In this document: positions 1-64,000 of the stretch, piece by piece
Layout: each line of letters begins with the position of its first letter
How positions within the stretch are numbered: position 1 is the first letter of the stretch
From: Elusimicrobiota bacterium
GTDB lineage: Bacteria > Elusimicrobiota > Elusimicrobia > Elusimicrobiales > UBA9959
Direction: 5' to 3'
Assembly (NCBI GenBank): GCA_026388155.1
Contig: JAPLKI010000002.1
Coordinates: 39,241 to 103,240 of the forward strand
Length of the DNA stretch: 64,000 bases
Made by a program: the position numbers and the translations under genes
The notes under the pieces: generated by a model
The model's database searches: none
What the model saw: the letters and a program-made list of their open reading frames with translations, nothing else
What the model was told of the DNA's origin: nothing

Positions 1-2
1 CC

Positions 3-464
3 TTCGGGATCAGCATGGGCGGAATAAGGGCCGCTCTCTTGTTCGGAGTCGAACAGCGGATAAAAAAAGCGGGAGTGATAGCGGGAGGGGGAGACATCCC
101 CGGGATCATAACTGACACCCATTTTTTTCCGCCTGAGCACGCAAGGGATGAAAGAATGGAGATCGAGGGAATAGCCGATCTGGAAGATTTCAGGGCCTAC
201 ATGAAAAAAACAATGACCGTGGACCCCCTGGACTTCGGGAGTCTGAGAAATCCCGCGGATCTCATCATGGTAATAAGTCGCGACGACCAGTTCATCCCTG
301 ATGTCTATCAGGAAAAACTTTGCAAAGCATTCTCAAGGCCCCAGGAAGGAAGATATGGAAGTTATCCCGTTGTAATACACTCAACCGTGGGGCATTTGCA
401 TACGGCCATGAATTACGCCAAATACATAGATCGGTTCATCCGCTTTTTTGAAGGTCAAAACTAA
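3..464 (+). CDS. alpha/beta hydrolase, C-terminal part (5' end outside window)
   Basis: The reading frame is open to the window edge, so this is the C-terminal part of a longer protein. The first visible residues are FGISMGG, a GxSxG nucleophile elbow with the catalytic Ser about four codons in. A downstream Asp in SRDDQF and a His in TVGHLHT fit the acid and base of a serine hydrolase triad in the usual order. The family uses this triad for ester, lipid or peptide hydrolysis, and the substrate cannot be told from the fragment. The export status is unknown because the N-terminus is missing. The ATG at 15 lies inside the nucleophile elbow and is not a credible start. Confidence 0.75.
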   Translation, partial: FGISMGGIRAALLFGVEQRIKKAGVIAGGGDIPGIITDTHFFPPEHARDERMEIEGIADLEDFRAYMKKTMTVDPLDFGSLRNPADLIMVISRDDQFIPDVYQEKLCKAFSRPQEGRYGSYPVVIHSTVGHLHTAMNYAKYIDRFIRFFEGQN

Positions 465-505
465 CCAGACGGATGGGAAAAGGTTCCCCCAGTCGCCTCT
501 TTTCG

Positions 506-636
506 GTTAAACCATCGGCTTAACTATAGGTGTTTTTGATAAGCCGCCGCTCCTGGGTCAAATAACAACGCTGCTCTGGTTCTTCGGCCTCATGGAATTA
601 ACCGGCAAACGCGGTAAACTTATATCGTGAGGTTTT
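506..636 (+). promoter_or_regulatory. leader element copy 1 (short form)
   Basis: First of the repeated elements of about 130 bp. The palindrome arm TTAAACC is at 507-513 and GGCTTAA follows three bases later. The third arm TAAGCC is at 540-545, then come the conserved core CCGCTCCTGGGTCAAAT and TGGTTCTTCGGCCTCATG, and the 3' end GTAAACTTATATCGTGAGGTTTT. CCTCATG can pair with CGTGAGG, the G.U wobble replacing the A-U pair of other copies. The ribosome binding site AAGGAGG of the gene at 656 follows only 5 bases later. Whether this is an operator plus 5' UTR or a riboswitch-like RNA is inference. Confidence 0.85.
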
Positions 637-655
637 AGATAAGGAGGAAATATTA

Positions 656-1420
656 ATGAAAAAAATAATGACGATGGCTGTTATGTTGGGTTTGACCGGC
701 GGTGCGTATGCCGCTGAGATGTGCGCCGGGGCGCTAGTGTGTATACCGGGCCCGATGGGGCAAACGATGCCTTCCGGCAGCTACTCACCCGCGTTCGACG
801 ATCTGGCGGTAAACGCCTCCGCTTTGCAAACTCAGGCTGCGGCGCCGGAGGTGTCCCCGGCCGCCACTACTAGCAATATGGCGGCTGATCTGAGCCAGTT
901 GACCGTGGAAATTCTGCGCGATGAAGCCCTGGCCGACCCCGCAGCATTCATTGACGCGCATACCCCGGAAGAAGTGGATGCGGCTTTCGGTTTCCAGCGC
1001 GACCGTTACCAGATAACGGACCCGAACAGGATAAAGAACGCCATCGTCCGCATGACCGTGGACCTTACCCGCCAGCGCCTTGTGATACAGTCGCCTACCC
1101 TTAACACCGAATTCAAGATCTCTTCCGGCGTTCAGGGCCATCGCACCGCGGGCAGCGGCAAATGCTTCTCCCCCGACGTGCTGGAGGAAATGCACTACTC
1201 CAGCCTCTACAACAACGCGCCTATGCCCCACTCCGTATTTTTTAATGGGAACATAGCCGTGCACGCCACCAGCCCCGCCAATGAATTGCTGCTTGGCCAG
1301 GTAGCATCCCACGGCTGCGTGCGCCTGTCAAGAGTGAACGCCGCGACCGTCTTTGCCCTGGTACGCGCCAACGGGAAGGCAAATACCGCGATCTGCGTGC
1401 AAGGCGCCCCGCCCAAATAA
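656..1420 (+). CDS. exported L,D-transpeptidase-like (YkuD) protein
   Basis: Residues 1-20 form a signal peptide (MKKIMTMAVMLGLTGGAYAA) closely related to those of other genes in the island. A low-complexity linker follows, and a YkuD-type catalytic domain occupies roughly residues 130-245. The hallmark motif is visible as SHGCVRLS with the nucleophilic Cys near 221 and a His at 219, preceded by an HATS motif near 203. The family cross-links peptidoglycan stem peptides or attaches proteins to them in the periplasm. The start is fixed by AAGGAGG at 641-647. The linker segment DLAVNASALQTQ resembles that of the truncated gene at 28669. A deacetylase gene follows 44 bp downstream and is probably cotranscribed. 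Confidence 0.88.
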   Translation: MKKIMTMAVMLGLTGGAYAAEMCAGALVCIPGPMGQTMPSGSYSPAFDDLAVNASALQTQAAAPEVSPAATTSNMAADLSQLTVEILRDEALADPAAFIDAHTPEEVDAAFGFQRDRYQITDPNRIKNAIVRMTVDLTRQRLVIQSPTLNTEFKISSGVQGHRTAGSGKCFSPDVLEEMHYSSLYNNAPMPHSVFFNGNIAVHATSPANELLLGQVASHGCVRLSRVNAATVFALVRANGKANTAICVQGAPPK

Positions 1421-1464
1421 GTATTAGGGAAATTATTAAGTGTCACTATTAAGGAGATAACACA

Positions 1465-2571
1465 ATGAACGCAAAAACCTGTATCCTCGTTTCTGTTCTT
1501 TCGATAGTGCCTTTTATTTCAGTCTTTGCCCAGGAGCCGCAGCTGCCGCGGGCCCCCGCTTCCGTTGCGGTTCCGGCCGTGCCGCCGGTTTCCGCGGATA
1601 TAAATTTGCTGAAGGCGCAATACGATGAATATTACTCGGCCCTTCAGGTCTTTTCCGACAAGGCCTACGCGGCGCGGCAGGACAGCTCCGAATTCCTTGA
1701 GTACTCGGCCACGGGCAAGTACCTGCGCGCTATACTTGACAACCTTTCGGTCCGCATAAGCAGCGCAACCGGCGCCGTTTACCAGCCGGAACCTTCCAAA
1801 GAGGGCGGAAAAGTTTCTGCGAGAGTTACGGCGGAGGTGGAGAGTGTTTTTAATTTTTCCGGCATCCGCGAAGGAGAGACGCGCGGTGTGCCCATAAAGC
1901 CGGGCTACTGCCAGATAAACTACGTCAAAAACAACACGCCCTTTCTGGTGCAATTCGACGGTTTCCTTAATAAGGGTGAGGTTATATTGACCTTTGACGA
2001 CGGCCCGGGGCCGCTGACCGAGGAAGTTTCCACCTCCATGAAGGACGCCGGCGCGCAGGTTCTGTTCTTCGTGCTGGGGATCAACCTTGGAGACAACGGA
2101 AAAATCCGCATAAAGGCCGAAACGGCGGACGGGCATCTTGTCGGCGTACACGGTTACAACCACGCCACTCCATCCGGCAAACCCTTCACCGCGCTTTCCC
2201 TTGAGGAAACCCTCAGGCAGCTGGGCAATGTGAACTCCTCCATAGCCTCAGCTATCGGCAAGAAGTCCTCTTTCTTCAGGCCGCCCTACGGCGTCATTTC
2301 GCCCGAGGCGGTCAGGGCGATATATTCCGATATCGGACTGGTTCCGGTCGGCTGGACCATAGATACGCTCGACTGGTCCACGAAGGATCCCGAAACGCTT
2401 TACCAGAACACAATATCCATGATAGCGAAGCGCGGCAAGGGCATAGTACTGATGCACGACATACATCCGCAGAGCCGCACGGCCTCCAAGCGCCTGGTGA
2501 AATGGCTGGCCGAGAACGGCTACAAAGTGGTTTCACCCGAGAGGCTGGTGCAGGCTTATAAAGGGGAGTAA
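1465..2571 (+). CDS. exported polysaccharide deacetylase (NodB-like)
   Basis: The N-terminus MNAKTCILVSVLSIVPF..FAQ is a signal peptide, followed by a linker of about 140 residues and a NodB homology domain from about residue 170. All five family motifs are visible: TFDDGP at 176-181 (catalytic D178, metal D179), H229 and H233 in HGYNH, RPPYG at 272-276, the WTIDTLDW motif, and LMHD with H331. Family enzymes remove N-acetyl groups from chitin, peptidoglycan or other glycans using a divalent metal. An AAGGAG ribosome binding site lies 8 bp before the ATG. It sits behind the L,D-transpeptidase gene, suggesting a wall-modifying pair under leader copy 1. Confidence 0.9.
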   Translation: MNAKTCILVSVLSIVPFISVFAQEPQLPRAPASVAVPAVPPVSADINLLKAQYDEYYSALQVFSDKAYAARQDSSEFLEYSATGKYLRAILDNLSVRISSATGAVYQPEPSKEGGKVSARVTAEVESVFNFSGIREGETRGVPIKPGYCQINYVKNNTPFLVQFDGFLNKGEVILTFDDGPGPLTEEVSTSMKDAGAQVLFFVLGINLGDNGKIRIKAETADGHLVGVHGYNHATPSGKPFTALSLEETLRQLGNVNSSIASAIGKKSSFFRPPYGVISPEAVRAIYSDIGLVPVGWTIDTLDWSTKDPETLYQNTISMIAKRGKGIVLMHDIHPQSRTASKRLVKWLAENGYKVVSPERLVQAYKGE

Positions 2572-3125
2572 AAAGTCCCGTAAGTAAAATGTAGGCAGGA
2601 GTCAGAATTCAGAGTAGCTGAATCTATCTGTCGCCTGAGCTCTCTAGCCCATGGCTGTGCCGTATCGGGGGCTATGCCCGTCAGACGGCCTTTCTGACTT
2701 CTGGTTACCTTAGCAGTTATTAATTTGCAAGAAAGCGGGCCGATCGGCCCCAATATGGGAGAAAAATAGATGCTATGAAAAAAAATAATACATTGATCCT
2801 GCGACAAACTACTTTCCAGTCCATAATCGCAGGACCGGGAAATGAAAGACAAATTAAAACGCTCGGCTACATAGTAGTTGCTTTCGATGAACAACTCTTG
2901 CCGGGAACACGCAGGAGGATATGCAGCTATAAAACTAAAGCTGACGAGGTTCTTGCGGAGGCACGATAATTTTTGCCTTGCGGAACTTCCCCAAGTGCCC
3001 AAAATAAACAGGCCTAAAGAGTTTGCATGTTTAGGTATTTGGCCTCATACCGTCCAGGGCGGCTTTTTCATACCATTTATATGAACCAAGTCCAAACCCC
3101 GGGAAGTTTAGGCGGAGAAATTAAA
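2572..3125. other. gene-poor interval with a dispersed repeat
   Basis: No convincing gene is seen in this 554-base stretch. It holds one copy of a 35-base dispersed repeat (2657-2691). A potential hairpin with arms GCCTAAA and TTTAGG lies near 3013-3040. A 64-codon frame starting at 2775 lacks a ribosome binding site and a recognisable domain, so it is not called. The end of the interval carries the GGCGGAG ribosome binding site of the phospholipase D gene. Confidence 0.5.
2657..2691 (+). repeat. 35-base dispersed repeat, copy A
   Basis: The sequence GTGCCGTATCGGGGGCTATG.. recurs at 63865-63899 with about four substitutions. Within this copy CCGTC-A-GACGG is a short palindrome. Both copies lie outside genes. 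Identity unknown; a REP-like element is possible. Confidence 0.5.
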
Positions 3126-4895
3126 ATGAAACTTTGCGGCAAAAGCGTTCACTGCAGTGGTTTTGTCAGCGGCCATTTAACGCCAAAAAAGTATTCAATA
3201 CCGTATCTTGCGTTTTTACTCCTGCTCCAGATATCTTTCGTTTTCAATACTCATGCCGCGGCGGCCTCCGAGCCCGGGACCACCCCATTTGACACGGAAC
3301 TCATATTCCGGACAGCGGTCTCACCTTCCGTTTCTTACATGGCGGATATTCCGATGCCCAAGGAACCCGTCTTACGGATCGCTCCGGAACCGGCGGAGCA
3401 AAAGCGGCTGGCAGGGGAATTCAGCGGGAAGATAGTAGAGATATTGCGCGACAACTGGTACAACCCCACGGCGGCCGCAAGAAAAATCGTAATAGCCGAA
3501 ATGGGGCGGGCACAGGCGGCGGGCGTTCTGGAACCCACTCTGGTGTCAGTTCTCAGCAATCCCGCGATCAGAAAATTACTCCCTGAAAACTACAGGGAAA
3601 GTTTGATAAAAAATATAGTCGCGGAACTGGAAATTACGGACTCGGTTCCGGGCATACAGGGCGGCGAACCATGGCCCGAAATGGCGGCCAGACAATTGAA
3701 AATGGTCAAAGCCGGTTCATTCGCGCCGCGCGGTCCCGGACAAAACTCGCTTTTCCTCGAACCGGGCTTTATAGCCGAATTTGAAAAGCTTACGGGCGCC
3801 GCCTTTTCAGGCGCCAACAGCGCGGAACTTTTAATAAACGGCCCCGCCTCTTTTGCCATGCGCGAAAAACTGATAAAGAACGCCAAAAAAAGCATTCATA
3901 TACTGAGCTGGGCCGTTTTTGACGACACTACGGGGAACTGGCTTGTGGAACTGCTGTCGGCCAAAAAAAAGCAGGGACTTGAAATAAAAGTGATGGTTGA
4001 TGAGCAGGTGGCTGCACTCTATGGGGACAAAAGTTCCCTTCCGCGTCTTAAGGCTGTTGGAATCGAGCTTATCAGGTTCCGTGACCCTGCACGGAAATTC
4101 GACGGCCTTCACGCCAAACTGCTGGTGGTGGACGGAAAATACGCAATATCCGGCGGAATGAATTTCGGGGATGAATATTCCCATATGGGAAATATGCCCA
4201 AGTGGCGCGACACCGACGTCCTTATAAGCGGGCCCGCCGTGGAACAGGCGGAAATAAATTTCAGAAGTATATGGACAGAGCAGGCTAAAGTTAAGAACCT
4301 GTCCTTTCAGCCTTTTAATGAAACCACCCCGGCCTATACCGGAGGCAGTTCCAGGGTTTCATATGTTTTCCAGCAGCCGGCAAAGGAATCTTATGTCTTT
4401 CTGGGCATACTCAAGGCTATTTACGGGGCCAGCACCCGTATTAATATCGAGAACGCCTATGTGGTAAACACTCCGGCCCTCAAACAAGCCCTTAAGGACG
4501 CCGTTAAGAGGGGCGTTGAGGTAAATATCCTGACCAATTCCAAAGATTCGGTCGATGACCCGATAATGGCAGTGCCCATACTTACAAGTCTTGCAGATCT
4601 ATTGAGATCCGGCGCCCGCATATACCTGAAGCAAGGCGCCATGGTGCACAGCAAGTTTATGACGGTGGACGGGGTTTTTTGCGGAATTGGTTCTTTTAAC
4701 CTTCATCCCAGAAGCATACGCTTAGAGACCGAAATGATCGCAAACATAATAGACCCTGTTAAAACCGGGGAGCTGGATGACGTTTTTTACAGGGATGCCG
4801 CCGCAGCGAAGCGAATATCAACCAGGAAAGATCTGGGTATCCCCATGTCGCCCGTAAGCTGGCTGGCGGAAAAATGTTTCTTTAACCAGCTGTAG
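3126..4895 (+). CDS. exported phospholipase D family protein
   Basis: The ATG at 3126 is chosen because GGCGGAG precedes it and the N-terminus then carries a hydrophobic signal (YLAFLLLLQISFVFNTHAAAA around residues 25-45). The frame is open further upstream but without signals. Two HxK(x)4D motifs are present: H329-K331-D336 (HAKLLVVDG) and H508-K510-D515 (HSKFMTVDG), each followed by a Gly-Ser/Gly-Asn segment (SGGMNF, GIGSFN). This bipartite arrangement is that of PLD/cardiolipin synthase-type phosphodiesterases, which cleave or transfer phospholipid head groups through a phospho-His intermediate. The N-terminal 200 residues are unassigned. The phosphatase gene at 4933 follows at 37 bp. Confidence 0.88.
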   Translation: MKLCGKSVHCSGFVSGHLTPKKYSIPYLAFLLLLQISFVFNTHAAAASEPGTTPFDTELIFRTAVSPSVSYMADIPMPKEPVLRIAPEPAEQKRLAGEFSGKIVEILRDNWYNPTAAARKIVIAEMGRAQAAGVLEPTLVSVLSNPAIRKLLPENYRESLIKNIVAELEITDSVPGIQGGEPWPEMAARQLKMVKAGSFAPRGPGQNSLFLEPGFIAEFEKLTGAAFSGANSAELLINGPASFAMREKLIKNAKKSIHILSWAVFDDTTGNWLVELLSAKKKQGLEIKVMVDEQVAALYGDKSSLPRLKAVGIELIRFRDPARKFDGLHAKLLVVDGKYAISGGMNFGDEYSHMGNMPKWRDTDVLISGPAVEQAEINFRSIWTEQAKVKNLSFQPFNETTPAYTGGSSRVSYVFQQPAKESYVFLGILKAIYGASTRINIENAYVVNTPALKQALKDAVKRGVEVNILTNSKDSVDDPIMAVPILTSLADLLRSGARIYLKQGAMVHSKFMTVDGVFCGIGSFNLHPRSIRLETEMIANIIDPVKTGELDDVFYRDAAAAKRISTRKDLGIPMSPVSWLAEKCFFNQL

Positions 4896-4932
4896 GAATA
4901 GGTGTTAAATTACAAGTTTAGGGAGGAATGAT

Positions 4933-5709
4933 ATGCGAATAGTAATATCCAAAGGTTTAGTCGCTCTGACTCTGGCTTTATGCGCTTCAAATGTTTTTGC
5001 CTCGGAATTGGAAAGCCTGGCGGCAGGCAGTGAAACGGCGTTTTTGAACCCGAAATTCGCGCAGACAGAGAGCCTGACGGCTATTCCCGCTCCGGCAATG
5101 CCTGTTAAGGCTTCGGCAACACAGACGCCATGGCCGTATTTCCCGGGAACCAACGAAGGCAAATCTCCTGAATTTAACAGTCCTATCCCCAATTTCGGCA
5201 TGGTTATGAAGGGCGTATACAGAGGAGCCCGCATGACGAAAGAAGCGGACTACGCCTTCCTGAGGAAAATGGGGATAGACACCTCGGTCAATCTTCAATA
5301 TCCCTTTATTATTTTCAAGGACGCCCCGCTGCTTTGTTCAAAATATCATTTGAACTGTTCCTATCTTCCTGTCAAGATCATCCCCCGGACCGACGTGATA
5401 TTCGGCATGGACGAACTCAAGACCGCCTATAAATTCACGCGGGAAGAGATTAAAGCGGGCAAAACAGTGTACATCCACTGCTGGTATGGCCAGGAAAGGA
5501 CCGGGCTGCTTTCCGCGGCCCTGATAATCAACGAGCGCATGTGCAAACCCGGGGCGGAGAGGGACCCGCAACTCAAAGAGAAGACGTGGCTGGAGGTGGA
5601 TCAATCCCTCAGGAAATACGGTTATCGGGAGGTCCACCAGAAGCCGTTCTTGGCCATGAAAACCTGGATAACCGAGTTTGAAAAAAACAAAAGCTGGATC
5701 TGCCAGTAA
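4933..5709 (+). CDS. exported dual-specificity-type protein phosphatase
   Basis: A signal peptide (MRIVISKGLVALTLALCASNVFA) precedes a phosphatase domain from about residue 75. The active-site loop HCWYGQERTG contains Cys183 and Arg189 in the CX5R arrangement of Cys-based phosphatases. Flanking features (NLQYPF, the GVYRGARM start strand) recall DSP/PTP proteins of plant and fungal type. Catalysis would proceed through a phospho-cysteine. The extracytoplasmic location is unusual for this fold unless the substrate is a foreign phosphoprotein, inositol phosphate or phospholipid. An AGGGAGGAATGAT ribosome binding site precedes the ATG. Confidence 0.85.
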   Translation: MRIVISKGLVALTLALCASNVFASELESLAAGSETAFLNPKFAQTESLTAIPAPAMPVKASATQTPWPYFPGTNEGKSPEFNSPIPNFGMVMKGVYRGARMTKEADYAFLRKMGIDTSVNLQYPFIIFKDAPLLCSKYHLNCSYLPVKIIPRTDVIFGMDELKTAYKFTREEIKAGKTVYIHCWYGQERTGLLSAALIINERMCKPGAERDPQLKEKTWLEVDQSLRKYGYREVHQKPFLAMKTWITEFEKNKSWICQ

Positions 5710-5896
5710 CAAAACGTACCCGGATCATCGTCAAGCGTCCTAACCTTCTCCGGAATATCGGTGATAATGCTTACAAGATACCGCCTGCCTGGGCCAAAGG
5801 GGCTATGTTTTTCATAGTTACTTTGCCTTTGCGTTCCGGACCGGCAGACTTTATGATTTCATCCTCGTCTGATAAACGATGGTCAGGAAATAAGGA

Positions 5897-7207
5897 ATGA
5901 ATAAAATTCTCAACCGTCTGCCGGTCAGTGCCGCGTTTTTTTTATTTCCCATCTCTTATTTAAGCGCCGCCGGAAATTTAAAAATTGAAACGCTCAGCGT
6001 CAATGTATCAGGCGGTCCGAAAACGGCCGAAACGGCGCTTGCCGGAGCTCTTAGGCAGGATAAAAGTGCCGATTACAGATGCGCCCGGATAGAAGCCTTG
6101 GGCGCCAGCAAGGACGATTTTGTAGCCAGAGAGCTCGCCATAATCGTCAACGACCCCGATGAAGACGTGAAGCGCTGCGCGACCAGGACCGCGGGCCTGC
6201 AAAAGAACATCCACGCGGCTGAGGCCCTTTTAGCGAATTTTGAGGACTACCATCGGAAAATAAGGAAGGGCGCTTATGAAAATAATCTTGGGGCGCGGCT
6301 CTCAGCTATAGATTCCATATGGTCTTTGGGAGAGATAGGCGACCCGATAACCTTAAAAAAGCTTTGGAGGCTCTATAGCGAGTCCGACGAGGTGGTCAAA
6401 TTAAACATGGCGGTCAGCGCGGGCAAAGCCAAATCTAAAGACGGTAAACAATTCCTTTATAACATAGCCGGCTCCGCGCAAGATAGTTCCGCGGTCAGAG
6501 CGGCGGCCTATGAGCTGCTCGCCGGCCTGAAAGCCCCCATGCCCGCCGTAGGCAGGGTTTTCTCCGCAGGTATGGAGAAGGGGGATATTATCTATACCGG
6601 AGGATGGCTAGGCATACCGCAAAGCTGGATAAAAGATCTGCCCGTAGGCCACGTGGGCCTGTTCGGCGGCGCCGATGTCCGGAACGGCAGGATAGTGGTT
6701 ACGATATACGACTGCCAACCGAATGAATTCAAGCCCGCAGGGGGTGTGCGGAAAATTTTCTCCTGGAGCGACTTTACCCAGCAGCACAAGTATCCTTTCT
6801 ACGGCAACCGCACTACCAGCGTGCACCCCACTCAGGTCCAGCGCGAACTTATAATCAAGGCCGCTATATCCAAGCTCGGCCGCCGCTACAATAATACTCA
6901 TATCGGCCCCAAGGGCCCCGACACTTTCGACTGCGTGGGGTACGCCGAATACGCCTATGAGGCGGCGGGCCTTAATCCCACTCCCGACGACCAGGAAACC
7001 GGTCTGGGCTGGCCGCTCACTCCGGCGGAGCAGTTTGCCGCCACCGTGCCGAATCAAAGCGCGCCCATGGCATATATCAGTGCGGCCAGGATAGGCTCCT
7101 CTTCCGCGACCCTTAAAAAAGTTTACGGATCCGGGGTATTCGGCGGCCCCTATTCCAATATCCCTGAACTCCCTCCTAAGATCGTCCCCTCCGAAACCGG
7201 CTATTGA
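5897..7207 (+). CDS. exported HEAT-like repeat protein with permuted papain/NlpC-type hydrolase domain
   Basis: A signal peptide occupies roughly residues 1-26. An alpha-helical HEAT-like region (about 45-215) follows, where short paired helices with Leu/Ala/Gly periodicity are visible. The C-terminal half has GDIIYTGG, then GHVGLF with His252, and later TFDCVGYAEYAYEAAG with Cys346. His before Cys is the order found in the circularly permuted YiiX/YaeF branch of the NlpC/P60 superfamily rather than the standard Cys-His order. Such enzymes hydrolyse peptide amide or acyl bonds in wall peptides or lipids. Repeats plus a hydrolase suggest target binding followed by cleavage. A strong terminator follows at 7274. 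Confidence 0.78.
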   Translation: MNKILNRLPVSAAFFLFPISYLSAAGNLKIETLSVNVSGGPKTAETALAGALRQDKSADYRCARIEALGASKDDFVARELAIIVNDPDEDVKRCATRTAGLQKNIHAAEALLANFEDYHRKIRKGAYENNLGARLSAIDSIWSLGEIGDPITLKKLWRLYSESDEVVKLNMAVSAGKAKSKDGKQFLYNIAGSAQDSSAVRAAAYELLAGLKAPMPAVGRVFSAGMEKGDIIYTGGWLGIPQSWIKDLPVGHVGLFGGADVRNGRIVVTIYDCQPNEFKPAGGVRKIFSWSDFTQQHKYPFYGNRTTSVHPTQVQRELIIKAAISKLGRRYNNTHIGPKGPDTFDCVGYAEYAYEAAGLNPTPDDQETGLGWPLTPAEQFAATVPNQSAPMAYISAARIGSSSATLKKVYGSGVFGGPYSNIPELPPKIVPSETGY

Positions 7208-7273
7208 GCCGCGCCCGAAGCGGATGTTCCATTTTCGGGGTCTGTTTAAATATTGTTTCCCGATGGGTTAAAC

Positions 7274-7304
7274 AAGAGACCCACTCCGGGGTGGGTCTCT
7301 TTAC
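7274..7304 (+). terminator. hairpin terminator after the HEAT/papain gene
   Basis: AAGAGACCCAC at 7274-7284 pairs perfectly with GTGGGTCTCTT at 7291-7301 around a short loop. Only a weak T stretch follows. It lies 67 bp after the stop codon. Confidence 0.75.
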
Positions 7305-7398
7305 CCGGGATATCTGGGACTATTGCTGCTTGTCGTATCCGGCCATTTGGGTTATACTTTTAATATAAGTGCAAGGCTTTCTCCGAAGGAGAACTAAA

Positions 7399-8427
7399 GT
7401 GAAATTAAATAAAATACTGCCAGTCGCTCTTGCGCTGGTATTTTCCCCTTTTAATATCCGTTCGGCCGGCGCGGCCGGAGACCGGGCCGCTCTAAACCAG
7501 TTGAAAGCGGAGGCTTCCAGCGTTCCTGAAGCTGCGCCCCTGCCCGTTCCGCCGGTTTTCAGCAATGCTCCGGGGACCGAAGTCACGGACAAATATAACA
7601 ACTTTTTTGAAAATGCCGATAAACGCTTTGACGCGGCGGCAGTTAAAAAACTCAAAAATTACAAAGTCATCTTCGTACCCGGATTTCTTTCGGATGTCGA
7701 CCCGAGCCAACTGCCCATTCCCGGAATGGCTCTTAAGCCCTCCCAGCCTTTCGAAGAACAGATGAACTGGCTGAAAGCTTCGGGAGTGGATTATGAGCGG
7801 CTCAGCATGACGTCCGAATCTTCGGTTAAGGCGAATTCCTCCATCGTTTCCGCCGCTATCCGGGCTTCGTCCAGACCGGTGATAATAATAGGCCACAGCA
7901 AAGGCGGACTGGACACTCTTGAAGCCCTGATCTCCGACAGGCACTTGCTTGGAAAAGTAAAAGGGTTCGTGTCGCTGCAAAGCCCGTTCTTTGGCTCTCC
8001 GGTGGCCGATTATGTGAGTTCAAATAATCATCTCAACAATCTGGCTGCCAGTCTTCTGCTCACGCTGGGCGGAAATAAGGATTCCATGGTAAACCTTACC
8101 TGCGCCGACAGGAAGCCGTACATGGCAGCAAATGCCGCCGCCATAGCGGAGATCACGGCAGCCATTCCCGTGATAGCGGTGGCCACATGGAAGGACTCTG
8201 TGCCCGGACAAATTGATACCACTCTTGAACCTACCCGCGATTTCCTGCTATTGCAGGGAATACGCAGCGACGGGGTGGTCCCCGTGGACAGCGCCCTCCT
8301 GCCCGGCGCGAACCTTATAAAGCTTTCCGGCCTGGACCACAATGTCACAGTAAGCCCTTCCAGGTACATAAATTGTGACAGGGTAAAATTTATCAAGGCT
8401 CTGTTGATGACGCTTTTTAACAGGTAA
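7399..8427 (+). CDS. exported lipase/esterase, alpha/beta hydrolase
   Basis: The GTG at 7399 is preferred over the upstream ATG at 7369 because AAGGAGA lies 6 bp before it and translation then begins with a good signal peptide (VKLNKILPVALALVFS..). After cleavage comes the island-typical segment RAALNQLKAEAS followed by a Pro/Ala linker. The catalytic domain shows the strand VIFVPGF and the nucleophile elbow GHSKGG with Ser167. A late Asp (IRSDGVVP) and His (LDHNVT) complete a triad. The layout resembles triacylglycerol lipases of the bacterial PGAP1/lipase type. It stands alone between two strong terminators. Confidence 0.82.
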   Translation: MKLNKILPVALALVFSPFNIRSAGAAGDRAALNQLKAEASSVPEAAPLPVPPVFSNAPGTEVTDKYNNFFENADKRFDAAAVKKLKNYKVIFVPGFLSDVDPSQLPIPGMALKPSQPFEEQMNWLKASGVDYERLSMTSESSVKANSSIVSAAIRASSRPVIIIGHSKGGLDTLEALISDRHLLGKVKGFVSLQSPFFGSPVADYVSSNNHLNNLAASLLLTLGGNKDSMVNLTCADRKPYMAANAAAIAEITAAIPVIAVATWKDSVPGQIDTTLEPTRDFLLLQGIRSDGVVPVDSALLPGANLIKLSGLDHNVTVSPSRYINCDRVKFIKALLMTLFNR

Positions 8428-8446
8428 AAGCGCCTGTTGCACGTAA

Positions 8447-8477
8447 AACAGCCTCCGCTCTCGGAGGCTGTTTTTTT
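8447..8477. terminator. bidirectional intrinsic terminator
   Basis: AACAGCCTCCG and CGGAGGCTGTT form an 11-bp stem with a CTCT loop, followed by seven T. It sits between the convergent lipase (ends 8427) and regulator (ends 8515) genes and could serve both strands. Confidence 0.9.
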
Positions 8478-8514
8478 ATCCCTGCTGACTTTACCTGATG
8501 TCGGGTGAGTTTAT

Positions 8515-9375
8515 TCAGTCTTTGGGGAGAAACTGGTATATCCTGGCGTCAACAAAGTAGATGGCCGAATCTTCCCTGTTTTCCTCAGGATCGCCATGGA
8601 CGGCGGCCAGGTTTACCGCGTTTTCCAGGTGTTGGCGGTAAATATTAAGGTTGGACTTCGTCATACGGACGGTCAGCCTCTTCAAAGCGATAAGTTTGGA
8701 ACCCTCCAGCCACTTATTACAGTTGTCGCGCAGCGCTTTCCTTATCCCCGCCGTCGCCGGAGTCATGGGCAGCAACTGGATCGTTTTCCCCACGAACTTG
8801 CCTCGCACCTTGTCGCCGGAAAGATCGACCACGCCTCCGTCAGCCAGCGCTTTTAGCGCCTTCCTTACCACTGTAGGCTTAAACTTGGTCGCATCCGACA
8901 ATTCCCTGACCGTGACCCAGCCCGCGGTTTCGTTCAGAAAGGTCTGACAGATGTCGGTCTCCAGATCCCGGGTGCACAATTTCCATTGATCCAGCGTAAG
9001 ATGGACGCTGAGCTGCGCGAGCGCTCTATGGGTCGCCGCCTCGGCCAGCTCCCTGCTGGGGAGATCCACATTAGCGGAGGCCGGGGCTGACAGGCCATTA
9101 AGCAGTTCGTCGGAGCCTGAGAGCGCTATGAAATAGGCCCGTATCAGTTCCTGCGCCTTTGGGGAATACTGCGTAACGCCCAGGGCCGACATGATCGCCT
9201 TGAGGCGCCAGCTCTTGGGCAATTTCTTTCCGCGTTCCATATCCCAATAGCTCATGAACGCAAGCCCCAGGCTTTTGCTCCCGCCTATGTTCTTGAAAAA
9301 TTGGTGGGCGGTGGGGAAGCCCTGCTCTTTTCTGATCCTGGACAAAACTTTGCCGAATGCTTTGCCGTTAGTCAT
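8515..9375 (-). CDS. HTH regulator, TIGR02147-like (paralog 1)
   Basis: This 286-residue protein is translated from the ATG at 9375. The N-terminal 65 residues look like an XRE-type HTH (FGKVLSRIRKEQGF .. FMSYWDMERGKKLP). The middle carries a winged-helix-like stretch (GWVTVRELSDATKFKPTVVRKALKAL). The C-terminus (RMTKSNLNIYRQHLENAVNL .. VDARIYQFLPKD) matches the pattern of TIGR02147/DUF4423 regulators, in which an acidic helix precedes a final YQ(L)xxFPL-like strand. It has no signal peptide and is presumably a cytoplasmic DNA-binding protein. It is about 60 percent identical by eye to the gene ending at 47290. It is divergent from leader copy 2. A TATAAT on its strand (9382-9387) is only 6 bp from the ATG, so the mRNA should be leaderless. 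Confidence 0.8.
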   Translation of the reverse strand: MTNGKAFGKVLSRIRKEQGFPTAHQFFKNIGGSKSLGLAFMSYWDMERGKKLPKSWRLKAIMSALGVTQYSPKAQELIRAYFIALSGSDELLNGLSAPASANVDLPSRELAEAATHRALAQLSVHLTLDQWKLCTRDLETDICQTFLNETAGWVTVRELSDATKFKPTVVRKALKALADGGVVDLSGDKVRGKFVGKTIQLLPMTPATAGIRKALRDNCNKWLEGSKLIALKRLTVRMTKSNLNIYRQHLENAVNLAAVHGDPEENREDSAIYFVDARIYQFLPKD

Positions 9376-9381
9376 GCTCCA

Positions 9382-9387
9382 ATTATA
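9382..9387 (-). promoter_or_regulatory. -10 box of regulator paralog 1 (leaderless)
   Basis: On the minus strand this is a consensus TATAAT, six bases before the ATG at 9375, so transcription should start at or next to the start codon. No ribosome binding site is possible. The palindrome of leader copy 2 (9396-9414) covers the expected -35 position, pointing to autoregulation or activation through that site. Confidence 0.65.
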
Positions 9388-9395
9388 CCATATCA

Positions 9396-9550
9396 GTTCA
9401 GCCATAGGCTTAACTAACGGCATTTTTGATAAGCCGCCGCTCCTGGGTCAAATAACAAGGCCGCTCTGGTTCTTCGGCCTCAGGCAATTCATCGGCAAGC
9501 GGAGTAAACTTATATCGTGAGGTTTTGAGAGCTGCATGACAAGCCTCATT
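9396..9550 (+). promoter_or_regulatory. leader element copy 2 (long form), divergent with regulator 1
   Basis: The palindrome GTTCAGCC-ATA-GGCTTAAC is followed by the third arm TAAGCC, the CCGCTCCTGGGTCAAAT core, the GGCCG..CGGCC hairpin, CCTCA, and TATATCGTGAGGTTTT ending at 9526. The long form continues to AAGCCTCATT, where CCTCA could pair with the TGAGG of the 3' end. It lies 207 bp upstream-to-start between the regulator and the large exported protein at 9583. Confidence 0.85.
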
Positions 9551-9582
9551 AAAGAGGAAACAGATAAGAGGAGAGATCAAGT

Positions 9583-11871
9583 ATGAAAAACTCAGCACTC
9601 GTAAACATGAGGTTTGCAGGCAGCTCAAATCCAGCACCGAGAGGTATTAAATATATGAGAAAGACAACCATGTTACTTTGTTCCTTACTAATGGCCGCGC
9701 CCGGCTTTGCTTTTGCGGGGCAGACGGCTTTGGACGAGCTTAAAGCGATGGCGCAGACCGCGCCCGAAGCGGCGCCGGTCGAACCCGGCTCAGGACACTC
9801 CGGCCAGGTCGCCGCGGCCTCTCCCGCCTGGGCGAATGCGGAAGTGGAAGCAACGCCTCCGGCCGAACAGGGTTTTTGGGAATCATTTGAGGAGGGCGCC
9901 AACCTTCCCGATATGTGCCGGTTCGTTTCCCTTCCCGTCAGTTACGACTATGTCTCAACACTCGGAACTGTAGGCGGTTCGGCCAACAGAAGTTTTTCCA
10001 GCTATCCTAACGGCCAGCTGGCGCTGGTGGATCAGGTCGGCCTTTCCTTAGGTTATGAGCGCGAATCAGGCAAAGCCCTTTTTCAAGGCGGGGAAAAACT
10101 GCTTGCGCTTGCCTCCTCCGGGTTTTCAGTGGTCGGCGGAGTAAATCTTAAGGGTTCTTCAATGGTGGTCCGCCCCCTGGATGGAAAGAAATCCTGCGAC
10201 CAGTTGGAGAAGATAATAAACATTCCTCAATTCAAGACCGCGCTTCCGTTCAGGGCCAATCGCTTCGCGGCCATGCAGGTCGGCGAAGTATGGAAACTGC
10301 CTGTTTCCTTCTGGATGGGCCTTACTCCGACCATCAGCGGCGGATACGGCAATGTCAGCCTCGGGATCTCCCTCGGCGTGGAAAAAGAGGTCGACCACAG
10401 CGTTTCTATCTATCGCATGAACGAAAGCGAATTGCGCGTCCGTCTGCGGCTTGATCAGGCCAGGATCATAAGCTACGGCGCGGAAATAGAAGCCGTCGTC
10501 GTTCCGCTGGAAGACACTTTCATCACGGCGGGCGACGCGCTGATAAAGCTTATGGGGCCGACGGCGGGCCCGGCGGCTGTCAATATGCTGATGCCGTCGC
10601 TTGAAAATTACACCATCGCCAGCCTGGGTATTTCACAGGAACGCGTGAAGGGCAAGAAAGCGCTTCTGGAATTCATTCTTGATCCGAAAGATTCCGCACA
10701 GATGGAAAAACTTTCGGAGATGCTGAACCACGGACAGCTGGGCGCTATCGCGGAGCTGGCCAAAGTGGCCGTAAAACGGGCTTTCCTGCCGGAACATGAC
10801 GGTGAAACGTCCGAGGCGCTTCTTATGCAGGCGACCAACCGCTGGGAAGCCAGGCTCGGAGTGTCTTCTTCATATAACGGCGTGGACAGGACAAGGGAAG
10901 TAAACACGAACATACATATTCATGTGCCCATACTCGCGAACTACCAGCGCATTTACGGCACGACTTATCAGCATATACACACTCCCGGCTCGAACGAGAC
11001 ACTGCATGTTCACGAAAACACGCTGGAGCGCAGCGGCGGATACCTGGATGTCCCCTTTCAGGGCACGACCTTTAAGCATAACCGCGCCAGAGCGATCGCC
11101 GTGTTCAATAAAGAGGTATCCGGCAAGGTAAGCCAGCCGGTGCTGAAATATGAGCACTTCGAAGCCGAAATGAGGCATACCAAGGATGCGGCGCGCAGAA
11201 TGCTTGAAAACGCCAACGATGTAATGCGCTATGCCGGAGCAAAAGGCGGCGTATTGAACCCCGCGGCTGCCATACCGCTGAACGAACTGCAGAGAGACAC
11301 GCCCCAGCACGAGGGGCGCAGCAACAACTCGGCTTACATGACCTTCGCCATGGTAGTGAACGAAAAAGGCGTGCAGGATATAATTAACGCGGATGAAAGG
11401 TTGGTCGTAAAAGCCTACATCAACACCCTGAGCGCGGACGAAAAGATAATGATGCGGGACCAGATCAGGCCGGACGGCTCTATCAACTACACGCCGGTGG
11501 CCGGCAGTTCTGAGAGCACTGTAAAGCATCATCTCACTAAAGCCCTGAGGATACTGGGCGATATCCAGCAGGCGCGCATAGGGCCCGGCGGCTACTCCGC
11601 TAACTGGAAAGAGCAGTCCGAGAAGCTGTCCAAGATGATCAGCGGCGACAGCAAAAGCGACCTGAAATACGACGAGGTGCTTAAGGTTCTGGTGCAGCTG
11701 ACCGACCTTCAAAATGTGCAGGCCGAAATAGCGTATTACGAGCTGTCCGGCGGACATACGGATGTGGCGGCGGCCAAGGAATTCAACGGTGAAAACCCCG
11801 CCTTTCAAAGCGCCGGCGAGTATGATGCGACGGTTGAGCACTTTGATGACCCGGCCGTGAATACGGACTGA
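9583..11871 (+). CDS. large exported protein of unknown function
   Basis: This is a 762-residue protein that I do not recognise. The start at 9583 follows AGAGGAGAG. It gives an unusually long n-region of about 25 residues before the hydrophobic core (MRKTTMLLCSLLMAAPGFAFA). A second ATG at 9655 with GAGAGG upstream is a possible alternative. The mature protein begins GQTALDELKAMAQ, the island-typical amphipathic segment, then a Pro/Ala linker. Residues 105-300 are rich in Gly and alternating hydrophobics and look beta-sheet-like. A His-rich part around 440-490 (NIHIHVPI, YQHIHTPG, LHVHEN) could bind metal. The C-terminal 200 residues are helical. The gene at 22409 carries a truncated copy of its N-terminus. 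Confidence 0.75.
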   Translation: MKNSALVNMRFAGSSNPAPRGIKYMRKTTMLLCSLLMAAPGFAFAGQTALDELKAMAQTAPEAAPVEPGSGHSGQVAAASPAWANAEVEATPPAEQGFWESFEEGANLPDMCRFVSLPVSYDYVSTLGTVGGSANRSFSSYPNGQLALVDQVGLSLGYERESGKALFQGGEKLLALASSGFSVVGGVNLKGSSMVVRPLDGKKSCDQLEKIINIPQFKTALPFRANRFAAMQVGEVWKLPVSFWMGLTPTISGGYGNVSLGISLGVEKEVDHSVSIYRMNESELRVRLRLDQARIISYGAEIEAVVVPLEDTFITAGDALIKLMGPTAGPAAVNMLMPSLENYTIASLGISQERVKGKKALLEFILDPKDSAQMEKLSEMLNHGQLGAIAELAKVAVKRAFLPEHDGETSEALLMQATNRWEARLGVSSSYNGVDRTREVNTNIHIHVPILANYQRIYGTTYQHIHTPGSNETLHVHENTLERSGGYLDVPFQGTTFKHNRARAIAVFNKEVSGKVSQPVLKYEHFEAEMRHTKDAARRMLENANDVMRYAGAKGGVLNPAAAIPLNELQRDTPQHEGRSNNSAYMTFAMVVNEKGVQDIINADERLVVKAYINTLSADEKIMMRDQIRPDGSINYTPVAGSSESTVKHHLTKALRILGDIQQARIGPGGYSANWKEQSEKLSKMISGDSKSDLKYDEVLKVLVQLTDLQNVQAEIAYYELSGGHTDVAAAKEFNGENPAFQSAGEYDATVEHFDDPAVNTD

Positions 11872-11953
11872 ACTGAAAGATCATATCCGCGCCCGGGTCC
11901 TATGACTCAGGCGCGGGTTAAGACCTAAAAATCAAACGAAACAGGAGAGTATG

Positions 11954-13078
11954 ATGAAACTGAATAAACTGAAAGTTACGCTCGGAGTTCTCGCAGTTTA
12001 CGCCGCGGCATACGGCCCTATGGCCTACGCGTGGAAGAGCCTGCCGTTACAGGCTCACACGAACATTATGCAGGCCGCTTTGGATAAGATAGACAAGTCC
12101 GAATATCCGGATCTTGCTACTTTTCAAGATAAACTTCGGGAGGGCGCTAATGATGAGAGCTGGCATACAGTAGACAGCCCGAACGGCGGCAAACCGAAAG
12201 ACATCTGGCTCGGGGCAAAAACCGAGGACGCGGGCGGCGTGCTTGGCAATTACGCGGCCTTTGATCTTGAGCATGCGTACAGGCGTATCGGTTCTATCTG
12301 CCACTTAACGGAGGATCAGGCTTCTCCGCCGCACGCGGCCAATGTGCAGCACGGGTTGTTCGACAGGTTTGAGACCGCAGCCGGCGATTACTCGGCTCCC
12401 CTGTACAATGTGCCGGCCGATGCCGGTGCTAAAGAGCCGTACGTCTATTATCAGGAAACGCAGGATGCCACGCGCCGCCTGCTTGGCTCCTGGGTAAATC
12501 CGGAAACGAACAGGCCTTACTGGGTTGAAGATCCGGATTCGGGCGTTAAGCTTGGCCAGGACACTACATTCGGCGTGTTTGGCGGCTACGGGGGAGGAGA
12601 GGATTCTTTCCCGGTTACTCATTCCGAAAGCCGGATTCACTCGATAGTGGATGGGCAGTTCCAGTTAGCCGCCAAGGCCACGCTGAATATCATTATAGCG
12701 GCCTCAAAAAGACTGCCGCCGCTTGTTTCCGATCTGGCCGCTGTCAATACGGGCGGCGGTGTTGAGATCAGCTTCAACGCCGGAGACAACCGCTCCAGTC
12801 AGATCAAGTACCAGGTGGGCGTTTACCAGCACAGTCAGTTATTGGGCCTTATCAAGGAAGATGTTCTTGAGCTTGTCCGGCCTGGGGCGTACGGTCTGCC
12901 CTTGGGCGGCAGGGTGTCGTTGGTTTGGGATGGAACTGTGCAGGGCCATAAGCTGACCGCCGGTGATTACATGGTGCAGGTGATACTCACCGACTCGGAC
13001 AATAACAGCACTCCGGACAGTGTGAACACGGATAAATCGCCTTTTAACAGTACGAAAGTGGATGTTTCTCTGCACTAG
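11954..13078 (+). CDS. exported zinc phospholipase C-like protein with Ig-like tail
   Basis: Start chosen at the second of two adjacent ATGs (11951, 11954) because it is better spaced from AGGAGAG. The signal peptide ends ..GPMAYA, so the mature protein would begin with Trp (WKSLPLQAHT). In zinc-dependent phospholipase C the N-terminal Trp is itself a zinc ligand. The His/Asp/Glu pattern of that family follows: LPLQAHTNI, HLTEDQASPPHAANVQHGLFDRFE. The enzyme family releases diacylglycerol from phospholipids. From about residue 265 a FlgD-like Ig domain (ISFNAGDNRS .. LTAGDYMVQVILTD) is appended. The related gene at 13414 follows. Substrate not determinable. Confidence 0.78.
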   Translation: MKLNKLKVTLGVLAVYAAAYGPMAYAWKSLPLQAHTNIMQAALDKIDKSEYPDLATFQDKLREGANDESWHTVDSPNGGKPKDIWLGAKTEDAGGVLGNYAAFDLEHAYRRIGSICHLTEDQASPPHAANVQHGLFDRFETAAGDYSAPLYNVPADAGAKEPYVYYQETQDATRRLLGSWVNPETNRPYWVEDPDSGVKLGQDTTFGVFGGYGGGEDSFPVTHSESRIHSIVDGQFQLAAKATLNIIIAASKRLPPLVSDLAAVNTGGGVEISFNAGDNRSSQIKYQVGVYQHSQLLGLIKEDVLELVRPGAYGLPLGGRVSLVWDGTVQGHKLTAGDYMVQVILTDSDNNSTPDSVNTDKSPFNSTKVDVSLH

Positions 13079-13413
13079 CCTGAAAAATTCAGTTGAATTT
13101 TTCCCTTCGCGGAGCTCAGGTGCGCTTCGCGCGGCATACGCCCTCGCAAATTCTGCGCGCAATGCGCTTGATTTGCGACCCGCAAAGCGGGGAATCCTGC
13201 ATACTTTTGTTCCTTAGTAACGGTCGTGATCTTTAGGTGTGCAATTTGCCGGAAGTCCCCGGGCATTTCAGCCCGGGGATGAGCGGCGGACCGGACCGGC
13301 GCGAAGCGGAAGCCGGTTTTCGCATAGCCTGGCTACGCGAAAGGTCTGAGATCCCGTGCTTCAGTCCGGAAAGTGGTTTTACCATATTTTCAGGGGAGGT
13401 CTTTATAAACTTT
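13079..13413. other. intergenic stretch rich in palindromes
   Basis: No gene is supported here. Three inverted repeats are visible: AAATTCA/TGAATTT just after the stop codon with a T run, TCCCCGGGC/GCCCGGGGA at 13256-13279, and a nested palindrome TTTCGC-TAGCC/GGCTA-GCGAAA around 13318-13342. It may be a REP-like cluster. The ribosome binding site GGGGAGG of the next gene is at 13393-13399. Confidence 0.55.
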
Positions 13414-14511
13414 ATGCCAAAAACATTCTTCCATTCAAGTCGTTTAGCGGTTTTGTACGCCTTCACACTGTTCCTTGCTTCTCCGACCGGAGCCTGGAGC
13501 TGGGATCAATTTGGGAAGTACATATACGATTCCCACAGTGTGTTGACATGGTCCGCGATCGAAGGCGCGAATAACGCCTTACGCGGCACGAAAAACGCGC
13601 CCATAGAGGCCTGGCTTAAGCAGCTTAACCAAAAGCCGGTCATAGGGCTTGTTCCGAAAGATTTTGAGTTGAATATGAAAACATTGAAAGGCGGTTTTTA
13701 TCAGATCGATGATTTCAAAGATTTAACGCTTTTAACTTCCAACAGGCTTCAGCTGGGAAATGTCGCGGCTGACTATCCGTATCGCCTGAACATGCCCGGA
13801 ACCTCCAAGTCCGCGCTCTTCAGGTTTTACAGCCGGGTCTGGTCCGAGCAGCTTGGGGTTGAACTGGCCGAATCGACATACGAGAACTTCAATCCGACCG
13901 GCATGGGCATGCCCGTTCATTTCTTAAGGTCTTATCAGGAAACCGGCGGGACTCCCCCTGTTAAGCTTGACTCGGCGCGCCAATCCTGCGATAAAGCGGT
14001 AAGCCTGGTTGAAAAGTTCACGGAAAGCGCCTGGAAGGAATGGCTGAGGGGAAATAACGCCGCCGACAAAAGCGAAGCTTTGCACGCTTACGAACTTATG
14101 TATTTCGCGCTTGGGGTGGCCGCGCATACCATAGAGGATTCTTTTACGCCCGCGCACACGCAGAGGTCGGTTGAAGATCCTCGCGTTATAGAGGACCTGT
14201 GCTACTATTACGACAACAATCTTTTGCCGCCGGCCGCGGCGGGGGCCTGCGTTCATCTTTTTGGGTTTAACGCCGACCCGAGAGACAGCATACATTTTAA
14301 AGGGGACGATAGATATCCAAGCACCGCCGTTCCCGCCAGGCTGGCGGCCCAGGCCGCTCAGGCGTACCTTACGGGCTTCGGCGAACAGGCTCTTGACGAG
14401 TTTTCCGGCCTCAGGTCCCGTTCACTGCCCGAAGTCATGGAAGAGTTCCTGGTAAGCGGCAGGTATGTAGGTCAGGGTTATTTTGACTGTTCAAAGCTGC
14501 CGGTAAAATAG
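13414..14511 (+). CDS. exported phospholipase C/S1-P1-fold protein
   Basis: The frame is open upstream to 13237, but the ATG at 13414, with GGGGAGG 14 bases before it, gives a clean signal peptide ending ..SPTGA. The mature protein would start WSWDQFG, again with the N-terminal Trp typical of zinc phospholipase C. Candidate zinc ligands are in DSHSVLTWSAI and ALGVAAHTIEDSFTPAHTQRS. The H-x3-D and P-x-H pattern parallels the preceding gene (HLTEDQASPPHAAN), so the two are distant paralogs or share a fold. It lacks the Ig-like tail. The role is inferred as phospholipid or phosphodiester cleavage. Confidence 0.7.
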   Translation: MPKTFFHSSRLAVLYAFTLFLASPTGAWSWDQFGKYIYDSHSVLTWSAIEGANNALRGTKNAPIEAWLKQLNQKPVIGLVPKDFELNMKTLKGGFYQIDDFKDLTLLTSNRLQLGNVAADYPYRLNMPGTSKSALFRFYSRVWSEQLGVELAESTYENFNPTGMGMPVHFLRSYQETGGTPPVKLDSARQSCDKAVSLVEKFTESAWKEWLRGNNAADKSEALHAYELMYFALGVAAHTIEDSFTPAHTQRSVEDPRVIEDLCYYYDNNLLPPAAAGACVHLFGFNADPRDSIHFKGDDRYPSTAVPARLAAQAAQAYLTGFGEQALDEFSGLRSRSLPEVMEEFLVSGRYVGQGYFDCSKLPVK

Positions 14512-14583
14512 GATATTAACCGCCCCGGGGGCCAAATTACTGTCCTTGTAAAGATGCAGCTAACTTATCGGGAGGAATAAATA

Positions 14584-15441
14584 ATGAAACCTATAAATAA
14601 AAAAATAAAGTATTTAAGTTTAATAGCAATGATCCCGCTGCTGGGGCTGAATTCGTTCGCCGCCAAAAATCTGCTTATTTCCGATATCGACGACACTATC
14701 AAAAAAACCGGCATTCATAGCAGCGGCGTCGTTGCCCATGCCGCGGGAACCACCAACGAATTCGCCGGCATGAGCATACTCTATAACAGCTATGCCAGAA
14801 GTAATGGAACGTCCGGCAAGGTCGAGTATTTAACGGCGGCGCCGGAGTTGGTGGATAATTTAGGGATTAGTTTTTTGCGGGAGGCCGGATTCCCTCCAGG
14901 GCGCGGAACAATAGCGGACTTCGTAGTGAGCGGGAGAAATCCCCGGATGGAAAGCTCGGGCGAATTTAAAGCCCGCAAACTTATTGAAATTTATCAGCGG
15001 GAAAAGCCCGAATTAATGATCCTTGTCGGTGACAATGGCGAGCAGGATATCGACGCTTACGGCGAGCTTATGAGGTATGTCGCGGACCATAACGGCGCAA
15101 CCAGGGTCTATTCGTTCATTCACCATGTTTATGAGGTGATGGGAAAGGCGATCCCTTCCGGGCATATCCCATTCGTAACTTCCGCAGACCTGGCGGTCCA
15201 GTTCGCGAACCGCGGGTGGATAAAAGAAGATGGCCTGATGCGCGTTCTGGGGGAAATAGAATATGACAGCGGCGCCGGACAGTTCGCAAAAGAAGTGGTG
15301 CCGGCCTTTATGGAGTGCGCGTCGTTCAATGCCTGGCCTGAGATCAGTTCAGGGGTTCTGGCCCAAGCTCCGAACGCTTCAGCTATGATCGGAAGCTACG
15401 CGCAAGTTAAGGCGAACGTGAAAAATTTGTGTCAAAAGTAA
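14584..15441 (+). CDS. exported APP1-like phosphatidate phosphatase domain protein
   Basis: After a signal peptide (.. LIAMIPLLGLNSFA) the protein starts with the HAD-type motif LLISDIDDTIKKTG. Asp34, Asp36 and Thr38 form the DxDxT signature, matching the APP1/DUF2183 family, which dephosphorylates phosphatidic acid to diacylglycerol. A second motif, LVGDNGEQDIDAYGE, provides the acidic metal ligands. In most bacteria the domain is cytoplasmic or attached to other domains, so a stand-alone exported version is unusual. It follows two phospholipase C-like genes and a phospholipase D in the same stretch, so a common phospholipid-degrading route is plausible. Ribosome binding site GGGAGG at 14570. 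Confidence 0.82.
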   Translation: MKPINKKIKYLSLIAMIPLLGLNSFAAKNLLISDIDDTIKKTGIHSSGVVAHAAGTTNEFAGMSILYNSYARSNGTSGKVEYLTAAPELVDNLGISFLREAGFPPGRGTIADFVVSGRNPRMESSGEFKARKLIEIYQREKPELMILVGDNGEQDIDAYGELMRYVADHNGATRVYSFIHHVYEVMGKAIPSGHIPFVTSADLAVQFANRGWIKEDGLMRVLGEIEYDSGAGQFAKEVVPAFMECASFNAWPEISSGVLAQAPNASAMIGSYAQVKANVKNLCQK

Positions 15442-15677
15442 TTATCAAGAACATGAGGGTTGCGGCGTATGCCGGCGGCTATTTTAAAAGCGGCACATTC
15501 TCTTCCAAATACGAGATGTGTTCCGGCTTTACGCCGGCAACCCGGGGTATTGGGAAGGCCGGGCTGCGCGAATGGGCGTTTTACTGCCTAGCGGGCGGCC
15601 AATGGAATATGCTGCGGCACGAAGTATTATACGGTCAATGTCATAAACTTTTAAGGGAGGACATAAAATAATAACCC

Positions 15678-16649
15678 ATGACAAAAATATTTTTTCTTAT
15701 TCTTTCCTGCTGTTGTCTCCAGGCGCCGGTATACGCCTTCGGCCATGCGGCGGAATTTGAATGTCCGGCCGCTTCTTCAGCGGGGGAAACGCCGCTTGAT
15801 TGTCCATGGGCCGGCGCGGCCCGCCTGATGGAAGCGAAGGCCGCCGCGAAAGAGCCGCTGGGCCCGGTCTTTTCCACCTATACCCCCGGCATACTGAAAC
15901 AGCTGGCCGCGGACCGGTCCGACCCCGTACTTGCGCGGCTCTGGGGCGAGAGCATTAATTTTGACGAGATGGCTGACGCCATAATCGTAAACCCCGACAT
16001 TCTTGTTTTCCTGGCCGATGAACTGGGAACGGCCCGGCCGAAGGGCCGCGTCTCACACGCGGGGATGGAACATACTTACGGCTACCTCTTCAGCCTGCTT
16101 GAAACCAAGTTCGGGTTCAAGCGTGCCCGCTGGGTCAGGGATGACATCGAGGCGGGCCTCGGCCTGCCGCGCGGGCTTATCGGCCCGGATCCCGCCGAAG
16201 GCACACTTTTAAGCAATGTAACCTGCCTGGCCGGCGGCATAGCCTTGAAAGACGACGCGGCCGCGGCGGCGCTTCTCGCCAAGACGGCCTGCCCCGACAT
16301 TTTGAGAAAATACGCCGCCATTCGTATTCCGCGCTCCCGGCTGGTGGAGACGGTGGAGTTGGCGGGAAAGAGAAAGGTTTCGCTGCGCACCGACCTTGTG
16401 TCCTTCAGCACGACCTCGGCTGACGGGAACTCTCACCTGCTCATATATTCGGTCTATGATTCCGTTCTGGATCAGGCAGCGCTAATAACGGCCTTCCCCG
16501 TAGACGCGGCTTTCGTTCGGAGGACGCTGGACTCTAAAGCCCTGGGGGCCGGAAAGCCGGTCCAGACCCGCTATAACGCCTGGGTGGAGGGTCTCAGCGG
16601 CAAGAAACCCGTTAAAGGTCTGCGGGAAGTAATACGGATGGACGAATGA
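15678..16649 (+). CDS. exported hypothetical protein
   Basis: This 323-residue protein is not recognised. Residues 1-20 (MTKIFFLILSCCCLQAPVYA) form a signal peptide. The mature part has four cysteines, an HAGMEHTYGYLFSLLETKFG helix with two His and a Glu, and a beta-rich C-terminus. HAGMEHTYG might be a metal or catalytic site but matches no family I can name. The spacer from GGGAGG (15654-15659) to the ATG is long, about 18 bases, so initiation may be weak. It is followed at 33 bp by another unrecognised exported protein, probably in the same operon. Confidence 0.65.
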   Translation: MTKIFFLILSCCCLQAPVYAFGHAAEFECPAASSAGETPLDCPWAGAARLMEAKAAAKEPLGPVFSTYTPGILKQLAADRSDPVLARLWGESINFDEMADAIIVNPDILVFLADELGTARPKGRVSHAGMEHTYGYLFSLLETKFGFKRARWVRDDIEAGLGLPRGLIGPDPAEGTLLSNVTCLAGGIALKDDAAAAALLAKTACPDILRKYAAIRIPRSRLVETVELAGKRKVSLRTDLVSFSTTSADGNSHLLIYSVYDSVLDQAALITAFPVDAAFVRRTLDSKALGAGKPVQTRYNAWVEGLSGKKPVKGLREVIRMDE

Positions 16650-16682
16650 AAAAACTATCCGGTTTCTGAACGAGGTGATTAT

Positions 16683-17963
16683 ATGCCGTGCGGGAAAAAT
16701 AAGTTTTGGCTTTATCCGCTCTTTGTGGTTTATTTTTCGGGCGCTGCGGCCGCACACGCGGCCGGGGCCCATACGGCGAAGAAAGCGGAACTGGTCGGGC
16801 CGGAATATCTTCTTCACTCCGGCGCCAGGTCTGTGTTGATGGAGGATGTCAACCAGCATGGTATCGCGCAGGACGTCTGGGATAAATTCATTATGGCAGG
16901 GGATGGCAACTATGACGGACTCCCTTCTTTCCGCCGCGGCCTTTACGGGGTCGTTGCCGGAGATCTTTCGCTGATATCCCTTTATGGCTATGATCAATGG
17001 GTAAAAGGCCGGGAAGACTGGGTGATGATCGTCCATTTGAAAGATGAGTGCCGCCAAAAAAGTTCAGTGGTTGAGAATTACGAAGTTATCTCCGATGAGC
17101 CTCCGGTGACGGACCCTTTTACCATATGGCTGTACGAACAAAAAAAAGAAAAGACACTGATACCTGAGACCATGGAACCCTGCCTCGAAGCGGGTATTCA
17201 GAAATTCTGGAACGTGGGGACCTTTTATAGTTTAAACAAAGCCGATGAGAAAACAAAACAAAGATCGAGAACTTGCGGCGGGGTCGTTCATGATTTTTTG
17301 GATCAGACGGGAGCCAAACTGGTGACGGATCCGGTTAACGGGGAGCCCTATGACAACGCAAGCTGGGCCATCAGGGACCGCTCTTGCATAGAGGACATTA
17401 CCGGCACTCCGGAAGATCTTTTTCAGGCTGTTTTTTTGGGAAAATTGAATAAGCATAGAACGCCAATAGACTTATTCGGAGCGGGGTCCATAAAGCCATA
17501 CAATCGCCCGTCGGCTACCCTGTTGCTCATGATAAACATCTTTGGCGAAGCTCCGGGGTTCTTAACGGCGGACTGGAATCATGTGGTCAGGACTTTCATG
17601 ACCAAAACCGGATTTCAGTACACGGACCAGCTTCTGCCGGGATTTAACGAAGAGCCGCATTCCATTCGGAACGTCGAATTCGAGGTGGTCGGTTACTATC
17701 TGTTGAACTATACCGCTGGATGCGCGAAGAAAAACCGTCTCGTTGAGTTGCAAGGCCTTTATAAAAGTTACGCGGACTGGTATTTCGCCCGCAATAACAA
17801 AATTTGCGGGCCCCGGGACCTGAACGATCCCGTTTGCCGCTGGGGAAGCGTTCCGGCCATGGCCGGGGACGGTTCCCGCCCGGACCTTACGGACTGGGAT
17901 CATGTATCCTCCGTGCTTTCGCTTCTGAAAGAGGTCAAGGGCCTTTGTGTTTCGTCCAGGTAA
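16683..17963 (+). CDS. exported hypothetical protein
   Basis: This 426-residue protein is not recognised. A signal peptide (.. FWLYPLFVVYFSGAAAAHA) precedes a mature domain rich in Trp, Tyr and Asp with about nine cysteines, consistent with an extracytoplasmic disulphide-containing protein. The ribosome binding site is GAGGTGATTAT before the ATG. It follows the hypothetical protein at 15678. After its stop comes a decayed leader-element relic (18004-18035), marking the next transcription unit. Confidence 0.65.
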   Translation: MPCGKNKFWLYPLFVVYFSGAAAAHAAGAHTAKKAELVGPEYLLHSGARSVLMEDVNQHGIAQDVWDKFIMAGDGNYDGLPSFRRGLYGVVAGDLSLISLYGYDQWVKGREDWVMIVHLKDECRQKSSVVENYEVISDEPPVTDPFTIWLYEQKKEKTLIPETMEPCLEAGIQKFWNVGTFYSLNKADEKTKQRSRTCGGVVHDFLDQTGAKLVTDPVNGEPYDNASWAIRDRSCIEDITGTPEDLFQAVFLGKLNKHRTPIDLFGAGSIKPYNRPSATLLLMINIFGEAPGFLTADWNHVVRTFMTKTGFQYTDQLLPGFNEEPHSIRNVEFEVVGYYLLNYTAGCAKKNRLVELQGLYKSYADWYFARNNKICGPRDLNDPVCRWGSVPAMAGDGSRPDLTDWDHVSSVLSLLKEVKGLCVSSR

Positions 17964-18003
17964 ACACGGGCAGGACCGGCCCGTCCGGCGGGTAATGCCA
18001 GAA

Positions 18004-18035
18004 GCTTAGCCGAAGGCGTTTCTGATAAGCCGCCG
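18004..18035 (+). promoter_or_regulatory. decayed relic of the leader element
   Basis: GCTTAGCCGAAGGCGTTTC followed by TGATAAGCCGCCG matches the 5' third of the element (about 26 of 32 bases against copy 7). The core and 3' parts are unrecognisable. It lies 107 bp before the small exported protein at 18142. Confidence 0.55.
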
Positions 18036-18141
18036 CAGGCGCTCCGCTGTTCATTTTAGCGCGGTAGATGCCGGGCTCAGGGCCCGGGACTATTTTGGTT
18101 CAAAGACCAGAAAAAACATAAAAACAAGGAGACATAAAACA

Positions 18142-18621
18142 ATGAAAAAAACAGTAATAACCTTACTTCTGATGACTGCCGGCCTGAGCGCCGCCAGCGC
18201 GGGCGAAGGCGCCGCCGGTTTTGGAAATCCGGCCATGAATACCTACACCTGCACGGCCACGGACAACGGATTCCTTATAGACGGCAAACCCGGGAAAATA
18301 GTTTTCCGGACCTCGGGCAACGGTATACAGTTCCTTGAGTGGAAATCCGCTTTCGGCGGCTGCGAAATGGACACCGCCAGGACCTTCCCGCTGAAGCAGA
18401 CCTCTCAGAAGAAGATCCCCGAAGCTTACAGGGCCTGGCTGAACGGGCCAACTTACGGCGTGTACTACGACTGGTACTATACCACCCAGTATTATTTCAC
18501 GCTCGAGAGCGCCGTTTCGGAGCACAAACCCGGCGACAAGGTAAAGCTGGAGATCAACGGGGACGACGACGACGGCTGTTTCATCTACAACCGCCAGTTC
18601 TCGTGTAAGGTCGCCAACTGA
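18142..18621 (+). CDS. small exported cysteine-containing protein
   Basis: This 159-residue protein is not recognised. The signal peptide MKKTVITLLLMTAGLSAASA is clear and AAGGAGA precedes the ATG. The mature part has four cysteines (YTCTA, GGCEM, DGCFI, FSCKV) that could form two disulphides, and an aromatic central segment (YGVYYDWYYTTQYYF). An acidic run of five Asp lies near the C-terminus. The size and composition fit a binding or inhibitor-type protein, but no family is assigned. A hairpin terminator follows at 18643. Confidence 0.65.
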   Translation: MKKTVITLLLMTAGLSAASAGEGAAGFGNPAMNTYTCTATDNGFLIDGKPGKIVFRTSGNGIQFLEWKSAFGGCEMDTARTFPLKQTSQKKIPEAYRAWLNGPTYGVYYDWYYTTQYYFTLESAVSEHKPGDKVKLEINGDDDDGCFIYNRQFSCKVAN

Positions 18622-18642
18622 CTTCTGAAGGGAGAAAGACAA

Positions 18643-18672
18643 GCCGGACCCTGCCAACGGGTCCGGCCCTTT
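18643..18672 (+). terminator. hairpin terminator
   Basis: GCCGGACCC and GGGTCCGGC pair around TGCCAAC, followed by CCTTTC. It lies 22 bases after the stop of the small exported protein. Confidence 0.7.
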
Positions 18673-18771
18673 CAAACGAACTAGCACCTAACCGGGAGTA
18701 TTTATGCGGTAGATGATAGTGATGGCCAGTGCTGCCTCCACCGCCTCGGGTCCTAATCAAAGGAGTTTTTT

Positions 18772-19947
18772 ATGGAACAGCCATTCGCGGATGCTGTATT
18801 TCACAAACTCGCCATGGCCTTGGCCTTTACTCTATTCTGTCCGGATTGTTTTTTGTCGGCTCAGGCTTCTAGCCTTCCCGTTCCTGCAGGCGAGTACGCC
18901 GTTTCAATCAGATATTTTTCCCTGCATCGGGGTTTCGCTGTTCCAAAAGCAGACTTGATCTCGCTACGCTCTTTGGAACAGGAAGATTGCAAAAGCGGAG
19001 ATGCCGATAACTATTACAGACAACTCCCGGTGATAGAAGTGTCCCCTGTGGCAGGGGCCTTAACCGGGAAACAGGCATATTTTTTCCCCGGTGTTCTCGC
19101 GGAGCGCACACTGAAGGATTGGCATCTCACGGAACAGGCTTTATCGAGCGTTCAAACCTTAAATATACCCAGAACGTACGATTTGCCGGTGCCGGTGGAA
19201 TTGCGCGGCACAATCCTGTTTCTCCCCGGCCTTGGGTCATCGCCGCAGTTTTATCTGACCATAGCAACCGCCTTGGCAAGCCATGGCTACAGGGTCCTTA
19301 TCGGCGGACACCCCGGGATTTCCGGTGATGCTTACACTTCGGATAATTGTCTGCTGCCGGGTATCGATCAGGAGCAACTGATGCGCAAGATCCAGAATTC
19401 GAAACTGATCGATCCTGTGATGAACGCATCCATTAAGGTGCTGCTGAAGGATATCGATGTCCTAGTAAAATACATCCATAGTGCCGACACGTCTAAGCAG
19501 CCTTTGCCGTTATTTGCAATGGGTCATTCTATAGGGGGGATAGCCGCTAACATGTATTGTTCTCAAAAAAGGGGGCCATGCGCCGCCGCAGTCAATCTTG
19601 ACGGAGGGGAATATCCGCTCTTCCCACGTCAATCCTGGCCATCCCGCAGGGATCTTCCTTATCTTAAATTCCGTTCCACTGAAAATATCGCTAGGGACAG
19701 AATTCCCAAAGATATTGCCGGGCCGCGTCAGTGTGTCTTCGATTTTGACGGCAAGGACGGAAAAGTACTGCATCAATCATTTACCGATATAGGGTTTTTC
19801 AAAGGTATACCGTCCGAAGAGATGCCGCTGGCTGACCTTAGGAGCAAAACCGCGCGGGTTATACTTTCATTCCTTAAAAAAGCCGCCGCCCCTGACGACG
19901 GAGCGGCTGATGCGTCCGTATCCTGGTGCGGAGGACTTAGTAAATAA
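18772..19947 (+). CDS. exported alpha/beta hydrolase, PAF-acetylhydrolase-like
   Basis: The ATG is preceded by AAAGGAG. Residues 1-32 are hydrophobic and likely a signal, cleaved near AQAS. The core shows RGTILFLPGLGSS (oxyanion strand), a YRVLIGGHPG strand, and the nucleophile elbow AMGHSIGGIAA. A late His (VLHQSF) may close the triad. The architecture recalls platelet-activating-factor acetylhydrolase/dienelactone-hydrolase-type enzymes that release short acyl chains from phospholipids. It stands in a region of lipid-active genes. Assignment beyond alpha/beta hydrolase is tentative. Confidence 0.75.
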   Translation: MEQPFADAVFHKLAMALAFTLFCPDCFLSAQASSLPVPAGEYAVSIRYFSLHRGFAVPKADLISLRSLEQEDCKSGDADNYYRQLPVIEVSPVAGALTGKQAYFFPGVLAERTLKDWHLTEQALSSVQTLNIPRTYDLPVPVELRGTILFLPGLGSSPQFYLTIATALASHGYRVLIGGHPGISGDAYTSDNCLLPGIDQEQLMRKIQNSKLIDPVMNASIKVLLKDIDVLVKYIHSADTSKQPLPLFAMGHSIGGIAANMYCSQKRGPCAAAVNLDGGEYPLFPRQSWPSRRDLPYLKFRSTENIARDRIPKDIAGPRQCVFDFDGKDGKVLHQSFTDIGFFKGIPSEEMPLADLRSKTARVILSFLKKAAAPDDGAADASVSWCGGLSK

Positions 19948-20025
19948 AGGCATGTGAGACTTGGATCTTCAGAATTAAAGTTCCAAATTAAAGTTCTAAA
20001 CAAGCAGGGAAAAAGGCAAAAAATC

Positions 20026-20961
20026 ATGAAAAAATCATTATACGCGGCGGTGGCGGTATTGCTGGGCGTTAATATTTCTTATCCCGGGGAAAGCGCCCTT
20101 GATCTATTAAGGGTTTCTGTTCCTCCCTCCGTTTTAACAGGGGTCCCTTCCCGTGCTATTTTCGGAAAAGACGACCGGCAGGAGCTTTTTTCCATTCCGG
20201 ACCGGTGGAAAGAAGCGGGGCGCTCAATAGCAGGAAAGGTTTCCGCGGACCATATCACGGACCACGGCTCCTACTGGGAACTTCATGGCGAGCCCTTAAG
20301 CCATAAAGAATGCCCCGGCAACCGCTTTGCTGACGAGATCACCGTTCCCAGTTGCACGGGCTTCCTTGTAAAGCCGGATCTGCTCGTCACCGCTGCCCAT
20401 TGCATCAAGTCCCAGGACGACTGCGACGGTTTTTACTGGGTGTTCGAATATGCGCTCTCCGGCCCCGGAGACAAAAATTACACGAAGGCTGCGGCTGACC
20501 GGGTCTACCGGTGCAAGAGGATAGTAGCTAAGAATTACCAGAATTTCGGGGACGTGGATTACGCCATTCTGCAGCTGAACCGCACCGTAGAAGGCAGGAA
20601 GCCATTACGGCTGGGCCTTGACGCGCAAGTAAGCCCCGGGCTTGACCTGGTCAATATCGGCAATTCCAATGGTCTCCCGCTTAAATTCAAGGATTCGGCG
20701 AAGATAATAAATATAAAAACTACCGGTCAGGCATTCGAGTCGGACCTGGACACTTTCGGCGGCGATTCCGGGTCCCCGGTCTTCGACGCCGGCACCGGCG
20801 AGGTGATAGGTATAACGTCCAGCGCGAACTCGGACCACTACCATGACGGGGTAAATAATTGCAGGCAGCTGAAGGTCTGCAATCCCGGCGACAAATGCTA
20901 TTTAGCCGTTGCATCAGGGATATGGAACCTTAAGAGTGAGCCCGTGCTCGGCGCTGATTAA
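20026..20961 (+). CDS. exported trypsin-fold serine protease
   Basis: Start at 20026, where a signal peptide nearly identical to those at 30241 and 52484 begins (MKKSLYAAVAVLLGVNISYP). The frame is open upstream to 19954 without signals. After the shared segment ESALDLLRVSVPPSVLTG the peptidase S1 domain shows LVTAAHC (His125), DVDYAILQL (Asp178) and GGDSGSPV (Ser248). Cysteines around His125 suggest the usual disulphide. Family members cleave peptide bonds extracellularly. The subtilisin gene begins 13 bp after the stop, so two unrelated proteases are likely cotranslated. Confidence 0.87.
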   Translation: MKKSLYAAVAVLLGVNISYPGESALDLLRVSVPPSVLTGVPSRAIFGKDDRQELFSIPDRWKEAGRSIAGKVSADHITDHGSYWELHGEPLSHKECPGNRFADEITVPSCTGFLVKPDLLVTAAHCIKSQDDCDGFYWVFEYALSGPGDKNYTKAAADRVYRCKRIVAKNYQNFGDVDYAILQLNRTVEGRKPLRLGLDAQVSPGLDLVNIGNSNGLPLKFKDSAKIINIKTTGQAFESDLDTFGGDSGSPVFDAGTGEVIGITSSANSDHYHDGVNNCRQLKVCNPGDKCYLAVASGIWNLKSEPVLGAD

Positions 20962-20974
20962 GGATAAAAAGAAT

Positions 20975-22147
20975 ATGAAAGCAAAGCTAAAACTGGTAAT
21001 AGTGGTCCTTTGGGCGCTATCTGCATGCGCGGCGGCGGCGGACGAAGGGGAGGTTTCTGTCTTTTTCAAGCTTTCGGAAGGGAGCTCTATCGGGGATTTT
21101 ACTGCGGTGTTGCACAGGAATTTCCCCGACATAACGATAGAGCCTGTGGTTGGCGGAGTTTACCTGGCGAAAGAGAAAAGCGCCAAGGGAAACAGTCAGA
21201 GGCTTGCCGACAGGATCGGCGCCTTCAACATGGTGCAGGCGGTACAACCGAACACACTTGCTTACCCGCCCAAGCTTGACGCGGCGGCGGCGGAACCGGA
21301 TAAAACCTGGTTTCTCACAAAGATCCGGGCCCCGCTTTTCTGGGAAAAAAGCAAAGGCAGCCGTTCCGTGCGGGTCCTCGTCTGCGACACCGGTGTTGAG
21401 TCGGGGCATCCGGACCTGCGCGGCAATGTCGGGACCGGGCTGAATTTTGTGGACGGCAGCGGCAATACCGAACCCACCGGCAACGGTCACGGCACCCGCA
21501 TCGCCGGACTGATAGGCGCGCAGGGCGGGCATACCGGCATCGGCGCCTCCGGCGTGAACTGGGAGGTTCAAATTATCCCCGGTAAAATAACCAACAAGGC
21601 CGACGGCGCCACCGACCACTCCGACAGCGCGAAATGCATAAAGTGGGGCGCCGACCAGGGGATAAAGGTCGTTAACCTGAGCATCAGCAACGCCGCGGGC
21701 AACCTGGCCGTGCAGGAAGCCGCGGAGTATCTTTATAAAAAGGGCGGGATACTGGTAGTCTCAGCCGGCAATAAGGGCGAGTATCTCGACCTCCCCGATG
21801 ATCCGCATATGATAGCGGTCGGAGGCACTAACGACCTGGATTGGCACCCGCCGGCTTACAATACCGGGGCGTACGTGGACCTCTCCGCTCCGTCTTCCGC
21901 GCTTTATACCACCGATATGGGGGGAAAATATATAACAAGCAACGGCACTTCCCTGTCCGCCGCCATTGTTTCCGGCGCCGCGGCTCTTATTCTGTCGGTA
22001 AAACCGGAATTGACCGCCCAACAACTTATAGACCTCCTTCTGGCGTCTACGGCAGACTTGGGCGCTCCCGGCCGTGATGAGGTTTTCGGCGCGGGCCGCC
22101 TTGACCTGAAGAAGGCGCTGGAACTTTTAAGAGTCTTGCCTAAATAA
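20975..22147 (+). CDS. subtilisin-family serine protease, probable lipoprotein
   Basis: The ATG at 20975 gives a signal ending WALSACAAAADEG. LSAC fits a lipobox, so the protein may be lipid-anchored at Cys19. Residues 25-95 resemble an I9-type propeptide. The S8 domain shows VCDTGVESGHPDL (Asp138), NGHGTRIAG (His172) and NGTSLSAAIVSGAAAL (Ser326), which is complete. Such proteases mature by removal of the propeptide after export. It is translated from the same unit as the trypsin-like gene just upstream and is closed by a GNRA-loop terminator at 22178. Confidence 0.9.
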   Translation: MKAKLKLVIVVLWALSACAAAADEGEVSVFFKLSEGSSIGDFTAVLHRNFPDITIEPVVGGVYLAKEKSAKGNSQRLADRIGAFNMVQAVQPNTLAYPPKLDAAAAEPDKTWFLTKIRAPLFWEKSKGSRSVRVLVCDTGVESGHPDLRGNVGTGLNFVDGSGNTEPTGNGHGTRIAGLIGAQGGHTGIGASGVNWEVQIIPGKITNKADGATDHSDSAKCIKWGADQGIKVVNLSISNAAGNLAVQEAAEYLYKKGGILVVSAGNKGEYLDLPDDPHMIAVGGTNDLDWHPPAYNTGAYVDLSAPSSALYTTDMGGKYITSNGTSLSAAIVSGAAALILSVKPELTAQQLIDLLLASTADLGAPGRDEVFGAGRLDLKKALELLRVLPK

Positions 22148-22177
22148 ACGAACAGAGTCCTATCGTTCACGTAATTG

Positions 22178-22208
22178 CCGGAGGGCCGCAAGGCTCTCCG
22201 GTTTTGTT
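22178..22208 (+). terminator. intrinsic terminator after the subtilisin gene
   Basis: CCGGAG-GCC pairs with GGC-CTCCGG around a GCAA tetraloop, followed by TTTTGTTT. It separates the protease pair from leader copy 3, which begins about 15 bp later. Confidence 0.85.
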
Positions 22209-22222
22209 TCATATTTTTTCCG

Positions 22223-22354
22223 ATTAAACCGCCGGCTTAGTTAAGGGTGCTTTTGATAAGCCGCCGCTCCTGGGTCAAATTACAACGCCGCTCTGGTTCT
22301 TCGTCCTCAGGTAAGTCATCGGCCGGCGGGGTAACCTTATATCATGAGGTTTTT
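22223..22354 (+). promoter_or_regulatory. leader element copy 3 (long form)
   Basis: TTAAACC-GCC-GGCTTAG, then TAAGCC, CCGCTCCTGGGTCAAAT, TGGTTCTTCGTCCTCAGG and ATATCATGAGGTTTTT. CCTCA and TGAGG are retained. One base of the CGGCC arm is changed (CGTCC), weakening that hairpin. The copy drives a truncated gene (22409) followed by a protease. Confidence 0.83.
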
Positions 22355-22408
22355 GAATTGCGCGGTAAGTCTTATCCAGGATTGAATAAATAAGGAGAGT
22401 AATAAAAT

Positions 22409-22717
22409 ATGAAAAAACCGGCACTCTTAAAAATGAGTTTTGCAGATAGCGCGAATATAGCGCCGAGAGCCATGAAACATAGGCGGAAAACAACCATGCT
22501 TCTTTCTTCCTTGCTGATCACCGCACCCGGTTTTGCTTTTGCCGGACGAACGGCTTTAGAGAAGCTCAGGGGTATGGCGCAGACTGCGCCTGCTGTAGCT
22601 CCGGCCCTGGAGACTGCGGAAATGGAACTAACAGACGACGGCGAACAGGTTCTTTGGGGGTTATTCGAGGAAAGCGCCCCCGACCTGGGTGTTGGGACAT
22701 CCGCGCATTATTTATAG
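22409..22717 (+). pseudogene. truncated paralog of the large exported protein at 9583
   Basis: This is a 102-codon frame with a ribosome binding site (AAGGAGAG). The first 75 residues parallel the 9583 protein closely: the long n-region (MKKPALLKMSFADSANIAPR), the signal core TTMLLSSLLITAPGFAFAG, the TALEKLRGMAQTAP segment and EQVLWGLFEES. It then diverges and stops where the paralog continues for about 650 residues. It is read as the 5' remnant of a deleted gene, though a short exported peptide remains possible. The protease gene begins 24 bp after its stop, so the leader and stub now serve as the 5' region for another enzyme. Confidence 0.7.
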
Positions 22718-22741
22718 ATAGTGTTGTGGACCATAAAACTT

Positions 22742-23734
22742 ATGAAAAGAACACTGAAAGCGATACTTGCCATGGCAATAATCTCCCCGCTATTATCCAC
22801 CCCGGCTTTAGCGGTAGACAAAGGCATTTACGGCAGAGACGACCGCATAGAACTGTTTGACGCTTCACCTGAAACTCGCAGACTCGCTGACTCAGTGGTT
22901 TCCTTATGGCAGTCGGTGGATATTCATTACAACTCCGCCGATAAGACATTCTCCCTTGAAACCACTAACTTCGGCGACGATTTAAACCTCTGCCCCGGAG
23001 AAAGATTTAGGGAGCAGCCGAGGGGTCCGGGTTTGTGTTCCGGTTCCCTGGTGGGCGGCGATTTGATCATGACCGCAGGCCACTGCGTGAAAGACCAGTC
23101 AGCGTGCAACGTCCTGAAGATAGTCTTCGGTTTCGCGTTTAAAAAAATTAGCCTTGCAGGCGACCCAAGTGAGATAGGAGTGAAAGATGTCTACTCGTGC
23201 AAAAAGATAATCGCGCACTCTACCGGAGACGAGCCCGATTACGCGCTCATCCAACTTGACCGGAAAGTTGCCGGGCACAAGCCTCTGGTTATAAACAGAA
23301 GCCATAACCTTATAGCAGGCGACAAAGTGATGGTCATGGGCCACCCAAAAAGCCTGCCGCTTAAAATAGCCGCCGGCGGCACGGTCAGGGTCGTTTCTCC
23401 GTTAGACTATTTTGTCACGGACCTGGACACTTTCGCCGGTAATTCCGGCTCGCCTGTCATCAATGCGGCGACCGGGCTTATAGAAGGTATACTGATCGGC
23501 GGCGACAATGACTTCATACAGACCCTTTCCGGCTGCGCGACCGTGGCCACCTACCCCCAAAACGGCGGCGGCGGCGAGTTCGCGACCGCAGTCTCCGCCC
23601 TCGAATCTTTCATACCGAAGCCGGCTAAGGGAAATAAATCCATGGAGATCTCTTTCCGGGATGTGAAAACGCCTATCGGGACCCCGTCAGCGCAGCATGA
23701 TCTCAGCCGCTATTTCGCCGCCGGCTTTCAGTGA
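22742..23734 (+). CDS. exported trypsin-fold serine protease
   Basis: Start at the ATG 22742, which begins a signal peptide (MKRTLKAILAMAIISPLLSTPALA). The frame opens slightly earlier without signals. The mature start GIYGRDDRIELFD parallels FGKDDRQELF of the protease at 20026, so they are paralogs. The triad is in IMTAGHC, EPDYALIQL and AGNSGSPV. Cysteine pairs flank the His region. No good ribosome binding site is seen, and translation may be coupled to the stub gene 24 bp upstream. The substrate is unknown. Confidence 0.85.
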   Translation: MKRTLKAILAMAIISPLLSTPALAVDKGIYGRDDRIELFDASPETRRLADSVVSLWQSVDIHYNSADKTFSLETTNFGDDLNLCPGERFREQPRGPGLCSGSLVGGDLIMTAGHCVKDQSACNVLKIVFGFAFKKISLAGDPSEIGVKDVYSCKKIIAHSTGDEPDYALIQLDRKVAGHKPLVINRSHNLIAGDKVMVMGHPKSLPLKIAAGGTVRVVSPLDYFVTDLDTFAGNSGSPVINAATGLIEGILIGGDNDFIQTLSGCATVATYPQNGGGGEFATAVSALESFIPKPAKGNKSMEISFRDVKTPIGTPSAQHDLSRYFAAGFQ

Positions 23735-23751
23735 TCCGTAGCGGCTGGTTT

Positions 23752-23793
23752 TTAGGACTTAGTAAATTCATCGGCAAAATCTGTAAACATTAA
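23752..23793 (+). promoter_or_regulatory. 3' relic of a leader element
   Basis: GACTTAGTAAATTCATCGGC followed by AAAATCTGTAAACAT resembles the variable arm and GTAAAC part of the element (13 identical bases AATTCATCGGCAA, then GTAAAC). No palindrome or core remains. It lies about 15 bp before the murein hydrolase start. Confidence 0.4.
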
Positions 23794-23805
23794 GGAAAGC
23801 GATTT

Positions 23806-24627
23806 ATGAAACCCATACAACTGCGGCAGAAAACTTTATCCGCGCTCATAGTCCTGGTTTTCTCGCCGGTTGTCATGTTTGCCCGGACATTGCCGGCGCT
23901 GTCGGAGGAATTGCCTATAAACAGCCACGACATCATAAGGTTTCTGAATAATTCCAGTTCCCTGGCGTCTGTTCCTGCTCCAACGCCGGTTCCCGCAGCC
24001 GCCGGGGAACAGCCCTCTGATTATGATTTTGACGAAAACGGAGACGATCAGGATGATCCCTCAAATAAGCCTCCTGTCAGACTTGACGGCGACGGTCACT
24101 TAACCATTTTTAATAATAAAACCTCTGAAACTCTTTCGGTCCAATACCGGGACAGCGCCGGGAACTATATTCCGGAAGCGGCCGAACGCGTCAGGCATTT
24201 CTTCCGCTGCCGCCTTACGGAAGAGGAACACGATATTGCTCCGGGCCTGCTGGAAATCCTGGACTCCTTACAGCACAAATTCGGCAACAGAACTATCACG
24301 CTTCTTTCAGGCTACCGCAGTCCGGAACTGAACGCCGCGCTGAGCCGCAAAAATCCGGGCGTTTCAAAACACAGCTTACATATGTCAGGCATGGCCGCCG
24401 ACATTAATATCCAGGGAGTAAGGCTGACGGATTTAAGAGACGCCGCGCGCGCGCTTCAAGCCCGGAATACCGGAGGAGTCGGTTACTATCCCGGCAATGG
24501 GTTTGTGCATGTCGACACCGGAAGAGTGCGGAGCTGGACCGGCAAAGCCCGGGTCGTAAGTCATAAAAGGACAAAACATTTACACCGCCATTCAACAGCC
24601 GGCAGAAGGACCCGCCGCGCAAAATAA
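23806..24627 (+). CDS. YcbK/DUF882-type murein hydrolase (M15-like), copy 1
   Basis: This is a 273-residue exported protein with a signal peptide within residues 1-26 and an acidic linker (YDFDENGDDQDDPSN). The domain from residue 95 has the YcbK/DUF882 hallmarks: LTIFNNKTSETL, LLSGYRSPELNAAL, SKHSLHMSGMAADINI and GFVHVDTGRVRSW. His and Asp in these motifs are the expected zinc ligands. The family (MepK in Escherichia coli) cuts peptidoglycan cross-links. The protein is nearly identical to the gene at 49043, with the C-terminal 150 residues almost unchanged. It ends in a basic tail (GRRTRRAK). A third, decayed copy of that tail is at 45414-45482. Confidence 0.88.
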   Translation: MKPIQLRQKTLSALIVLVFSPVVMFARTLPALSEELPINSHDIIRFLNNSSSLASVPAPTPVPAAAGEQPSDYDFDENGDDQDDPSNKPPVRLDGDGHLTIFNNKTSETLSVQYRDSAGNYIPEAAERVRHFFRCRLTEEEHDIAPGLLEILDSLQHKFGNRTITLLSGYRSPELNAALSRKNPGVSKHSLHMSGMAADINIQGVRLTDLRDAARALQARNTGGVGYYPGNGFVHVDTGRVRSWTGKARVVSHKRTKHLHRHSTAGRRTRRAK

Positions 24628-24706
24628 ATTTTATTGCCGGGTAAGCTCTCTGCTTGCTCTCGCCTTCAAAGGCCATGAACTGGGTGGCAATCCTCTCCCC
24701 TGAATC

Positions 24707-25114
24707 CTAACTGAGCAATTTGTTCCCGCTGAAATACCAGAAGAAAGCGGCTATGGCGCCGGCTCCCCCGAGCACGATCTCCCTGGCGTAAGGGATGCCC
24801 ATAAACGCGACGGACATGGTGAAGGGCCGGTAGAACATATACTGGTAGACTGTAGGCACTAAAAGGCCGGCGCAAATCCCGGCAAACGCTACAACCGCCA
24901 TCCCGAAAAAAGAGTCGTCAGCCAGCTTCGAGACCAGGCCGACCGCCGCGCCCAGCCATACAGGCACAAAAATATGCGGCCCGCAATTAGTCCAAAAAGC
25001 GGCCGGGCCGGTATAAGAGCGCGATACCGCCTCCCAGGCGACCGCGCATCCGACCACCGCTCCGGATGCCGCCCCGGCCGCCGCGCCAGCGAGTATATTA
25101 GAAATGTCTCTCAT
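24707..25114 (-). CDS. small membrane protein, hypothetical
   Basis: Start at 25114, where GAGAGG precedes the ATG on the minus strand. The 135-residue product has Gly/Ala-rich hydrophobic stretches (LAGAAAGAASGAVVGCAVAW, VPVWLGAAVGL, MAVVAFAGICAGLLV, IVLGGAGAIAAFFWYF), consistent with about four membrane segments. No family is recognised. It stands alone on the minus strand among exported-protein genes and carries no leader element. Confidence 0.6.
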   Translation of the reverse strand: MRDISNILAGAAAGAASGAVVGCAVAWEAVSRSYTGPAAFWTNCGPHIFVPVWLGAAVGLVSKLADDSFFGMAVVAFAGICAGLLVPTVYQYMFYRPFTMSVAFMGIPYAREIVLGGAGAIAAFFWYFSGNKLLS

Positions 25115-25359
25115 GCCGCACACCTCTCGCGCTTGTGCTGAATTCCCAATGTAATAATACAAAAAAACAATACGCCGAATATTCTCCCTAAATAGGGGAG
25201 CGGCGGCCTATTTGTTTAATTTAGTGCGGCCCGCAGCTAACGCCCGCAGCCTGCGCCCGAATTCGCGCTCCGGCTCTTCCGCAGGGTTTACACTGCCCAG
25301 GTCCGGGAATATAATATCGGGTTTTTAAATTGAATCCGGTCTTATGTCACTGGTATATG

Positions 25360-25480
25360 GTTTAAACCATAGGTTTAAATTAAGGTGTTTTTGGTAAGCC
25401 GCCGCTCCTGGGTCAAATAACCGGGCCGCGCTGGTTCTTCGGCCTCAGGCAGTTCACCGGCAAACTAGGTAAACTTGGAT
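25360..25480 (+). promoter_or_regulatory. leader element copy 4 (3' end altered)
   Basis: GTTTAAACC-ATA-GGTTTAAA is a near-perfect palindrome. TAAGCC, CCGCTCCTGGGTCAAAT, GGGCCGC..CGGCC and CCTCAGG follow. After GTAAACTT the usual ATATCATGAGG is replaced by GGATATAGATGG, so the CCTCA/TGAGG helix is lost. The next gene starts 165 bp downstream, beyond a REP-like insertion that may have separated them. Confidence 0.8.
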
Positions 25481-25526
25481 ATAGATGGCTGTTCGTTTCA
25501 ATTCGAATGGAGGAGTAAATATCTGT

Positions 25527-25601
25527 GACGCTGCTTCCGTACTTCCTAAGTATCACTCTTAAAGGTAATATCTGCAAGTTGGAAATATAGTAAACAGCGT
25601 C
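25527..25601. repeat. REP-like imperfect inverted repeat
   Basis: GACGCTGCTTCC..TTCC at the left and GGAA..AAACAGCGTC at the right are imperfect complements about 20 bases long. GACGCTGTTTAC..-type termini next to CCCC resemble repeats mobilised by REP-associated tyrosine transposases, but no transposase is nearby. It is inserted between leader copy 4 and its gene. Confidence 0.45.
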
Positions 25602-25644
25602 CCCTGATACCGGAGAAAGCGCTTTTGATCATTTGGGAGGAAAA

Positions 25645-26928
25645 ATGAAAAGATTATCACCGATATTCGCGGCGACAACATTGGCATGCGTAAGCCTCAG
25701 CGGGATCGCGCTGGGCGCGCCGCCCGCTGATCTTGACCGGCACATTCGCGGCCTTCAGCGAACACAGTGGTTTATGGACGAGGCGGGAGCGGAGCCGTTG
25801 CCGGAACTTTCTTCCGCGCAGGCTGTTCCTATGGCGGGCCTTGAACGGAGCTATGCAAAGCATGCTGAGGCGCAAAACTTGACGGATGTTCCCTATAGTT
25901 TTGATCAGGCCAAGCTTGATGCGGCAAACGACTCTTTTCACTTTCTGCGGTCCTATGTGGATTATTTCTATCTACTGATAAAAGCCAACCGCGGTTCTTT
26001 GCGGGCGGTAAGCGCGGTTGATAATGTGCCCGGCTGGTGCGTGGGCGACGCTCATCCGGAAAACTTCGGCGTTTTGATACAAAACGACGGAAGCTCTGTT
26101 TTTACGATGAACGACATGGATGATTCCGGCCCCTGCCCCGTAGTCCTGGATCTTTATCGGCTTATGGTGAGTTCGCGGCTCTACAGCGGAAAGACCAAAC
26201 TGGACAAATTGCTTCAGGCTTATGCGGCTGGTTTACGGGGACAAACCTATACCGTTCCCGCCCCCGTTACGGATATGATAAATAAAAGCCAAAAAAAGGG
26301 GATAACTCCCGACCCCAAAAAGATCGACGGCGGCAAGATACTCCGCGATAGCAACATGCGTGATGTCGATGCCGGGGAGCTCGCGCAGATCAAGGCCGCC
26401 TTAGCCTCTCTGGGCGGGGGCCTGTCGCCGGTGGCGAAACTGCTCGACGCGGTCGCAACAAGCAAGATAGGCGGAGGCTCCGGCGGGCTTCTTCGATACG
26501 AAGTCCTTTTGGACAATGGCGGCGCGCTTCTGCAGCTGGAGTTCAAAGAGGAACCAACGCCGTCGATCTATCCGGTCGCCGCGGCGCAGATCCCCGAAAC
26601 CACACAGAGAATCCCAACGACTATTTTAATGGAACAGGGCTCCGGAGCTTCCTCTTTATATAGCGTCGCGGCAGTGTCCGGAAAGGCTATGCTTATACGC
26701 CCCCGTTTTGATGGTAATGTCGCAATGAGTCTTGACAAACAGACCGAGCAGGACAATAAGGATATCATCCGTTACGAGGCTTATGTTCTGGGCAGAATTC
26801 ACGCCCGCTCGCTTCAGAAGACGGACGCTTTGGCCCGCCTCCTACAGGTTATTTCCGGTTCCGCCTGGGAGGATGATGTGACTTTGATGACCCGGCATTT
26901 TGACTTGAAGTTTTACCAGTTGAAATAA
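25645..26928 (+). CDS. exported DUF2252 protein
   Basis: GGGAGG precedes the ATG at 25645. Residues 1-28 look like a signal peptide (.. TTLACVSLSGIALGA). The DUF2252 signature is clear: GWCVGDAHPENFGVL near residue 133, then MNDMDDSGPCPVVLDLYRL, and a C-terminal YVLGRIHARSL. The pattern resembles kinase-fold aminoglycoside phosphotransferase-like proteins, but the family's reaction is not established. A signal peptide is uncommon for it. Residues 205-290 appear to be an inserted region relative to the conserved core. It is driven by leader copy 4. Confidence 0.8.
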   Translation: MKRLSPIFAATTLACVSLSGIALGAPPADLDRHIRGLQRTQWFMDEAGAEPLPELSSAQAVPMAGLERSYAKHAEAQNLTDVPYSFDQAKLDAANDSFHFLRSYVDYFYLLIKANRGSLRAVSAVDNVPGWCVGDAHPENFGVLIQNDGSSVFTMNDMDDSGPCPVVLDLYRLMVSSRLYSGKTKLDKLLQAYAAGLRGQTYTVPAPVTDMINKSQKKGITPDPKKIDGGKILRDSNMRDVDAGELAQIKAALASLGGGLSPVAKLLDAVATSKIGGGSGGLLRYEVLLDNGGALLQLEFKEEPTPSIYPVAAAQIPETTQRIPTTILMEQGSGASSLYSVAAVSGKAMLIRPRFDGNVAMSLDKQTEQDNKDIIRYEAYVLGRIHARSLQKTDALARLLQVISGSAWEDDVTLMTRHFDLKFYQLK

Positions 26929-27004
26929 TGGCCGGCCGCCCCCCAGGCGCTTTATGGGGGGGTATTGGTCGTTGCTGGTCCTTTGTATCCCAACGGAAGG
27001 CCTT

Positions 27005-27757
27005 TTAGTTGCCGGAGAACCTCGCGACCTCGACCGAGACCATTACCTGGGCCGAAGATATCGTGTCGGGAAATTGCTTTTTCAGTCTTGCCGCCACGGC
27101 TTTGGGGTTGTCCATACCGTCGGTGGCCAGATGTGTCCAGACGCTGCCGGCCATCGCCCGGTTTTTTGGGGGCAGGGTAACGGTCAGATCGGGGAACTCC
27201 GAGAATATCGCCCGTATGCGCGGCGAATATAAGTCCCTGGAAAAGATCACCCTGTAATAAGAAGTGACCGGGTATATTTCCTTAACTTCCGCCAGCTGTT
27301 TTATAGTTCGCAGGTCTTGACTCTTGGCATATGCAAGCTTTACGGCGTCTATCGTTCCCTCGGATTGTCTGAAATTCAGCTGTGCTGAGTTATAGGCGTC
27401 ATTGTCCTGGTAAAATATTATTTTCAGTCCGAGTTTTCCTAAAAAAGCCTCCACATTGTCCCTGGTTTCCTGCGGCGTCCCGCCCGCCAATCTGGCGCTT
27501 ATCAGTTCCGCCATGATAAAAGGCTTGCTTTGCCCTTCCTGGCCGCTTTCGGTTTTGGACTTTTCCAGCCTTTGCGGCGCCGCCGGGGCGGGTATCTGAG
27601 CGTCGCCTTTGGAAAGAACTGGAATGGCGGTGTTGAAATCCGAGGACACCGCGTCCCTGAGATCATCGGGCCTGTTTTTATTATTGCCTTGGCCGGCGAT
27701 AAAATAAACAGCCGTCGCCAGAATTGCCGTCAACAATACCGCGATTTTACTTCTCAT
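27005..27757 (-). CDS. membrane-anchored or exported hypothetical protein
   Basis: Start at 27757 with GGGGAG upstream on the minus strand. The N-terminus MRSKIAVLLTAILATAVYF is a membrane anchor or signal peptide. A Pro/Lys-rich linker follows (residues 45-85). The remaining domain alternates beta and helical segments (LGLKIIFYQDND, VKEIYPVTSYYRVIFS, FPDLTVTLPPKN) and recalls protease propeptide or inhibitor-type folds. I assign no family. It is monocistronic and has no leader element. Confidence 0.6.
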   Translation of the reverse strand: MRSKIAVLLTAILATAVYFIAGQGNNKNRPDDLRDAVSSDFNTAIPVLSKGDAQIPAPAAPQRLEKSKTESGQEGQSKPFIMAELISARLAGGTPQETRDNVEAFLGKLGLKIIFYQDNDAYNSAQLNFRQSEGTIDAVKLAYAKSQDLRTIKQLAEVKEIYPVTSYYRVIFSRDLYSPRIRAIFSEFPDLTVTLPPKNRAMAGSVWTHLATDGMDNPKAVAARLKKQFPDTISSAQVMVSVEVARFSGN

Positions 27758-27933
27758 AAACCCCGCTCCCCTTATCCCCCGCTCCCCCATTTAAGGGACC
27801 GGAAAATAAAGTTCATCCGCTCAAATAGTCTAGCAGAACTATTCCGGGTGTCAAGGGACCAAAGAACCAGGGGCGGAAGCTATGCTCATTAGACGGCTAA
27901 AACCGGATTTTTGAGCAATACGGCGGCATAATG

Positions 27934-28063
27934 GTTAAACCATGGGCTTAACTAAAGATATTTTTGATAAGCCGCCGCTCCTGGGTCAAATAACAAGGCC
28001 GCGCTGGTTCTTCGGCCTCATGGAATTAATCGGCAGGCGGGGTAAACTATATCATGAGGTTTT
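27934..28063 (+). promoter_or_regulatory. leader element copy 5 (short form, one base deleted)
   Basis: TTAAACC-ATG-GGCTTAAC, TAAGCC, the core, the GGCCG..CGGCC hairpin, then CCTCATG pairing perfectly with CATGAGG. GTAAACTATAT lacks one T found in other copies (GTAAACTTATAT). As a result a frame from the ATG at 27942 runs through the element into the gene at 28083. The ribosome binding site GGAGG follows 8 bases after the element. Confidence 0.85.
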
Positions 28064-28082
28064 AAGTCTGGAGGAAACACTA

Positions 28083-28634
28083 ATGAAAAGATTGATAATG
28101 ATAGTTTTTGTGTCGGGTTTGGCCGGAGGCGCGTCCGCCAATGATGCGTTCAAGACTCTTGCGGTGCAGGCTTCGGCGGCAACCGCGCCCCTTAGCATCC
28201 CAGCTCCGTTGCGCGCGGCTCTTACCGCCAGGGAAGCGGACAAACAGGCCTATGATACCCTGTCCCGGCTTTTTGAAAGCGGTGAATATGTCCAGCTGTA
28301 TGAGTTGGTGCGGCAGGACTATCCGAACGGTTACGCGGTGGATCTGATAACCTCCGATGAACATGGAGAGTTGAAACGCGTCGGCGGACTCATCAAAATA
28401 ACCGGCTACTACAATCTCGCGCGGCCCGCGACAAAATTCGCCGCAAGCTGCATGCTGATGGGGCTCAGCTACAAGGGCTCCGACTACAACGACTCCATAG
28501 CAGTTATGAAGCTCAGACCTGTTTATTCCGGCAACACTGTAAATGTTGAGATAAAAAGAAACGGGAAGCAGATGATACTTAAAGCCGCCAACTTGCCGGA
28601 GGGTACCGGGTACGGTCTAGTGTTGGCCGAATAA
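28083..28634 (+). CDS. exported protein, island paralog family A
   Basis: Start at 28083 with GGAGGAAACACTA upstream. The frame is open back through the leader element because of a one-base deletion there. The signal peptide MKRLIMIVFVSGLAGGASA is followed by NDAFKTLAVQAS, the island-type segment, and a Pro/Ala linker. The mature domain (AYDTLSRLF .. YAVDLITSDEHGELKRV .. VNVEIKRNGKQMILKA .. GTGYGLVLAE) is paralogous to the gene at 31966 and more distantly to 45684. Function not recognised. The domain is about 110 residues and beta-rich. Confidence 0.72.
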   Translation: MKRLIMIVFVSGLAGGASANDAFKTLAVQASAATAPLSIPAPLRAALTAREADKQAYDTLSRLFESGEYVQLYELVRQDYPNGYAVDLITSDEHGELKRVGGLIKITGYYNLARPATKFAASCMLMGLSYKGSDYNDSIAVMKLRPVYSGNTVNVEIKRNGKQMILKAANLPEGTGYGLVLAE

Positions 28635-28668
28635 AGCTCTCTATAAGTTACTGTGGCGGAGAAAATAC

Positions 28669-28986
28669 ATGGAAAAACTTTTTATATCAGTGCTCGTCAT
28701 GGGAATGGCCGCCGGCGCGTATGCCGCTGAGTCGGGCCCCGGCGCTCTGGAAGTGTATCCGGGCGGACCGGCGGGCAGGATAACCGGCGGCGATTCCCCC
28801 GGGTGGAGCGAAGCGACACAAGGCACTGATCAGTTCTCCGATCTGGCGGTGCACGCCTCCGACCTGAAAACCCGGGATGAGGCGCGCGGGGTTCCCGTCA
28901 AAACCTTTGAAATGCCTACAACGGCGGTGACGGCAGAGCACAAGATCATTGATGAACCGCCCGGAAGCGCGGAAAACACACAATAA
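28669..28986 (+). pseudogene. truncated formylglycine-generating-enzyme-like exported protein
   Basis: The product has 105 residues: signal peptide (MEKLFISVLVMGMAAGAYAA), a linker resembling that of the L,D-transpeptidase at 656 (FSDLAVHASDLKT versus FDDLAVNASALQT), then VPVKTFEMPTTAVTAEH. That last segment matches the start of the FGE-sulfatase fold in the gene at 52484 (VAIKTFEMAKTAVTVEQ) but ends after about 30 more residues, where the intact protein has about 200. It is best read as a deletion product. It may still yield a short exported peptide. It sits 34 bp after the family A gene and 17 bp before a lipase. Confidence 0.68.
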
Positions 28987-29003
28987 TAAAGAAGGGGATA
29001 CTT

Positions 29004-30218
29004 ATGAAGAGAATATCGGCTGGTTTTGTAATGTGCGCGGCGCTATTGATGGCGACAGGCTATACATCAGCCAATTCCGCGTTGGAGCAGCTGTCCGGGA
29101 GCGATTTCGTTAATATGAGCGCTCCGGCGCCGATAGCCGCGGCTGTTGAAACCGCGGTTCAGGATCCGACAGATACCGCCGAAAACGCGAAGACTTACGG
29201 GCTCCCCGGCGCGTCAGGCCTGTCGATCATAACGAAACTTATCGAACCCGCCGTTCCTGTTTCCTCCGCGGGAAATACCGGGCAGGGCCCTGTAATAGTC
29301 GCCATATCCGGCTTGAACTTCGGGGAAATAGGCTGGGGGCCGCTTGAGGTGAAGCATTTTATCAAACTGGCGGATGTTCTTTTCCCCAAGAAACAACACG
29401 ATCCAAAGGCGTTCAATGCGTCTTTTGATAAATATAACTCCCAGTTTGACAACCTGAAAACCGTCGCCGCAAGCCCGGAAGTGCAGCAGGAAGAGGCCGC
29501 CGGGTTAGAAGAGCCCCTGATCACAAAAGTTTCCGTCACCAACTATGTGGCGGACAAAGTAAAAAGGGCGCTCCCCGCGGGCTCGAACGCCACGATTGTC
29601 CGCTTCAACTGGAGCCGGGATCCGGAAGACACCGAGACCGTTGTCGCCAAGTTTATTCCGCAGCTGGCCAAGGTTTATGACGACAATCCCGGCCGCCCGA
29701 TATACATCCTGGCGCACAGCTGGGGCACTGTTATTATGCACGATGTGCTGCATAAACTGGAAGCCATAAGGCCCGATGTGAAGATAGATAAATTCATCAC
29801 TATCGGTTCCCCGCTTATGCCGGGTAACGCGATCGTGAATTTATTCAATAAACTGGAAATAAGCAAAGAGGACCTCACCGCCGCGGTTTCAAAACCGGGC
29901 AATGTGCGCTATTGGCATAATGTCTGGGCCTCAAGGGATCTGTTTTCCAATATAATCGCGGCAGCCGACAATAACGTTCAGGTAGACAACGGCGCGGGCG
30001 TGGAGGATGCGGCGTACGAACTGAAAACATCCCTGTTTACGGCCAATATTCTTCAGCTCAAGCGTGACTTTGTAGTCCTTGAGAGCGTCCGTAAGTGGCA
30101 CATGTCCTACCTTTTCGGCTTCAAAGCCGATCTGAAATCGATCGGCACGAAATTGAAGGTTACGGTGTACGCTCCCGTAGTCGCCCCCCAGATATACACC
30201 GTCCCGCAGCAGCAGTAA
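29004..30218 (+). CDS. exported lipase-like alpha/beta hydrolase
   Basis: GAAGGGG precedes the ATG. The signal peptide runs to about residue 23 (.. LLMATGYTSA), then NSALEQLSGS, the island-type segment. The catalytic region shows RPIYILAHSWGTVIMHDVL with the Ser in AHSWGT, followed by FITIGSPL. This is the arrangement of PGAP1-like and triacylglycerol lipases. A His near the C-terminus (KWHMSYLF) could complete the triad. It lies in a run with the genes at 28083 and 28669 and just before the MORN-repeat gene, 22 bp downstream. Confidence 0.8.
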   Translation: MKRISAGFVMCAALLMATGYTSANSALEQLSGSDFVNMSAPAPIAAAVETAVQDPTDTAENAKTYGLPGASGLSIITKLIEPAVPVSSAGNTGQGPVIVAISGLNFGEIGWGPLEVKHFIKLADVLFPKKQHDPKAFNASFDKYNSQFDNLKTVAASPEVQQEEAAGLEEPLITKVSVTNYVADKVKRALPAGSNATIVRFNWSRDPEDTETVVAKFIPQLAKVYDDNPGRPIYILAHSWGTVIMHDVLHKLEAIRPDVKIDKFITIGSPLMPGNAIVNLFNKLEISKEDLTAAVSKPGNVRYWHNVWASRDLFSNIIAAADNNVQVDNGAGVEDAAYELKTSLFTANILQLKRDFVVLESVRKWHMSYLFGFKADLKSIGTKLKVTVYAPVVAPQIYTVPQQQ

Positions 30219-30240
30219 AAGAAAAGGAGAGTAATAAAAC

Positions 30241-31194
30241 ATGAAAAGATTAATATACGCGGCGGCAGCGGCGTTATTCGGCGTTACGATTTCTTACGCC
30301 GGAGAAAGCGCTCTGGATTCATTAAGAGCCTCCGTTTCGCCTTCAGTTTTAGGCGGAATGGTTTTGCCGGATGTTTCCGGCGCTTTAAGCGGGCCAATAA
30401 AAGGCAACCCCGGTTTTAATGGACACGGTCAAAAACCGTATACCCAGGGCGCTAATATTCGCTGCGCGCAGGCCCGCACAATGGATTTTTTATCGCGGCT
30501 CGAAAACCCCGGCTCGGGAAATGAACCGGCAACGCTGGCGCGAGTGGTCTGCCGTTTCTCAAATGACCCAACGCAGACGGTCAAATATCCTGACGGGGCG
30601 ATAGCGTATGTGGGGCCGGAATACAGCGATAAGGGTTCATGGAAGTATCCGAACGGAACCTACGCGTTCGTGGGAGAGAGCTGGAGCGACAAAGGCTCAT
30701 GGAAATATCCAAGCGGGAGCTACGCGCTCGTGGGAGATGGCTGGAGCGACAAAGGCTCATGGAAATATCCAAGCGGGAAATACGCATTCGTCGGAGAAGG
30801 GTACAGCGACAAGGGCTCGTGGAAGTATCCGAACGGTAGCTACGCGCTTGTGGGAGAGGGCTGGAGCGATAAAGATTCCTGGAAATACCCTAGCGGAAAA
30901 TACGCGTTCGTTGGAGAAGGGTACAGCGACAAGGGCTCGTGGAAGTATCCTACCGGAAGATACGCGTTCGCTATCCAGGGCTCCGGGGACAGCGGGACCT
31001 GGTATTATCCTAATGGCAATCTTTTCGCGTCCGGAAACCAGGGGGAAGGCATCAGTGTTCTTACTCAATTGGTGGAGGACACATACAATATTGAGTTTCC
31101 GTACAACATCGACCTCTACAACTCTTTGGACGGCGTGAACACTATGTACAGGCTGCAATGGATAGAGCAGACAATGCCGACAAGTGCGGATTAG
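30241..31194 (+). CDS. exported MORN-like repeat protein
   Basis: AAGGAGAG precedes the ATG. The first 46 residues (MKRLIYAAAAALFGVTISYA.., ESALDSLRASVSPSVLGG) are almost the same as in the genes at 52484 and 20026, whose catalytic domains are unrelated. From residue 113 there are about eight tandem units of 20 residues with the pattern GSWKYPSGKYAFVGEGYSDK, which are MORN-like YPxGxYxxxG units. The central six are nearly identical at DNA level. MORN repeats bind lipid or proteins or act as scaffolds. A 45-residue non-repeat tail follows. The stop codon abuts a 5'-truncated leader element (31200). Confidence 0.8.
   Translation: MKRLIYAAAAALFGVTISYAGESALDSLRASVSPSVLGGMVLPDVSGALSGPIKGNPGFNGHGQKPYTQGANIRCAQARTMDFLSRLENPGSGNEPATLARVVCRFSNDPTQTVKYPDGAIAYVGPEYSDKGSWKYPNGTYAFVGESWSDKGSWKYPSGSYALVGDGWSDKGSWKYPSGKYAFVGEGYSDKGSWKYPNGSYALVGEGWSDKDSWKYPSGKYAFVGEGYSDKGSWKYPTGRYAFAIQGSGDSGTWYYPNGNLFASGNQGEGISVLTQLVEDTYNIEFPYNIDLYNSLDGVNTMYRLQWIEQTMPTSAD
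30577..31050 (+). repeat. tandem 60-bp repeats inside the MORN-like gene
   Basis: About eight in-frame 60-base units encode GSWKYPxGxYAxVGxxxSDK. Inner units differ mainly at codons after YP and around VG (alternating FVGEGYSDK and LVGEGWSDK), suggesting recent expansion by unequal exchange or slippage. Confidence 0.85.
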
Positions 31195-31199
31195 AAAAA

Positions 31200-31290
31200 T
31201 TCTTCGGCCTCATCGGATTAATCGGCAAGCGAAGCAAACTTATGTCGGGAGGTTTTGGAGCCGCACGATAAGCCGCATCCGGGACAAAAG
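31200..31290 (+). promoter_or_regulatory. leader element copy 6 (5'-truncated)
   Basis: Begins abruptly at TTCTTCGGCCTCAT, six bases after the stop codon of the MORN gene, and continues through AAGCAAACTTATGTCGGGAGG TTTT to 31256 and the long-form tail GCCGCACGATAAGCCGCATC. Palindrome and core are missing, so a recombination junction at 31195-31200 is likely. A ribosome binding site and a 15-codon frame follow. Confidence 0.78.
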
Positions 31291-31311
31291 AAAGGAGGAA
31301 AGTAATAAAAC

Positions 31312-31359
31312 ATGAAAAAATCGGTACTTTTAGGTATTAGTAAAAACAAATTATGTTGA
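31312..31359 (+). CDS. 15-codon open frame, possible leader peptide or signal remnant
   Basis: AAAGGAGGAAAGTAATAAAAC precedes an ATG encoding MKKSVLLGISKNKLC and a stop. The ribosome binding site and start context are the same as at genes preceded by long-form elements, and the peptide resembles the n-regions at 9583 (MKNSALVNMRF) and 22409 (MKKPALLKMSF). It is either the stub of an eroded gene or a translated leader for the inhibitor gene 24 bp downstream. Confidence 0.45.
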   Translation: MKKSVLLGISKNKLC

Positions 31360-31382
31360 TAAATTGACAGGAGGAATACTAC

Positions 31383-31793
31383 ATGAAAAAGATATTAGCT
31401 GCGGCGCTTCTGGTCGTGTCCGCGGGAATGGCAGTGATGGCGCAGGAGCCTGCGGGCAATATGAAAATAATGGCCCCGAATCTCCCGGCATACTTTGACG
31501 AGTCATTCAACGGCCAGGTCGTTGATGTGGCGGTTGACAGCATTGTTGAGATACGCCTGTCTGAAAATGCCAGCACCGGATACATGTGGGTCGCGGATAG
31601 GTTAGATACCCGGTCTTTCCAGCTCGTTTCCGAAGATTACGACCTGGAGAAAGGGGTCAGGATCATTAAAGTGAGATGTTTAAAGATGAAAACCGGAGAC
31701 TTGAAATTCAACTATGTCCGCCCCTGGGAAAACGGGAGCAATATAATCCCGGTCAAAACATTCCGTCTGAAGTTAAATGTGGTGCGGTTTTAA
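31383..31793 (+). CDS. exported chagasin-type cysteine peptidase inhibitor (I42)
   Basis: GGAGG precedes the ATG. A signal peptide (MKKILAAALLVVSAGMAVMA) is followed by a 116-residue domain of chagasin size. The diagnostic loops are visible: LSENASTGYMW, matching the NxTTGY-type first loop, and YVRPWE, matching the RPW motif. Chagasin-family proteins block papain-type cysteine peptidases by wedging these loops into the active site. The inhibitor may protect against host or prey peptidases, or against the island's own Cys enzymes (5897, 34003). It is an outlier in lacking the ALxxL segment after the signal. Confidence 0.85.
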   Translation: MKKILAAALLVVSAGMAVMAQEPAGNMKIMAPNLPAYFDESFNGQVVDVAVDSIVEIRLSENASTGYMWVADRLDTRSFQLVSEDYDLEKGVRIIKVRCLKMKTGDLKFNYVRPWENGSNIIPVKTFRLKLNVVRF

Positions 31794-31815
31794 GCGGACA
31801 ACAGCTTCCATAACG

Positions 31816-31946
31816 GTTCAATCACCGGCTTAACTAAAGGCGTTTGTGATAAGCCGCCGCTCCTGGGTCAAATAACAGGGCCGCTCTGGTTCTTCGGCCT
31901 CAAGTAATTAATCGGAGAACGGAGTAAACTTATATCATGAGGCTTT
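31816..31946 (+). promoter_or_regulatory. leader element copy 7 (short form)
   Basis: TTCAATC-ACC-GGCTTAAC, TAAGCC, CCGCTCCTGGGTCAAAT, GGGCCGC..CGGCC, CCTCAAG and TATATCATGAGG. The 5' palindrome is degraded but the GGCTTA/TAAGCC pairing is intact. The ribosome binding site TAGGAGGG lies 5 bases after the element, and the gene starts at 31966. Confidence 0.83.
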
Positions 31947-31965
31947 AAGTTAGGAGGGAACAATA

Positions 31966-32550
31966 ATGAAGAAATTAATGATGGCGGCGGTTATGTTAGG
32001 TTTGACAGGCGGCGCGTCGGCCGAAGATGCCCTTAAAACGCTTGCCGCGCAGGCCACGGCGGAAACCGCGAGCGCCAGCGTTTCCGCGCCGGCAAAAGCG
32101 GCTCTTACCGAAGGGGAAGTGAACAAGCAGGCCTATGACACAATGGCCGGGCTTTTTGCGAGCGGGCATGATATTTCGCTGGACAGTTTGGCTGATAGCC
32201 ACTATTATCCGGTGGACCTGATAACGGTCTCGAAAACAGGCGAGGTGAAACGAGACGATTCAGGGAACATCCAGGTTGAGAAAGTGGAGCTTGGCTACCA
32301 CGGCCTCGTGCAGGCTGCGCCCGTATACAATGTGTCATGCAGGTGGATGTTTCGGATCTATTATAAAGACAGCACGGGTCCCACAGCGTTGTTGACACTC
32401 AGCCGCCCTACTGCAAATGTGACCATTGAAATCAAGCAAAACGGGAAATATAAAATACTTAAAGTCACAGGCATGCCGGACGGTACCGGATACGGTTTAG
32501 TGTTACGCGAAAGAAATCATTTTTTGCGGCAGTTTTTTCAGATATGGTAA
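31966..32550 (+). CDS. exported protein, island paralog family A
   Basis: TAGGAGG precedes the ATG. The signal peptide MKKLMMAAVMLGLTGGASA is followed by EDALKTLAAQATAE. The mature domain aligns throughout with the gene at 28083 (AYDTMAGLF, YPVDLITVSKTGEVKRD, VTIEIKQNGKYKILKV, GTGYGLVLRE) and distantly with 45684. It has a short extra C-terminal tail (NHFLRQFFQIW) that may reflect a frameshift past the original stop. Function not recognised. It is the only gene clearly attached to leader copy 7. Confidence 0.72.
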   Translation: MKKLMMAAVMLGLTGGASAEDALKTLAAQATAETASASVSAPAKAALTEGEVNKQAYDTMAGLFASGHDISLDSLADSHYYPVDLITVSKTGEVKRDDSGNIQVEKVELGYHGLVQAAPVYNVSCRWMFRIYYKDSTGPTALLTLSRPTANVTIEIKQNGKYKILKVTGMPDGTGYGLVLRERNHFLRQFFQIW

Positions 32551-32716
32551 TTCTCAGCCCTGCTATGGCCCGGCGCGGGCGTACGGAAAAATAGTTCAGT
32601 TGAAACTTTTAGGCTAATAGAGCTCTTCCGAAGTCGTTGTGCGGAGAAAATATTCGGGTTGGCGCGAAGTTGTATGCCGCAAGCACAGAAGATTCGGACC
32701 ATGTGGAGGGAACTAT

Positions 32717-33841
32717 ATGAAGAACATTCTTATGACTATGGCGATAATGCTGGCGTCGGGTACTGGGTTTGCGGGAGACTTCGACCTGCAAACCGTGACC
32801 GCCCGGGATGTGAAAGTATCGGGGGACGCCAATTTACTCCGCGTCGCCATGGCCGGCGCGGACGATCGCCTGGAACCCGGCGATGCTACCGCGGTACAAA
32901 GGAAATTAGCCGAGTCCACTGTGGCGATGTTCAAGCCGGGTGAGTTGACAATACGGGATGACGGCAGCGCTTACATAACGCGCCCGACCATGCTTAAAAA
33001 CAGGATGTTCCTGTACTCCGACCGCCCGGAACGCTTTTCGGATCAAGTGGCGAACGCCGCGGGCTCAGGCGCGCTGGTGGGGGACGATCTTATTCTGACC
33101 GCCGGACATATGTTCCCCCCGGTTACCGGAACATCCTGTGAGAGCTGGATGTATGTTTTTGGTTACGCGCTGAAAGGCGATGGAAAAGTCGTTACGGATT
33201 TTCCCGCGGATAACGTTTACAGATGCGCGGAAGTGATCGCGCAAAGACTGCAATACGGCAGAGCTAATTTTTTCCGTTTTTACGAACATGTCACAGAATA
33301 CGATCTCGTTTTTAACGACGAAGGCCTTGTGGACGGACCGGATTATGCCCTTATCCGGCTGACCAGAAAAGTTAAAGGCCGCGTACCGCTGGCAATAAGC
33401 CGGACTCCGGCAAAGACGGGGGATAGGGTGTTTATGATCGGCTACCCGAGCTGCCTGCCCGTCAAAGTGATAGGCAACGGCTCGGTGGTAAGTATTTCCA
33501 CCCTCGGTTTTATGACCAGCGATCTGGACAGTTTTTCCGGCTCATCGGGCTCCCCGGTATTTGATACGGCAACCTTGAAAATCGCCGGGGTGCATGTCAG
33601 GGGCAACCCGGACTATAAAGACGGCCATTTCGTGAGAGACAGCCAGGCGGCGGCATGGAGCCAGGAGACGCTTACCCCGGAATTCCAGAAATTGATCCCC
33701 GTCACTGAAATGGAAAAAGCGATAGACGCTAAGCTTAACGGAACTTATTATACGCCGCGACCCGGGACCGGAGGTATGGCGGTCCCCGCCGTTTATTATC
33801 CGCCTCCGGCTTCAATAGAAGGTCCTTCGCGGGAAATTTAA
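32717..33841 (+). CDS. exported trypsin-fold serine protease
   Basis: Start at 32717, after GGAGGGAACTAT. The frame opens earlier, at 32639, without signal-peptide features. The signal ends ..GTGFA and the mature protein begins GDFDLQTVTARDVKV, resembling the start of 34003 (GGFDLDSVSLSDLQG). The S1 domain has LILTAGHMF (His), GPDYALIRL (Asp) and SGSSGSPVF (Ser). The usual Cys after the His is replaced by Met, so the common disulphide is absent there. A C-terminal Pro-rich tail of 30 residues follows. The substrate is unknown. Confidence 0.83.
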   Translation: MKNILMTMAIMLASGTGFAGDFDLQTVTARDVKVSGDANLLRVAMAGADDRLEPGDATAVQRKLAESTVAMFKPGELTIRDDGSAYITRPTMLKNRMFLYSDRPERFSDQVANAAGSGALVGDDLILTAGHMFPPVTGTSCESWMYVFGYALKGDGKVVTDFPADNVYRCAEVIAQRLQYGRANFFRFYEHVTEYDLVFNDEGLVDGPDYALIRLTRKVKGRVPLAISRTPAKTGDRVFMIGYPSCLPVKVIGNGSVVSISTLGFMTSDLDSFSGSSGSPVFDTATLKIAGVHVRGNPDYKDGHFVRDSQAAAWSQETLTPEFQKLIPVTEMEKAIDAKLNGTYYTPRPGTGGMAVPAVYYPPPASIEGPSREI

Positions 33842-34002
33842 AACAGGGGGTCGTAATATCTGTTTTTAAATTAAATTCGGTATTGCGCCTCCGGAACCCC
33901 TTTGGGGCTTCCCTATCGGCCCAGAGGATTTTGGGCCTTTAGCCTCTAGGCCGCTCTGAAGCGCAATTGTTACGATATGGATAATACCGGGGGACAAAAT
34001 AT

Positions 34003-35022
34003 ATGAAAAAGACCTTTCTGGCGTCGGCAATGTTCCTGTATATGGTTTCCGGCGGATCCGCCGGCGGCTTTGATCTCGATTCGGTTTCCCTTTCAGACTT
34101 GCAGGGCTCGGATAACGGCGCTGTATCCATCGTTCCATTTAAGGCAATTCCGCCGCCTTCTAAAAACACGGCAAGCGCGGAAGTGTTAAAAAAGTACGAA
34201 CAGATCGCTGATGCTTCCCCCGGAACAAAGCCGCGCCTTGAAGAAAATGAGCTTTTGTCGCTTTTCAGGGCCGCCGTGACCAATAAGGTCGCGCGCCTTT
34301 CCGCGCTGGGAAAATATGACCCTTCAGGCGTAATAGGTTTTTGCTTCGGGCGTGCGATGACGGTGCATCTTCTTGCCAGGAAAATGGGAGTGCCGAACGA
34401 TTCCATAAAAAAACTTTTCCTGGTCGGGGATATGCGCTCGGGCGCCGAGCCCGAGTGGCGGTTCCATGTTACTACCCTTGTGAAAGGCCCCCGGAACGGC
34501 TGGGTCGCGGTCGATCCCATATTCGAGAAACCGCTTCCCATGCTTGATTGGATCAAAAGGGTCAGGGGCACCTGGGACAAGAACGGAAAAGCGAAACTTT
34601 ACTTCGCCGATCCTTCGGCCATACTGTCTGACTTGAGAATAGTCCCTTCGCCCGGCGAAGAAAAACAGGAACACCTCATAGAGGTTTCGTTCGACCCGGC
34701 GGGCAAGGCGGGGTTTGTGGCGAAACCGGAACTTGGCCCGCTGGCCTGGTCGCTTTCAGAGGATGCCGAAGTCGCTTATTTTGCGCAGGTTTTAAGGGAT
34801 ACGCCCACAGTATTCGATTTTCTGGGCATCACGATCAACGGAAAGACTATTCCTTACAATAACTATTTTGTGGACCTATTGGCCGATCTGTCGGCGCCGG
34901 GCGTGAAATTAGCCGGAACTGAAAGCCTTGCCCTAGAAGCTTTATCGGCCCCGGATACGCCGGGCGATAAGGAAAATCTTTACAGCATGAAATTAGAAAC
35001 CCTTTTAGGGAAAGGCAGATAG
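34003..35022 (+). CDS. exported protein-glutaminase-like deamidase
   Basis: The signal peptide MKKTFLASAMFLYMVSGGSA is followed by GGFDLDSVSLSDLQG. From about residue 100 the sequence shows IGFCFGRAMTVHLLARKMG, with a Cys at the start of a helix, then EWRFHVTTLVKG and NGWVAVDPIFEK. This Cys-His-Asp order and spacing matches protein-glutaminase/Gln-deamidase domains, papain-like-fold enzymes that deamidate protein glutamines, and is the basis of the call. A general transglutaminase-like fold is the alternative. Its stop codon is 3 bp from the ATG of the PaaK-like gene, so it is either the first gene of that operon or fused to it by rearrangement. Confidence 0.7.
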   Translation: MKKTFLASAMFLYMVSGGSAGGFDLDSVSLSDLQGSDNGAVSIVPFKAIPPPSKNTASAEVLKKYEQIADASPGTKPRLEENELLSLFRAAVTNKVARLSALGKYDPSGVIGFCFGRAMTVHLLARKMGVPNDSIKKLFLVGDMRSGAEPEWRFHVTTLVKGPRNGWVAVDPIFEKPLPMLDWIKRVRGTWDKNGKAKLYFADPSAILSDLRIVPSPGEEKQEHLIEVSFDPAGKAGFVAKPELGPLAWSLSEDAEVAYFAQVLRDTPTVFDFLGITINGKTIPYNNYFVDLLADLSAPGVKLAGTESLALEALSAPDTPGDKENLYSMKLETLLGKGR

Positions 35023-35025
35023 CCT

Positions 35026-36363
35026 ATGAACCTTCTTAAACAAAAAGAACGGGTCGGGTTCTATGATGAATGGGAGAGCCGCGGCGTTGAAGAGAGGGCC
35101 GCGCGTATCTCCGGGCTTCTTGATGATCATATTTCATTTTCAAAGAGGAGTCTTCCCTACTACAGGGAGAGGCTTGCTTCTTACAAGAGGGGGGCTGAAC
35201 ATCCGCTTTCAGATATCCCGGTGCTTACCTCCGCCCAGCTCAGGGAGCTCCTGCCGCCGAAAAGCCTGGAACTGTTGACCGTCAGCGGCAATGATTTCAC
35301 GGTTTTTCAGAGCGGCGGGACCACGGGCCTTCCTAAGACCACTCTTTTCACCCATAAAGAACTGGACATGCTCGATCTTCCGAACGCGAGAGGGTTTTAT
35401 GCCCTTGGCCTCAACGCCGATGACCGGGTGGCGAATTTATTCGCCGTCGGCGGGCTGTATATGACGTTCGTGCACACGAACAGGATGCTGCAGCAGTTCG
35501 GATGCATGAACTTCCCGTTTTCGAACCAGACCCCCTCCGATTTCGTGCACACGGTTGCAAAGCAATTCAGAATAAACTGTTTCACCGGCATAGCGAGCGT
35601 CATCATGAATTGCTTAAGGGAGATGTCCGCCGCCGGGTGCGACGATATCGGGATCGACAAGATCTTTTACGGCGGCGAGCATTTATATGAAACCGATAAA
35701 AAGGAGCTCAGGGAGAAGTTCGGCGTGAAACTTATCGCGGCTCCGGGCTACGGCACGGTGGATTCCTGGTATCTCGGCTATCAATGCCTGGATTGTCCCA
35801 CGGGATATTTTCACGCGCATGACGACCAGGTATACCTTGAGATCATAGACAAGGAAACGGGAAAGTATTGCGCCGCCGGCGAGACCGGTATGCTGTACGC
35901 GACCCCTTATACGAGGCGTCTTACGCCCATAATAAAATATGAGGTCGGCGACCTCGCTTTTTGGACGGGGACCGGCTGTAAATGCGGAAGGACGACGCCG
36001 GTCTTCAAATTGCTGGGCCGCGGGGACGATGTGCTCAGGATCGGCTATGATTCCATCGATTACAACTTTATACAGGAAATCGTGGCGGCGACCGGCAAAC
36101 TTCTCGGCACCGTACAAATGAGAAAAAACAGGGTCCGGGGCCGGGATCAGCTGGTCGTGCTGGTTGAAACGGAAGTTCCGCCGTCCGAATACGGCGGCCT
36201 GGCACATAAGCTTTCACAGGCTATTCTTGAAAAACGGCCGTCCCTGAGGGAATTCGTGAAAAAGGGGGCCGTCCTGCCTTTGGAAATAACACTTCTCAAA
36301 CCGGGGAGCATAGAAAGAAATCCAAAAACAGGCAAACTGGTAAGGGTTAAGGATGTTATCTGA
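35026..36363 (+). CDS. PaaK-like adenylate-forming CoA ligase
   Basis: This 445-residue cytoplasmic enzyme has no signal peptide. The phosphate-binding loop FQSGGTTGLPKTTLF lies near residue 92. GYGTVDSWYLGYQC and LTPIIKYEVGDLAFW follow, as in phenylacetate-CoA ligase and coenzyme F390 synthetase-like proteins. A Cys cluster (CKCGRTTP, CLDCPTG) is also typical. Such enzymes activate aryl or acyl acids as AMP esters. A second PaaK-like domain is fused in the gene at 39061. It opens a run of six closely packed genes ending at 44058, which suggests one biosynthetic pathway. Confidence 0.85.
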   Translation: MNLLKQKERVGFYDEWESRGVEERAARISGLLDDHISFSKRSLPYYRERLASYKRGAEHPLSDIPVLTSAQLRELLPPKSLELLTVSGNDFTVFQSGGTTGLPKTTLFTHKELDMLDLPNARGFYALGLNADDRVANLFAVGGLYMTFVHTNRMLQQFGCMNFPFSNQTPSDFVHTVAKQFRINCFTGIASVIMNCLREMSAAGCDDIGIDKIFYGGEHLYETDKKELREKFGVKLIAAPGYGTVDSWYLGYQCLDCPTGYFHAHDDQVYLEIIDKETGKYCAAGETGMLYATPYTRRLTPIIKYEVGDLAFWTGTGCKCGRTTPVFKLLGRGDDVLRIGYDSIDYNFIQEIVAATGKLLGTVQMRKNRVRGRDQLVVLVETEVPPSEYGGLAHKLSQAILEKRPSLREFVKKGAVLPLEITLLKPGSIERNPKTGKLVRVKDVI

Positions 36364-36381
36364 CCGGCCCGGACATTTTTT

Positions 36382-37935
36382 ATGAATATTATCGAATGCT
36401 CTCCAATAAAACCAGGCGGTTCCGCCTCCGGCGGGAAAAAAGATTTTAACCGCGCTTCCCGTAACAGCGGGCTTCGTCTTGAATTGGCTCCCGATATCGT
36501 TTTTATCAGGCCTGTCCTGAATCTGATGCTTTCTTTTTTGAAGGAGCCGATCCCCGGCGAAAAAATTGAACAGCTCAGGAAAACCCTTACGAACGCGCTC
36601 TTGCTCCTGTTCAAATGCTGCGACAGGAGCAAAACAGAAGAGCGCCTGGAGGTTAAGCTTGAGCTTTGCGGACCGGAAGGCGGGATCCGGGTTAAACTTG
36701 TTAATCATGGCATTCCGCTGATCCTCAAAGAACATGAGAACAAGGGGCTGCGTTATGATCCTCAATTCGACCTTGTTAAGAACATCACGCTTGAAAACCT
36801 GGGCCGGAAAGGCCAGCAATTAACGCTGGAAATAAAGACGGACCGCGAACTTCAGGAAAACCATTTAAACCCTGAAACACGGGCGGCTGACGCAAACACC
36901 CTTGAAACCGGGACTGAAGCTGAAATAACTATCAGGCCCATAGAACTTGAAGAAGCGGCGGAACTGAGCCAGCTGTTTTACAATATCTACGGCTACAGGT
37001 ATATAAACGAGTTCGTCTATTATCCCGAAAAAGTCAGGGAAATGCTCCTGGCGGGCAGACTTTATTCAATAGTCGCCTCATTGCCGGGCAAAGGCCTTAT
37101 CGGCAATCTTTCCCTTTTGAGGTGGAACGAAACGCCGTTGGTCCTTGAACCCTGCCTTGGCCTGGTCGATCCGGCCGTCAACTCAAGGGGCGTGTTCGGG
37201 AAAATAGTCGAAAAAGTGCTGGAAGAGGCGAAAAAGAAGAACTATCAATATCTGTTCTTTGATTTCGTCACCAATCATGATTACAGCCAGAGGCTGCTCT
37301 CCAAATATAAAGCTTGCGACCTCGCGATCTATATAGGCTGCCAGTCAAGTGAAGCACAGGCTAAACTTTCCACGCTGGGGATAGGAACCGACCCCGACGA
37401 GATGGACAGATATTCTATCCTGTATTCCGTAATACCCGGAGTAAAACATCCTTTCGGCAAAAAAGTCACGCTTCCGCAAAAACTCGGCGAGATGCTCAGC
37501 TTCCTGCTTGAGCCTTTGAACATGGAATGGATACCCGAATCGCGCTTTCAGCAGCTTCCCGAAGGAGGGGAATTCAAGCTGGAATTAAAAGGCGCGCAGA
37601 AGTCCGTGTCTTACGACCTTTTAAAACCGGGGGAAGAGGCCGCGAAGGCCGTTGCGGCGGACTTCGCGAAGCGGCTTAAGGACGGTTATATGTACGCCTC
37701 CGTTGACGTGCCTTTGAATGAACAGGGCCTTGGTCGTCTGTGTGAACTTTTTTCAAGGAACGGATTTTTCGTTTCGGGTTTTGTGCCGTATAAGAATTCG
37801 CGGGAGCTTGCCTTCCGTTTTCAGGCGATAGCTCCGGCGAAGGTCGCTTTCGGACAGATAAAACTTTATAACGAAAATGCCAAAAAACTGCTTGAAATAA
37901 TCAAAGCGGATTACGAAAGGAACTGCCTGATATGA
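36382..37935 (+). CDS. anti-sigma-type HATPase fused to GNAT domains
   Basis: Residues 20-155 resemble an RsbW/SpoIIAB-type ATP-binding module (LRKTLTNALLLLFKCCD as the N-box-like helix, GGIRVKLVNHGIPL as the ATP-lid strand). Residues 180-330 are a GNAT acyltransferase-like domain (IRPIELEEAAELSQLFYNIY .. GLVDPAVNSRGVFGKIVEKVLEEAKKKNY). The last 190 residues look like a second GNAT-like half. The combination occurs next to acyl-activation genes in other bacteria, to my recollection. The reaction is unknown. It overlaps the next gene by 4 bp (ATGA), so translation is coupled. Confidence 0.7.
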   Translation: MNIIECSPIKPGGSASGGKKDFNRASRNSGLRLELAPDIVFIRPVLNLMLSFLKEPIPGEKIEQLRKTLTNALLLLFKCCDRSKTEERLEVKLELCGPEGGIRVKLVNHGIPLILKEHENKGLRYDPQFDLVKNITLENLGRKGQQLTLEIKTDRELQENHLNPETRAADANTLETGTEAEITIRPIELEEAAELSQLFYNIYGYRYINEFVYYPEKVREMLLAGRLYSIVASLPGKGLIGNLSLLRWNETPLVLEPCLGLVDPAVNSRGVFGKIVEKVLEEAKKKNYQYLFFDFVTNHDYSQRLLSKYKACDLAIYIGCQSSEAQAKLSTLGIGTDPDEMDRYSILYSVIPGVKHPFGKKVTLPQKLGEMLSFLLEPLNMEWIPESRFQQLPEGGEFKLELKGAQKSVSYDLLKPGEEAAKAVAADFAKRLKDGYMYASVDVPLNEQGLGRLCELFSRNGFFVSGFVPYKNSRELAFRFQAIAPAKVAFGQIKLYNENAKKLLEIIKADYERNCLI

Positions 37936-39059
37936 AACAATTCGAAGCCGCGGAAAGGATCTGCAGGGTAAAGGACCCTCTTTGTTCAACCCCTGAAAAG
38001 AGGGAATCGTTCATAGGCGCCTGCCGTGAGATGGCCGTTTTTCACTCTTCAAAATGCCGGGAAATGGGGCAAATCTACCGGAAATACGGATTCGATCCGG
38101 AAACCATCCGGACCGAAGAAGACATAGAAAGAATTCCGGTGGTCGGGGTTTCCGCGATGAAATACCATCTTCTTTTGTCGATGCCGGAAGAGGCCGCAGC
38201 GCTCAAGCTGACTTCCTCCGGCACAAAGGGGCAGAAAACCCGGGTATGGTTCGACAAAGAAAGCCTTGACCGGGTTCAGGCCATGCTTGAAACGCTCTGG
38301 GTACAGGAAGGGCTTGTTTCCAAAATCCCCGCCAATTATCTTATGTTCGTCTATGACCCCGGTGACGCGAAGGACCTGGGGATAGCCTTTACGGTAAAGA
38401 ATCAGCAAAGGTTTGCTCCTCCAAAGGATACTTTTTACGCGATCAAGCTGGACGCAAAGGGGGAATGGGAATTCCGCAAAGAACTGCTGAAGGAAAAGAT
38501 AAAGGAATATATAAAAGAAGGCGCTCCCGTGAGGCTGAGCGGCATTCCGAGTTTTATGTTCGATTTTATAGAGGAAATTGGGAAAACCGGCCGCGTAAAA
38601 CTGCCCAAAGACAGTTATCTTCTGACCGGCGGCGGCTGGAAGGCGGCCGAAGATAAAAAAGTTTCAAAGGAATATTTCAGGAGCATGGTCACCGACGCTC
38701 TTGGTATTCCGGATGAAAACATCAGGGATGGTTTCGGGATGGCGGAGCACAGCGCCCCCTACCTTGAATGCAAAAAACATAAATTCCATGTGCCGGTATA
38801 TAACCGTGTGATCACGAGGGATCCGGAAACCATGAAGGTGCTGCCGCCGGGGCATACGGGCCTGCTTGAACTTGTCACCCCGTTCAACGCAATGATGCCG
38901 AATCTTGCCCTTCTTTCCACGGACCTCGGCTTCCTGGACCCTGAAAGCTGCCTTTGCGGGAACAACACCCCCACCTTCACTCTTGTCGGCCGTGGAGGGC
39001 TTCAAAAGCACAAAGGCTGCGCGATCCATGCGGGTGAGATCGTAAAGCGAGGTAATTAA
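37932..39059 (+). CDS. LuxE-like acyl-protein synthetase
   Basis: The 375-residue protein matches the LuxE family in length and layout: a helical start, ERIPVVGVSAMKYHLLLSMP, the nucleotide loop LTSSGTKGQKTRVWFDKES, then YLLTGGGWKAAEDKKVSKEY and DGFGMAEHSAPYLECKKHKFH. LuxE activates fatty acids with ATP and passes the acyl group to the reductase LuxC. The partner reductase is encoded directly downstream, 1 bp after the stop. The Cys-rich C-terminal part (SCLCGNNTPTF) is PaaK-like. The upstream overlap is 4 bp. Confidence 0.87.
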   Translation: MKQFEAAERICRVKDPLCSTPEKRESFIGACREMAVFHSSKCREMGQIYRKYGFDPETIRTEEDIERIPVVGVSAMKYHLLLSMPEEAAALKLTSSGTKGQKTRVWFDKESLDRVQAMLETLWVQEGLVSKIPANYLMFVYDPGDAKDLGIAFTVKNQQRFAPPKDTFYAIKLDAKGEWEFRKELLKEKIKEYIKEGAPVRLSGIPSFMFDFIEEIGKTGRVKLPKDSYLLTGGGWKAAEDKKVSKEYFRSMVTDALGIPDENIRDGFGMAEHSAPYLECKKHKFHVPVYNRVITRDPETMKVLPPGHTGLLELVTPFNAMMPNLALLSTDLGFLDPESCLCGNNTPTFTLVGRGGLQKHKGCAIHAGEIVKRGN

Positions 39060-39060
39060 A

Positions 39061-41724
39061 ATGGCTGAGTTCAGACAATATATTTTTGGCGAATGGAAAA
39101 ACAGCGATACGCCGTTGACGGCGCAGGAGGCCGGCCGGATCTGCGACAAAGCGGAAGAACTGCGCCATGAAGTTTTGAACTATCCTCCGGACAAGGTTCT
39201 GGCGCTGCTCGGCAGGCTTAAGGAAAAGTGGCGCGATCCTGATTACAAGCCAAGGCTTGAAATGCTTGAGGCCTTGCCCGCCGCCACTGGATTTTCAACG
39301 GAAATGATCGCTCTGGCCCTTAATTATCTTGAGGTGGTCTTTGATCCCGATCTATTGCAGAGAAAACTCGACCATGAGCTGCGGGGCATTTCCCGTTCTT
39401 ACGCGTCGAGATACGACCACTCGACCCGTACTTCCCTGCAATGGCGGCCTATCGGCATAGTTCTTCATGTGCTCGCGGGTAATGTGTTTTTAGGAGCGGT
39501 ATCTTCCCTGGTGGAGGGGCTTATAACGGGGAATATCAATATTATAAAAATGTCCTCCGCCGAAAAGATCTTCCTCCCGAAATTGATCGAGTCGCTGATC
39601 GGATGTGACGAGGACGGCGTTATATCGGGATCCATCGCGGTCGTTGATTATTCTTCCAGCCAAAAGGATGTGATGGGGGAATTTAAAAAACGCGTAGACG
39701 GCATTGTCGTATGGGGGGGGGAAGAGGCCGTGAAAGGCTACAGGAACGATCTTCCCGCCAGGACCCGCCTTATCGTTTTCGGGCCTAAACTGAGCCTCGC
39801 GGTAATTACGGCGGGCGGCGCCGCGGCTTGTTCCATGGCGGAGATCGCGAAAAAACTCGCCGATGAGATCTCCATCTGGGACCAGAATGCCTGTACCGCG
39901 CCGCAGATGTGTTTTGTCGAAAGCGCCCAGAACGCGAAACGACTGGCGGAGGCGCTCGCGAACTCACTGGGAAAAATCGAAAAAATGCTCCCATCGGGCG
40001 CGATCGACCTCCAGCGCGCCTGCGAGATAAGAAAGCTCCGGACCATCTTCGAAATAGCCGAGGCCCGTGACCCCGGCAGTTTTTGTCTGAAGGGATCCTC
40101 TTCAGGGCTTAAATTCACCGTGATCCTTGATAACGACATGAGCATAGAGCCTTCTCCCCTGCACCGGACCATACGGGTGGTCCCGTATGAAAATTTTGAA
40201 GCGCTCCTCCCCCGCCTTGAACAATTAAGAGGGTATATTCAGACGGTCGGTGTCGCGATCTCCCCGGACGAACAATATGAAGTATCGGAAAAGCTCTCGG
40301 CCGCCGGCGCGCTCCGGATAGTGGAGATAGGTAAAATGGCCGGCGGTGAAATAGAGGACCCGCACGACGCCGGCTATGATCTGCCCCAGTATCTGAACCT
40401 TATCATGACAAGGGTCTCGCAGGCTATGGCGGGCGGAGCCCCGGAGGAATTCGACCCCGTGGACCTTATGCCCGTCCACGCGCGCGCCGAACTCATCAAT
40501 GAACGGCTGAGAAGGCTGATCGCAAAGGCAGGAAGATCGGAATTTTACTCAAAAAGACTTTCAGGCCTGAAAATAGATTCCACGGAAGACCTTGAAAAAA
40601 TACCCGTTCTCACCCGGCAGGAGATGGACTCGAACCTCCCGCCGGCGGGCAACGGCCTTTCAACGGGCCCCTGGTACGGCGGATACGTCTCAAGAAGCGG
40701 CGGCTCAACGGGAAAGCCGAAGTTCTCCATTTATGACGGCCACGACTGGGAAGAGATGATAAACAATGCCGGAAGGCTTTTCCGGTCGGTCGGAATAAAA
40801 AAAGGCGACAGGCTGGCGAACTGTCTGCTGGCCGGCGACCTTTACGGGAGCTTCGTTTCATTTGATCATATCAATGTAAGGGCGGGCGTTACCTCTTTCG
40901 CTTTCGCCGGAAGCCTTGATCCGGAAGTCTTTTTGGAGGTCTGGCGTAAGTTCAATATCAACGCGCTCCAGGGGGTCCCTTCCCTGTTTACGCCGGCGCT
41001 GAGGAAAATAAAAGAACTGGAGCCGTGTTTTACTCTGGAAAAGATAATTTATGCCGGACAGACTTTGAGCTCGGCCGATCATAATTGGCTCAAATCAACG
41101 CTCGGGGTAAAAAGGATCTCCTCTGTCATAGGCGCCAATGACGGCGGGCAGATCGCTTTTCAATGCGCCGCGCAGTCGGGCGCCCTGCATCATGTTATAG
41201 ATGACTTCAATTTTATTGAGGTGGTGGATGAAAACGGGAAAAGGGTGGAAGACGGCGTCCAGGGAAAACTGATCATAACGAGCCTTTTGAAATATGCCTT
41301 TCCTCTCATCCGCTATGAACTGGGGGACAAAGGGCGGATAGTTCCTGGCCTGTGCGGCTGCGGAAGGACCATCCGCACGCTGGAACACCTTGGAAGAACC
41401 GACGACATCGTGTGCGTAGGGGCCATGAATTTTAAATACGGCGATATCCGCGGCCTTTTAAGCGGCCTTCCAGTAACCGAGCTCCAGATCGCCGCCCGAA
41501 CCTGTGAAAAAGGCGACTATCTAGTTCTCCGCGTGGAATCCGGCCTTCAAACCGAAGACTTCAGAGAAAAAATAAGGACGCTGCTCCTTGAAAAAACCGA
41601 GAAACTCGGTGAGCGCCTGAAAACCGGCGCGCTTTACAAACTGGAGATAGAACTGTTCAAACCGGGTTTGTTGCCGCGCAATGAAAGGACCGGGAAATTA
41701 AAGAGTCTGATAGATGAAAGATAA
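39061..41724 (+). CDS. LuxC-like acyl reductase fused to a PaaK-like ligase domain
   Basis: An 887-residue fusion. Residues 1-440 match LuxC: LQWRPIGIVLHVLAGNVFLG, VDGIVVWGGEEAVKGY and the catalytic-Cys motif WDQNACTAPQ (Cys278). This domain reduces acyl-thioesters or acyl-AMP to aldehydes with NADPH. Residues 465-887 form an adenylate-forming domain with SRSGGSTGKPKF, IRYELGDKG and GCGRTIRTLEHLGRTDD. Having activation and reduction in one chain suggests carboxylic acid to aldehyde conversion, which makes this LuxC fusion resemble carboxylate reductases in logic. No luxAB is present. The downstream MFS gene overlaps by 11 bp. Confidence 0.87.
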   Translation: MAEFRQYIFGEWKNSDTPLTAQEAGRICDKAEELRHEVLNYPPDKVLALLGRLKEKWRDPDYKPRLEMLEALPAATGFSTEMIALALNYLEVVFDPDLLQRKLDHELRGISRSYASRYDHSTRTSLQWRPIGIVLHVLAGNVFLGAVSSLVEGLITGNINIIKMSSAEKIFLPKLIESLIGCDEDGVISGSIAVVDYSSSQKDVMGEFKKRVDGIVVWGGEEAVKGYRNDLPARTRLIVFGPKLSLAVITAGGAAACSMAEIAKKLADEISIWDQNACTAPQMCFVESAQNAKRLAEALANSLGKIEKMLPSGAIDLQRACEIRKLRTIFEIAEARDPGSFCLKGSSSGLKFTVILDNDMSIEPSPLHRTIRVVPYENFEALLPRLEQLRGYIQTVGVAISPDEQYEVSEKLSAAGALRIVEIGKMAGGEIEDPHDAGYDLPQYLNLIMTRVSQAMAGGAPEEFDPVDLMPVHARAELINERLRRLIAKAGRSEFYSKRLSGLKIDSTEDLEKIPVLTRQEMDSNLPPAGNGLSTGPWYGGYVSRSGGSTGKPKFSIYDGHDWEEMINNAGRLFRSVGIKKGDRLANCLLAGDLYGSFVSFDHINVRAGVTSFAFAGSLDPEVFLEVWRKFNINALQGVPSLFTPALRKIKELEPCFTLEKIIYAGQTLSSADHNWLKSTLGVKRISSVIGANDGGQIAFQCAAQSGALHHVIDDFNFIEVVDENGKRVEDGVQGKLIITSLLKYAFPLIRYELGDKGRIVPGLCGCGRTIRTLEHLGRTDDIVCVGAMNFKYGDIRGLLSGLPVTELQIAARTCEKGDYLVLRVESGLQTEDFREKIRTLLLEKTEKLGERLKTGALYKLEIELFKPGLLPRNERTGKLKSLIDER

Positions 41725-42946
41725 AACTCCGCTCTTATTCAGGAACAGGAACCTTTTCCTTGTCTGGACCGGCCAGGTGTTGAGCCAGGCGGGGACCAGG
41801 ATGTATCAGATCGCTCTCATGTGGTGGATACTTTCCTCGGCCGGCGGCGGAGGCCGGGAAGTGGGGTTGTTCCTGGTAACCGGCGCCCTGCCCTCCATAC
41901 TTTTTGTGAAACGCATCGGCAGGCTGATCGACAGAGCGGACAGCAGGAAGGTCCTGATAAAATGCTACCTCGCCGCTTTTTTGACGATCGGGATTGTGGC
42001 GGCCGCCCTGTTCGGTTCTTTCCTTCGCCTGTACATGGTTTATGTCGCCGGCTTTTTTGTAGCCCTCATACAGGCCTTTATAGATCCGACCCTCAACAAA
42101 ATGCTGCCTGAGATAGTGGCAAAAGAGGACCTTGAGTCGGCGATAACCTTCCAGGCTTCCACGCAGTCCCTTTCAAATTTCGGCGGGGCGGTTCTGGGCG
42201 CAGTACTGATAGGCTTCCTGGGCTTTCCGGGTCTGGCGCTGTTAAACTCCGTCTGCTATCTTGTCTCTGCCGGGTTTATCAGCCTCATCCTCCGGGAGCT
42301 GAAAGAAAAAACTTCAGAGCCGCAGATTACCGGAGCTGTGGCCGCGGGGAGATCCGGCTGGAGAGTCCTGGACGACAAACCGGTGTTGCGAAAGATACTC
42401 GTTTCTTTCGGTTTGATCAATTTTTTTGTCACCCCGACCCTGGTAGTGCTGCCGCTTTATACAAAGAACACTCTATTCGCCGGCGCCAACACCCTGGGCC
42501 TGCTGGAAGCTAGTTTATGGATGGGCTTGCTTTCCGGCACGCTTTCATCCAAATGGATAAACTCGTCAAAAGGGCCGGTAAAGATGGGCGCGCTTTGCAT
42601 CTTCACTCTCGGGGCGTGTTTCTTTATGCCCGGGTTGGTCATTAACCGGTATTTTTACATGCTTATGCTTTTTATCGGCTGTTTCGCGCTGGGCGTAAAC
42701 AATGTGAAGTTCATCGCCCTTTTCCACGAGACCGTGCTGCCGGAGAAGAAGGGGAGATTTTTCGCCCTTTTGCAGGCGCTGATCAGCTTTACTTTTCCCA
42801 TCGCATATTTCCTCTTTGGCCTGCTCGCCGATCTCTTTTCCCCGCCCGCGGTATGCCTGATCCAGGGTTTGGGGGCGGCCTGTCTGGCCCTATTCCTGTT
42901 CCGGCTCGCGGGGCCTCTTAAAAAAGAAATGGAGGTCCTGACATGA
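41714..42946 (+). CDS. MFS transporter
   Basis: A 410-residue protein with about 12 hydrophobic segments. The start FRNRNLFLVWTGQVLSQAGTRMYQIAL, the loop motif RLIDRADSRKVLIKCY and the segment FYMLMLFIGCFALGVNNV are typical of the MFS group that includes macrolide-type exporters. It overlaps the LuxC-PaaK gene by 11 bp and the next gene by 4 bp, so it is presumably the exporter for the pathway product. The direction of transport is inferred. Confidence 0.87.
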   Translation: MKDKTPLLFRNRNLFLVWTGQVLSQAGTRMYQIALMWWILSSAGGGGREVGLFLVTGALPSILFVKRIGRLIDRADSRKVLIKCYLAAFLTIGIVAAALFGSFLRLYMVYVAGFFVALIQAFIDPTLNKMLPEIVAKEDLESAITFQASTQSLSNFGGAVLGAVLIGFLGFPGLALLNSVCYLVSAGFISLILRELKEKTSEPQITGAVAAGRSGWRVLDDKPVLRKILVSFGLINFFVTPTLVVLPLYTKNTLFAGANTLGLLEASLWMGLLSGTLSSKWINSSKGPVKMGALCIFTLGACFFMPGLVINRYFYMLMLFIGCFALGVNNVKFIALFHETVLPEKKGRFFALLQALISFTFPIAYFLFGLLADLFSPPAVCLIQGLGAACLALFLFRLAGPLKKEMEVLT

Positions 42947-44058
42947 CCGGGTTCCGTTTCGCCGGTGCAAGTGACGCGAACGCGATCATGGACCTTTATC
43001 GGGAAATACCCCGGGATATCCCGGGGAAAGACCCCGTGATGCTCGACCGCGGGCTGCTTTCTTTGAAATTGGAGGCCGACGACCACATATGGTTTTTGGC
43101 TGAAAACGACAATAAAACCGTGGCGGTGCTTTCCGCCGTGGTAGATAATGAGCACGGGCTCGCAAAACTTAACAGGTTCTATATGAGATCCCCGGGCAGC
43201 GGAAAAGCGGGGGGGCGCAGGATCCTGGGTGAACTTTTAAAGGCGATCGAGTCGTTGTTCCCGGCTTTGGATGTGTTGTATGCCACAACACGGACCTTGT
43301 CAATGGAACAATTGAACCTGACCACAGAGATCGGATTCAGGATACTCGGGATCTTTCCGAACGCGGCGGGAGCGGACCCGACCGAGCTTAACGGCATGGC
43401 CGCGTATTTCTTCAGGGATACGCTAGGAAAAAACAGGTATTCCGATTTCCATATTCATCCCGCCGTTCAGTCATTTTATGAGATAGCGGCCCGGGCCTGC
43501 TCCCTTGAAAAGCTTCCGGCCGCCGCTTCGGAGTTTCACGAAGAGATCTCCCGCTGCCCGCTTCCGGCGCTGGAAACCATCGACGCGAAGAATTTTATCC
43601 TGAAAAGGTTCAATGATCTTAAAACGCGCGGGTTAGGGACCGTGAATTTCTATCCCTTCCAGGAGCCTAATCTCCTGATCACGGATCCGGGACAGGAAAT
43701 AGAAATATTCATAAAAATGATGCCTGAAATAAAATTCGCCGCGATAATCAGCGAGCACCTGAATTTACGGGTCGATCCCGCCGGCCTTTACCGGCATATC
43801 TCGGGAATTTTACTGTCAAAAGGCGCGGCATATATTGAAGTGATAAACGATGCGGCCGACGCTTTGGGAATAGATTGCGTATTAAAGGCGGGTTTCGCTC
43901 CCTGCGCCTATTTTCCGGCGTTAAAAAGGCACGGCAGCAGAAGAAGGGACTTCTTGATTTTCGGAAAGGGGTTTGAAAAAAAATGTTACTCGCGTGCGAA
44001 CATCAATACCGTTTTTCTTGAATATCTGGATGAATATCAAAAAATAGCTGAAAAATAA
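42943..44058 (+). CDS. GNAT-like acyltransferase
   Basis: This 371-residue protein starts with a GNAT-like pattern (FRFAGASDANAIMDLYREI .. VAVLSAVVDNEHGLAKLNRFYM .. GGRRILGELLKAIESLF). The C-terminal half (IISEHLNLRVDPAGLYRHIS .. AYIEVINDAADALGIDCVLKAGFAPCAYFPA) resembles the second half of the protein at 36382, so both may be tandem-GNAT proteins. Its role is probably acyl transfer to the product made by the ligase and reductase genes. It is the last gene of the operon, followed by a terminator at 44066. Confidence 0.65.
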   Translation: MTGFRFAGASDANAIMDLYREIPRDIPGKDPVMLDRGLLSLKLEADDHIWFLAENDNKTVAVLSAVVDNEHGLAKLNRFYMRSPGSGKAGGRRILGELLKAIESLFPALDVLYATTRTLSMEQLNLTTEIGFRILGIFPNAAGADPTELNGMAAYFFRDTLGKNRYSDFHIHPAVQSFYEIAARACSLEKLPAAASEFHEEISRCPLPALETIDAKNFILKRFNDLKTRGLGTVNFYPFQEPNLLITDPGQEIEIFIKMMPEIKFAAIISEHLNLRVDPAGLYRHISGILLSKGAAYIEVINDAADALGIDCVLKAGFAPCAYFPALKRHGSRRRDFLIFGKGFEKKCYSRANINTVFLEYLDEYQKIAEK

Positions 44059-44065
44059 TTTCGGT

Positions 44066-44117
44066 AAAAGGCGCCAGGCGGCTTTTTTAAATAAAAAGCA
44101 GGCTGGCGCCTTTTTTT
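44066..44117 (+). terminator. terminator with an A/T-rich loop, family copy 1
   Basis: GGCGCCAG at 44070-44077 pairs with CTGGCGCC at 44103-44110, flanked by A and T runs and enclosing TTTTTTAAATAAAAA. Seven T follow. The same plan, with different stem bases, is at 51115-51166, and both lie just upstream of leader elements. Confidence 0.85.
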
Positions 44118-44132
44118 GGGTACAACATAATT

Positions 44133-44262
44133 TTTAAACCATAGGTTTAAACAAAGGTTTTTTTGGTAAACCGCCGCTCCTGGGTCAAATAACCGGGCCG
44201 CTTTGGTTCTTCGGCCTCAGGCAATTCATCTGCAAGCGGAGTAAACTTATATCATGAGGTTC
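44133..44262 (+). promoter_or_regulatory. leader element copy 8 (long form)
   Basis: TTTAAACC-ATA-GGTTTAAA palindrome, third arm TAAACC (compensating the GGTTTA arm), CCGCTCCTGGGTCAAAT, GGGCCGC..CGGCC, CCTCAGG and ATATCATGAGGTTC. The tail GGATGATAAATCGCATCC follows. The gene starts at 44343. Confidence 0.85.
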
Positions 44263-44342
44263 TGGGCTGGATGATAAATCGCATCCAAGACGCAACAAAT
44301 TAACGGGAATCTCAAATAACTTAGAGAGGTGTAAAAAATAGT

Positions 44343-45029
44343 ATGAACATAAACAAAATTGTGGTTGCTCTGGTGCTTGGGGTTTCGCTTATGCCTTGTG
44401 AAGCATTCGCCGGTGAGGATCTTGCGGTTAAACTTGGGCCGGCAGTTGGAAAAGAGATAGTTATACAGGGAAAGCTGTCTGCAGGAAGACCTGTTGAGAT
44501 AAACGCCTTGTATAAAGCGAAGGGTGTGGATGTGGAAGAATGCATAAAGATATACAAAAAGACCATCGAAATTATGACGCCATTTGGAGTTGCAGATATG
44601 CCATGGTTTACCTCTGATCATCCCGTGCCGTCACCGTCCCCAAAGGGAACTATGATTACAAGGACGTTGTCAGAAAACGGTAGTTATTCAGTGGCATTCC
44701 CCCTTATGGCTACGGCATCACCTTGCTATATGGCGTTAGATACCGTCGTGGTAAAGGTGGATTCGCTGTCAGGATCGGTATATGATGAAAAGTGGTTGGG
44801 AATCGCCTTTGGACCGACGCAGACCTCAGACCCGCTCACATATATCAATGACACATTCGATGTCACTTACAAGTGTGGTTCCGGAAGATGTGAGTATGCT
44901 TCAGGTGAGCCGCAAGTCCAGGAAAAGGATCAGACCAGGGCCAGTTCCGGAACGGATGAGTATGAACAGCGCTACTCTAGTTTTGCTGACTTGGGTTCAA
45001 GAATATACACTCTTAACATAATTAAGTAG
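44343..45029 (+). CDS. exported hypothetical protein
   Basis: GAGAGG precedes the ATG. Residues 1-24 form a signal peptide (.. VALVLGVSLMPCEAFA). The 204-residue mature protein is not recognised. It begins GEDLAVKLGPAVGKEIVIQG and contains three or four cysteines (EECIKIY, SPCYMAL, CGSGRCEY) and a Ser/Thr-rich C-terminus. Codon usage looks slightly more AT-rich than in neighbours. It is under leader copy 8 and is followed by decayed gene fragments. Confidence 0.65.
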   Translation: MNINKIVVALVLGVSLMPCEAFAGEDLAVKLGPAVGKEIVIQGKLSAGRPVEINALYKAKGVDVEECIKIYKKTIEIMTPFGVADMPWFTSDHPVPSPSPKGTMITRTLSENGSYSVAFPLMATASPCYMALDTVVVKVDSLSGSVYDEKWLGIAFGPTQTSDPLTYINDTFDVTYKCGSGRCEYASGEPQVQEKDQTRASSGTDEYEQRYSSFADLGSRIYTLNIIK

Positions 45030-45044
45030 AAGTATTGTTCTGAT

Positions 45045-45482
45045 AGAACCCGTTCCGGCCGATGACTAACCTGACAAGTGGGCCTCGTTCTATCAGGGCC
45101 AGCAGGTGGCCTTCAACGTGAAGATGATGCGTCTGCCGACCAACGTGCAGAACCTGTCAGCGCAGGAACTGATGTGTAAAAAGGTTGCTGCCTTTTCCCC
45201 TCGCTCTCGCTACCAACAGCGTGCGCAGCGGAGACCAGCTACCAGTTTCATTTCGAGCTTGCATTTTCGGCAGATAAGTGGGAAGACCTCAAAAACACGA
45301 GCCAGGCAAGCCCCACCCTTTTGGCTCATAAACTATGGTCAATTGGCGGTAGCTTTCCAAGGGTAATTGCCACGAAGCCAAAGGAGCGGGGCAGACTGCC
45401 CAAGAGCTGGCTTTCTTTTTCCCGCCATTCAACATCCGGCAGAAGGACCCGTCACGCCAAATAAATTTTATTGCCGGGTAGG
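45045..45482 (+). pseudogene. decayed gene fragments ending in a murein-hydrolase tail
   Basis: At 45083-45190 a frame reads WASFYQGQQVAFNVKMMRLP.., a protein-like segment without start. From about 45229 another frame reads YQFHFELAFSADKWEDLKNT.. and runs into RHSTSGRRTRHAK and a stop at 45462. This last part matches the C-terminal tail of the YcbK-type genes (RHSTAGRRTRRAK at 23806). The identity with their 3' flank continues to ATTTTATTGCCGGGTA. I interpret this as one or two genes destroyed by deletion and frameshift, with a third murein-hydrolase copy surviving only as its 3' end. Confidence 0.65.
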
Positions 45483-45498
45483 TTTCCCGCTTACCTAT

Positions 45499-45628
45499 GG
45501 TTAAGCCATAGGCTTAACTAAAGGTGTTTTTGATAAACCGCCGTTCCTGGGTCATATAACAAGGCCGCTCTGGTTCTTTGGCCTCATGAAATCCGTCTAC
45601 GAACGGAGTAAACTTATATCATGAGGTC
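45499..45628 (+). promoter_or_regulatory. leader element copy 9 (long form)
   Basis: GGTTAAGCC-ATA-GGCTTAAC is a perfect palindrome. The third arm is TAAACC, so it pairs less well with GGCTTA. The core has one C-to-T change (CCGTTCCTGGGTC). GGCCG..TGGCC, CCTCATG and CATGAGG are intact. The tail GTAGCCGCACGATAAACCGC is identical to that of copy 11. The gene starts at 45684. Confidence 0.85.
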
Positions 45629-45683
45629 TAGTAGCCGCACGATAAACCGCATACAAGACTAAAATAAGGGGAATAATAAAAAA

Positions 45684-46292
45684 ATGAAAAAAGTAATGAT
45701 GATGATAGTTGTGTTAGGTTTAAATGGCGGCGCCTATGCCGCTGAAGACGCCGTAAAGGCGCTTGCCGCTCAGGCCCCGGAAGCCGCGAAGGTGAGCGTT
45801 CCCGCGGTTTCGCCTGCGGAAACGGTTCTTGCCGAAGCCTCGCCGCTTCAACAGGACTACGCACAGAGGGAGGCGCTTTTCATGAAGGGCTCACCCGTTA
45901 CCGTAGGCAGCCTGAACAGAGGCGGCAACATGTTCGGCGTTCGCCACGCGGACCTGGTCTCCCTGGGTAAAGACGGGGAGCTAAAGCATGCGGACGCGTA
46001 CCTGTCGGTGTTAGAGCAGAGTTTCGGCGATGAAGCCCCCGTATATGGCATATCGGTCAAGCTGAATAGCGAGTTCTACTATGAAGCCGACTATGTCCCC
46101 GGAGATTATGTCGCGTTAAAGACCCTGAGGATGAATGTTTCTCCCCATAACAGGGGCGTGGCGGGTCTGGCCGTGGTGGAAGTCAATTACAACGGGCCCA
46201 GGCTGCTGATCGTCAAGTTCACCGAGAAATACATCTCACACCATGGCGAAAAAGAGTATACCAGCTATGGTCTTCTGGATCCCAGAAATTAA
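45684..46292 (+). CDS. exported protein, distant paralog of family A
   Basis: AAGGGGAATAATA precedes the ATG. The signal peptide MKKVMMMIVVLGLNGGAYAA is nearly the same as at 50106. The mature start EDAVKALAAQAPEAAKVSVP is the island-type segment. The following domain (RHADLVSLGKDGELKHAD .. APVYGISVKLNSEFYY .. YTSYGLLDP) shares the DL(I/V)xxxxxGE(L/V)K and YGL motifs of the genes at 28083 and 31966. Function unknown. A strong terminator at 46317 ends the unit. Confidence 0.7.
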   Translation: MKKVMMMIVVLGLNGGAYAAEDAVKALAAQAPEAAKVSVPAVSPAETVLAEASPLQQDYAQREALFMKGSPVTVGSLNRGGNMFGVRHADLVSLGKDGELKHADAYLSVLEQSFGDEAPVYGISVKLNSEFYYEADYVPGDYVALKTLRMNVSPHNRGVAGLAVVEVNYNGPRLLIVKFTEKYISHHGEKEYTSYGLLDPRN

Positions 46293-46316
46293 GTCCTGGA
46301 GGAACTAATTCATATA

Positions 46317-46354
46317 CTGCGGCGGACGATAACTCGTCCGCCGCAGGTTTTTTT
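46317..46354. terminator. intrinsic terminator between convergent genes
   Basis: CTGCGGCGGACGA at 46317-46329 pairs with TCGTCCGCCGCAG at 46334-46346, loop ATAAC region, then seven or more T. It separates the family A gene from the convergent regulator. Confidence 0.9.
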
Positions 46355-46366
46355 GGGGGGAAAATC

Positions 46367-46412
46367 GGGGGGCACAATACCTGCTCTTTGATTGATTGGA
46401 TATTGTGTCCCC
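46367..46412. repeat. REP-like inverted repeat with GGGG..CACAATA ends
   Basis: GGGGGGCACAATA at the left and TATTGTGTCCCC at the right are inverted copies with one mismatch, enclosing about 20 bases. The GGGG-rich foot with ACAATA resembles the GGGGACAGTATAC repeat at 48032. Confidence 0.5.
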
Positions 46413-46426
46413 TGAATCCCACTAAA

Positions 46427-47290
46427 TTAGTTTTTGGGAAGGATCTGGAATATGCCGGCATCAACAAGATAGATGGCCGAGTCTTGTCTGTCCGCCTCGG
46501 CGCTTTCATAGGCGGCTACCAGGTTTACGGCTTTTTCAAGGTGCTGGCGGTACAGGTCCAAATTGGCCTTCGTCATACGGAAGGTCAGTCTTTTCAGAAC
46601 AACGCGTTTGGAATCAGCCAGCCAAGCATCCCAGTTGTCGCGCAGTGCGGCCTGTATCGCCGCCGTCGCCGGCGTTGTGGGCGGCGACTGGATCATTTTT
46701 GCCGTCAGCGGGCCGCGCGCTTTGTCGTTGGAAAAATCAATTAATCCTCCGGAAGCCAGCGCTTTAAGCGCTTTCCTTACCGCTTCCGGTTTAAACCTGG
46801 TCGCATCCGACAATTCCCGGACCGTGACCCAGCCCGCCGTGTTGGCCAGGAAGTTCTGACAGATGTGCGTCACCATATCCCCGGTGCGCAATTTCCATTG
46901 CTTCAGCGTCAGATTGACATTGCGCAGCGATATCGCCTTATGGGTCGCCGTTTCTTCCAGGTCGCGGCTGGAGAGAGCTGTGCCGGTGGAAGCCGGAACT
47001 GACAGGTTCTGGAGCAGTTCATCGAAGCCGGAGAGCGCGCTGAAATAGGCCCGGGTTAATTCCTGGGCCTTGGGGGAACGTTGTTCGATGCCCAGTGCGG
47101 CCATGATCATTTTGAGGTGGTAACTCTTAGGCAATTTCCTGCCATGTTCCGCGTTCCAATAGCTCATGAACGAAAGCCCCAGGCTTTTGCTCCCGCCGAC
47201 ACTCTTGAAGAATTGATGGGCGCTGGCAAAGCCCCGCTCTTTCCGTATATTGGACAGAATACCGCCGAATGCTTTGGTGTTGGTGGTCAT
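46427..47290 (-). CDS. HTH regulator, TIGR02147-like (paralog 2)
   Basis: This 287-residue protein is read from the ATG at 47290. An ATG at 47296 is also in frame, but the spacing to the -10 box in both paralogs favours 47290. The sequence matches the 8515-9375 regulator along its length: FGGILSNIRKERGFASAHQF, GGSKSLGLSFMSYWNAEHG, GWVTVRELSDATRFKPEAVR and the C-terminal VDAGIFQILPKN. Domains: N-terminal XRE-like HTH, central winged helix, C-terminal TIGR02147-like part. It is divergent from leader copy 10, whose palindrome covers its -35 region. It probably recognises the island's palindrome. Confidence 0.8.
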   Translation of the reverse strand: MTTNTKAFGGILSNIRKERGFASAHQFFKSVGGSKSLGLSFMSYWNAEHGRKLPKSYHLKMIMAALGIEQRSPKAQELTRAYFSALSGFDELLQNLSVPASTGTALSSRDLEETATHKAISLRNVNLTLKQWKLRTGDMVTHICQNFLANTAGWVTVRELSDATRFKPEAVRKALKALASGGLIDFSNDKARGPLTAKMIQSPPTTPATAAIQAALRDNWDAWLADSKRVVLKRLTFRMTKANLDLYRQHLEKAVNLVAAYESAEADRQDSAIYLVDAGIFQILPKN

Positions 47291-47296
47291 GCTCAT

Positions 47297-47302
47297 AGTA
47301 TA
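47297..47302 (-). promoter_or_regulatory. -10 box of regulator paralog 2 (leaderless)
   Basis: TATACT on the minus strand is six bases from the ATG at 47290, the same spacing as the TATAAT before paralog 1. No ribosome binding site can fit. The palindrome of leader copy 10 (47313-47329) lies at the -35 position. Confidence 0.6.
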
Positions 47303-47311
47303 ACATAATCT

Positions 47312-47434
47312 GTTAAACCATAGGTTTAGACAAAAGTTTTTTCGGTAAACCGCCGCTCCTGGGTCAAATAACAGGGCCGCTGTGGTTCTTCGGCCTCAGG
47401 GAATTCATCGCTGGACGAAGTAAACTTTATCATC
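47312..47434 (+). promoter_or_regulatory. leader element copy 10, divergent with regulator 2 (3' end deleted)
   Basis: TTAAACC-ATA-GGTTTAG, TAAACC, CCGCTCCTGGGTCAAAT, GGGCCGC..CGGCC and CCTCAGG are present. After GTAAACTT the sequence jumps to TATCATCCGGGACAAA, as if about 40 bases between ATATCATGAGG and the long-form tail were deleted. The CCTCA/TGAGG pairing is therefore lost. The gene starts at 47485. Confidence 0.8.
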
Positions 47435-47484
47435 CGGGACAAATGGTTGACCGGAAAATTAAAAAACGAGTGAGGAAAAATAAA

Positions 47485-48024
47485 ATGAATACCAGATCAA
47501 AAGTGGCGGCGGCGATACTTATGATTAGTGCGGCGGTCCCGGTGTTTTCAGCTCAAACGATAGCGAACTCGCAGATATACCCGGACTCACCTTCGAACAC
47601 CTGCGTGGAAGACGTGACCGGCGGCTTCAGGCAATCTCCGGGCTATGATTACGGAAACTCAAGGATGCTTGCGCTGCTCATTTGTTCAGGCGAAATGGAC
47701 GAAGCGACGTTCCGTTCTCTTTACAATGGCAGTATGACTTATGACGGCTTAGATCTTCAGGGTGAGATCGAGGTAGCCAAGGCGGTAAAGGCCGGCACTA
47801 TATCTTTTACTTTCTTTAACATAATACACCAGGCGTCGGCTAATGGTGATATCGCGTTTCAGGCCGCAAGAAAATGCGGGCTTAATAACGCTAAGCAAAA
47901 TAAATATGAAGCCGTCTTTCGCGAGGAGCTTAGCGGGGACGCGGTGGAGAACCCCACTATGAACCAGAACGATGTGCGGAAGGCGCACAATAAGGCTATG
48001 CAGGCAGTAGCCGAGATGAATTAG
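47485..48024 (+). CDS. exported hypothetical protein
   Basis: GAGGAAAAATAAA precedes the ATG at 47485. The frame is open to 47443 but without signals. The signal peptide is MNTRSKVAAAILMISAAVPVFSA. The 156-residue mature protein has three cysteines (SNTCVED, LLICSGE, ARKCGLN) and is mostly helical in its second half. No family recognised. It lies between regulator 2 and a trypsin-fold protease and is followed by a 15-bp palindrome. Confidence 0.65.
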   Translation: MNTRSKVAAAILMISAAVPVFSAQTIANSQIYPDSPSNTCVEDVTGGFRQSPGYDYGNSRMLALLICSGEMDEATFRSLYNGSMTYDGLDLQGEIEVAKAVKAGTISFTFFNIIHQASANGDIAFQAARKCGLNNAKQNKYEAVFREELSGDAVENPTMNQNDVRKAHNKAMQAVAEMN

Positions 48025-48031
48025 GTGAGTG

Positions 48032-48076
48032 CCGGGGACAGTATACTTAATTATGAATTCCGTATACTGTCCCCGG
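48032..48076. repeat. REP-like perfect palindrome
   Basis: CCGGGGACAGTATAC at 48032-48046 is perfectly complementary to GTATACTGTCCCCGG at 48062-48076 with a 15-base AT-rich centre. GGGGACAGTATAC-type repeats are common near REP-associated tyrosine transposases (established knowledge), but none is visible here. Lying eight bases after a stop codon, it could also act as an RNA hairpin protecting or ending the transcript. Confidence 0.7.
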
Positions 48077-48109
48077 AATTACGGGATAAAACAAGGAGAG
48101 CAATAAAAT

Positions 48110-48988
48110 ATGAAAAAAAGTCTGCTAATAATAGCGCTGGCGGTATTTTCCGGAACGGCTTACGCCGGACCGGCGCTGGAGCAGTTGAACATGGGCGACA
48201 TGAGACTTGAACTGCCGGCGCCGACGGCCGTAAAAATGGTCCAGGAGGATCCATCCGGCGATATCGGGATCGCTCATTCTTTAATGTATGAGGACCTAGC
48301 AAGCTGCGGCGGTTTTACAGCCCGGCACCCGCAAAACGACCACCTCCTGTTCATTACGGCCGGACACTGCATAAGGCCGGACAAATCATTCTTTATCGGT
48401 TTTGGGAAATCCACCTTTGTGAACGGAGCCCTCGGCGGAATGGTGCGAGAAGTGTCCAACAACCGGATAATCGCCTATTATCCGCCGCCGCAGGGGGATG
48501 TGGCCGTATTCGATTTGAACGGTCTTAAGATCGAGGGACGAAATGATAGTTATATTAAGATCCTGAAAGTGAGGGAACAGGCGAATAATCATGGTGCATT
48601 GCTGCTTAATTATGGTTCAGCCGGTGGTTTTTCCGATCTCGCTATTCGTCAGTGCACATATAACACGATCAAAAAAGATTATGGTAACGGCATACAACTG
48701 GCTGAAACCACCTGTTCCATTCCCGACGAACTACGAAACTTGCTAAATGATAATGATTCGAGAGATGCTCATGGGACTTCGGGCAGTCCGGTTGTGGAAG
48801 AATATGATAAGACTACCTTGGTTGGAATAGTGCGGGGAAGCTTAGGCGGAGAATTGAGCGATACCGGAATCGCCGTTTTTGACCTTAGGCGGATACTGGA
48901 GCAGCAAAAACTTTACTCTGCCAAAAAGATCAGAACGAATATTTTAGCGGAAGCGGCCAGACACGCCTCTTCCACTGAGCGGTATTAA
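48110..48988 (+). CDS. exported trypsin-fold serine protease
   Basis: AAGGAGAG precedes the ATG. The signal peptide MKKSLLIIALAVFSGTAYA is followed by GPALEQLNMGDMRL, the island-type segment. The S1 domain shows LLFITAGHC (His), GDVAVFDL (Asp) and AHGTSGSPVVEE (Ser). The usual Asp before the active Ser (GDSG) is replaced by Thr (GTSG), so the oxyanion or zymogen-activation contact may differ. The second half is more AT-rich than the first. It is followed by the second murein hydrolase copy, 54 bp downstream. Confidence 0.82.
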   Translation: MKKSLLIIALAVFSGTAYAGPALEQLNMGDMRLELPAPTAVKMVQEDPSGDIGIAHSLMYEDLASCGGFTARHPQNDHLLFITAGHCIRPDKSFFIGFGKSTFVNGALGGMVREVSNNRIIAYYPPPQGDVAVFDLNGLKIEGRNDSYIKILKVREQANNHGALLLNYGSAGGFSDLAIRQCTYNTIKKDYGNGIQLAETTCSIPDELRNLLNDNDSRDAHGTSGSPVVEEYDKTTLVGIVRGSLGGELSDTGIAVFDLRRILEQQKLYSAKKIRTNILAEAARHASSTERY

Positions 48989-49042
48989 TTCCTGTAAGAG
49001 GGAATTTCGGACATTGCGTCTTTAAATAAAGGAAGGAGCTTT

Positions 49043-49864
49043 ATGAAAACCATCGAACTGCGGCAAAAAACTTTGTCCGCGCTCATCGTCCTGATTTGCA
49101 CGCCGGCTATCATGTTCGGCCGGACTTTGCCGGCGCTGCCGGAGGAATTGGCTATAAACAGTCCCGACGCTATAGGGTTTATGAATAAGTCCGGTTTCCT
49201 GACGCCTATTCCTGATCCAAAACCGGTGCCTGCCGCCGCCGGGGAACAACCGACTGATTATGATTTCGACGAAAACGTAGACGATCAGGATGATCCCGCA
49301 AACAAACCTCCTGTCAGGCTTGACGGCGACGGTCACTTAACCCTTTTGAACAACAAAACTTCCGAAACTCTTTCTATCCAATACCGGGATAGCGCCGGAA
49401 ACTACATTCCGGAAGCGGCGGAACGCGTCAGGCATTTCTTCCGCTGCCGCCTTACGGGAGACGAACACGACATCGCTCCGGGCCTGCTGGAAATTCTGGA
49501 TTCCTTGCAGCACAAGTTCGGCAACAGAACTATCACGCTTCTTTCAGGCTACCGCAGCCCGGAACTGAACGCCGCGCTGAGCCGCAAAAATCCGGGCGTT
49601 TCAAAACACAGCTTGCATATGTCAGGCATGGCCGCCGACATTAATATTCCGGGGGTACGGCTGACGGATTTAAGAGACGCCGCGCGCGCGCTTCAGGCCC
49701 GCAATACCGGCGGAGTCGGTTACTACCCCGGCAATGGGTTTGTGCATGTCGACACCGGAAGAGTGCGGAGCTGGACCGGCAAAGCCCGAGTCGTAAGTCA
49801 TAAAAGAACAAAACACTCGCACGGTCATTCAACCTCCGGCAGACGGACCCGCCGCGCAAAATGA
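49043..49864 (+). CDS. YcbK/DUF882-type murein hydrolase (M15-like), copy 2
   Basis: GGAAGGAG precedes the ATG. The product is the same length (273 residues) as that at 23806, with differences mainly in the signal peptide and linker (residues 1-75). The zinc-site motifs SKHSLHMSGMAADINI and GFVHVDTGRVRSW are unchanged. Like copy 1 it is preceded by a trypsin-fold protease gene, so the protease plus murein hydrolase pair appears to be duplicated as a unit. DNA identity is high over the last 450 bases, which suggests recent duplication or gene conversion. Confidence 0.88.
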   Translation: MKTIELRQKTLSALIVLICTPAIMFGRTLPALPEELAINSPDAIGFMNKSGFLTPIPDPKPVPAAAGEQPTDYDFDENVDDQDDPANKPPVRLDGDGHLTLLNNKTSETLSIQYRDSAGNYIPEAAERVRHFFRCRLTGDEHDIAPGLLEILDSLQHKFGNRTITLLSGYRSPELNAALSRKNPGVSKHSLHMSGMAADINIPGVRLTDLRDAARALQARNTGGVGYYPGNGFVHVDTGRVRSWTGKARVVSHKRTKHSHGHSTSGRRTRRAK

Positions 49865-49922
49865 ATTTTATCGCCGGTTTCCGGATTCCGGAGGGCCTTG
49901 GCATTATAGTATTCCGCATTCC

Positions 49923-50051
49923 TTGAACTATAGGTTTAAATGAAGGTGTTTTTTGTAAACCGCCGCTCCTGGGTCAAATAACAGGGCCGTTCTGGTTCTT
50001 CGGCCTCATGGAACGACTCGGCAAACTGAGTAAACTTATATCATGAGGTTT
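49923..50051 (+). promoter_or_regulatory. leader element copy 11 (long form)
   Basis: TTGAACT-ATA-GGTTTAA, third arm TAAACC, CCGCTCCTGGGTCAAAT, GGGCCGT..CGGCC, CCTCATG and CATGAGGTTT. The tail AGTAGCCGCACGATAAACCG and the sequence up to the start codon are almost identical to copy 9, so copies 9 and 11 with their signal peptides are recent duplicates. Confidence 0.85.
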
Positions 50052-50105
50052 AGTAGCCGCACGATAAACCGCATACAAGACTAAAATAAGAGGAGTAATA
50101 AAACA

Positions 50106-50720
50106 ATGAAAAAAGCAATGATGATGATAGTTGTGTTAGGTTTAAGCGGCGGTGCCTATGCCGCTGAAGACGCCATAAAAGCCGGTAATCTGGAGAATGT
50201 AAGAAATCAGTTCGCCCCGATAATTTCCGGACAGGTGGTTATGGTTCCGGAACCTGTGGCCAAGCAGTTGGGAATGGACGGCGTTGAAATGAGGACGACT
50301 GCTCCGGAACCTGAACCTGGGCAGATTCACTTTCTTATTCCCACACAGGAACTGTGCGGCGAGCTTAATGTTACTGGTGCCAGTGGCCTGCTGGGTGTCG
50401 TGGGACGTGCCAAGCAGATATTGGCTGGCCAGGGTGTGGATGTCAGCCATGTGGCTGTTGACGGATGGGGGATAATTTACATGACGACATCCGCTGAGGT
50501 CAAAGAAAATGTTTTCGATGAAAAGAACGCCCCGATTACTCTTGGCGAGAGAGCCACCCAGGAAAGGATGGTCAAGAAAATCAAGGAACTGCTTAAATCG
50601 GGCGCCGTTATAACCAGCTGTGGCGTATATCTGGAACCGCGGTATGGTAATGCTCCTGATTTCCTCCCTGTCTCGATAATTCCTCAAAGACATTCTTTTA
50701 GGGTTGAATACATTCAGTAA
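50106..50720 (+). CDS. exported hypothetical protein
   Basis: AGAGGAGTAATAAAAC precedes the ATG. The signal peptide MKKAMMMIVVLGLSGGAYAA and leader are nearly identical to those of 45684, but the mature part is unrelated. It shows GQIHFLIPTQELCGELNVTG, then a possible alpha/beta segment (LLGVVGRAKQILAGQGVDVS, VAVDGWGIIYMTTS) and a second Cys (ITSCGVYL). No family recognised. This gene and 45684 are a clear example of one signal-leader cassette joined to different mature domains. Confidence 0.65.
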   Translation: MKKAMMMIVVLGLSGGAYAAEDAIKAGNLENVRNQFAPIISGQVVMVPEPVAKQLGMDGVEMRTTAPEPEPGQIHFLIPTQELCGELNVTGASGLLGVVGRAKQILAGQGVDVSHVAVDGWGIIYMTTSAEVKENVFDEKNAPITLGERATQERMVKKIKELLKSGAVITSCGVYLEPRYGNAPDFLPVSIIPQRHSFRVEYIQ

Positions 50721-50774
50721 CTCTGATCATCGCGCCGGTCTGGGGTTGCCCGGATCGGAAGAGGAGAGTGGTCT

Positions 50775-50807
50775 GACGAACCCGGTTGCCAAGCAACCGG
50801 GTTCGTC
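50775..50807. terminator. 15-bp perfect hairpin
   Basis: GACGAACCCGGTTGC pairs with GCAACCGGGTTCGTC around a CAA loop. There is no T run, so it may be a Rho-assisted or RNA-stabilising hairpin rather than a classic terminator. Confidence 0.6.
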
Positions 50808-50837
50808 GGATTATAAGGGAAAAGGCAGCTGTCTTGT

Positions 50838-51035
50838 CCTCCGAAAGCGAAAGTCGCGCTGAAAACCGCGCAGAGGGCCTGGCTTGATTTCCGTGACGCG
50901 GAAATAAAGGCGGACGATGTGAAATTAGAGTCGCTGGCTGAAGCTTATGGCGGGATGCACAAAATCAGCATGGCATATTCAAAGATGAATATTGTGCGCC
51001 AGCGGACGCTGATTCCGGTGAACCCGGAAGAATAA
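50838..51035 (+). pseudogene. C-terminal remnant of an LprI-like (DUF1311) protein
   Basis: A 65-codon open stretch without a start or ribosome binding site reads PPKAKVALKTAQRAWLDFRD, then AEIKADDVKLESLAEAYGGM and ends SKMNIVRQRTLIPVNPEE. LKxxQRAWxxFRDAE is the signature of the DUF1311/LprI domain, found in lysozyme-inhibitor lipoproteins. The conserved Cys after RDAE is absent. It ends just before a strong terminator, which would have been its own. The rest of the gene is gone. Confidence 0.65.
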
Positions 51036-51053
51036 GAAAAATTAAAGATACCA

Positions 51054-51095
51054 AAGCCTCCGCCGGGCAGTTCTGCCCGACGGAGGCTTCATTTT
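51054..51095 (+). terminator. intrinsic terminator
   Basis: AAGCCTCCG pairs with CGGAGGCTT, with an inner GGGCA/TGCCC stem, followed by CATTTT. It lies 18 bp after the LprI-like remnant's stop codon. Confidence 0.85.
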
Positions 51096-51114
51096 AATAG
51101 GGGGCGGCGACCTG

Positions 51115-51166
51115 GAAAAAGGTGTCAGGCTGATTTTTTAAATACAAAGCCGCCCGACACTTTTTT
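51115..51166 (+). terminator. terminator with an A/T-rich loop, family copy 2
   Basis: GTGTC-A-GGC pairs with GCC-C-GACAC around GATTTTTTAAATACAAA, flanked by AAAAA and TTTTTT. Same plan as 44066-44117 with compensatory stem changes. Leader copy 12 begins 12 bp later, as leader copy 8 begins 16 bp after the other. Confidence 0.8.
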
Positions 51167-51177
51167 CAACATAAGTT

Positions 51178-51308
51178 GTTAAACCATTGATTGAATTAAA
51201 GGCATTTTTGGTAAACCGCCGCTCCTGGGTCAAATAACAGGGCCGCTTTGGTTCTTAGGCCTCAGGCAGTTCAGCCACCGGCAGAGTAAACTTATGTCAT
51301 GAGGTTTT
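51178..51308 (+). promoter_or_regulatory. leader element copy 12 (long form)
   Basis: GTTAAACC-ATT-GATTGAAT has a decayed right arm. The third arm TAAACC could pair only poorly with it. The core CCGCTCCTGGGTCAAAT, TGGTTCTTAGGCCTCAGG and TTATGTCATGAGGTTTT are present. The tail GCTGCACGACAAACCTCATC contains CCTCA, complementary to TGAGG. The gene starts 112 bp downstream. Confidence 0.82.
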
Positions 51309-51419
51309 GGGGGCTGCACGACAAACCTCATCCAGGACGAAACAAACAGGGTGCGGCATATTATCTCCGGCGAAGCGGCGTAAACACACCGGAGCAAAAA
51401 AAACAAAAGGAGAGTTGTT

Positions 51420-52256
51420 ATGAATAGCAAAAAGTTGTTAGCGGTACTCGGTATAATTTGTTTTGCCGGGGTCTCCGCTTCTTTCGCGGAGCAGGCCCGG
51501 CCTCTGGAGGGGATCAGCGCCGGTATGATAAAAGCCGAAGAACAGGCCGATATCACGCCGGTCGCGCCGCCAAGCGCCGGTCTTTTCACCCTTCCCGCAA
51601 AGGTCACGCTTGTTACGGTTGGCGATGTGGCGGGGGGGATAATAGGCGCCGATGGCACGCAGCTCAACCTCAAGGACGAGAATAATATAAGCCTGGGCAA
51701 GATAAGCAGGGAGCTCGGCGGTTTCCGGCACCTGGTGACCAAGTTCTCGGATCGCCCGCGCATGTCGATATACTTAAGGGATCCGGACAATAATTCCGTG
51801 GCTTACGCTTATGTGAACCTGACAGCCTGGGCCAACCACGCTATCACTGTTGACGAGTCGGTCGCGCCTTTCAGTAAACGAATAGGCTCGTTCAACTCGG
51901 ATGTGATGCTGGACATCGCCAAATCCTTATCCATAAATCTTGAGGGGATGGATGCCTTTTTCTCCGTCTTCTCGATCTATGACTCCGAAGGCGATTATAT
52001 CGCGCGGTCCGTTAAAAGCGGCGATTCCACGGGCTTCGACTTCACGATACAGCGGCCCGGCCCGGAGAACGACAAAGGCAGGAAAACCTGGGTGGATGTG
52101 GCGCACCTCATCGTTAACCCGAACTGGCAGATAGAGATAGTCGACCCGGACTTCGTGGTTCCCGGCCAGCCCGGAAAACTGGATCCCAGGCTTCTGGTCA
52201 TGATCCCGGCGTTCAAGCACTTCGTCACCAATGAACTGATGGGCAACGCCAGGTAA
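51420..52256 (+). CDS. exported hypothetical protein, possibly LURP-one/tubby-like
   Basis: AAAGGAGAG precedes the ATG. The signal peptide is MNSKKLLAVLGIICFAGVSASFA. The 255-residue mature domain contains LNLKDENNISLGKISRELGG, then RPRMSIYLRDPDNNSVAYAY, a pattern of Gly-initiated strands that recalls LURP-one/tubby C-terminal-like barrels around a central helix. The resemblance is weak. No catalytic motif is seen, so the protein may be a binding or membrane-interacting factor. It is under leader copy 12. Confidence 0.6.
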   Translation: MNSKKLLAVLGIICFAGVSASFAEQARPLEGISAGMIKAEEQADITPVAPPSAGLFTLPAKVTLVTVGDVAGGIIGADGTQLNLKDENNISLGKISRELGGFRHLVTKFSDRPRMSIYLRDPDNNSVAYAYVNLTAWANHAITVDESVAPFSKRIGSFNSDVMLDIAKSLSINLEGMDAFFSVFSIYDSEGDYIARSVKSGDSTGFDFTIQRPGPENDKGRKTWVDVAHLIVNPNWQIEIVDPDFVVPGQPGKLDPRLLVMIPAFKHFVTNELMGNAR

Positions 52257-52295
52257 ACGGCTGCCGGGCAACATCGGTATTCAGCGTTCCACAGC

Positions 52296-52427
52296 GGTTA
52301 AGCCATAGGTTTAACTAAAGGCGGTTTTGGTAAACCGCCGCTCCTGGGTCAAATAACAAGGCTGCTCTGGTTCTTCGGCCTCAGGAAACTAATCGGCAAG
52401 CGGAGTAAACTTATAACATGAGGTTTT
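52296..52427 (+). promoter_or_regulatory. leader element copy 13 (long form)
   Basis: GGTTAAGCC-ATA-GGTTTAAC, third arm TAAACC pairing perfectly with GGTTTA, CCGCTCCTGGGTCAAAT, AGGCTGC..CGGCC, CCTCAGG and TAACATGAGGTTTT. The tail GTCCGCATGACAAGCCTCAT supplies a second CCTCA. The ribosome binding site AAGGAGAG and the gene at 52484 follow. Confidence 0.85.
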
Positions 52428-52483
52428 GGGGTCCGCATGACAAGCCTCATTAAAGACGAAACAAACAAGGAGAGTAATAAAAC

Positions 52484-53431
52484 ATGAAAAGATCAGTATA
52501 CGCGGCGGTGGTGGTGTTATTCGGCGTTAATATTTCTTACGCCGGAGAAAGCGCTCTTGATTCATTAAGAGCTTCTGTTTCGCCTTCAGTTTTAAGCGGA
52601 ACAGCTTTGCCGGATGTCCCCAAAGGTTCTGACATTGCGAGCGTTCCGGCTTCGGTTCCGGAGTCAACGAGTATTTTTCACCCGGACATCGCGGCCTATG
52701 CCGCCGGAGCCAGGCCGATAAAGTGGGTTTCTATTCCCGGCGGGCAGTTCATGATGGGAGCCGAGAAGAGCGCCCCCGGCTCAAATAACACAAGGCCGGT
52801 CCATGAAGTCGCAATTAAAACCTTCGAGATGGCGAAAACAGCGGTGACAGTGGAGCAATATGCGAAATGCGTGAATGAAGGCCAGTGCACGGAGCCCGTC
52901 ATTACTTACTATAGCTTCAACTGCAATTGGTACACGCAGGGCCGTCAGAAATACCCTATGAACTGCCTGAACGGGGCACAGATGAACGACTATGCCAGGT
53001 TCGCGGGTGCAAGGCTGCCCACCGAGGCCGAATGGGAATACGCCGCCAGGAGCGGAGGCAAGAACAATAAATATCCCTGGGGCAATGAGCCCGTGACCCA
53101 CGACAGGGTAGTGTTCGACGGCCCCGAGAACGGCGTCGGCGGCGGAACCAACGGCACCATGCCGGTATGTTCCAAACCCGGAGGCAACACCGAACAGGGG
53201 TTATGCGACATGGCCGGGAATGTCTGGCAGGTGACGCAGGATATATACAAAGAATCTTATGCCGGCGCGCCTACGGACGGAAGCGCGGTCAAAGGCGCCG
53301 CGGACGGAGACAATGTTATACGCGGCAATTCTTTCTACAGCAGCGACAATGAGTACCTGCGGACCGACTTCCGCAGCTATATCTATATGCTGCAGGGCAG
53401 TTACTATGTCGGATTCCGTCTTGCGAAGTAA
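52484..53431 (+). CDS. exported formylglycine-generating-enzyme-fold protein
   Basis: The start follows AAGGAGAG. Residues 1-46 are almost the same as in the MORN protein at 30241. From residue 80 there is an FGE-sulfatase (SUMF1-like) fold: WVSIPGGQFMMGAEK, VAIKTFEMAKTAVTVEQYAK, ARLPTEAEWEYAARSGG, LCDMAGNVWQVTQD and YYVGFRLAK. The fold occurs in sulfatase-activating enzymes and in many exported proteins of unknown reaction. No sulfatase is encoded in the window and the paired Cys of true FGE are not evident, so the role is open. A terminator follows at 53444. Confidence 0.87.
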   Translation: MKRSVYAAVVVLFGVNISYAGESALDSLRASVSPSVLSGTALPDVPKGSDIASVPASVPESTSIFHPDIAAYAAGARPIKWVSIPGGQFMMGAEKSAPGSNNTRPVHEVAIKTFEMAKTAVTVEQYAKCVNEGQCTEPVITYYSFNCNWYTQGRQKYPMNCLNGAQMNDYARFAGARLPTEAEWEYAARSGGKNNKYPWGNEPVTHDRVVFDGPENGVGGGTNGTMPVCSKPGGNTEQGLCDMAGNVWQVTQDIYKESYAGAPTDGSAVKGAADGDNVIRGNSFYSSDNEYLRTDFRSYIYMLQGSYYVGFRLAK

Positions 53432-53443
53432 ATCAAATCACTG

Positions 53444-53494
53444 AACCAGGGTGCCCGGTCGCACGCGTAAGCTGCGGCCGGCTCCCTGGTTTTT
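53444..53494 (+). terminator. intrinsic terminator after the FGE-fold gene
   Basis: ACCAGGG at 53445-53451 pairs with CCCTGGT at 53484-53490, with an inner CCGGTCGCA/TGCGGCCGG stem, and is followed by TTTTT. Confidence 0.85.
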
Positions 53495-53579
53495 GCGCGA
53501 GGCGGTTGCAGGCAGGGTTTGACGCAGGGTGACAAAAAAATGTCGTGTCAGGCTATTAGCTTATTGAAACGGAGGAATC

Positions 53580-54596
53580 ATGATTAAAAAGACTATATAT
53601 CTGGCGGTTATTTTCGCGGCGGGGCCTTGTTTTGCCGCTTCCAACTCGCTTGAGCAGCTTGAAAACAGTTCCGGCGCCTTAATGCCGGCGGCGCAGGTGG
53701 ACATTCCATCCATCGATTTGGAACCGGCTGACACTGCCGGATACGCGCAAGCGCTGGACGAGTTCGCGGCTTATAGAGAGTCGAAGCTCAACGGGATCAA
53801 GAACGAGGACAATCTGCCGTTCTTACTGGCCCATGGCGCCAAAACGCGCAACACGGTAGTCATGATCCACGGCCTGACGGACTCGCCCTGGTTCATGCGT
53901 AAGCTGGGCGAGATATTGTATGAGCAGGGCTACAATGTCGTTTCTCTTCTGCTGCCGGGCCATGGCACTAAGCCGGAAGACCTTCTCACGGCGACCAAGC
54001 AGCAATGGCAGCAGGAAGTTGACCGGGGCTTGGGTATTGCGGCCGGCCTGGGTGAACGAATTTCTCTGGCGGGGTTCTCTACCGGCGGCGCTCTTTCTTT
54101 GGACGCTTTGCGGAGACACCCGGAGCTAAAGGCGGATAAACTCTTCCTCTTTTCCCCCGCCCTCGCTATCAACGAGCGCAATCAACAGTCGGTATCGCTC
54201 GGCTGCCCGGCTTCCACGACCCGGATCATAGGGCCATACACCGTGCCGGCGGATACCGTGGAGGACAACCCATACTACTACAACAAGATGGCGGTCAACG
54301 GCGTCTGCCAACTCTATAACCTGACCCTCGACAATCAGAACGGGCGCGCGAAGATATTGGAAAGCCTTCGCTTCTCCGGGACCGCGGTTTTTACGGTGGA
54401 GTCCGAGGCGGATATAGTAGTCAGCTCTGCCGCTGTCACTGATTTTATGGCCTCGCTCCCGGATCCCTCCAGGAGCGTGTATATACGGTATCCCTTGTCG
54501 GAGGGCATAGCGCACGGCGCCGTAACCAGGCCGGAGACCAATCCGCGCTTCCCCGAGCTGAGCCGCAAGCTGCTGGAGTTCGTATCAAAAAATTAA
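53580..54596 (+). CDS. exported alpha/beta hydrolase (monoacylglycerol-lipase/S33-like)
   Basis: CGGAGG precedes the ATG. The signal peptide is MIKKTIYLAVIFAAGPCFAA, then SNSLEQLENSS, the island-type segment. The catalytic domain shows VVMIHGLTDSPWFM (oxyanion), LLLPGHGTKPEDL, SLAGFSTGGALSLDAL with the nucleophile Ser, VESEADIVV (acid) and GIAHGAVTRP (His). The complete triad and HG motif match monoacylglycerol lipases and related serine hydrolases. It is the last gene of the island, closed by a terminator, and has no leader element of its own. Confidence 0.87.
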   Translation: MIKKTIYLAVIFAAGPCFAASNSLEQLENSSGALMPAAQVDIPSIDLEPADTAGYAQALDEFAAYRESKLNGIKNEDNLPFLLAHGAKTRNTVVMIHGLTDSPWFMRKLGEILYEQGYNVVSLLLPGHGTKPEDLLTATKQQWQQEVDRGLGIAAGLGERISLAGFSTGGALSLDALRRHPELKADKLFLFSPALAINERNQQSVSLGCPASTTRIIGPYTVPADTVEDNPYYYNKMAVNGVCQLYNLTLDNQNGRAKILESLRFSGTAVFTVESEADIVVSSAAVTDFMASLPDPSRSVYIRYPLSEGIAHGAVTRPETNPRFPELSRKLLEFVSKN

Positions 54597-54656
54597 AATC
54601 AGCGGCATAATCCCCCGCTTAACCGGCCTCAGCAAATAATATAAGGTTTTTAAAAT

Positions 54657-54690
54657 AAAAACAGCCGGCTTCAAAGCCGGCTGTTTTTTA
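54657..54690. terminator. bidirectional intrinsic terminator at the island edge
   Basis: ACAGCCGGCT pairs with AGCCGGCTGT around TCAA with A and T runs on both sides. It separates the exported-enzyme island from the convergent pyrB. Confidence 0.9.
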
Positions 54691-54754
54691 TCGTGAGGTC
54701 GGGTTGAAGGCGAAATTCAGGGGATAGTATGGCCTGTCTATTGCCTGCCGCCCG

Positions 54755-55822
54755 CTATCTGATCTTTTCATCCACTCCGAAGATGTGCGAGATAAGGGCC
54801 GCGCGCGCCCACATGCCGTTTCGTTCCTGGCGCCAGTACATGGCCCGCGGGTCCTCGTCCACCGCCGGTTCAATTTCGTGGCGGCGCGGCAGCGGGTGCA
54901 TTACTACGCAGCTCTTTTTGATCGTTTTCAGGTGCTCTTTTTTGAAGTAGAAAGGCGAATAATCCACTTTTTTTGATTCGCCCGCCTTGTCGTGCTCGTC
55001 CTGTATGCGCGTCATGTAAATAGCGTCGGCTTCACCCATTACCGAACTGAAATCTTCGGTTTCAATAAAGGGGATGGAGTGTTTTTTAAGGAAGTCCAGA
55101 ATATCGGGTTCCATCCGGAATTCCGCCGGTGAAACAAAAGTCAGGCTGACATTTTTGTAGTTCTTCATCAAATAGCTGAGGCTGCGCACCGTGCGCCCCC
55201 GCTTCAAATCTCCCACCATGACTATTTTTTTGCCGTCCAGCTCGCCGTTGAAGCTGCGGTAAAGCGTGTACATGTCAAGCAGGGCCTGGGTGGGGTGCTG
55301 GTCTTTACCGGAGCCGCCGTTGATTATCGGCACCGGCCTTCCGGTGCGGTTCATCAGCCAGGCTGTTTTTTCAACGAATCCCGGCGCCGGGTGACGCATA
55401 ATGATCAGGTCCACATAGCTTGAGAAAGTGCGCACCGTGTCCTCGGGCGTTTCGCCCTTCACCTCGGACGAAGTAGAGGTGTCGCGTATTTCCGAAGTCT
55501 TTATTCCAAGTATGTGGCAGGCGTTAAGGAACGACAGAAAAGTACGCGTGGAGGGCTGGACAAAGTAAAGCATTCCGCGTTTATGCGATAACAGGCCGGA
55601 AACAAAATCCGCGCCTTCTTTTTTCTGCGTTATCTCGCGCAGGGCGTCGGCAGTTTTAAAAATGCGTTCCAGCAGTTCGCGGTTCAGCTGCTGGGCGAAA
55701 AGGCAGTCGTAAAGGCGGCCATCGCTTGAAAAAAAGGGGATTTTGGAGGAAATCTCCGCGGCGTAAAACTTATCCCAATCCGCGCCTATACTGGTCATTT
55801 CCCTGGTTCTTTCCATCGGCAT
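54755..55822 (-). CDS. pyrB: aspartate carbamoyltransferase catalytic subunit
   Basis: A 355-residue protein. Carbamoyl-phosphate and aspartate-site motifs are visible: QPSTRTFLSFLNAC (the SxRT loop), STSSEVKGETPEDTVRTFSSY, IMRHP, NGGSGKDQHPTQALLDMYTL, GDLKRGRTVRSL and VVMHPLPRRHEIEP. The enzyme carries out the first committed step of pyrimidine synthesis. AAAAGGAG precedes the ATG at 55822, with an in-frame ATG two codons later. It is about 40 residues longer than Escherichia coli PyrB because of an N-terminal extension. No pyrI is adjacent. It is a housekeeping gene and has no leader element. Confidence 0.93.
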   Translation of the reverse strand: MPMERTREMTSIGADWDKFYAAEISSKIPFFSSDGRLYDCLFAQQLNRELLERIFKTADALREITQKKEGADFVSGLLSHKRGMLYFVQPSTRTFLSFLNACHILGIKTSEIRDTSTSSEVKGETPEDTVRTFSSYVDLIIMRHPAPGFVEKTAWLMNRTGRPVPIINGGSGKDQHPTQALLDMYTLYRSFNGELDGKKIVMVGDLKRGRTVRSLSYLMKNYKNVSLTFVSPAEFRMEPDILDFLKKHSIPFIETEDFSSVMGEADAIYMTRIQDEHDKAGESKKVDYSPFYFKKEHLKTIKKSCVVMHPLPRRHEIEPAVDEDPRAMYWRQERNGMWARAALISHIFGVDEKIR

Positions 55823-55921
55823 AGAGCTCCTTTTAATACGGCAGAGAATAGAAATTAGCGAATAGCGATTAGGGGAGGAGTTTTTAATTTTTCAGCTGTT
55901 TGCTTAGACCAGGTCTGGGTA

Positions 55922-56449
55922 CTATTGGCCATTCGCTATTATCTTGCTTATCAACTTCTCCAGGCGCAGGTTGTTGAACCGGTCCAGCTTGACTTTTGCC
56001 ACCAGCTGGCCGCTGTGCGAACTTTTAAGCGGGTCGTTTTCATTTACAAAAAATCTCTCTATACCGTAGCTGACCCGGGGGCCGCCCCGGAAGTTCTCAG
56101 CCGTGCCCCGCGCCCAAAGCGCCCCGCTATGGTCCGGGTCCTCCGCGCAGTCGGACGCCTCGTAAAGCGGCACCTGCCCGCTTACGGTATTCGCGGTTTT
56201 GCCTTTTAGCTCAAGCTTTACGTAAACCGGCCGGCCGGTCCTGCCGTTTATAAGACCGCTGCACTGCTCCGGCGTTGAAATCGCGTAGGTAAGGGACACA
56301 TAAACGCCGCTTAAAAAATCCCTGGGGTCCACGGGCTCGGTTTCAAGATAGATGTCCGGCACGGCGGTTTTACCCACAGTAAGCAGGTATCCGCCCCAGA
56401 GGCCGAAGAAAGCGACTTGTGCTATAATTAACAGCTTTAATTTATTCAT
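55922..56449 (-). CDS. GDYXXLXY-domain membrane protein
   Basis: A 175-residue protein with an N-terminal membrane segment (LLIIAQVAFFGLWGGYLL). The characteristic motif appears as VDPRDFLSGVYVSLTYAIS. The name-giving GDYxxLxY is changed to SGVYVSLTY. A GYGIERFFV-like strand is present as VSYGIERFFVNE. Members are usually encoded beside DUF2157/DUF4401 membrane proteins, as here (56586). The function of the pair is not known. Confidence 0.8.
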   Translation of the reverse strand: MNKLKLLIIAQVAFFGLWGGYLLTVGKTAVPDIYLETEPVDPRDFLSGVYVSLTYAISTPEQCSGLINGRTGRPVYVKLELKGKTANTVSGQVPLYEASDCAEDPDHSGALWARGTAENFRGGPRVSYGIERFFVNENDPLKSSHSGQLVAKVKLDRFNNLRLEKLISKIIANGQ

Positions 56450-56585
56450 CTTTATGGCCTGACCTGCGCCCCGCCCTTTTGGTCTGAGCGTTAATCCAAA
56501 AGAGCGGGACTGCGGCGGCGCCGTATTAAACCAGCACTGAAGCTCTGAAGCGCTGAAGTTTTTTGCCCTTTTCAGCTTCAGAACT

Positions 56586-57941
56586 TCAGGTCTTCAGTTC
56601 TTCAGTTCTAGTCGTCAGACGGTCTATGATGGCTTTCCTGCCTTTATTAAGCCCCCAGGCCAGAGCCGCGAAAAACAGGCCGACCGCTATAAAAGCCAGG
56701 CCGCTCCTGACCAAACTGCCGAAAAAGTCCACGAAACGGGTCGCTATTATAAGGAAAATAAGCGCCGCTCCGCGGTTTATCTCTTTTTCATTCGAATTTT
56801 GTGAGCCGTCCATTATGCAAGCGAGCCCGGTCAGCATCAAAAGCGCGTTGGCCATAACAGCTATAGCTTTAGCGCCGATATCGGAAGCGTCAAAAAGCAG
56901 GAAGGCCGAGGTTATTGAAACCGCAAGAGCGATCCTCGCGCCTGCCTGAAGGCGTTTGTCGGAACTGAAAAACTTTATCGGCCGCGCGGCAATAAGCAGC
57001 AGGGCGGCCGCAAAAACCACCCATGCCGCCGCCATACCGGTCATGGTGTCATCCTTGTAATTGATGGCGCCGGGGTTGTAATGCCAGAAAAAAGTCATGC
57101 CGTAAACCACGGCGGTCCAGGCATACAGCGGCAGCTGCGTTGTTTCCGCTCCTTCGTCCTGGCTTAGCAGCAGCCAGATCACGGCAAGCGAAACCGCCGT
57201 CAGCGTTATAAAAACAGGGCTTCTGACCTGCAGCGCGGTCGGCGAGAGAAAAACCATCATCAGCCAGCCAAGCGAGAGCCCGGTCAGCCGGTAGCGCCCG
57301 GCCGCGGCCTTAAGCTTGAAGAAATAAAGCAAAAAAGCCGCTCCGGCGAGCACAGCGGGCCAGGCCCAATGCCAAAGCCGCGGAGAGGCGGCGCCCTCAT
57401 AGCGGCTTATCAGCGTGATCATATTGCCCGGTGAAAAATTTCCGCAGTACATTATTGCGAAGGCAAGCATTATGGCTATTATTGCGGGAGTCTTGCGCGG
57501 AGAGAGCGCGGCCAGCGGCAGTGAAAGGGCGAGCCAGGCCAGATATGGTCTGACCGGATCTCCGCTCAGGTTAAATACCTGGGCGTACAGGCCTATGCCT
57601 ATTATAGGCATAAAAAACCAAAGCACTTCCGACGGCACGGCTACGGCCGGCTTTTCCTCAAAGCTTATTGCCGCCAGCGCCACGCCCGCCATTACAAGCA
57701 AAAAAGAAAAAACCTTCGCCGCCGCGTCTATTTTATCCCAGTTATGCGCGATAATGAGCGAAACTCCCGCCGTGATCATCACCCCGGAGATAACAGCTAT
57801 CCAGGTGGAGGCTTTAAATGAGCCTGAAAAACTGCCGGAGTGGATATGAGTGTAGAGTTTATCGGACTGTTCAGGCGTTATTATGCCCGCCGCGGCCGCC
57901 GAGTCCAGGTCGCTTTTCAGCCGCTTGTAATATGAAGCCAT
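56586..57941 (-). CDS. DUF2157/DUF4401-type multi-pass membrane protein
   Basis: A 451-residue protein. The N-terminal 45 residues are cytoplasmic-looking, and about 12-14 hydrophobic segments follow (FKASTWIAVISGVMITAGVS, AKVFSFLLVMAGVALAAISF and so on). The start LKSDLDSAAAAGIITPEQSD, then the membrane entry, is typical of DUF2157. It is paired with the GDYXXLXY gene 136 bp downstream on the same strand. It probably works together with it in the envelope, though the role is unknown. Confidence 0.82.
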   Translation of the reverse strand: MASYYKRLKSDLDSAAAAGIITPEQSDKLYTHIHSGSFSGSFKASTWIAVISGVMITAGVSLIIAHNWDKIDAAAKVFSFLLVMAGVALAAISFEEKPAVAVPSEVLWFFMPIIGIGLYAQVFNLSGDPVRPYLAWLALSLPLAALSPRKTPAIIAIMLAFAIMYCGNFSPGNMITLISRYEGAASPRLWHWAWPAVLAGAAFLLYFFKLKAAAGRYRLTGLSLGWLMMVFLSPTALQVRSPVFITLTAVSLAVIWLLLSQDEGAETTQLPLYAWTAVVYGMTFFWHYNPGAINYKDDTMTGMAAAWVVFAAALLLIAARPIKFFSSDKRLQAGARIALAVSITSAFLLFDASDIGAKAIAVMANALLMLTGLACIMDGSQNSNEKEINRGAALIFLIIATRFVDFFGSLVRSGLAFIAVGLFFAALAWGLNKGRKAIIDRLTTRTEELKT

Positions 57942-58069
57942 TAATATCCCTTAAATCCTGCTTGAAATTATATAAATTCCGTTCCGCGGCTTCAACCGCT
58001 TTAGTGTTTCCTTAAAATAGGAAAAAAGCGATCTGTTTCCTTTTTATCTTTTGCTATCATATTCCCGGT

Positions 58070-58756
58070 ATGCACGAAAAAATCTTTGTGGTTGAGGATG
58101 AAAAGGACATAGCCAGGATGCTGGACTATAACCTTAAAAAAGAGGGCTACCACACCCTGCTTGCGCACGAGGGGTCTTCCGCTCCGCTGCTAGCCGCAAA
58201 AGAACGCCCGCGGCTGATAATTCTTGACCTGATGCTTCCGGGCCTCAACGGCCTTGAAGTCTGCCGGCGCCTGAAGATGGACCAAAAAACCTCCGCCATT
58301 CCGGTAATAATGCTTACGGCCAAAGGCGAAGAGTCGGATAAGTTAGTCGGCCTTGAAATGGGCGCCGATGATTATGTGACCAAGCCTTTCAGTGTGAAGG
58401 AATTGCTGGCGCGCGTTAAAGCGGTGCTGCGCCGCTCCGAAACTCCGGCCGCGGCCGTTGATAAATTTAAAGCCGGCGCTCTGGAAATGGATTTTTTAAA
58501 AGTTGAGGCCAGGGTTAAAGGGGCGGCTGTGGAGCTGACCTCCAAAGAATTTGAATTGCTCAAAGCGCTTGCGCTTTCGGCCGGCAGAGTCCTTTCGCGC
58601 GAAGCCCTGCTTGATAAAGCCTGGGGCCTGGACGCCGCCCTTGAGGTCGAGACCCGCACCGTGGATGTGCATATAGGCACGCTGCGCAAAAAACTCGGAA
58701 CGGAGGGATGTCGCATAGTGACGGTAAAAAACTACGGCTACAGGTTTGGGAAATGA
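58070..58756 (+). CDS. phoB: PhoB-like response regulator
   Basis: A 228-residue OmpR/PhoB-class regulator. The receiver domain shows EDEKDIARML, the phospho-acceptor Asp in LIILDLMLPGLNG and the switch residues MLTAKGE and VTKPFSVKELLARV. The C-terminal winged helix has ELTSKEFELLKALA, TRTVDVHIGTLRKKL and [10 protein letters not shown]. The phoB name is inferred from the downstream porin, DUF47 and pit genes with 11-bp direct repeats in front of them. There is no clear ribosome binding site. The stop overlaps the kinase start (ATGA). Confidence 0.85.
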   Translation: MHEKIFVVEDEKDIARMLDYNLKKEGYHTLLAHEGSSAPLLAAKERPRLIILDLMLPGLNGLEVCRRLKMDQKTSAIPVIMLTAKGEESDKLVGLEMGADDYVTKPFSVKELLARVKAVLRRSETPAAAVDKFKAGALEMDFLKVEARVKGAAVELTSKEFELLKALALSAGRVLSREALLDKAWGLDAALEVETRTVDVHIGTLRKKLGTEGCRIVTVKNYGYRFGK

Positions 58757-60540
58757 AATTTTTTTCAACGCTCAAATTTCGGGTGTTGCTTTCCTATATA
58801 ATTGTGGTGTTTTTTGCGCTGTCAGTCACCGCCTTTTTCCTTGACCAATCCCTTGAAAAGCATGCCCTCAGTGACCTGCGCAGTTCCCTGGGCATCCAAA
58901 CCCGGCTTATTGCGGCCCAGTTAGACGTCGCCCGGCTTATCAAAGAAGATTCCGTCTACACCGACGCCCTTGTTAAAAAGCTGGCCTATAAGACCAGTTC
59001 AAGGATAACGATTGTTTCTGCATCCGGAAAAGTGCTGGGAGATTCGAGCCTGTCCTATCCTGAAATGCTTAAGATGGAAAACCACTCGGGCCGGCTTGAA
59101 ATAATAGAAGCGGCCAGTCATGATTCCGCCAGCGTTACCAGGCGGTCCGGCACTCTTAAAGAGGACATGCTTTACCTGGCCGTTCCGGTTAGGGACGGGG
59201 CGCGTCTGGCCGGCTTTGTGCGGTTGGCCATGCCGTATTACAGCATACAGCGCATGCTTTCGGAGTTGCGCCGCACTGTGGCGCTCAGCTTCGCCCTTTC
59301 AGTCCTTTTCGCCCTGGCCGTGGGCTGGTTGGTTGTTTTGCTTATTGGCAGACAGTTTGGGGAAATAATAGCTGGTTCAAAGCGTTTCACCTCGGGGGAT
59401 TTTGGCTACCGCATCCCGGTCGGCTCCTCGGGCGAGCTGAAAAAACTTTCCGAAACCCTTAACTACATGGCGGGCGCAATCAGCATGAAAATGCGCGAGG
59501 CCGAATTGCGCCGGTTGGAACTGGAGGCGGCCTTCCGCGATATGTCTGAAGCCATATTGATCACCGACGGCGCCGGCGTTATAACGCGCATAAACCCGCG
59601 CGCGCGCCAGCTTATGGGCGTGAGCGGCTTCGACGCCGAGGGGGTGCGCCTGTCCGGTATGCCGGGCGGCCCGGAATTATCTTCGGCAGCCATCAAGGCT
59701 CTTTCCAGCGGTCGGCCCATTTCTTTTGAGATAGAACCTGCGGCCGCCCCCGGCACTGTTTTGAGCGTAAGCGCTTCGCCCATATTAGAGCACGGCGCCA
59801 TAGGAGGCTGTGTGTTGGTGGCCAGGGATATTACCGGGCCGCGCAAGCTTGAAGCCATGCGGCGGGATTTTGTGGCCAATGTCTCACATGAGCTGAAAAC
59901 CCCACTTACGGTTATAAGGGGCTGTGCCGAAACTCTGCTTAACGGGGCGCTTGAAGACAGGGAACACGGCCCGGGCTTCGCCCGCAGTATAAATGAGCAG
60001 GCGGTGCGTCTTGATAATTTAGTCAACGACCTGCTGAAGATTTCGTACGCCGAATCCGGCCGCGCCCAGCTTGAAAAGACACCGGTGGAACTTAAAGAGC
60101 TCTCCGATGATACCGTCCGCGGCCTGGCCGCCATACTGGCTAAGAAGAAGATTGCCCTCTTAAATCTCGTCCCGGCAGGGCTGAGGGTGAATGCCGACCG
60201 CGACAAGCTTTCGCAGGTGCTTATAAACCTGCTGGATAACGCCGCAAAATACAATAAAAACGGCGGTAAAATAAAGATTTCCGCGGTTCCGGAAGGCGAA
60301 GTCGTGAAGGTTTCGGTGGAAGATACCGGCCACGGAATACCGGCGGCGCATTTACCCAGGATTTTTGAGCGTTTCTACCGCGTTGACAAGGCCCGTTCCC
60401 GCGAGCTGGGCGGTACCGGCCTGGGGCTTTCCATAGTTAAACACCTGGTCGAACTGCATGGCGGTACGGTCGGCGTAGAAAGCAATGAAGGCCACGGCTC
60501 CACATTCTGGTTTACCCTTCCAAAGCAGCGTACAGCGTAA
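58753..60540 (+). CDS. phoR: PhoR-like sensor histidine kinase
   Basis: The ATG at 58753 overlaps the regulator's stop. The 595-residue protein has a first membrane helix ([20 protein letters not shown]), an extracytoplasmic sensor loop (about 35-175), a second helix ([19 protein letters not shown]), HAMP, a PAS region (about 270-375), HisKA with [17 protein letters not shown], and an ATPase domain with [16 protein letters not shown] and [12 protein letters not shown]. This is PhoR layout. It phosphorylates the regulator encoded upstream in response to phosphate limitation, by family knowledge and context. Confidence 0.87.
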
Positions 60541-60629
60541 AGCGTATAGGGGTTAGGGAAGAAAGTTGAGGATTTGAGAAACTCTTTCCCTAACCGCTAT
60601 CCGCCATTTCCTGCCGTTGTTTTACCCAC

Positions 60630-60673
60630 CTTTTACATCTCCTTTATACAGGCTTTAAACGGTTTTCTTAAAC
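60630..60673 (+). promoter_or_regulatory. putative PhoB box (four 11-bp direct repeats)
   Basis: CTTTTACATCT, CCTTTATACAG, GCTTTAAACGG and TTTTCTTAAAC follow one another with exact 11-bp periodicity, the spacing of PhoB sites. They end 7 bp before the porin ATG. The last repeat with the following TTTAGT could include the -10 box, and no ribosome binding site is seen, so a leaderless mRNA is possible. Confidence 0.65.
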
Positions 60674-60680
60674 TTTAGTC

Positions 60681-61958
60681 ATGAAGATTAAGAAAGCCCT
60701 GTTTCTGCTGTTCCTTTTTGCGGCGGCCGCGCCGGTCCGCGCCGGTGAGCTGGATATGCTTCTTGACCGGCTTGTGGAGAAAAACGTGCTTGACCCCGGC
60801 GAAGCGCAGAAAATAAGGATAGGCACGCAGGAGGAGGTGAAAAAAGAAATATCCCAGCAGAGCCGCGCAACCCTGCCGATGTGGGCGCAGACGCTTAAAT
60901 TCCACGGCGACGTGCGCCTGCGATACCAGTACAACGACAATGAGAATAAGCAATATACCCGGTACCGCGGCCGTTACCGCCTGCGTTTCTTTGTGGACGC
61001 CAAAGTGAACGAGAAGGTTTACACAGGTTTCGGCTTCGCCAGTGGCTCCAGCTCTGATCCACGTTCCACCAATCAGACCTTCACCGACAATTTCGGAAAG
61101 AAAAATCTTTATATAGATTATGTTTTTGCCGAATATAACGCCTCGGAGAATCTCGCCTTCACCGCCGGTCGCATCAAAAATCCGCTGTGGCTCACGAACG
61201 ACATGCTCTGGGACACCGACATCAACACGGAGGGTTTAAGCGCGCGGATTACCTGTCCGCTTAGTCATAACTGGCAGTTTTTCGGCAATGCCGGCTACAT
61301 AGTACTCAATGAACTAGCCAACGACCCGCAGGACCCCGGCATGCTGTTCGCCCAGCCGGGAGTGAGTTGGCATGATCCCGACGGCGTATATGACTTTAAG
61401 GCCGGCGCGGCTGTTTACGGCTTTGAGCACGTAAAAAACCATGCCGCGCTCAATTACAGGCCTTCCACAGCGGACGGCTATCAGCAGGCAAATACTCTTA
61501 TAGGCGGCAAATACATATACAGCTACAACTCCATCAGCCCCGAGTTCGAGGTGAATGCCAATATCCTGAAACCCGTGCCGGTGCCGCTGTTGGGCGGCCT
61601 TGGCTACAACATAACGTACGTCGGAGTTTTCGGGAATTACGTGCAGGCTTTTGACCACGCTATGGACAACAAAGGCGGTATAGTCGGTGTGAAAATAGGT
61701 CAGCGAAAGGTTGAGGACGCCGGGCAGTGGCAGGCCGGCTATTCCATGCGCAGGCTTGCGGGTAACGCATGGCTGGACACTTACCCGGACTCGGACTTCT
61801 ACGGCGGCGCTACCGGTGTGGGAGGGCAAAAGTTCCAGCTTTCGCTAGGTCTGTTGCGCGACTTCGCGATGAATATGGCCTATTTCGATGCGAAACCTAT
61901 AAGCGGCGCGCTTAAGCTCGAGCGGCTGTTCCAGGCTGACATCAGTCTGAAATTCTAA
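60681..61958 (+). CDS. putative porin
   Basis: A signal peptide (MKIKKALFLLFLFAAAAPVRA) precedes a short periplasmic helix (LDMLLDRLVEKNVLDPGEAQ) and a beta-rich barrel from about residue 75. Alternating aromatic strands such as FHGDVRLRYQY, RYRGRYRLRFFVDAK and the final LFQADISLKF fit an outer-membrane barrel ending in Phe. It resembles the putative-porin family (Porin_5). The placement behind putative PhoB repeats suggests a phosphate-starvation porin. Its function in phosphate passage is inferred from context only. Confidence 0.83.
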   Translation: MKIKKALFLLFLFAAAAPVRAGELDMLLDRLVEKNVLDPGEAQKIRIGTQEEVKKEISQQSRATLPMWAQTLKFHGDVRLRYQYNDNENKQYTRYRGRYRLRFFVDAKVNEKVYTGFGFASGSSSDPRSTNQTFTDNFGKKNLYIDYVFAEYNASENLAFTAGRIKNPLWLTNDMLWDTDINTEGLSARITCPLSHNWQFFGNAGYIVLNELANDPQDPGMLFAQPGVSWHDPDGVYDFKAGAAVYGFEHVKNHAALNYRPSTADGYQQANTLIGGKYIYSYNSISPEFEVNANILKPVPVPLLGGLGYNITYVGVFGNYVQAFDHAMDNKGGIVGVKIGQRKVEDAGQWQAGYSMRRLAGNAWLDTYPDSDFYGGATGVGGQKFQLSLGLLRDFAMNMAYFDAKPISGALKLERLFQADISLKF

Positions 61959-61970
61959 AAGGTAAATTTC

Positions 61971-62025
61971 CTTTACACACATTTTACTCCGGTTTCATTC
62001 CTTCTTCACACTCTTTTCTTAAACT
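61971..62025 (+). promoter_or_regulatory. putative PhoB box (five 11-bp repeats)
   Basis: CTTTACACACA, TTTTACTCCGG, TTTCATTCCTT, CTTCACACTCT and TTTCTTAAACT are spaced by exactly 11 bp. The last repeat and its downstream ATTCATGAAGAG are nearly the same as at the porin promoter (TTTTCTTAAAC ..ATGAAGA). They lie 41 bp before the DUF47 gene start. Confidence 0.65.
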
Positions 62026-62066
62026 ATTCATGAAGAGCAAAAAGAACGCAGCATAAAGGAGAAAAC

Positions 62067-62693
62067 ATGACAATTAATTTCATACCTAGGGAAGTGAAGT
62101 TTTTCGATTACCTCAACGTGCAGGCCGAGAACCTCGTGAAGGCTTCGGGGTATTTCAAGTCCGTACTGAAGAACGGCGTCATGAACGAAGCCTCTGCCAG
62201 AAAGATGCACGACCTGGAGAACGAGGGGGACACGCTCTCACACGAGATCACGGACATGCTCAACCGCACCTTCATCACACCCATAGACCGCGAGGATATC
62301 TTCGCGCTGGCCAACCAGATAGACGACGTGCTGGACCTCTTGAACGCCATGGCCGGCCGCATGAAGCTGTACAAACTGGATCCGGGCGACGAGTATTTCT
62401 CGCAGTTCATAGACATTATAGACCAGTCCGCGGCCGCCCTTTCAAACGCCGTTAAGCACATGCACGACACCAAGCGCGCCCGCCGCGTGCTGGACCACTG
62501 CATAGAGGTCAACCGGCTGGAGAACCTGGGCGACGCCCTGCGCGAGAAAGCCATAAGCCATCTCTTTGAAACCGAGAAAGACCCCATCATGGTCATAAAA
62601 TGGAAGGAGATGTACGAGGTGGCGGAAAGCACGCTGGACAACTGCGAACACGTGGCAAAAGTTATCGAGTCCATACTGGTGAAACATGGATAG
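62067..62693 (+). CDS. DUF47/PhoU-like phosphate transport regulator
   Basis: A 208-residue all-helical protein typical of DUF47: VQAENLVKASGYFKSVL, ARKMHDLENEGDTLSHEITD, then NRTFITPIDREDIFALANQIDD and the repeat IEVNRLENLGDALREKAI. The ExxxD patterns bind metal in PhoU-like folds. Members are encoded directly before Pit transporters and modulate them. AAAGGAG precedes the ATG. It overlaps the pit gene by 8 bp, giving coupled translation, and sits behind putative PhoB repeats. Confidence 0.9.
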   Translation: MTINFIPREVKFFDYLNVQAENLVKASGYFKSVLKNGVMNEASARKMHDLENEGDTLSHEITDMLNRTFITPIDREDIFALANQIDDVLDLLNAMAGRMKLYKLDPGDEYFSQFIDIIDQSAAALSNAVKHMHDTKRARRVLDHCIEVNRLENLGDALREKAISHLFETEKDPIMVIKWKEMYEVAESTLDNCEHVAKVIESILVKHG

Positions 62694-63684
62694 CACGCTT
62701 ATAGCCATAATCTTTTTGGTGGCGTTGGCGCTGTTCTTCGATTTTCTGAACGGCTTCCATGACGCCGCCAACTCCATAGCCACCATCGTGGCCACACGCG
62801 TGCTCTCCCCGAAGTACGCGGTGGTCTGGGCGGCGTTCTTCAACTTTATAGCCTTCGCCTTCTTCGGCCTGCACGTGGCAGGCACCATAGGCAAGGGCAT
62901 AGTTGACATAGCCCAGGTGGACAGCTATATCATTTTCGGCACGCTTATAGGCGCCTGCTCCTGGAATATCATAACCTGGTATTTCGGTATCCCGTCCAGC
63001 TCCTCGCACGCGCTGGTAGGCGGGCTTATCGGAGCCGCGCTGGTAAAGGCCGGCCCGTCAGCGCTGGTGATGAAAGGCATAATAAAGACGCTGGTCTTTA
63101 TAGTTGTTTCGCCCGTGGTGGGTATGCTGCTGGGGCTGCTTTTTGGCGTGATAGTGTATAACCTCTTCGCTCGCTCCACTCCGGCGAAGGTGGACCATCT
63201 GTTCCGAAAGGGGCAGTTGCTTTCTGCCGCTGCCTACAGCCTGGGACACGGCGGCAACGACGCGCAGAAGACGATGGGCATAATCGCGGGGCTCCTTTTC
63301 AGCGCGGGATATCTGGGCAAGGAATTCCACGTGCCGCTCTGGGTCGTGCTTTCCTGCCATGCGGCTATCGCCCTGGGTACGATGTCCGGCGGCTGGCGCA
63401 TCATCAAGACCATGGGCAACAAGCTCTCCAAACTCCGCCCCGTGGATGGCTTCTGCGCGGAATTCGGCGCTTCAATGGTGCTGTTCAGCGCCTCCGCGAT
63501 AGGCGTGCCCATAAGCACCACCCACACGATAACCGGCGCGATAGTCGGAGTCGGCAGTCTCAGGAACGTGCGCGCCGTCAAATGGGGGATAGCTGGCCGG
63601 ATAGTATGGGCCTGGATACTTACCATTCCCGCAGCGGCCCTTATCTCCGCCGCCTGCTACAAGTTCGCCGTCATGGCTTTCTAA
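62686..63684 (+). CDS. pit: PiT-family inorganic phosphate transporter
   Basis: A 332-residue membrane protein with about ten hydrophobic segments. The two PiT signature repeats are present: FDFLNGFHDAANSIATIVATRVL near the N-terminus and SLGHGGNDAQKTMGIIAGLL in the second half. These carry the GANDxxN-like substrate motifs. The C-terminal IGVPISTTHTITGAIVGVGS is also conserved. It imports phosphate with a cation. It is the last gene of the phosphate cluster phoBR-porin-DUF47-pit. Confidence 0.92.
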   Translation: MDSTLIAIIFLVALALFFDFLNGFHDAANSIATIVATRVLSPKYAVVWAAFFNFIAFAFFGLHVAGTIGKGIVDIAQVDSYIIFGTLIGACSWNIITWYFGIPSSSSHALVGGLIGAALVKAGPSALVMKGIIKTLVFIVVSPVVGMLLGLLFGVIVYNLFARSTPAKVDHLFRKGQLLSAAAYSLGHGGNDAQKTMGIIAGLLFSAGYLGKEFHVPLWVVLSCHAAIALGTMSGGWRIIKTMGNKLSKLRPVDGFCAEFGASMVLFSASAIGVPISTTHTITGAIVGVGSLRNVRAVKWGIAGRIVWAWILTIPAAALISAACYKFAVMAF

Positions 63685-64000
63685 AATGGGGCAGACACAT
63701 TTTTAACCGCTGGACGTCCAATGATTGTGCGGGTGTCGCATACGAGCTCAAATCGTTAGTGCAACAAGCGGTGGAATTTATATGTGTCGTGGCTGCAAGT
63801 TCGGGGGGCCTGCCGGCGGATTGCCCTTCGCCCCAGACCCGTGGGGGACCCAATGCCTGCGCAGGTGCCGTATCAGGGCCTATGGCCATCAGACGGCCTC
63901 CCGTGGTCCCCCTCCACCCCGTATTGAGGGGTGGAGCCTCCTCTCCGCTACTGGGGCGCAGCGGGCAAACCCGCCGTCACCCCCTCCAATTATTCCCACG
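63685..64000. other. intergenic stretch to the window end
   Basis: No gene is supported. It contains the second copy of the 35-base dispersed repeat at 63865-63899, followed by a GC-rich stretch with CCCCTCCACCCC / GGGGTGGAG complementarity around 63908-63934. That may form a hairpin. The downstream gene is outside the window. Confidence 0.5.
63865..63899 (+). repeat. 35-base dispersed repeat, copy B
   Basis: GTGCCGTATCAGGGCCTATG.. matches copy A at 2657-2691 except for about four positions. It is located 180 bp after the pit stop codon. Confidence 0.5.

Follow-up and report, generated by a model that had tools for sequence, protein, structure and literature searches.

A repeated element ahead of exported-protein genes in an Elusimicrobiota bacterium as the likely promoter-operator of a PlcR-like regulon

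A repeat of about 130 bp recurs ahead of genes for exported proteins in a 64,000-nt stretch (the window) of the genome of an uncultured Elusimicrobiota bacterium (GCA_026388155.1, contig JAPLKI010000002.1, positions 39,241–103,240, forward strand). Is it an RNA leader, as a preliminary description of the stretch had proposed, or a DNA element read by a protein?

Copies of the repeat and the genes behind them

The window contains 12 full and three partial copies (Table 1). Allowing up to three mismatches, core strings 1 and 2 match 12 and 13 times (0.25 and 0.58 expected), all on the plus strand, the only orientation previously described. The 13 copies listed at first are real: the 12 full-copy starts coincide with profile matches to within 1–2 bases, and the copy described as 5′-truncated is a 3′ half copy. 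Two diverged half copies are additional. In the host genome, a pattern search with up to two mismatches gave 16 matches on a single strand of a single contig, spanning about 71 kb, while 18 of the 20 matches from a profile search (E ≤ 0.01) are located on the same contig.

Table 1. Copies of the repeat, predicted sites and divergent regulator genes in the window
Feature	Position	Strand	Remarks
Full copy	505..637	+	Ahead of 656-1420, exported L,D-transpeptidase-like
Divergent regulator	8515..9375	-	Predicted XRE-type HTH; Met at specificity position
TATAAT	9382..9387	-	Predicted -10 of divergent regulator, 6 nt before its ATG
Full copy	9395..9527	+	Between divergent regulator 8515-9375 and gene 9583-11871
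Half-site 1 (TTCAGCC)	9397..9403	+	Copy 9395
Half-site 2, inverted	9407..9413	-	Copy 9395; GGCTTAA on +
Half-site 3, direct (ATAAGCC)	9429..9435	+	Copy 9395
TAAACT	9505..9510	+	Copy 9395; predicted -10 of exported gene's promoter
Diverged 5′ half copy	17991..18036	+	
Full copy	22222..22354	+	
Diverged 3′ half copy	23745..23788	+	Ahead of 23806-24627 (Peptidase_M15_2)
Full copy	25360..25492	+	Ahead of DUF2252 protein gene
Full copy	27933..28064	+	
3′ half copy	31200..31257	+	CAAACT at -10 position; ahead of 31383-31793
Full copy	31815..31947	+	
Full copy	44132..44264	+	
Full copy	45499..45631	+	
Divergent regulator	46427..47290	-	Predicted XRE-type HTH; Met42; AlphaFold2-modelled
Full copy	47311..47442	+	Adjoins divergent regulator 46427-47290
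Full copy	49921..50053	+	
Full copy	51177..51309	+	
Full copy	52296..52428	+	Ahead of exported FGE-sulfatase-domain protein gene
TAAACT	52406..52411	+	Copy 52296; predicted -10

Among relatives, 132 distinct matches from 17 of 59 family genomes were examined (134 minus two overlaps; two matches, on a contig of G076 and a contig of G078, were left out). Of these, 130 were aligned, two having no upstream sequence; 128 served for the TAAACT count and 127 for signal peptides. Many further copies ahead of signal-peptide genes, which were to count in favour of the preliminary description, were found, 109 of the 127 having a signal-peptide-like gene behind them by a simple rule; several of the 18 misses resemble signal peptides by eye. 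The distance from the repeat end to the start of these genes is 0–202 nt (median 52, n = 109); contrary to the preliminary description, the ribosome binding site does not in every case follow directly on the repeat. The matches in G022 (26 bits) and G064 (25 bits) look doubtful, and locus L009 in G056 was rejected as resembling a chance match in coding sequence. Viral spread was also rejected: a pattern search gave 50 matches in viral contigs, where the profile found a single, weak match (16 bits, E 0.041), taken as chance. Among the titles that literature searches gave on Elusimicrobiota operators, regulons, signal peptides and upstream motifs, none concerned this repeat.

Genes of different families share similar signal peptides and first mature residues, copies occur in local clusters and paralogous blocks, and some assembly contigs terminate in copies. 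These features could be explained by a mobile or recombination cassette that spread a promoter and signal-peptide start onto unrelated genes, with regulation secondary; copies nevertheless retain gene orientation and operator identity, and this explanation is unlikely. A cassette would be compatible with a promoter-operator. That the repeat is a coding-sequence remnant, with the open frame KPPLLGQIT..WFFGL, can practically be dismissed. A long frame is common to several copies and third positions are slightly more variable in the core (0.24 vs 0.10 and 0.20 bits), but the 3′ part shows the opposite trend, only one of the 12 window copies opens the shared frame with ATG, and stops break the frame in other copies; the frame is thus interrupted and mostly lacks a start.

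Half-sites and the RNA-leader interpretation

The repeat carries three half-sites, TTAAGCC, an inverted GGCTTAA and TTAAGCC, which vary jointly as a triple, the behaviour expected of operator sites. Towards its 3′-end is a conserved hexamer, TAAACT, whose variants drift towards TATAAT and are -10-like. CTCCTGGGTC and GGCCTCAGG are further blocks of the repeat.

A structured RNA leader (5′ UTR) would start at a promoter just upstream and act on translation or attenuation, with the half-sites as alternative pairing partners, from which their triple covariation could also arise. The repeat is upstream and sense-oriented, as such a leader would be; its first hairpin, GGTTAAGCC/GGCTTAACT, shows compensated changes, and half-sites 2 and 3 pair at one position in 98% of rows. 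Of six copies folded singly, two scored better than shuffled sequences (z -1.92, -3.16) and four did not (z 0.10, 0.06, -0.78, -0.35). The half-sites alone covary: in the other four candidate stems, mean pairing was 0.68, 0.70, 0.68 and 0.77 against 0.67, 0.67, 0.66 and 0.77 expected from independent columns (0.68 against 0.67 for the stem CCTCA/TGAGG). The covariance model R1, built on an RNAalifold structure, served purely as a profile for searching; what it matched is uninformative on RNA structure.

Among the 103 copies that lack a divergent regulator, plus-strand -10 hexamers upstream of the repeat are not enriched (10, versus 7, 4 and 5 in control windows). A -10-like hexamer does lie just upstream in 10 of the 27 regulator-adjacent copies, because that stretch is nearly palindromic, and an upstream start is therefore possible there. 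One back-to-back pair has its 5′-ends separated by 18 GC-rich bases, a gap into which two upstream promoters would hardly fit, and one start codon lies 11 nt after the -10 block. Half-site type also tracks a protein residue (see below), and an RNA leader is accordingly improbable, being unsupported by single-copy folds, consensus fold, covariation and the upstream-promoter test. What stands of the preliminary description is a conserved, gene-oriented regulatory element 5′ of exported-protein genes of unrelated function.

The divergent regulator and its predicted operator

A gene for a helix-turn-helix regulator diverges from the repeat at 27 copies. These pairs were hand-picked from 38 tblastn rows; 26 are spaced by 21–40 nt and one (L109) by 127 nt, while L106 (25% identity, 67 nt), a fragment in L068 (21 nt) and the regulators L137 and L138 were left out. 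Fifteen family genomes encode close regulator homologues, and every one of them carries the repeat. A regulator scan of named genomes gave one locus. G177, a genome from outside the family, gave a regulator match of 234 bits, yet no repeat match in the 4.9 kb of it examined.

The AlphaFold2 model of the regulator at 46427-47290 has an XRE-type helix-turn-helix fold in its DNA-binding domain, with structural matches including PlcR; these are moderate, and Foldseek gave none at E ≤ 0.001. Around 127–194 (pLDDT 81–96) the model shows helices and a beta wing that are matched by winged-helix proteins, and the weak Pfam matches there are winged-helix families, which suggests that the second half holds a winged helix. 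Solved structures searched with a sequence profile yielded no convincing match (best E 0.23). The label TIGR02147 was not supported by NCBIfam, and nothing was found on it in the literature.

Residue 42, in the predicted recognition helix, is Met or Val, and agrees with the operator bases at positions 3/15/35 (Met with A-type, Val with T-type) in 24 of 25 scored pairs, two of the 27 having no clear operator letter. At L062, a Val-type regulator lies next to an A-type operator, although two Met-type regulators follow it. Column 142, outside the helix, has a slightly higher raw mutual information (0.81 vs 0.79 for residue 42), but 0.35 vs 0.80 once normalised. Met/Val labels cluster by ancestry on the regulator tree, and common ancestry accounts for part of the agreement. 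Only four independent residue switches are supported on the tree; the operator follows in three and stays in one (sign test, p 0.25). G079 is a counterexample, with seven A-type copies and three close regulators that are all Val-type.

These A-type copies, and the 103 of 130 copies without a paired neighbouring regulator, would fit binding by another protein, the divergent gene being a passenger or mere target. Against this are the presence of the repeat in all 15 genomes with a close regulator and the residue-operator agreement, and such binding appears improbable.

From these patterns, the repeat is probably a DNA promoter-operator, in which three half-sites are predicted to be bound by the regulator encoded divergently beside some copies and TAAACT is the predicted -10 of the exported gene; CTCCTGGGTC and TGGTTCTTCGGCCTCAGG are given no role by this reading. 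The regulator would bind through its N-terminal XRE-like domain. Half-sites 1 and 2 lie within a few bases of its own predicted -10 and could mediate autoregulation. The exported gene would be controlled from about 85–112 bases upstream of the predicted start, and activation is the more probable mode, since no -35 consensus was seen. Paralogues with differing residues may read separate sub-regulons. More tentatively, and with the odds somewhat against it, paralogous XRE regulators and at least three operator types (TTAAGCC, TTTAGCC/TTTAACC and TGTATAA) coexisting in one genome might form parallel insulated control channels, with Met/Val42 setting the channel; one substitution would then rewire dozens of surface genes.

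Comparison with known systems

A palindromic operator common to many exported-protein genes, as in a PlcR-like regulon, was found here (109/127 copies, with shared half-sites), and the repeat is likely the promoter-operator of such a regulon. Many surface and secreted proteins would then answer to one regulator, and a phylum with few cultured members would have an exported-protein regulon defined from sequence, its protein-DNA code being readable. Exported proteins by the dozen, all uncharacterised, would be flagged as one co-controlled set, and regulators, operators, promoters and targets are named for testing in a laboratory host. The case also illustrates that an operator plus promoter can pass for an RNA leader. 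The repeat resembles Rfam leader RNAs and riboswitches in its position ahead of a gene, but it has no covarying structure beyond the half-sites, and no family reached its gathering score in the window, consistent with the earlier statement that no Rfam class was known. At a relaxed E-value, 9300-9600 gave one HOTAIR_2 match (15.5 bits, gathering 60), outside the repeat.

The C-terminal half of 46427-47290 weakly matches DUF4423 (Pfam PF14394; E 0.0033), but at 17.7 bits the match falls below the curated cut-off of 30, and the family is not listed for the other window regulator. The XRE fold of the restriction-modification controllers C.AhdI and C.Esp1396I matches the regulator model. Controllers of this type bind close to the promoter of their own gene and are autoregulatory, whereas the present regulator is several times their length and would have many distant targets. 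The DNA-binding domain of PlcR matches as well. PlcR carries a TPR peptide sensor, while the regulator here has a predicted winged helix in its second half, where its model lacks the C-terminal TPR domain of RRNPP/PlcR proteins. The PlcR regulon of Bacillus cereus comprises 45 genes and 28 boxes, with 40 of the proteins exported (PMC2464732), and the likeness to it is that one regulator and a common box serve proteins most of which are exported. The system described here differs from that regulon in its three half-sites, in having several paralogous regulators whose operators differ, and in its long conserved promoter.

Copies of the element and the genes behind them

The window contains 12 full copies of the element, each about 130 bases long, and three partial ones; the repeat stands as first reported, with two further partial copies beside the 13 clear ones of the preliminary description. 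In the source genome (3.36 Mb, 25 contigs), a pattern search finds 16 copies, all on one strand of contig 2 within a span of about 71 kb, and a profile made from 20 element copies finds 20 at E ≤ 0.01. Profile matches are found in 17 of the 59 family genomes, with a maximum of 41 in one genome; all family matches except two were fetched, and 132 distinct matches were retained. Since contigs terminate within element copies (loci L057, L089, L091 (genome G078) and L063 (genome G076)), true copy numbers probably exceed those counted.

Downstream sequence of 500 bases or more is available for 127 copies. An open frame of 90 codons or more lies within 250 nt behind 120 of these copies, and in 109 cases such a frame has a signal-peptide-like start; some of the 18 misses resemble signal peptides by eye. 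The corresponding background is 188 of 2000 random places and 207 of 519 open frames that follow no copy. A Pfam scan of 27 downstream products left 13 without a match at its thresholds, and the remainder have L,D-transpeptidase, trypsin-like, DUF2252, FGE-sulfatase, Peptidase_M15_2, clostripain, ADP-ribosyltransferase, phosphatase or Lnb_N domains. Both the association with exported proteins of unrelated function and the expected further copies ahead of signal-peptide genes are borne out.

At many loci the exported proteins have closely similar signal peptides (MKK..GLTGGAYA) and a similar first mature stretch, and their later domains differ. One 102-codon frame begins like a longer gene, then stops, and is followed by a trypsin-like exported gene, which suggests a truncated gene. 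The cluster in the window seems to have been enlarged by local duplication, as an element copy follows each of two similar genes and also a leftover piece of their 3′-end. Tandem repeats in another frame are 65–81% alike over six overlapping 180-base register positions.

Features of the window
Feature	Position	Remark
Divergent regulator genes	8515-9375; 46427-47290	Opposite strand to element
Alike signal peptide and mature start (examples)	656; 31966; 45684; 50106	Also fetched loci L097, L069
102-codon frame	22409-22717	Behind copy 22222; start like 9583-11871, then stop
Trypsin-like exported gene	22721	Next after frame 22409-22717
Similar gene pair	23806-24627 (Peptidase_M15_2 protein); 49043-49864	Each upstream of an element copy
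Remnant of 3′-end of this pair	45422-45492	Upstream of element copy
Tandem 60-base repeats	30562-31041	In coding frame, inside open frame 30241-31194; encode 20-residue protein repeats

Half-sites, the leader reading and the predicted promoter

In an alignment of 130 copies, three half-sites occupy positions 1–7 (TTAAGCC), 11–17 (inverted, GGCTTAA) and 33–39 (TTAAGCC). The strongest covariation links positions 3, 15 and 35 (A,T,A exchanging with T,A,T), whose base defines A-type and T-type operators, and also 14 with 36; an identical letter is present in all three half-sites in 97 of 123 gap-free copies. The first hairpin covaries, yet the third segment covaries with both arms too, and mean pairing versus independence is 0.87/0.77 for half-sites 1–2 and 0.91/0.78 for half-sites 2–3. 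The RNA leader claimed in the preliminary description fares poorly: four other candidate stems pair at close to the rate for independent columns (means 0.68/0.67, 0.70/0.67, 0.68/0.66 and 0.77/0.77), and single-copy folds are better than shuffled sequence in two of six cases and no better in four. Among the 103 copies that are not paired with a divergent regulator, plus-strand −10 hexamers (at least 5/6) lie at −18 to −3 in 10, against 7, 4 and 5 in three control windows further up. At locus L096, the 5′-ends of two back-to-back copies are separated by 18 GC-rich bases; one copy has TAAAAT, then the start codon of a signal-peptide gene 11 nt on, with no ribosome binding site seen by eye between them. 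Transcription from the element's own 5′-end would fit poorly with these hexamer counts and this layout.

The element is read here as a promoter-operator. Its conserved 3′ hexamer, TAAACT, occurs in 101 of 130 rows read without gaps; others include TAGACT (6), TAAAAT (5), TATACT (3) and TATAAT (1). Eight of 21 one-step variants agree with TATAAT in at least five positions, against 2 in 18 expected under even substitution (p 0.001); without 12 weak hits the figure is 6 of 16 (p 0.006). A weakly matched element (12 bits) beside a distant regulator in another family has TACAAT, its spacing from GGCCTCAGG unchanged. We read TAAACT as the predicted −10 of the exported gene. No −35 consensus was seen by eye 17 bases upstream, a place occupied by a conserved CTCAGG block. 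In all copies, CTCCTGGGTC and TGGTTCTTCGGCCTCAGG (positions 43–61 and 72–88) form a strongly conserved, imperfect inverted repeat. CCTGGG tends towards CCTGAR in T-type copies and CATAGG in a third operator type.

The divergent regulator and its predicted operators

A gene for a predicted XRE-type HTH regulator is found on the opposite strand near 27 copies, its start 21–40 nt away in 26. A minus-strand −10 precedes it in 25 of the 27, and an upstream plus-strand hexamer is present in 10. As this −10 lies six bases before the ATG in the aligned rows where that ATG was taken, the regulator message is predicted to be leaderless; half-sites 1 and 2 are only a few bases from this predicted promoter. 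Residues 1–93 of the protein model (pLDDT 84, pTM 0.59) match XRE domains such as those of ComR, BldD, C.AhdI and DNA-bound PlcR with moderate scores, and a Foldseek search with the model gave no match at E ≤ 0.001.

Of the 59 family genomes, 15 have close homologues (at least 200 bits), and each of these 15 also has the element; two family genomes have the element without a close regulator, both with weak element scores. Phylum-wide, 23 of 340 genomes have a homologue at E ≤ 1e-25. Genome G177, outside the family, has a 234-bit homologue, and the part of its sequence that was fetched gave no element match. A named-record search placed the regulator in one record, from an uncultured Elusimicrobia bacterium, and organism-named homologues are of the same group, in line with Elusimicrobiota as the phylum. 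Distant regulators in other families (L129, L132, L134) adjoin a different, TGTCGTGGCACAACA-like palindrome, possibly a further operator type.

Residue 42, which we take to align with a base-contacting residue of the 434 repressor helix, is Val in 50, Met in 47 and other in 8 of 105 homologues; its neighbours are near-invariant, but residue 47 also varies. The 25 scored regulator-operator pairs comprise 11 Met/A-type, 13 Val/T-type and one Val/A-type; in this last case the regulator is the first of three in a row, and the second and third have Met. Two additional regulators (Ser, Gly) adjoin odd operators. Genome G076 has 11 copies of the third operator type, TGTATAA, which is similar to the stretch ahead of a regulator that likewise has a different helix. 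Against such a code, genome G079 has seven A-type copies and only Val-type close regulators, residue and operator labels group by ancestry, and in a tree-based test the operator follows in three of the four residue switches that have support and stays the same in the fourth (p 0.25).

Comparison with the PlcR regulon

No description of the element or regulon was found in the open-access literature, judged partly by titles alone. New features would be the phylum, the arrangement of half-sites in threes and the presence of several operator types side by side. In the PlcR regulon (PMC2464732), one regulator acting with a common box controls mostly exported proteins, an arrangement that the present system, as described from sequence and prediction, would resemble. 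Unlike the PlcR family, the regulator is predicted to contain a winged helix in its second half and, as far as tested, would therefore fall outside that family.
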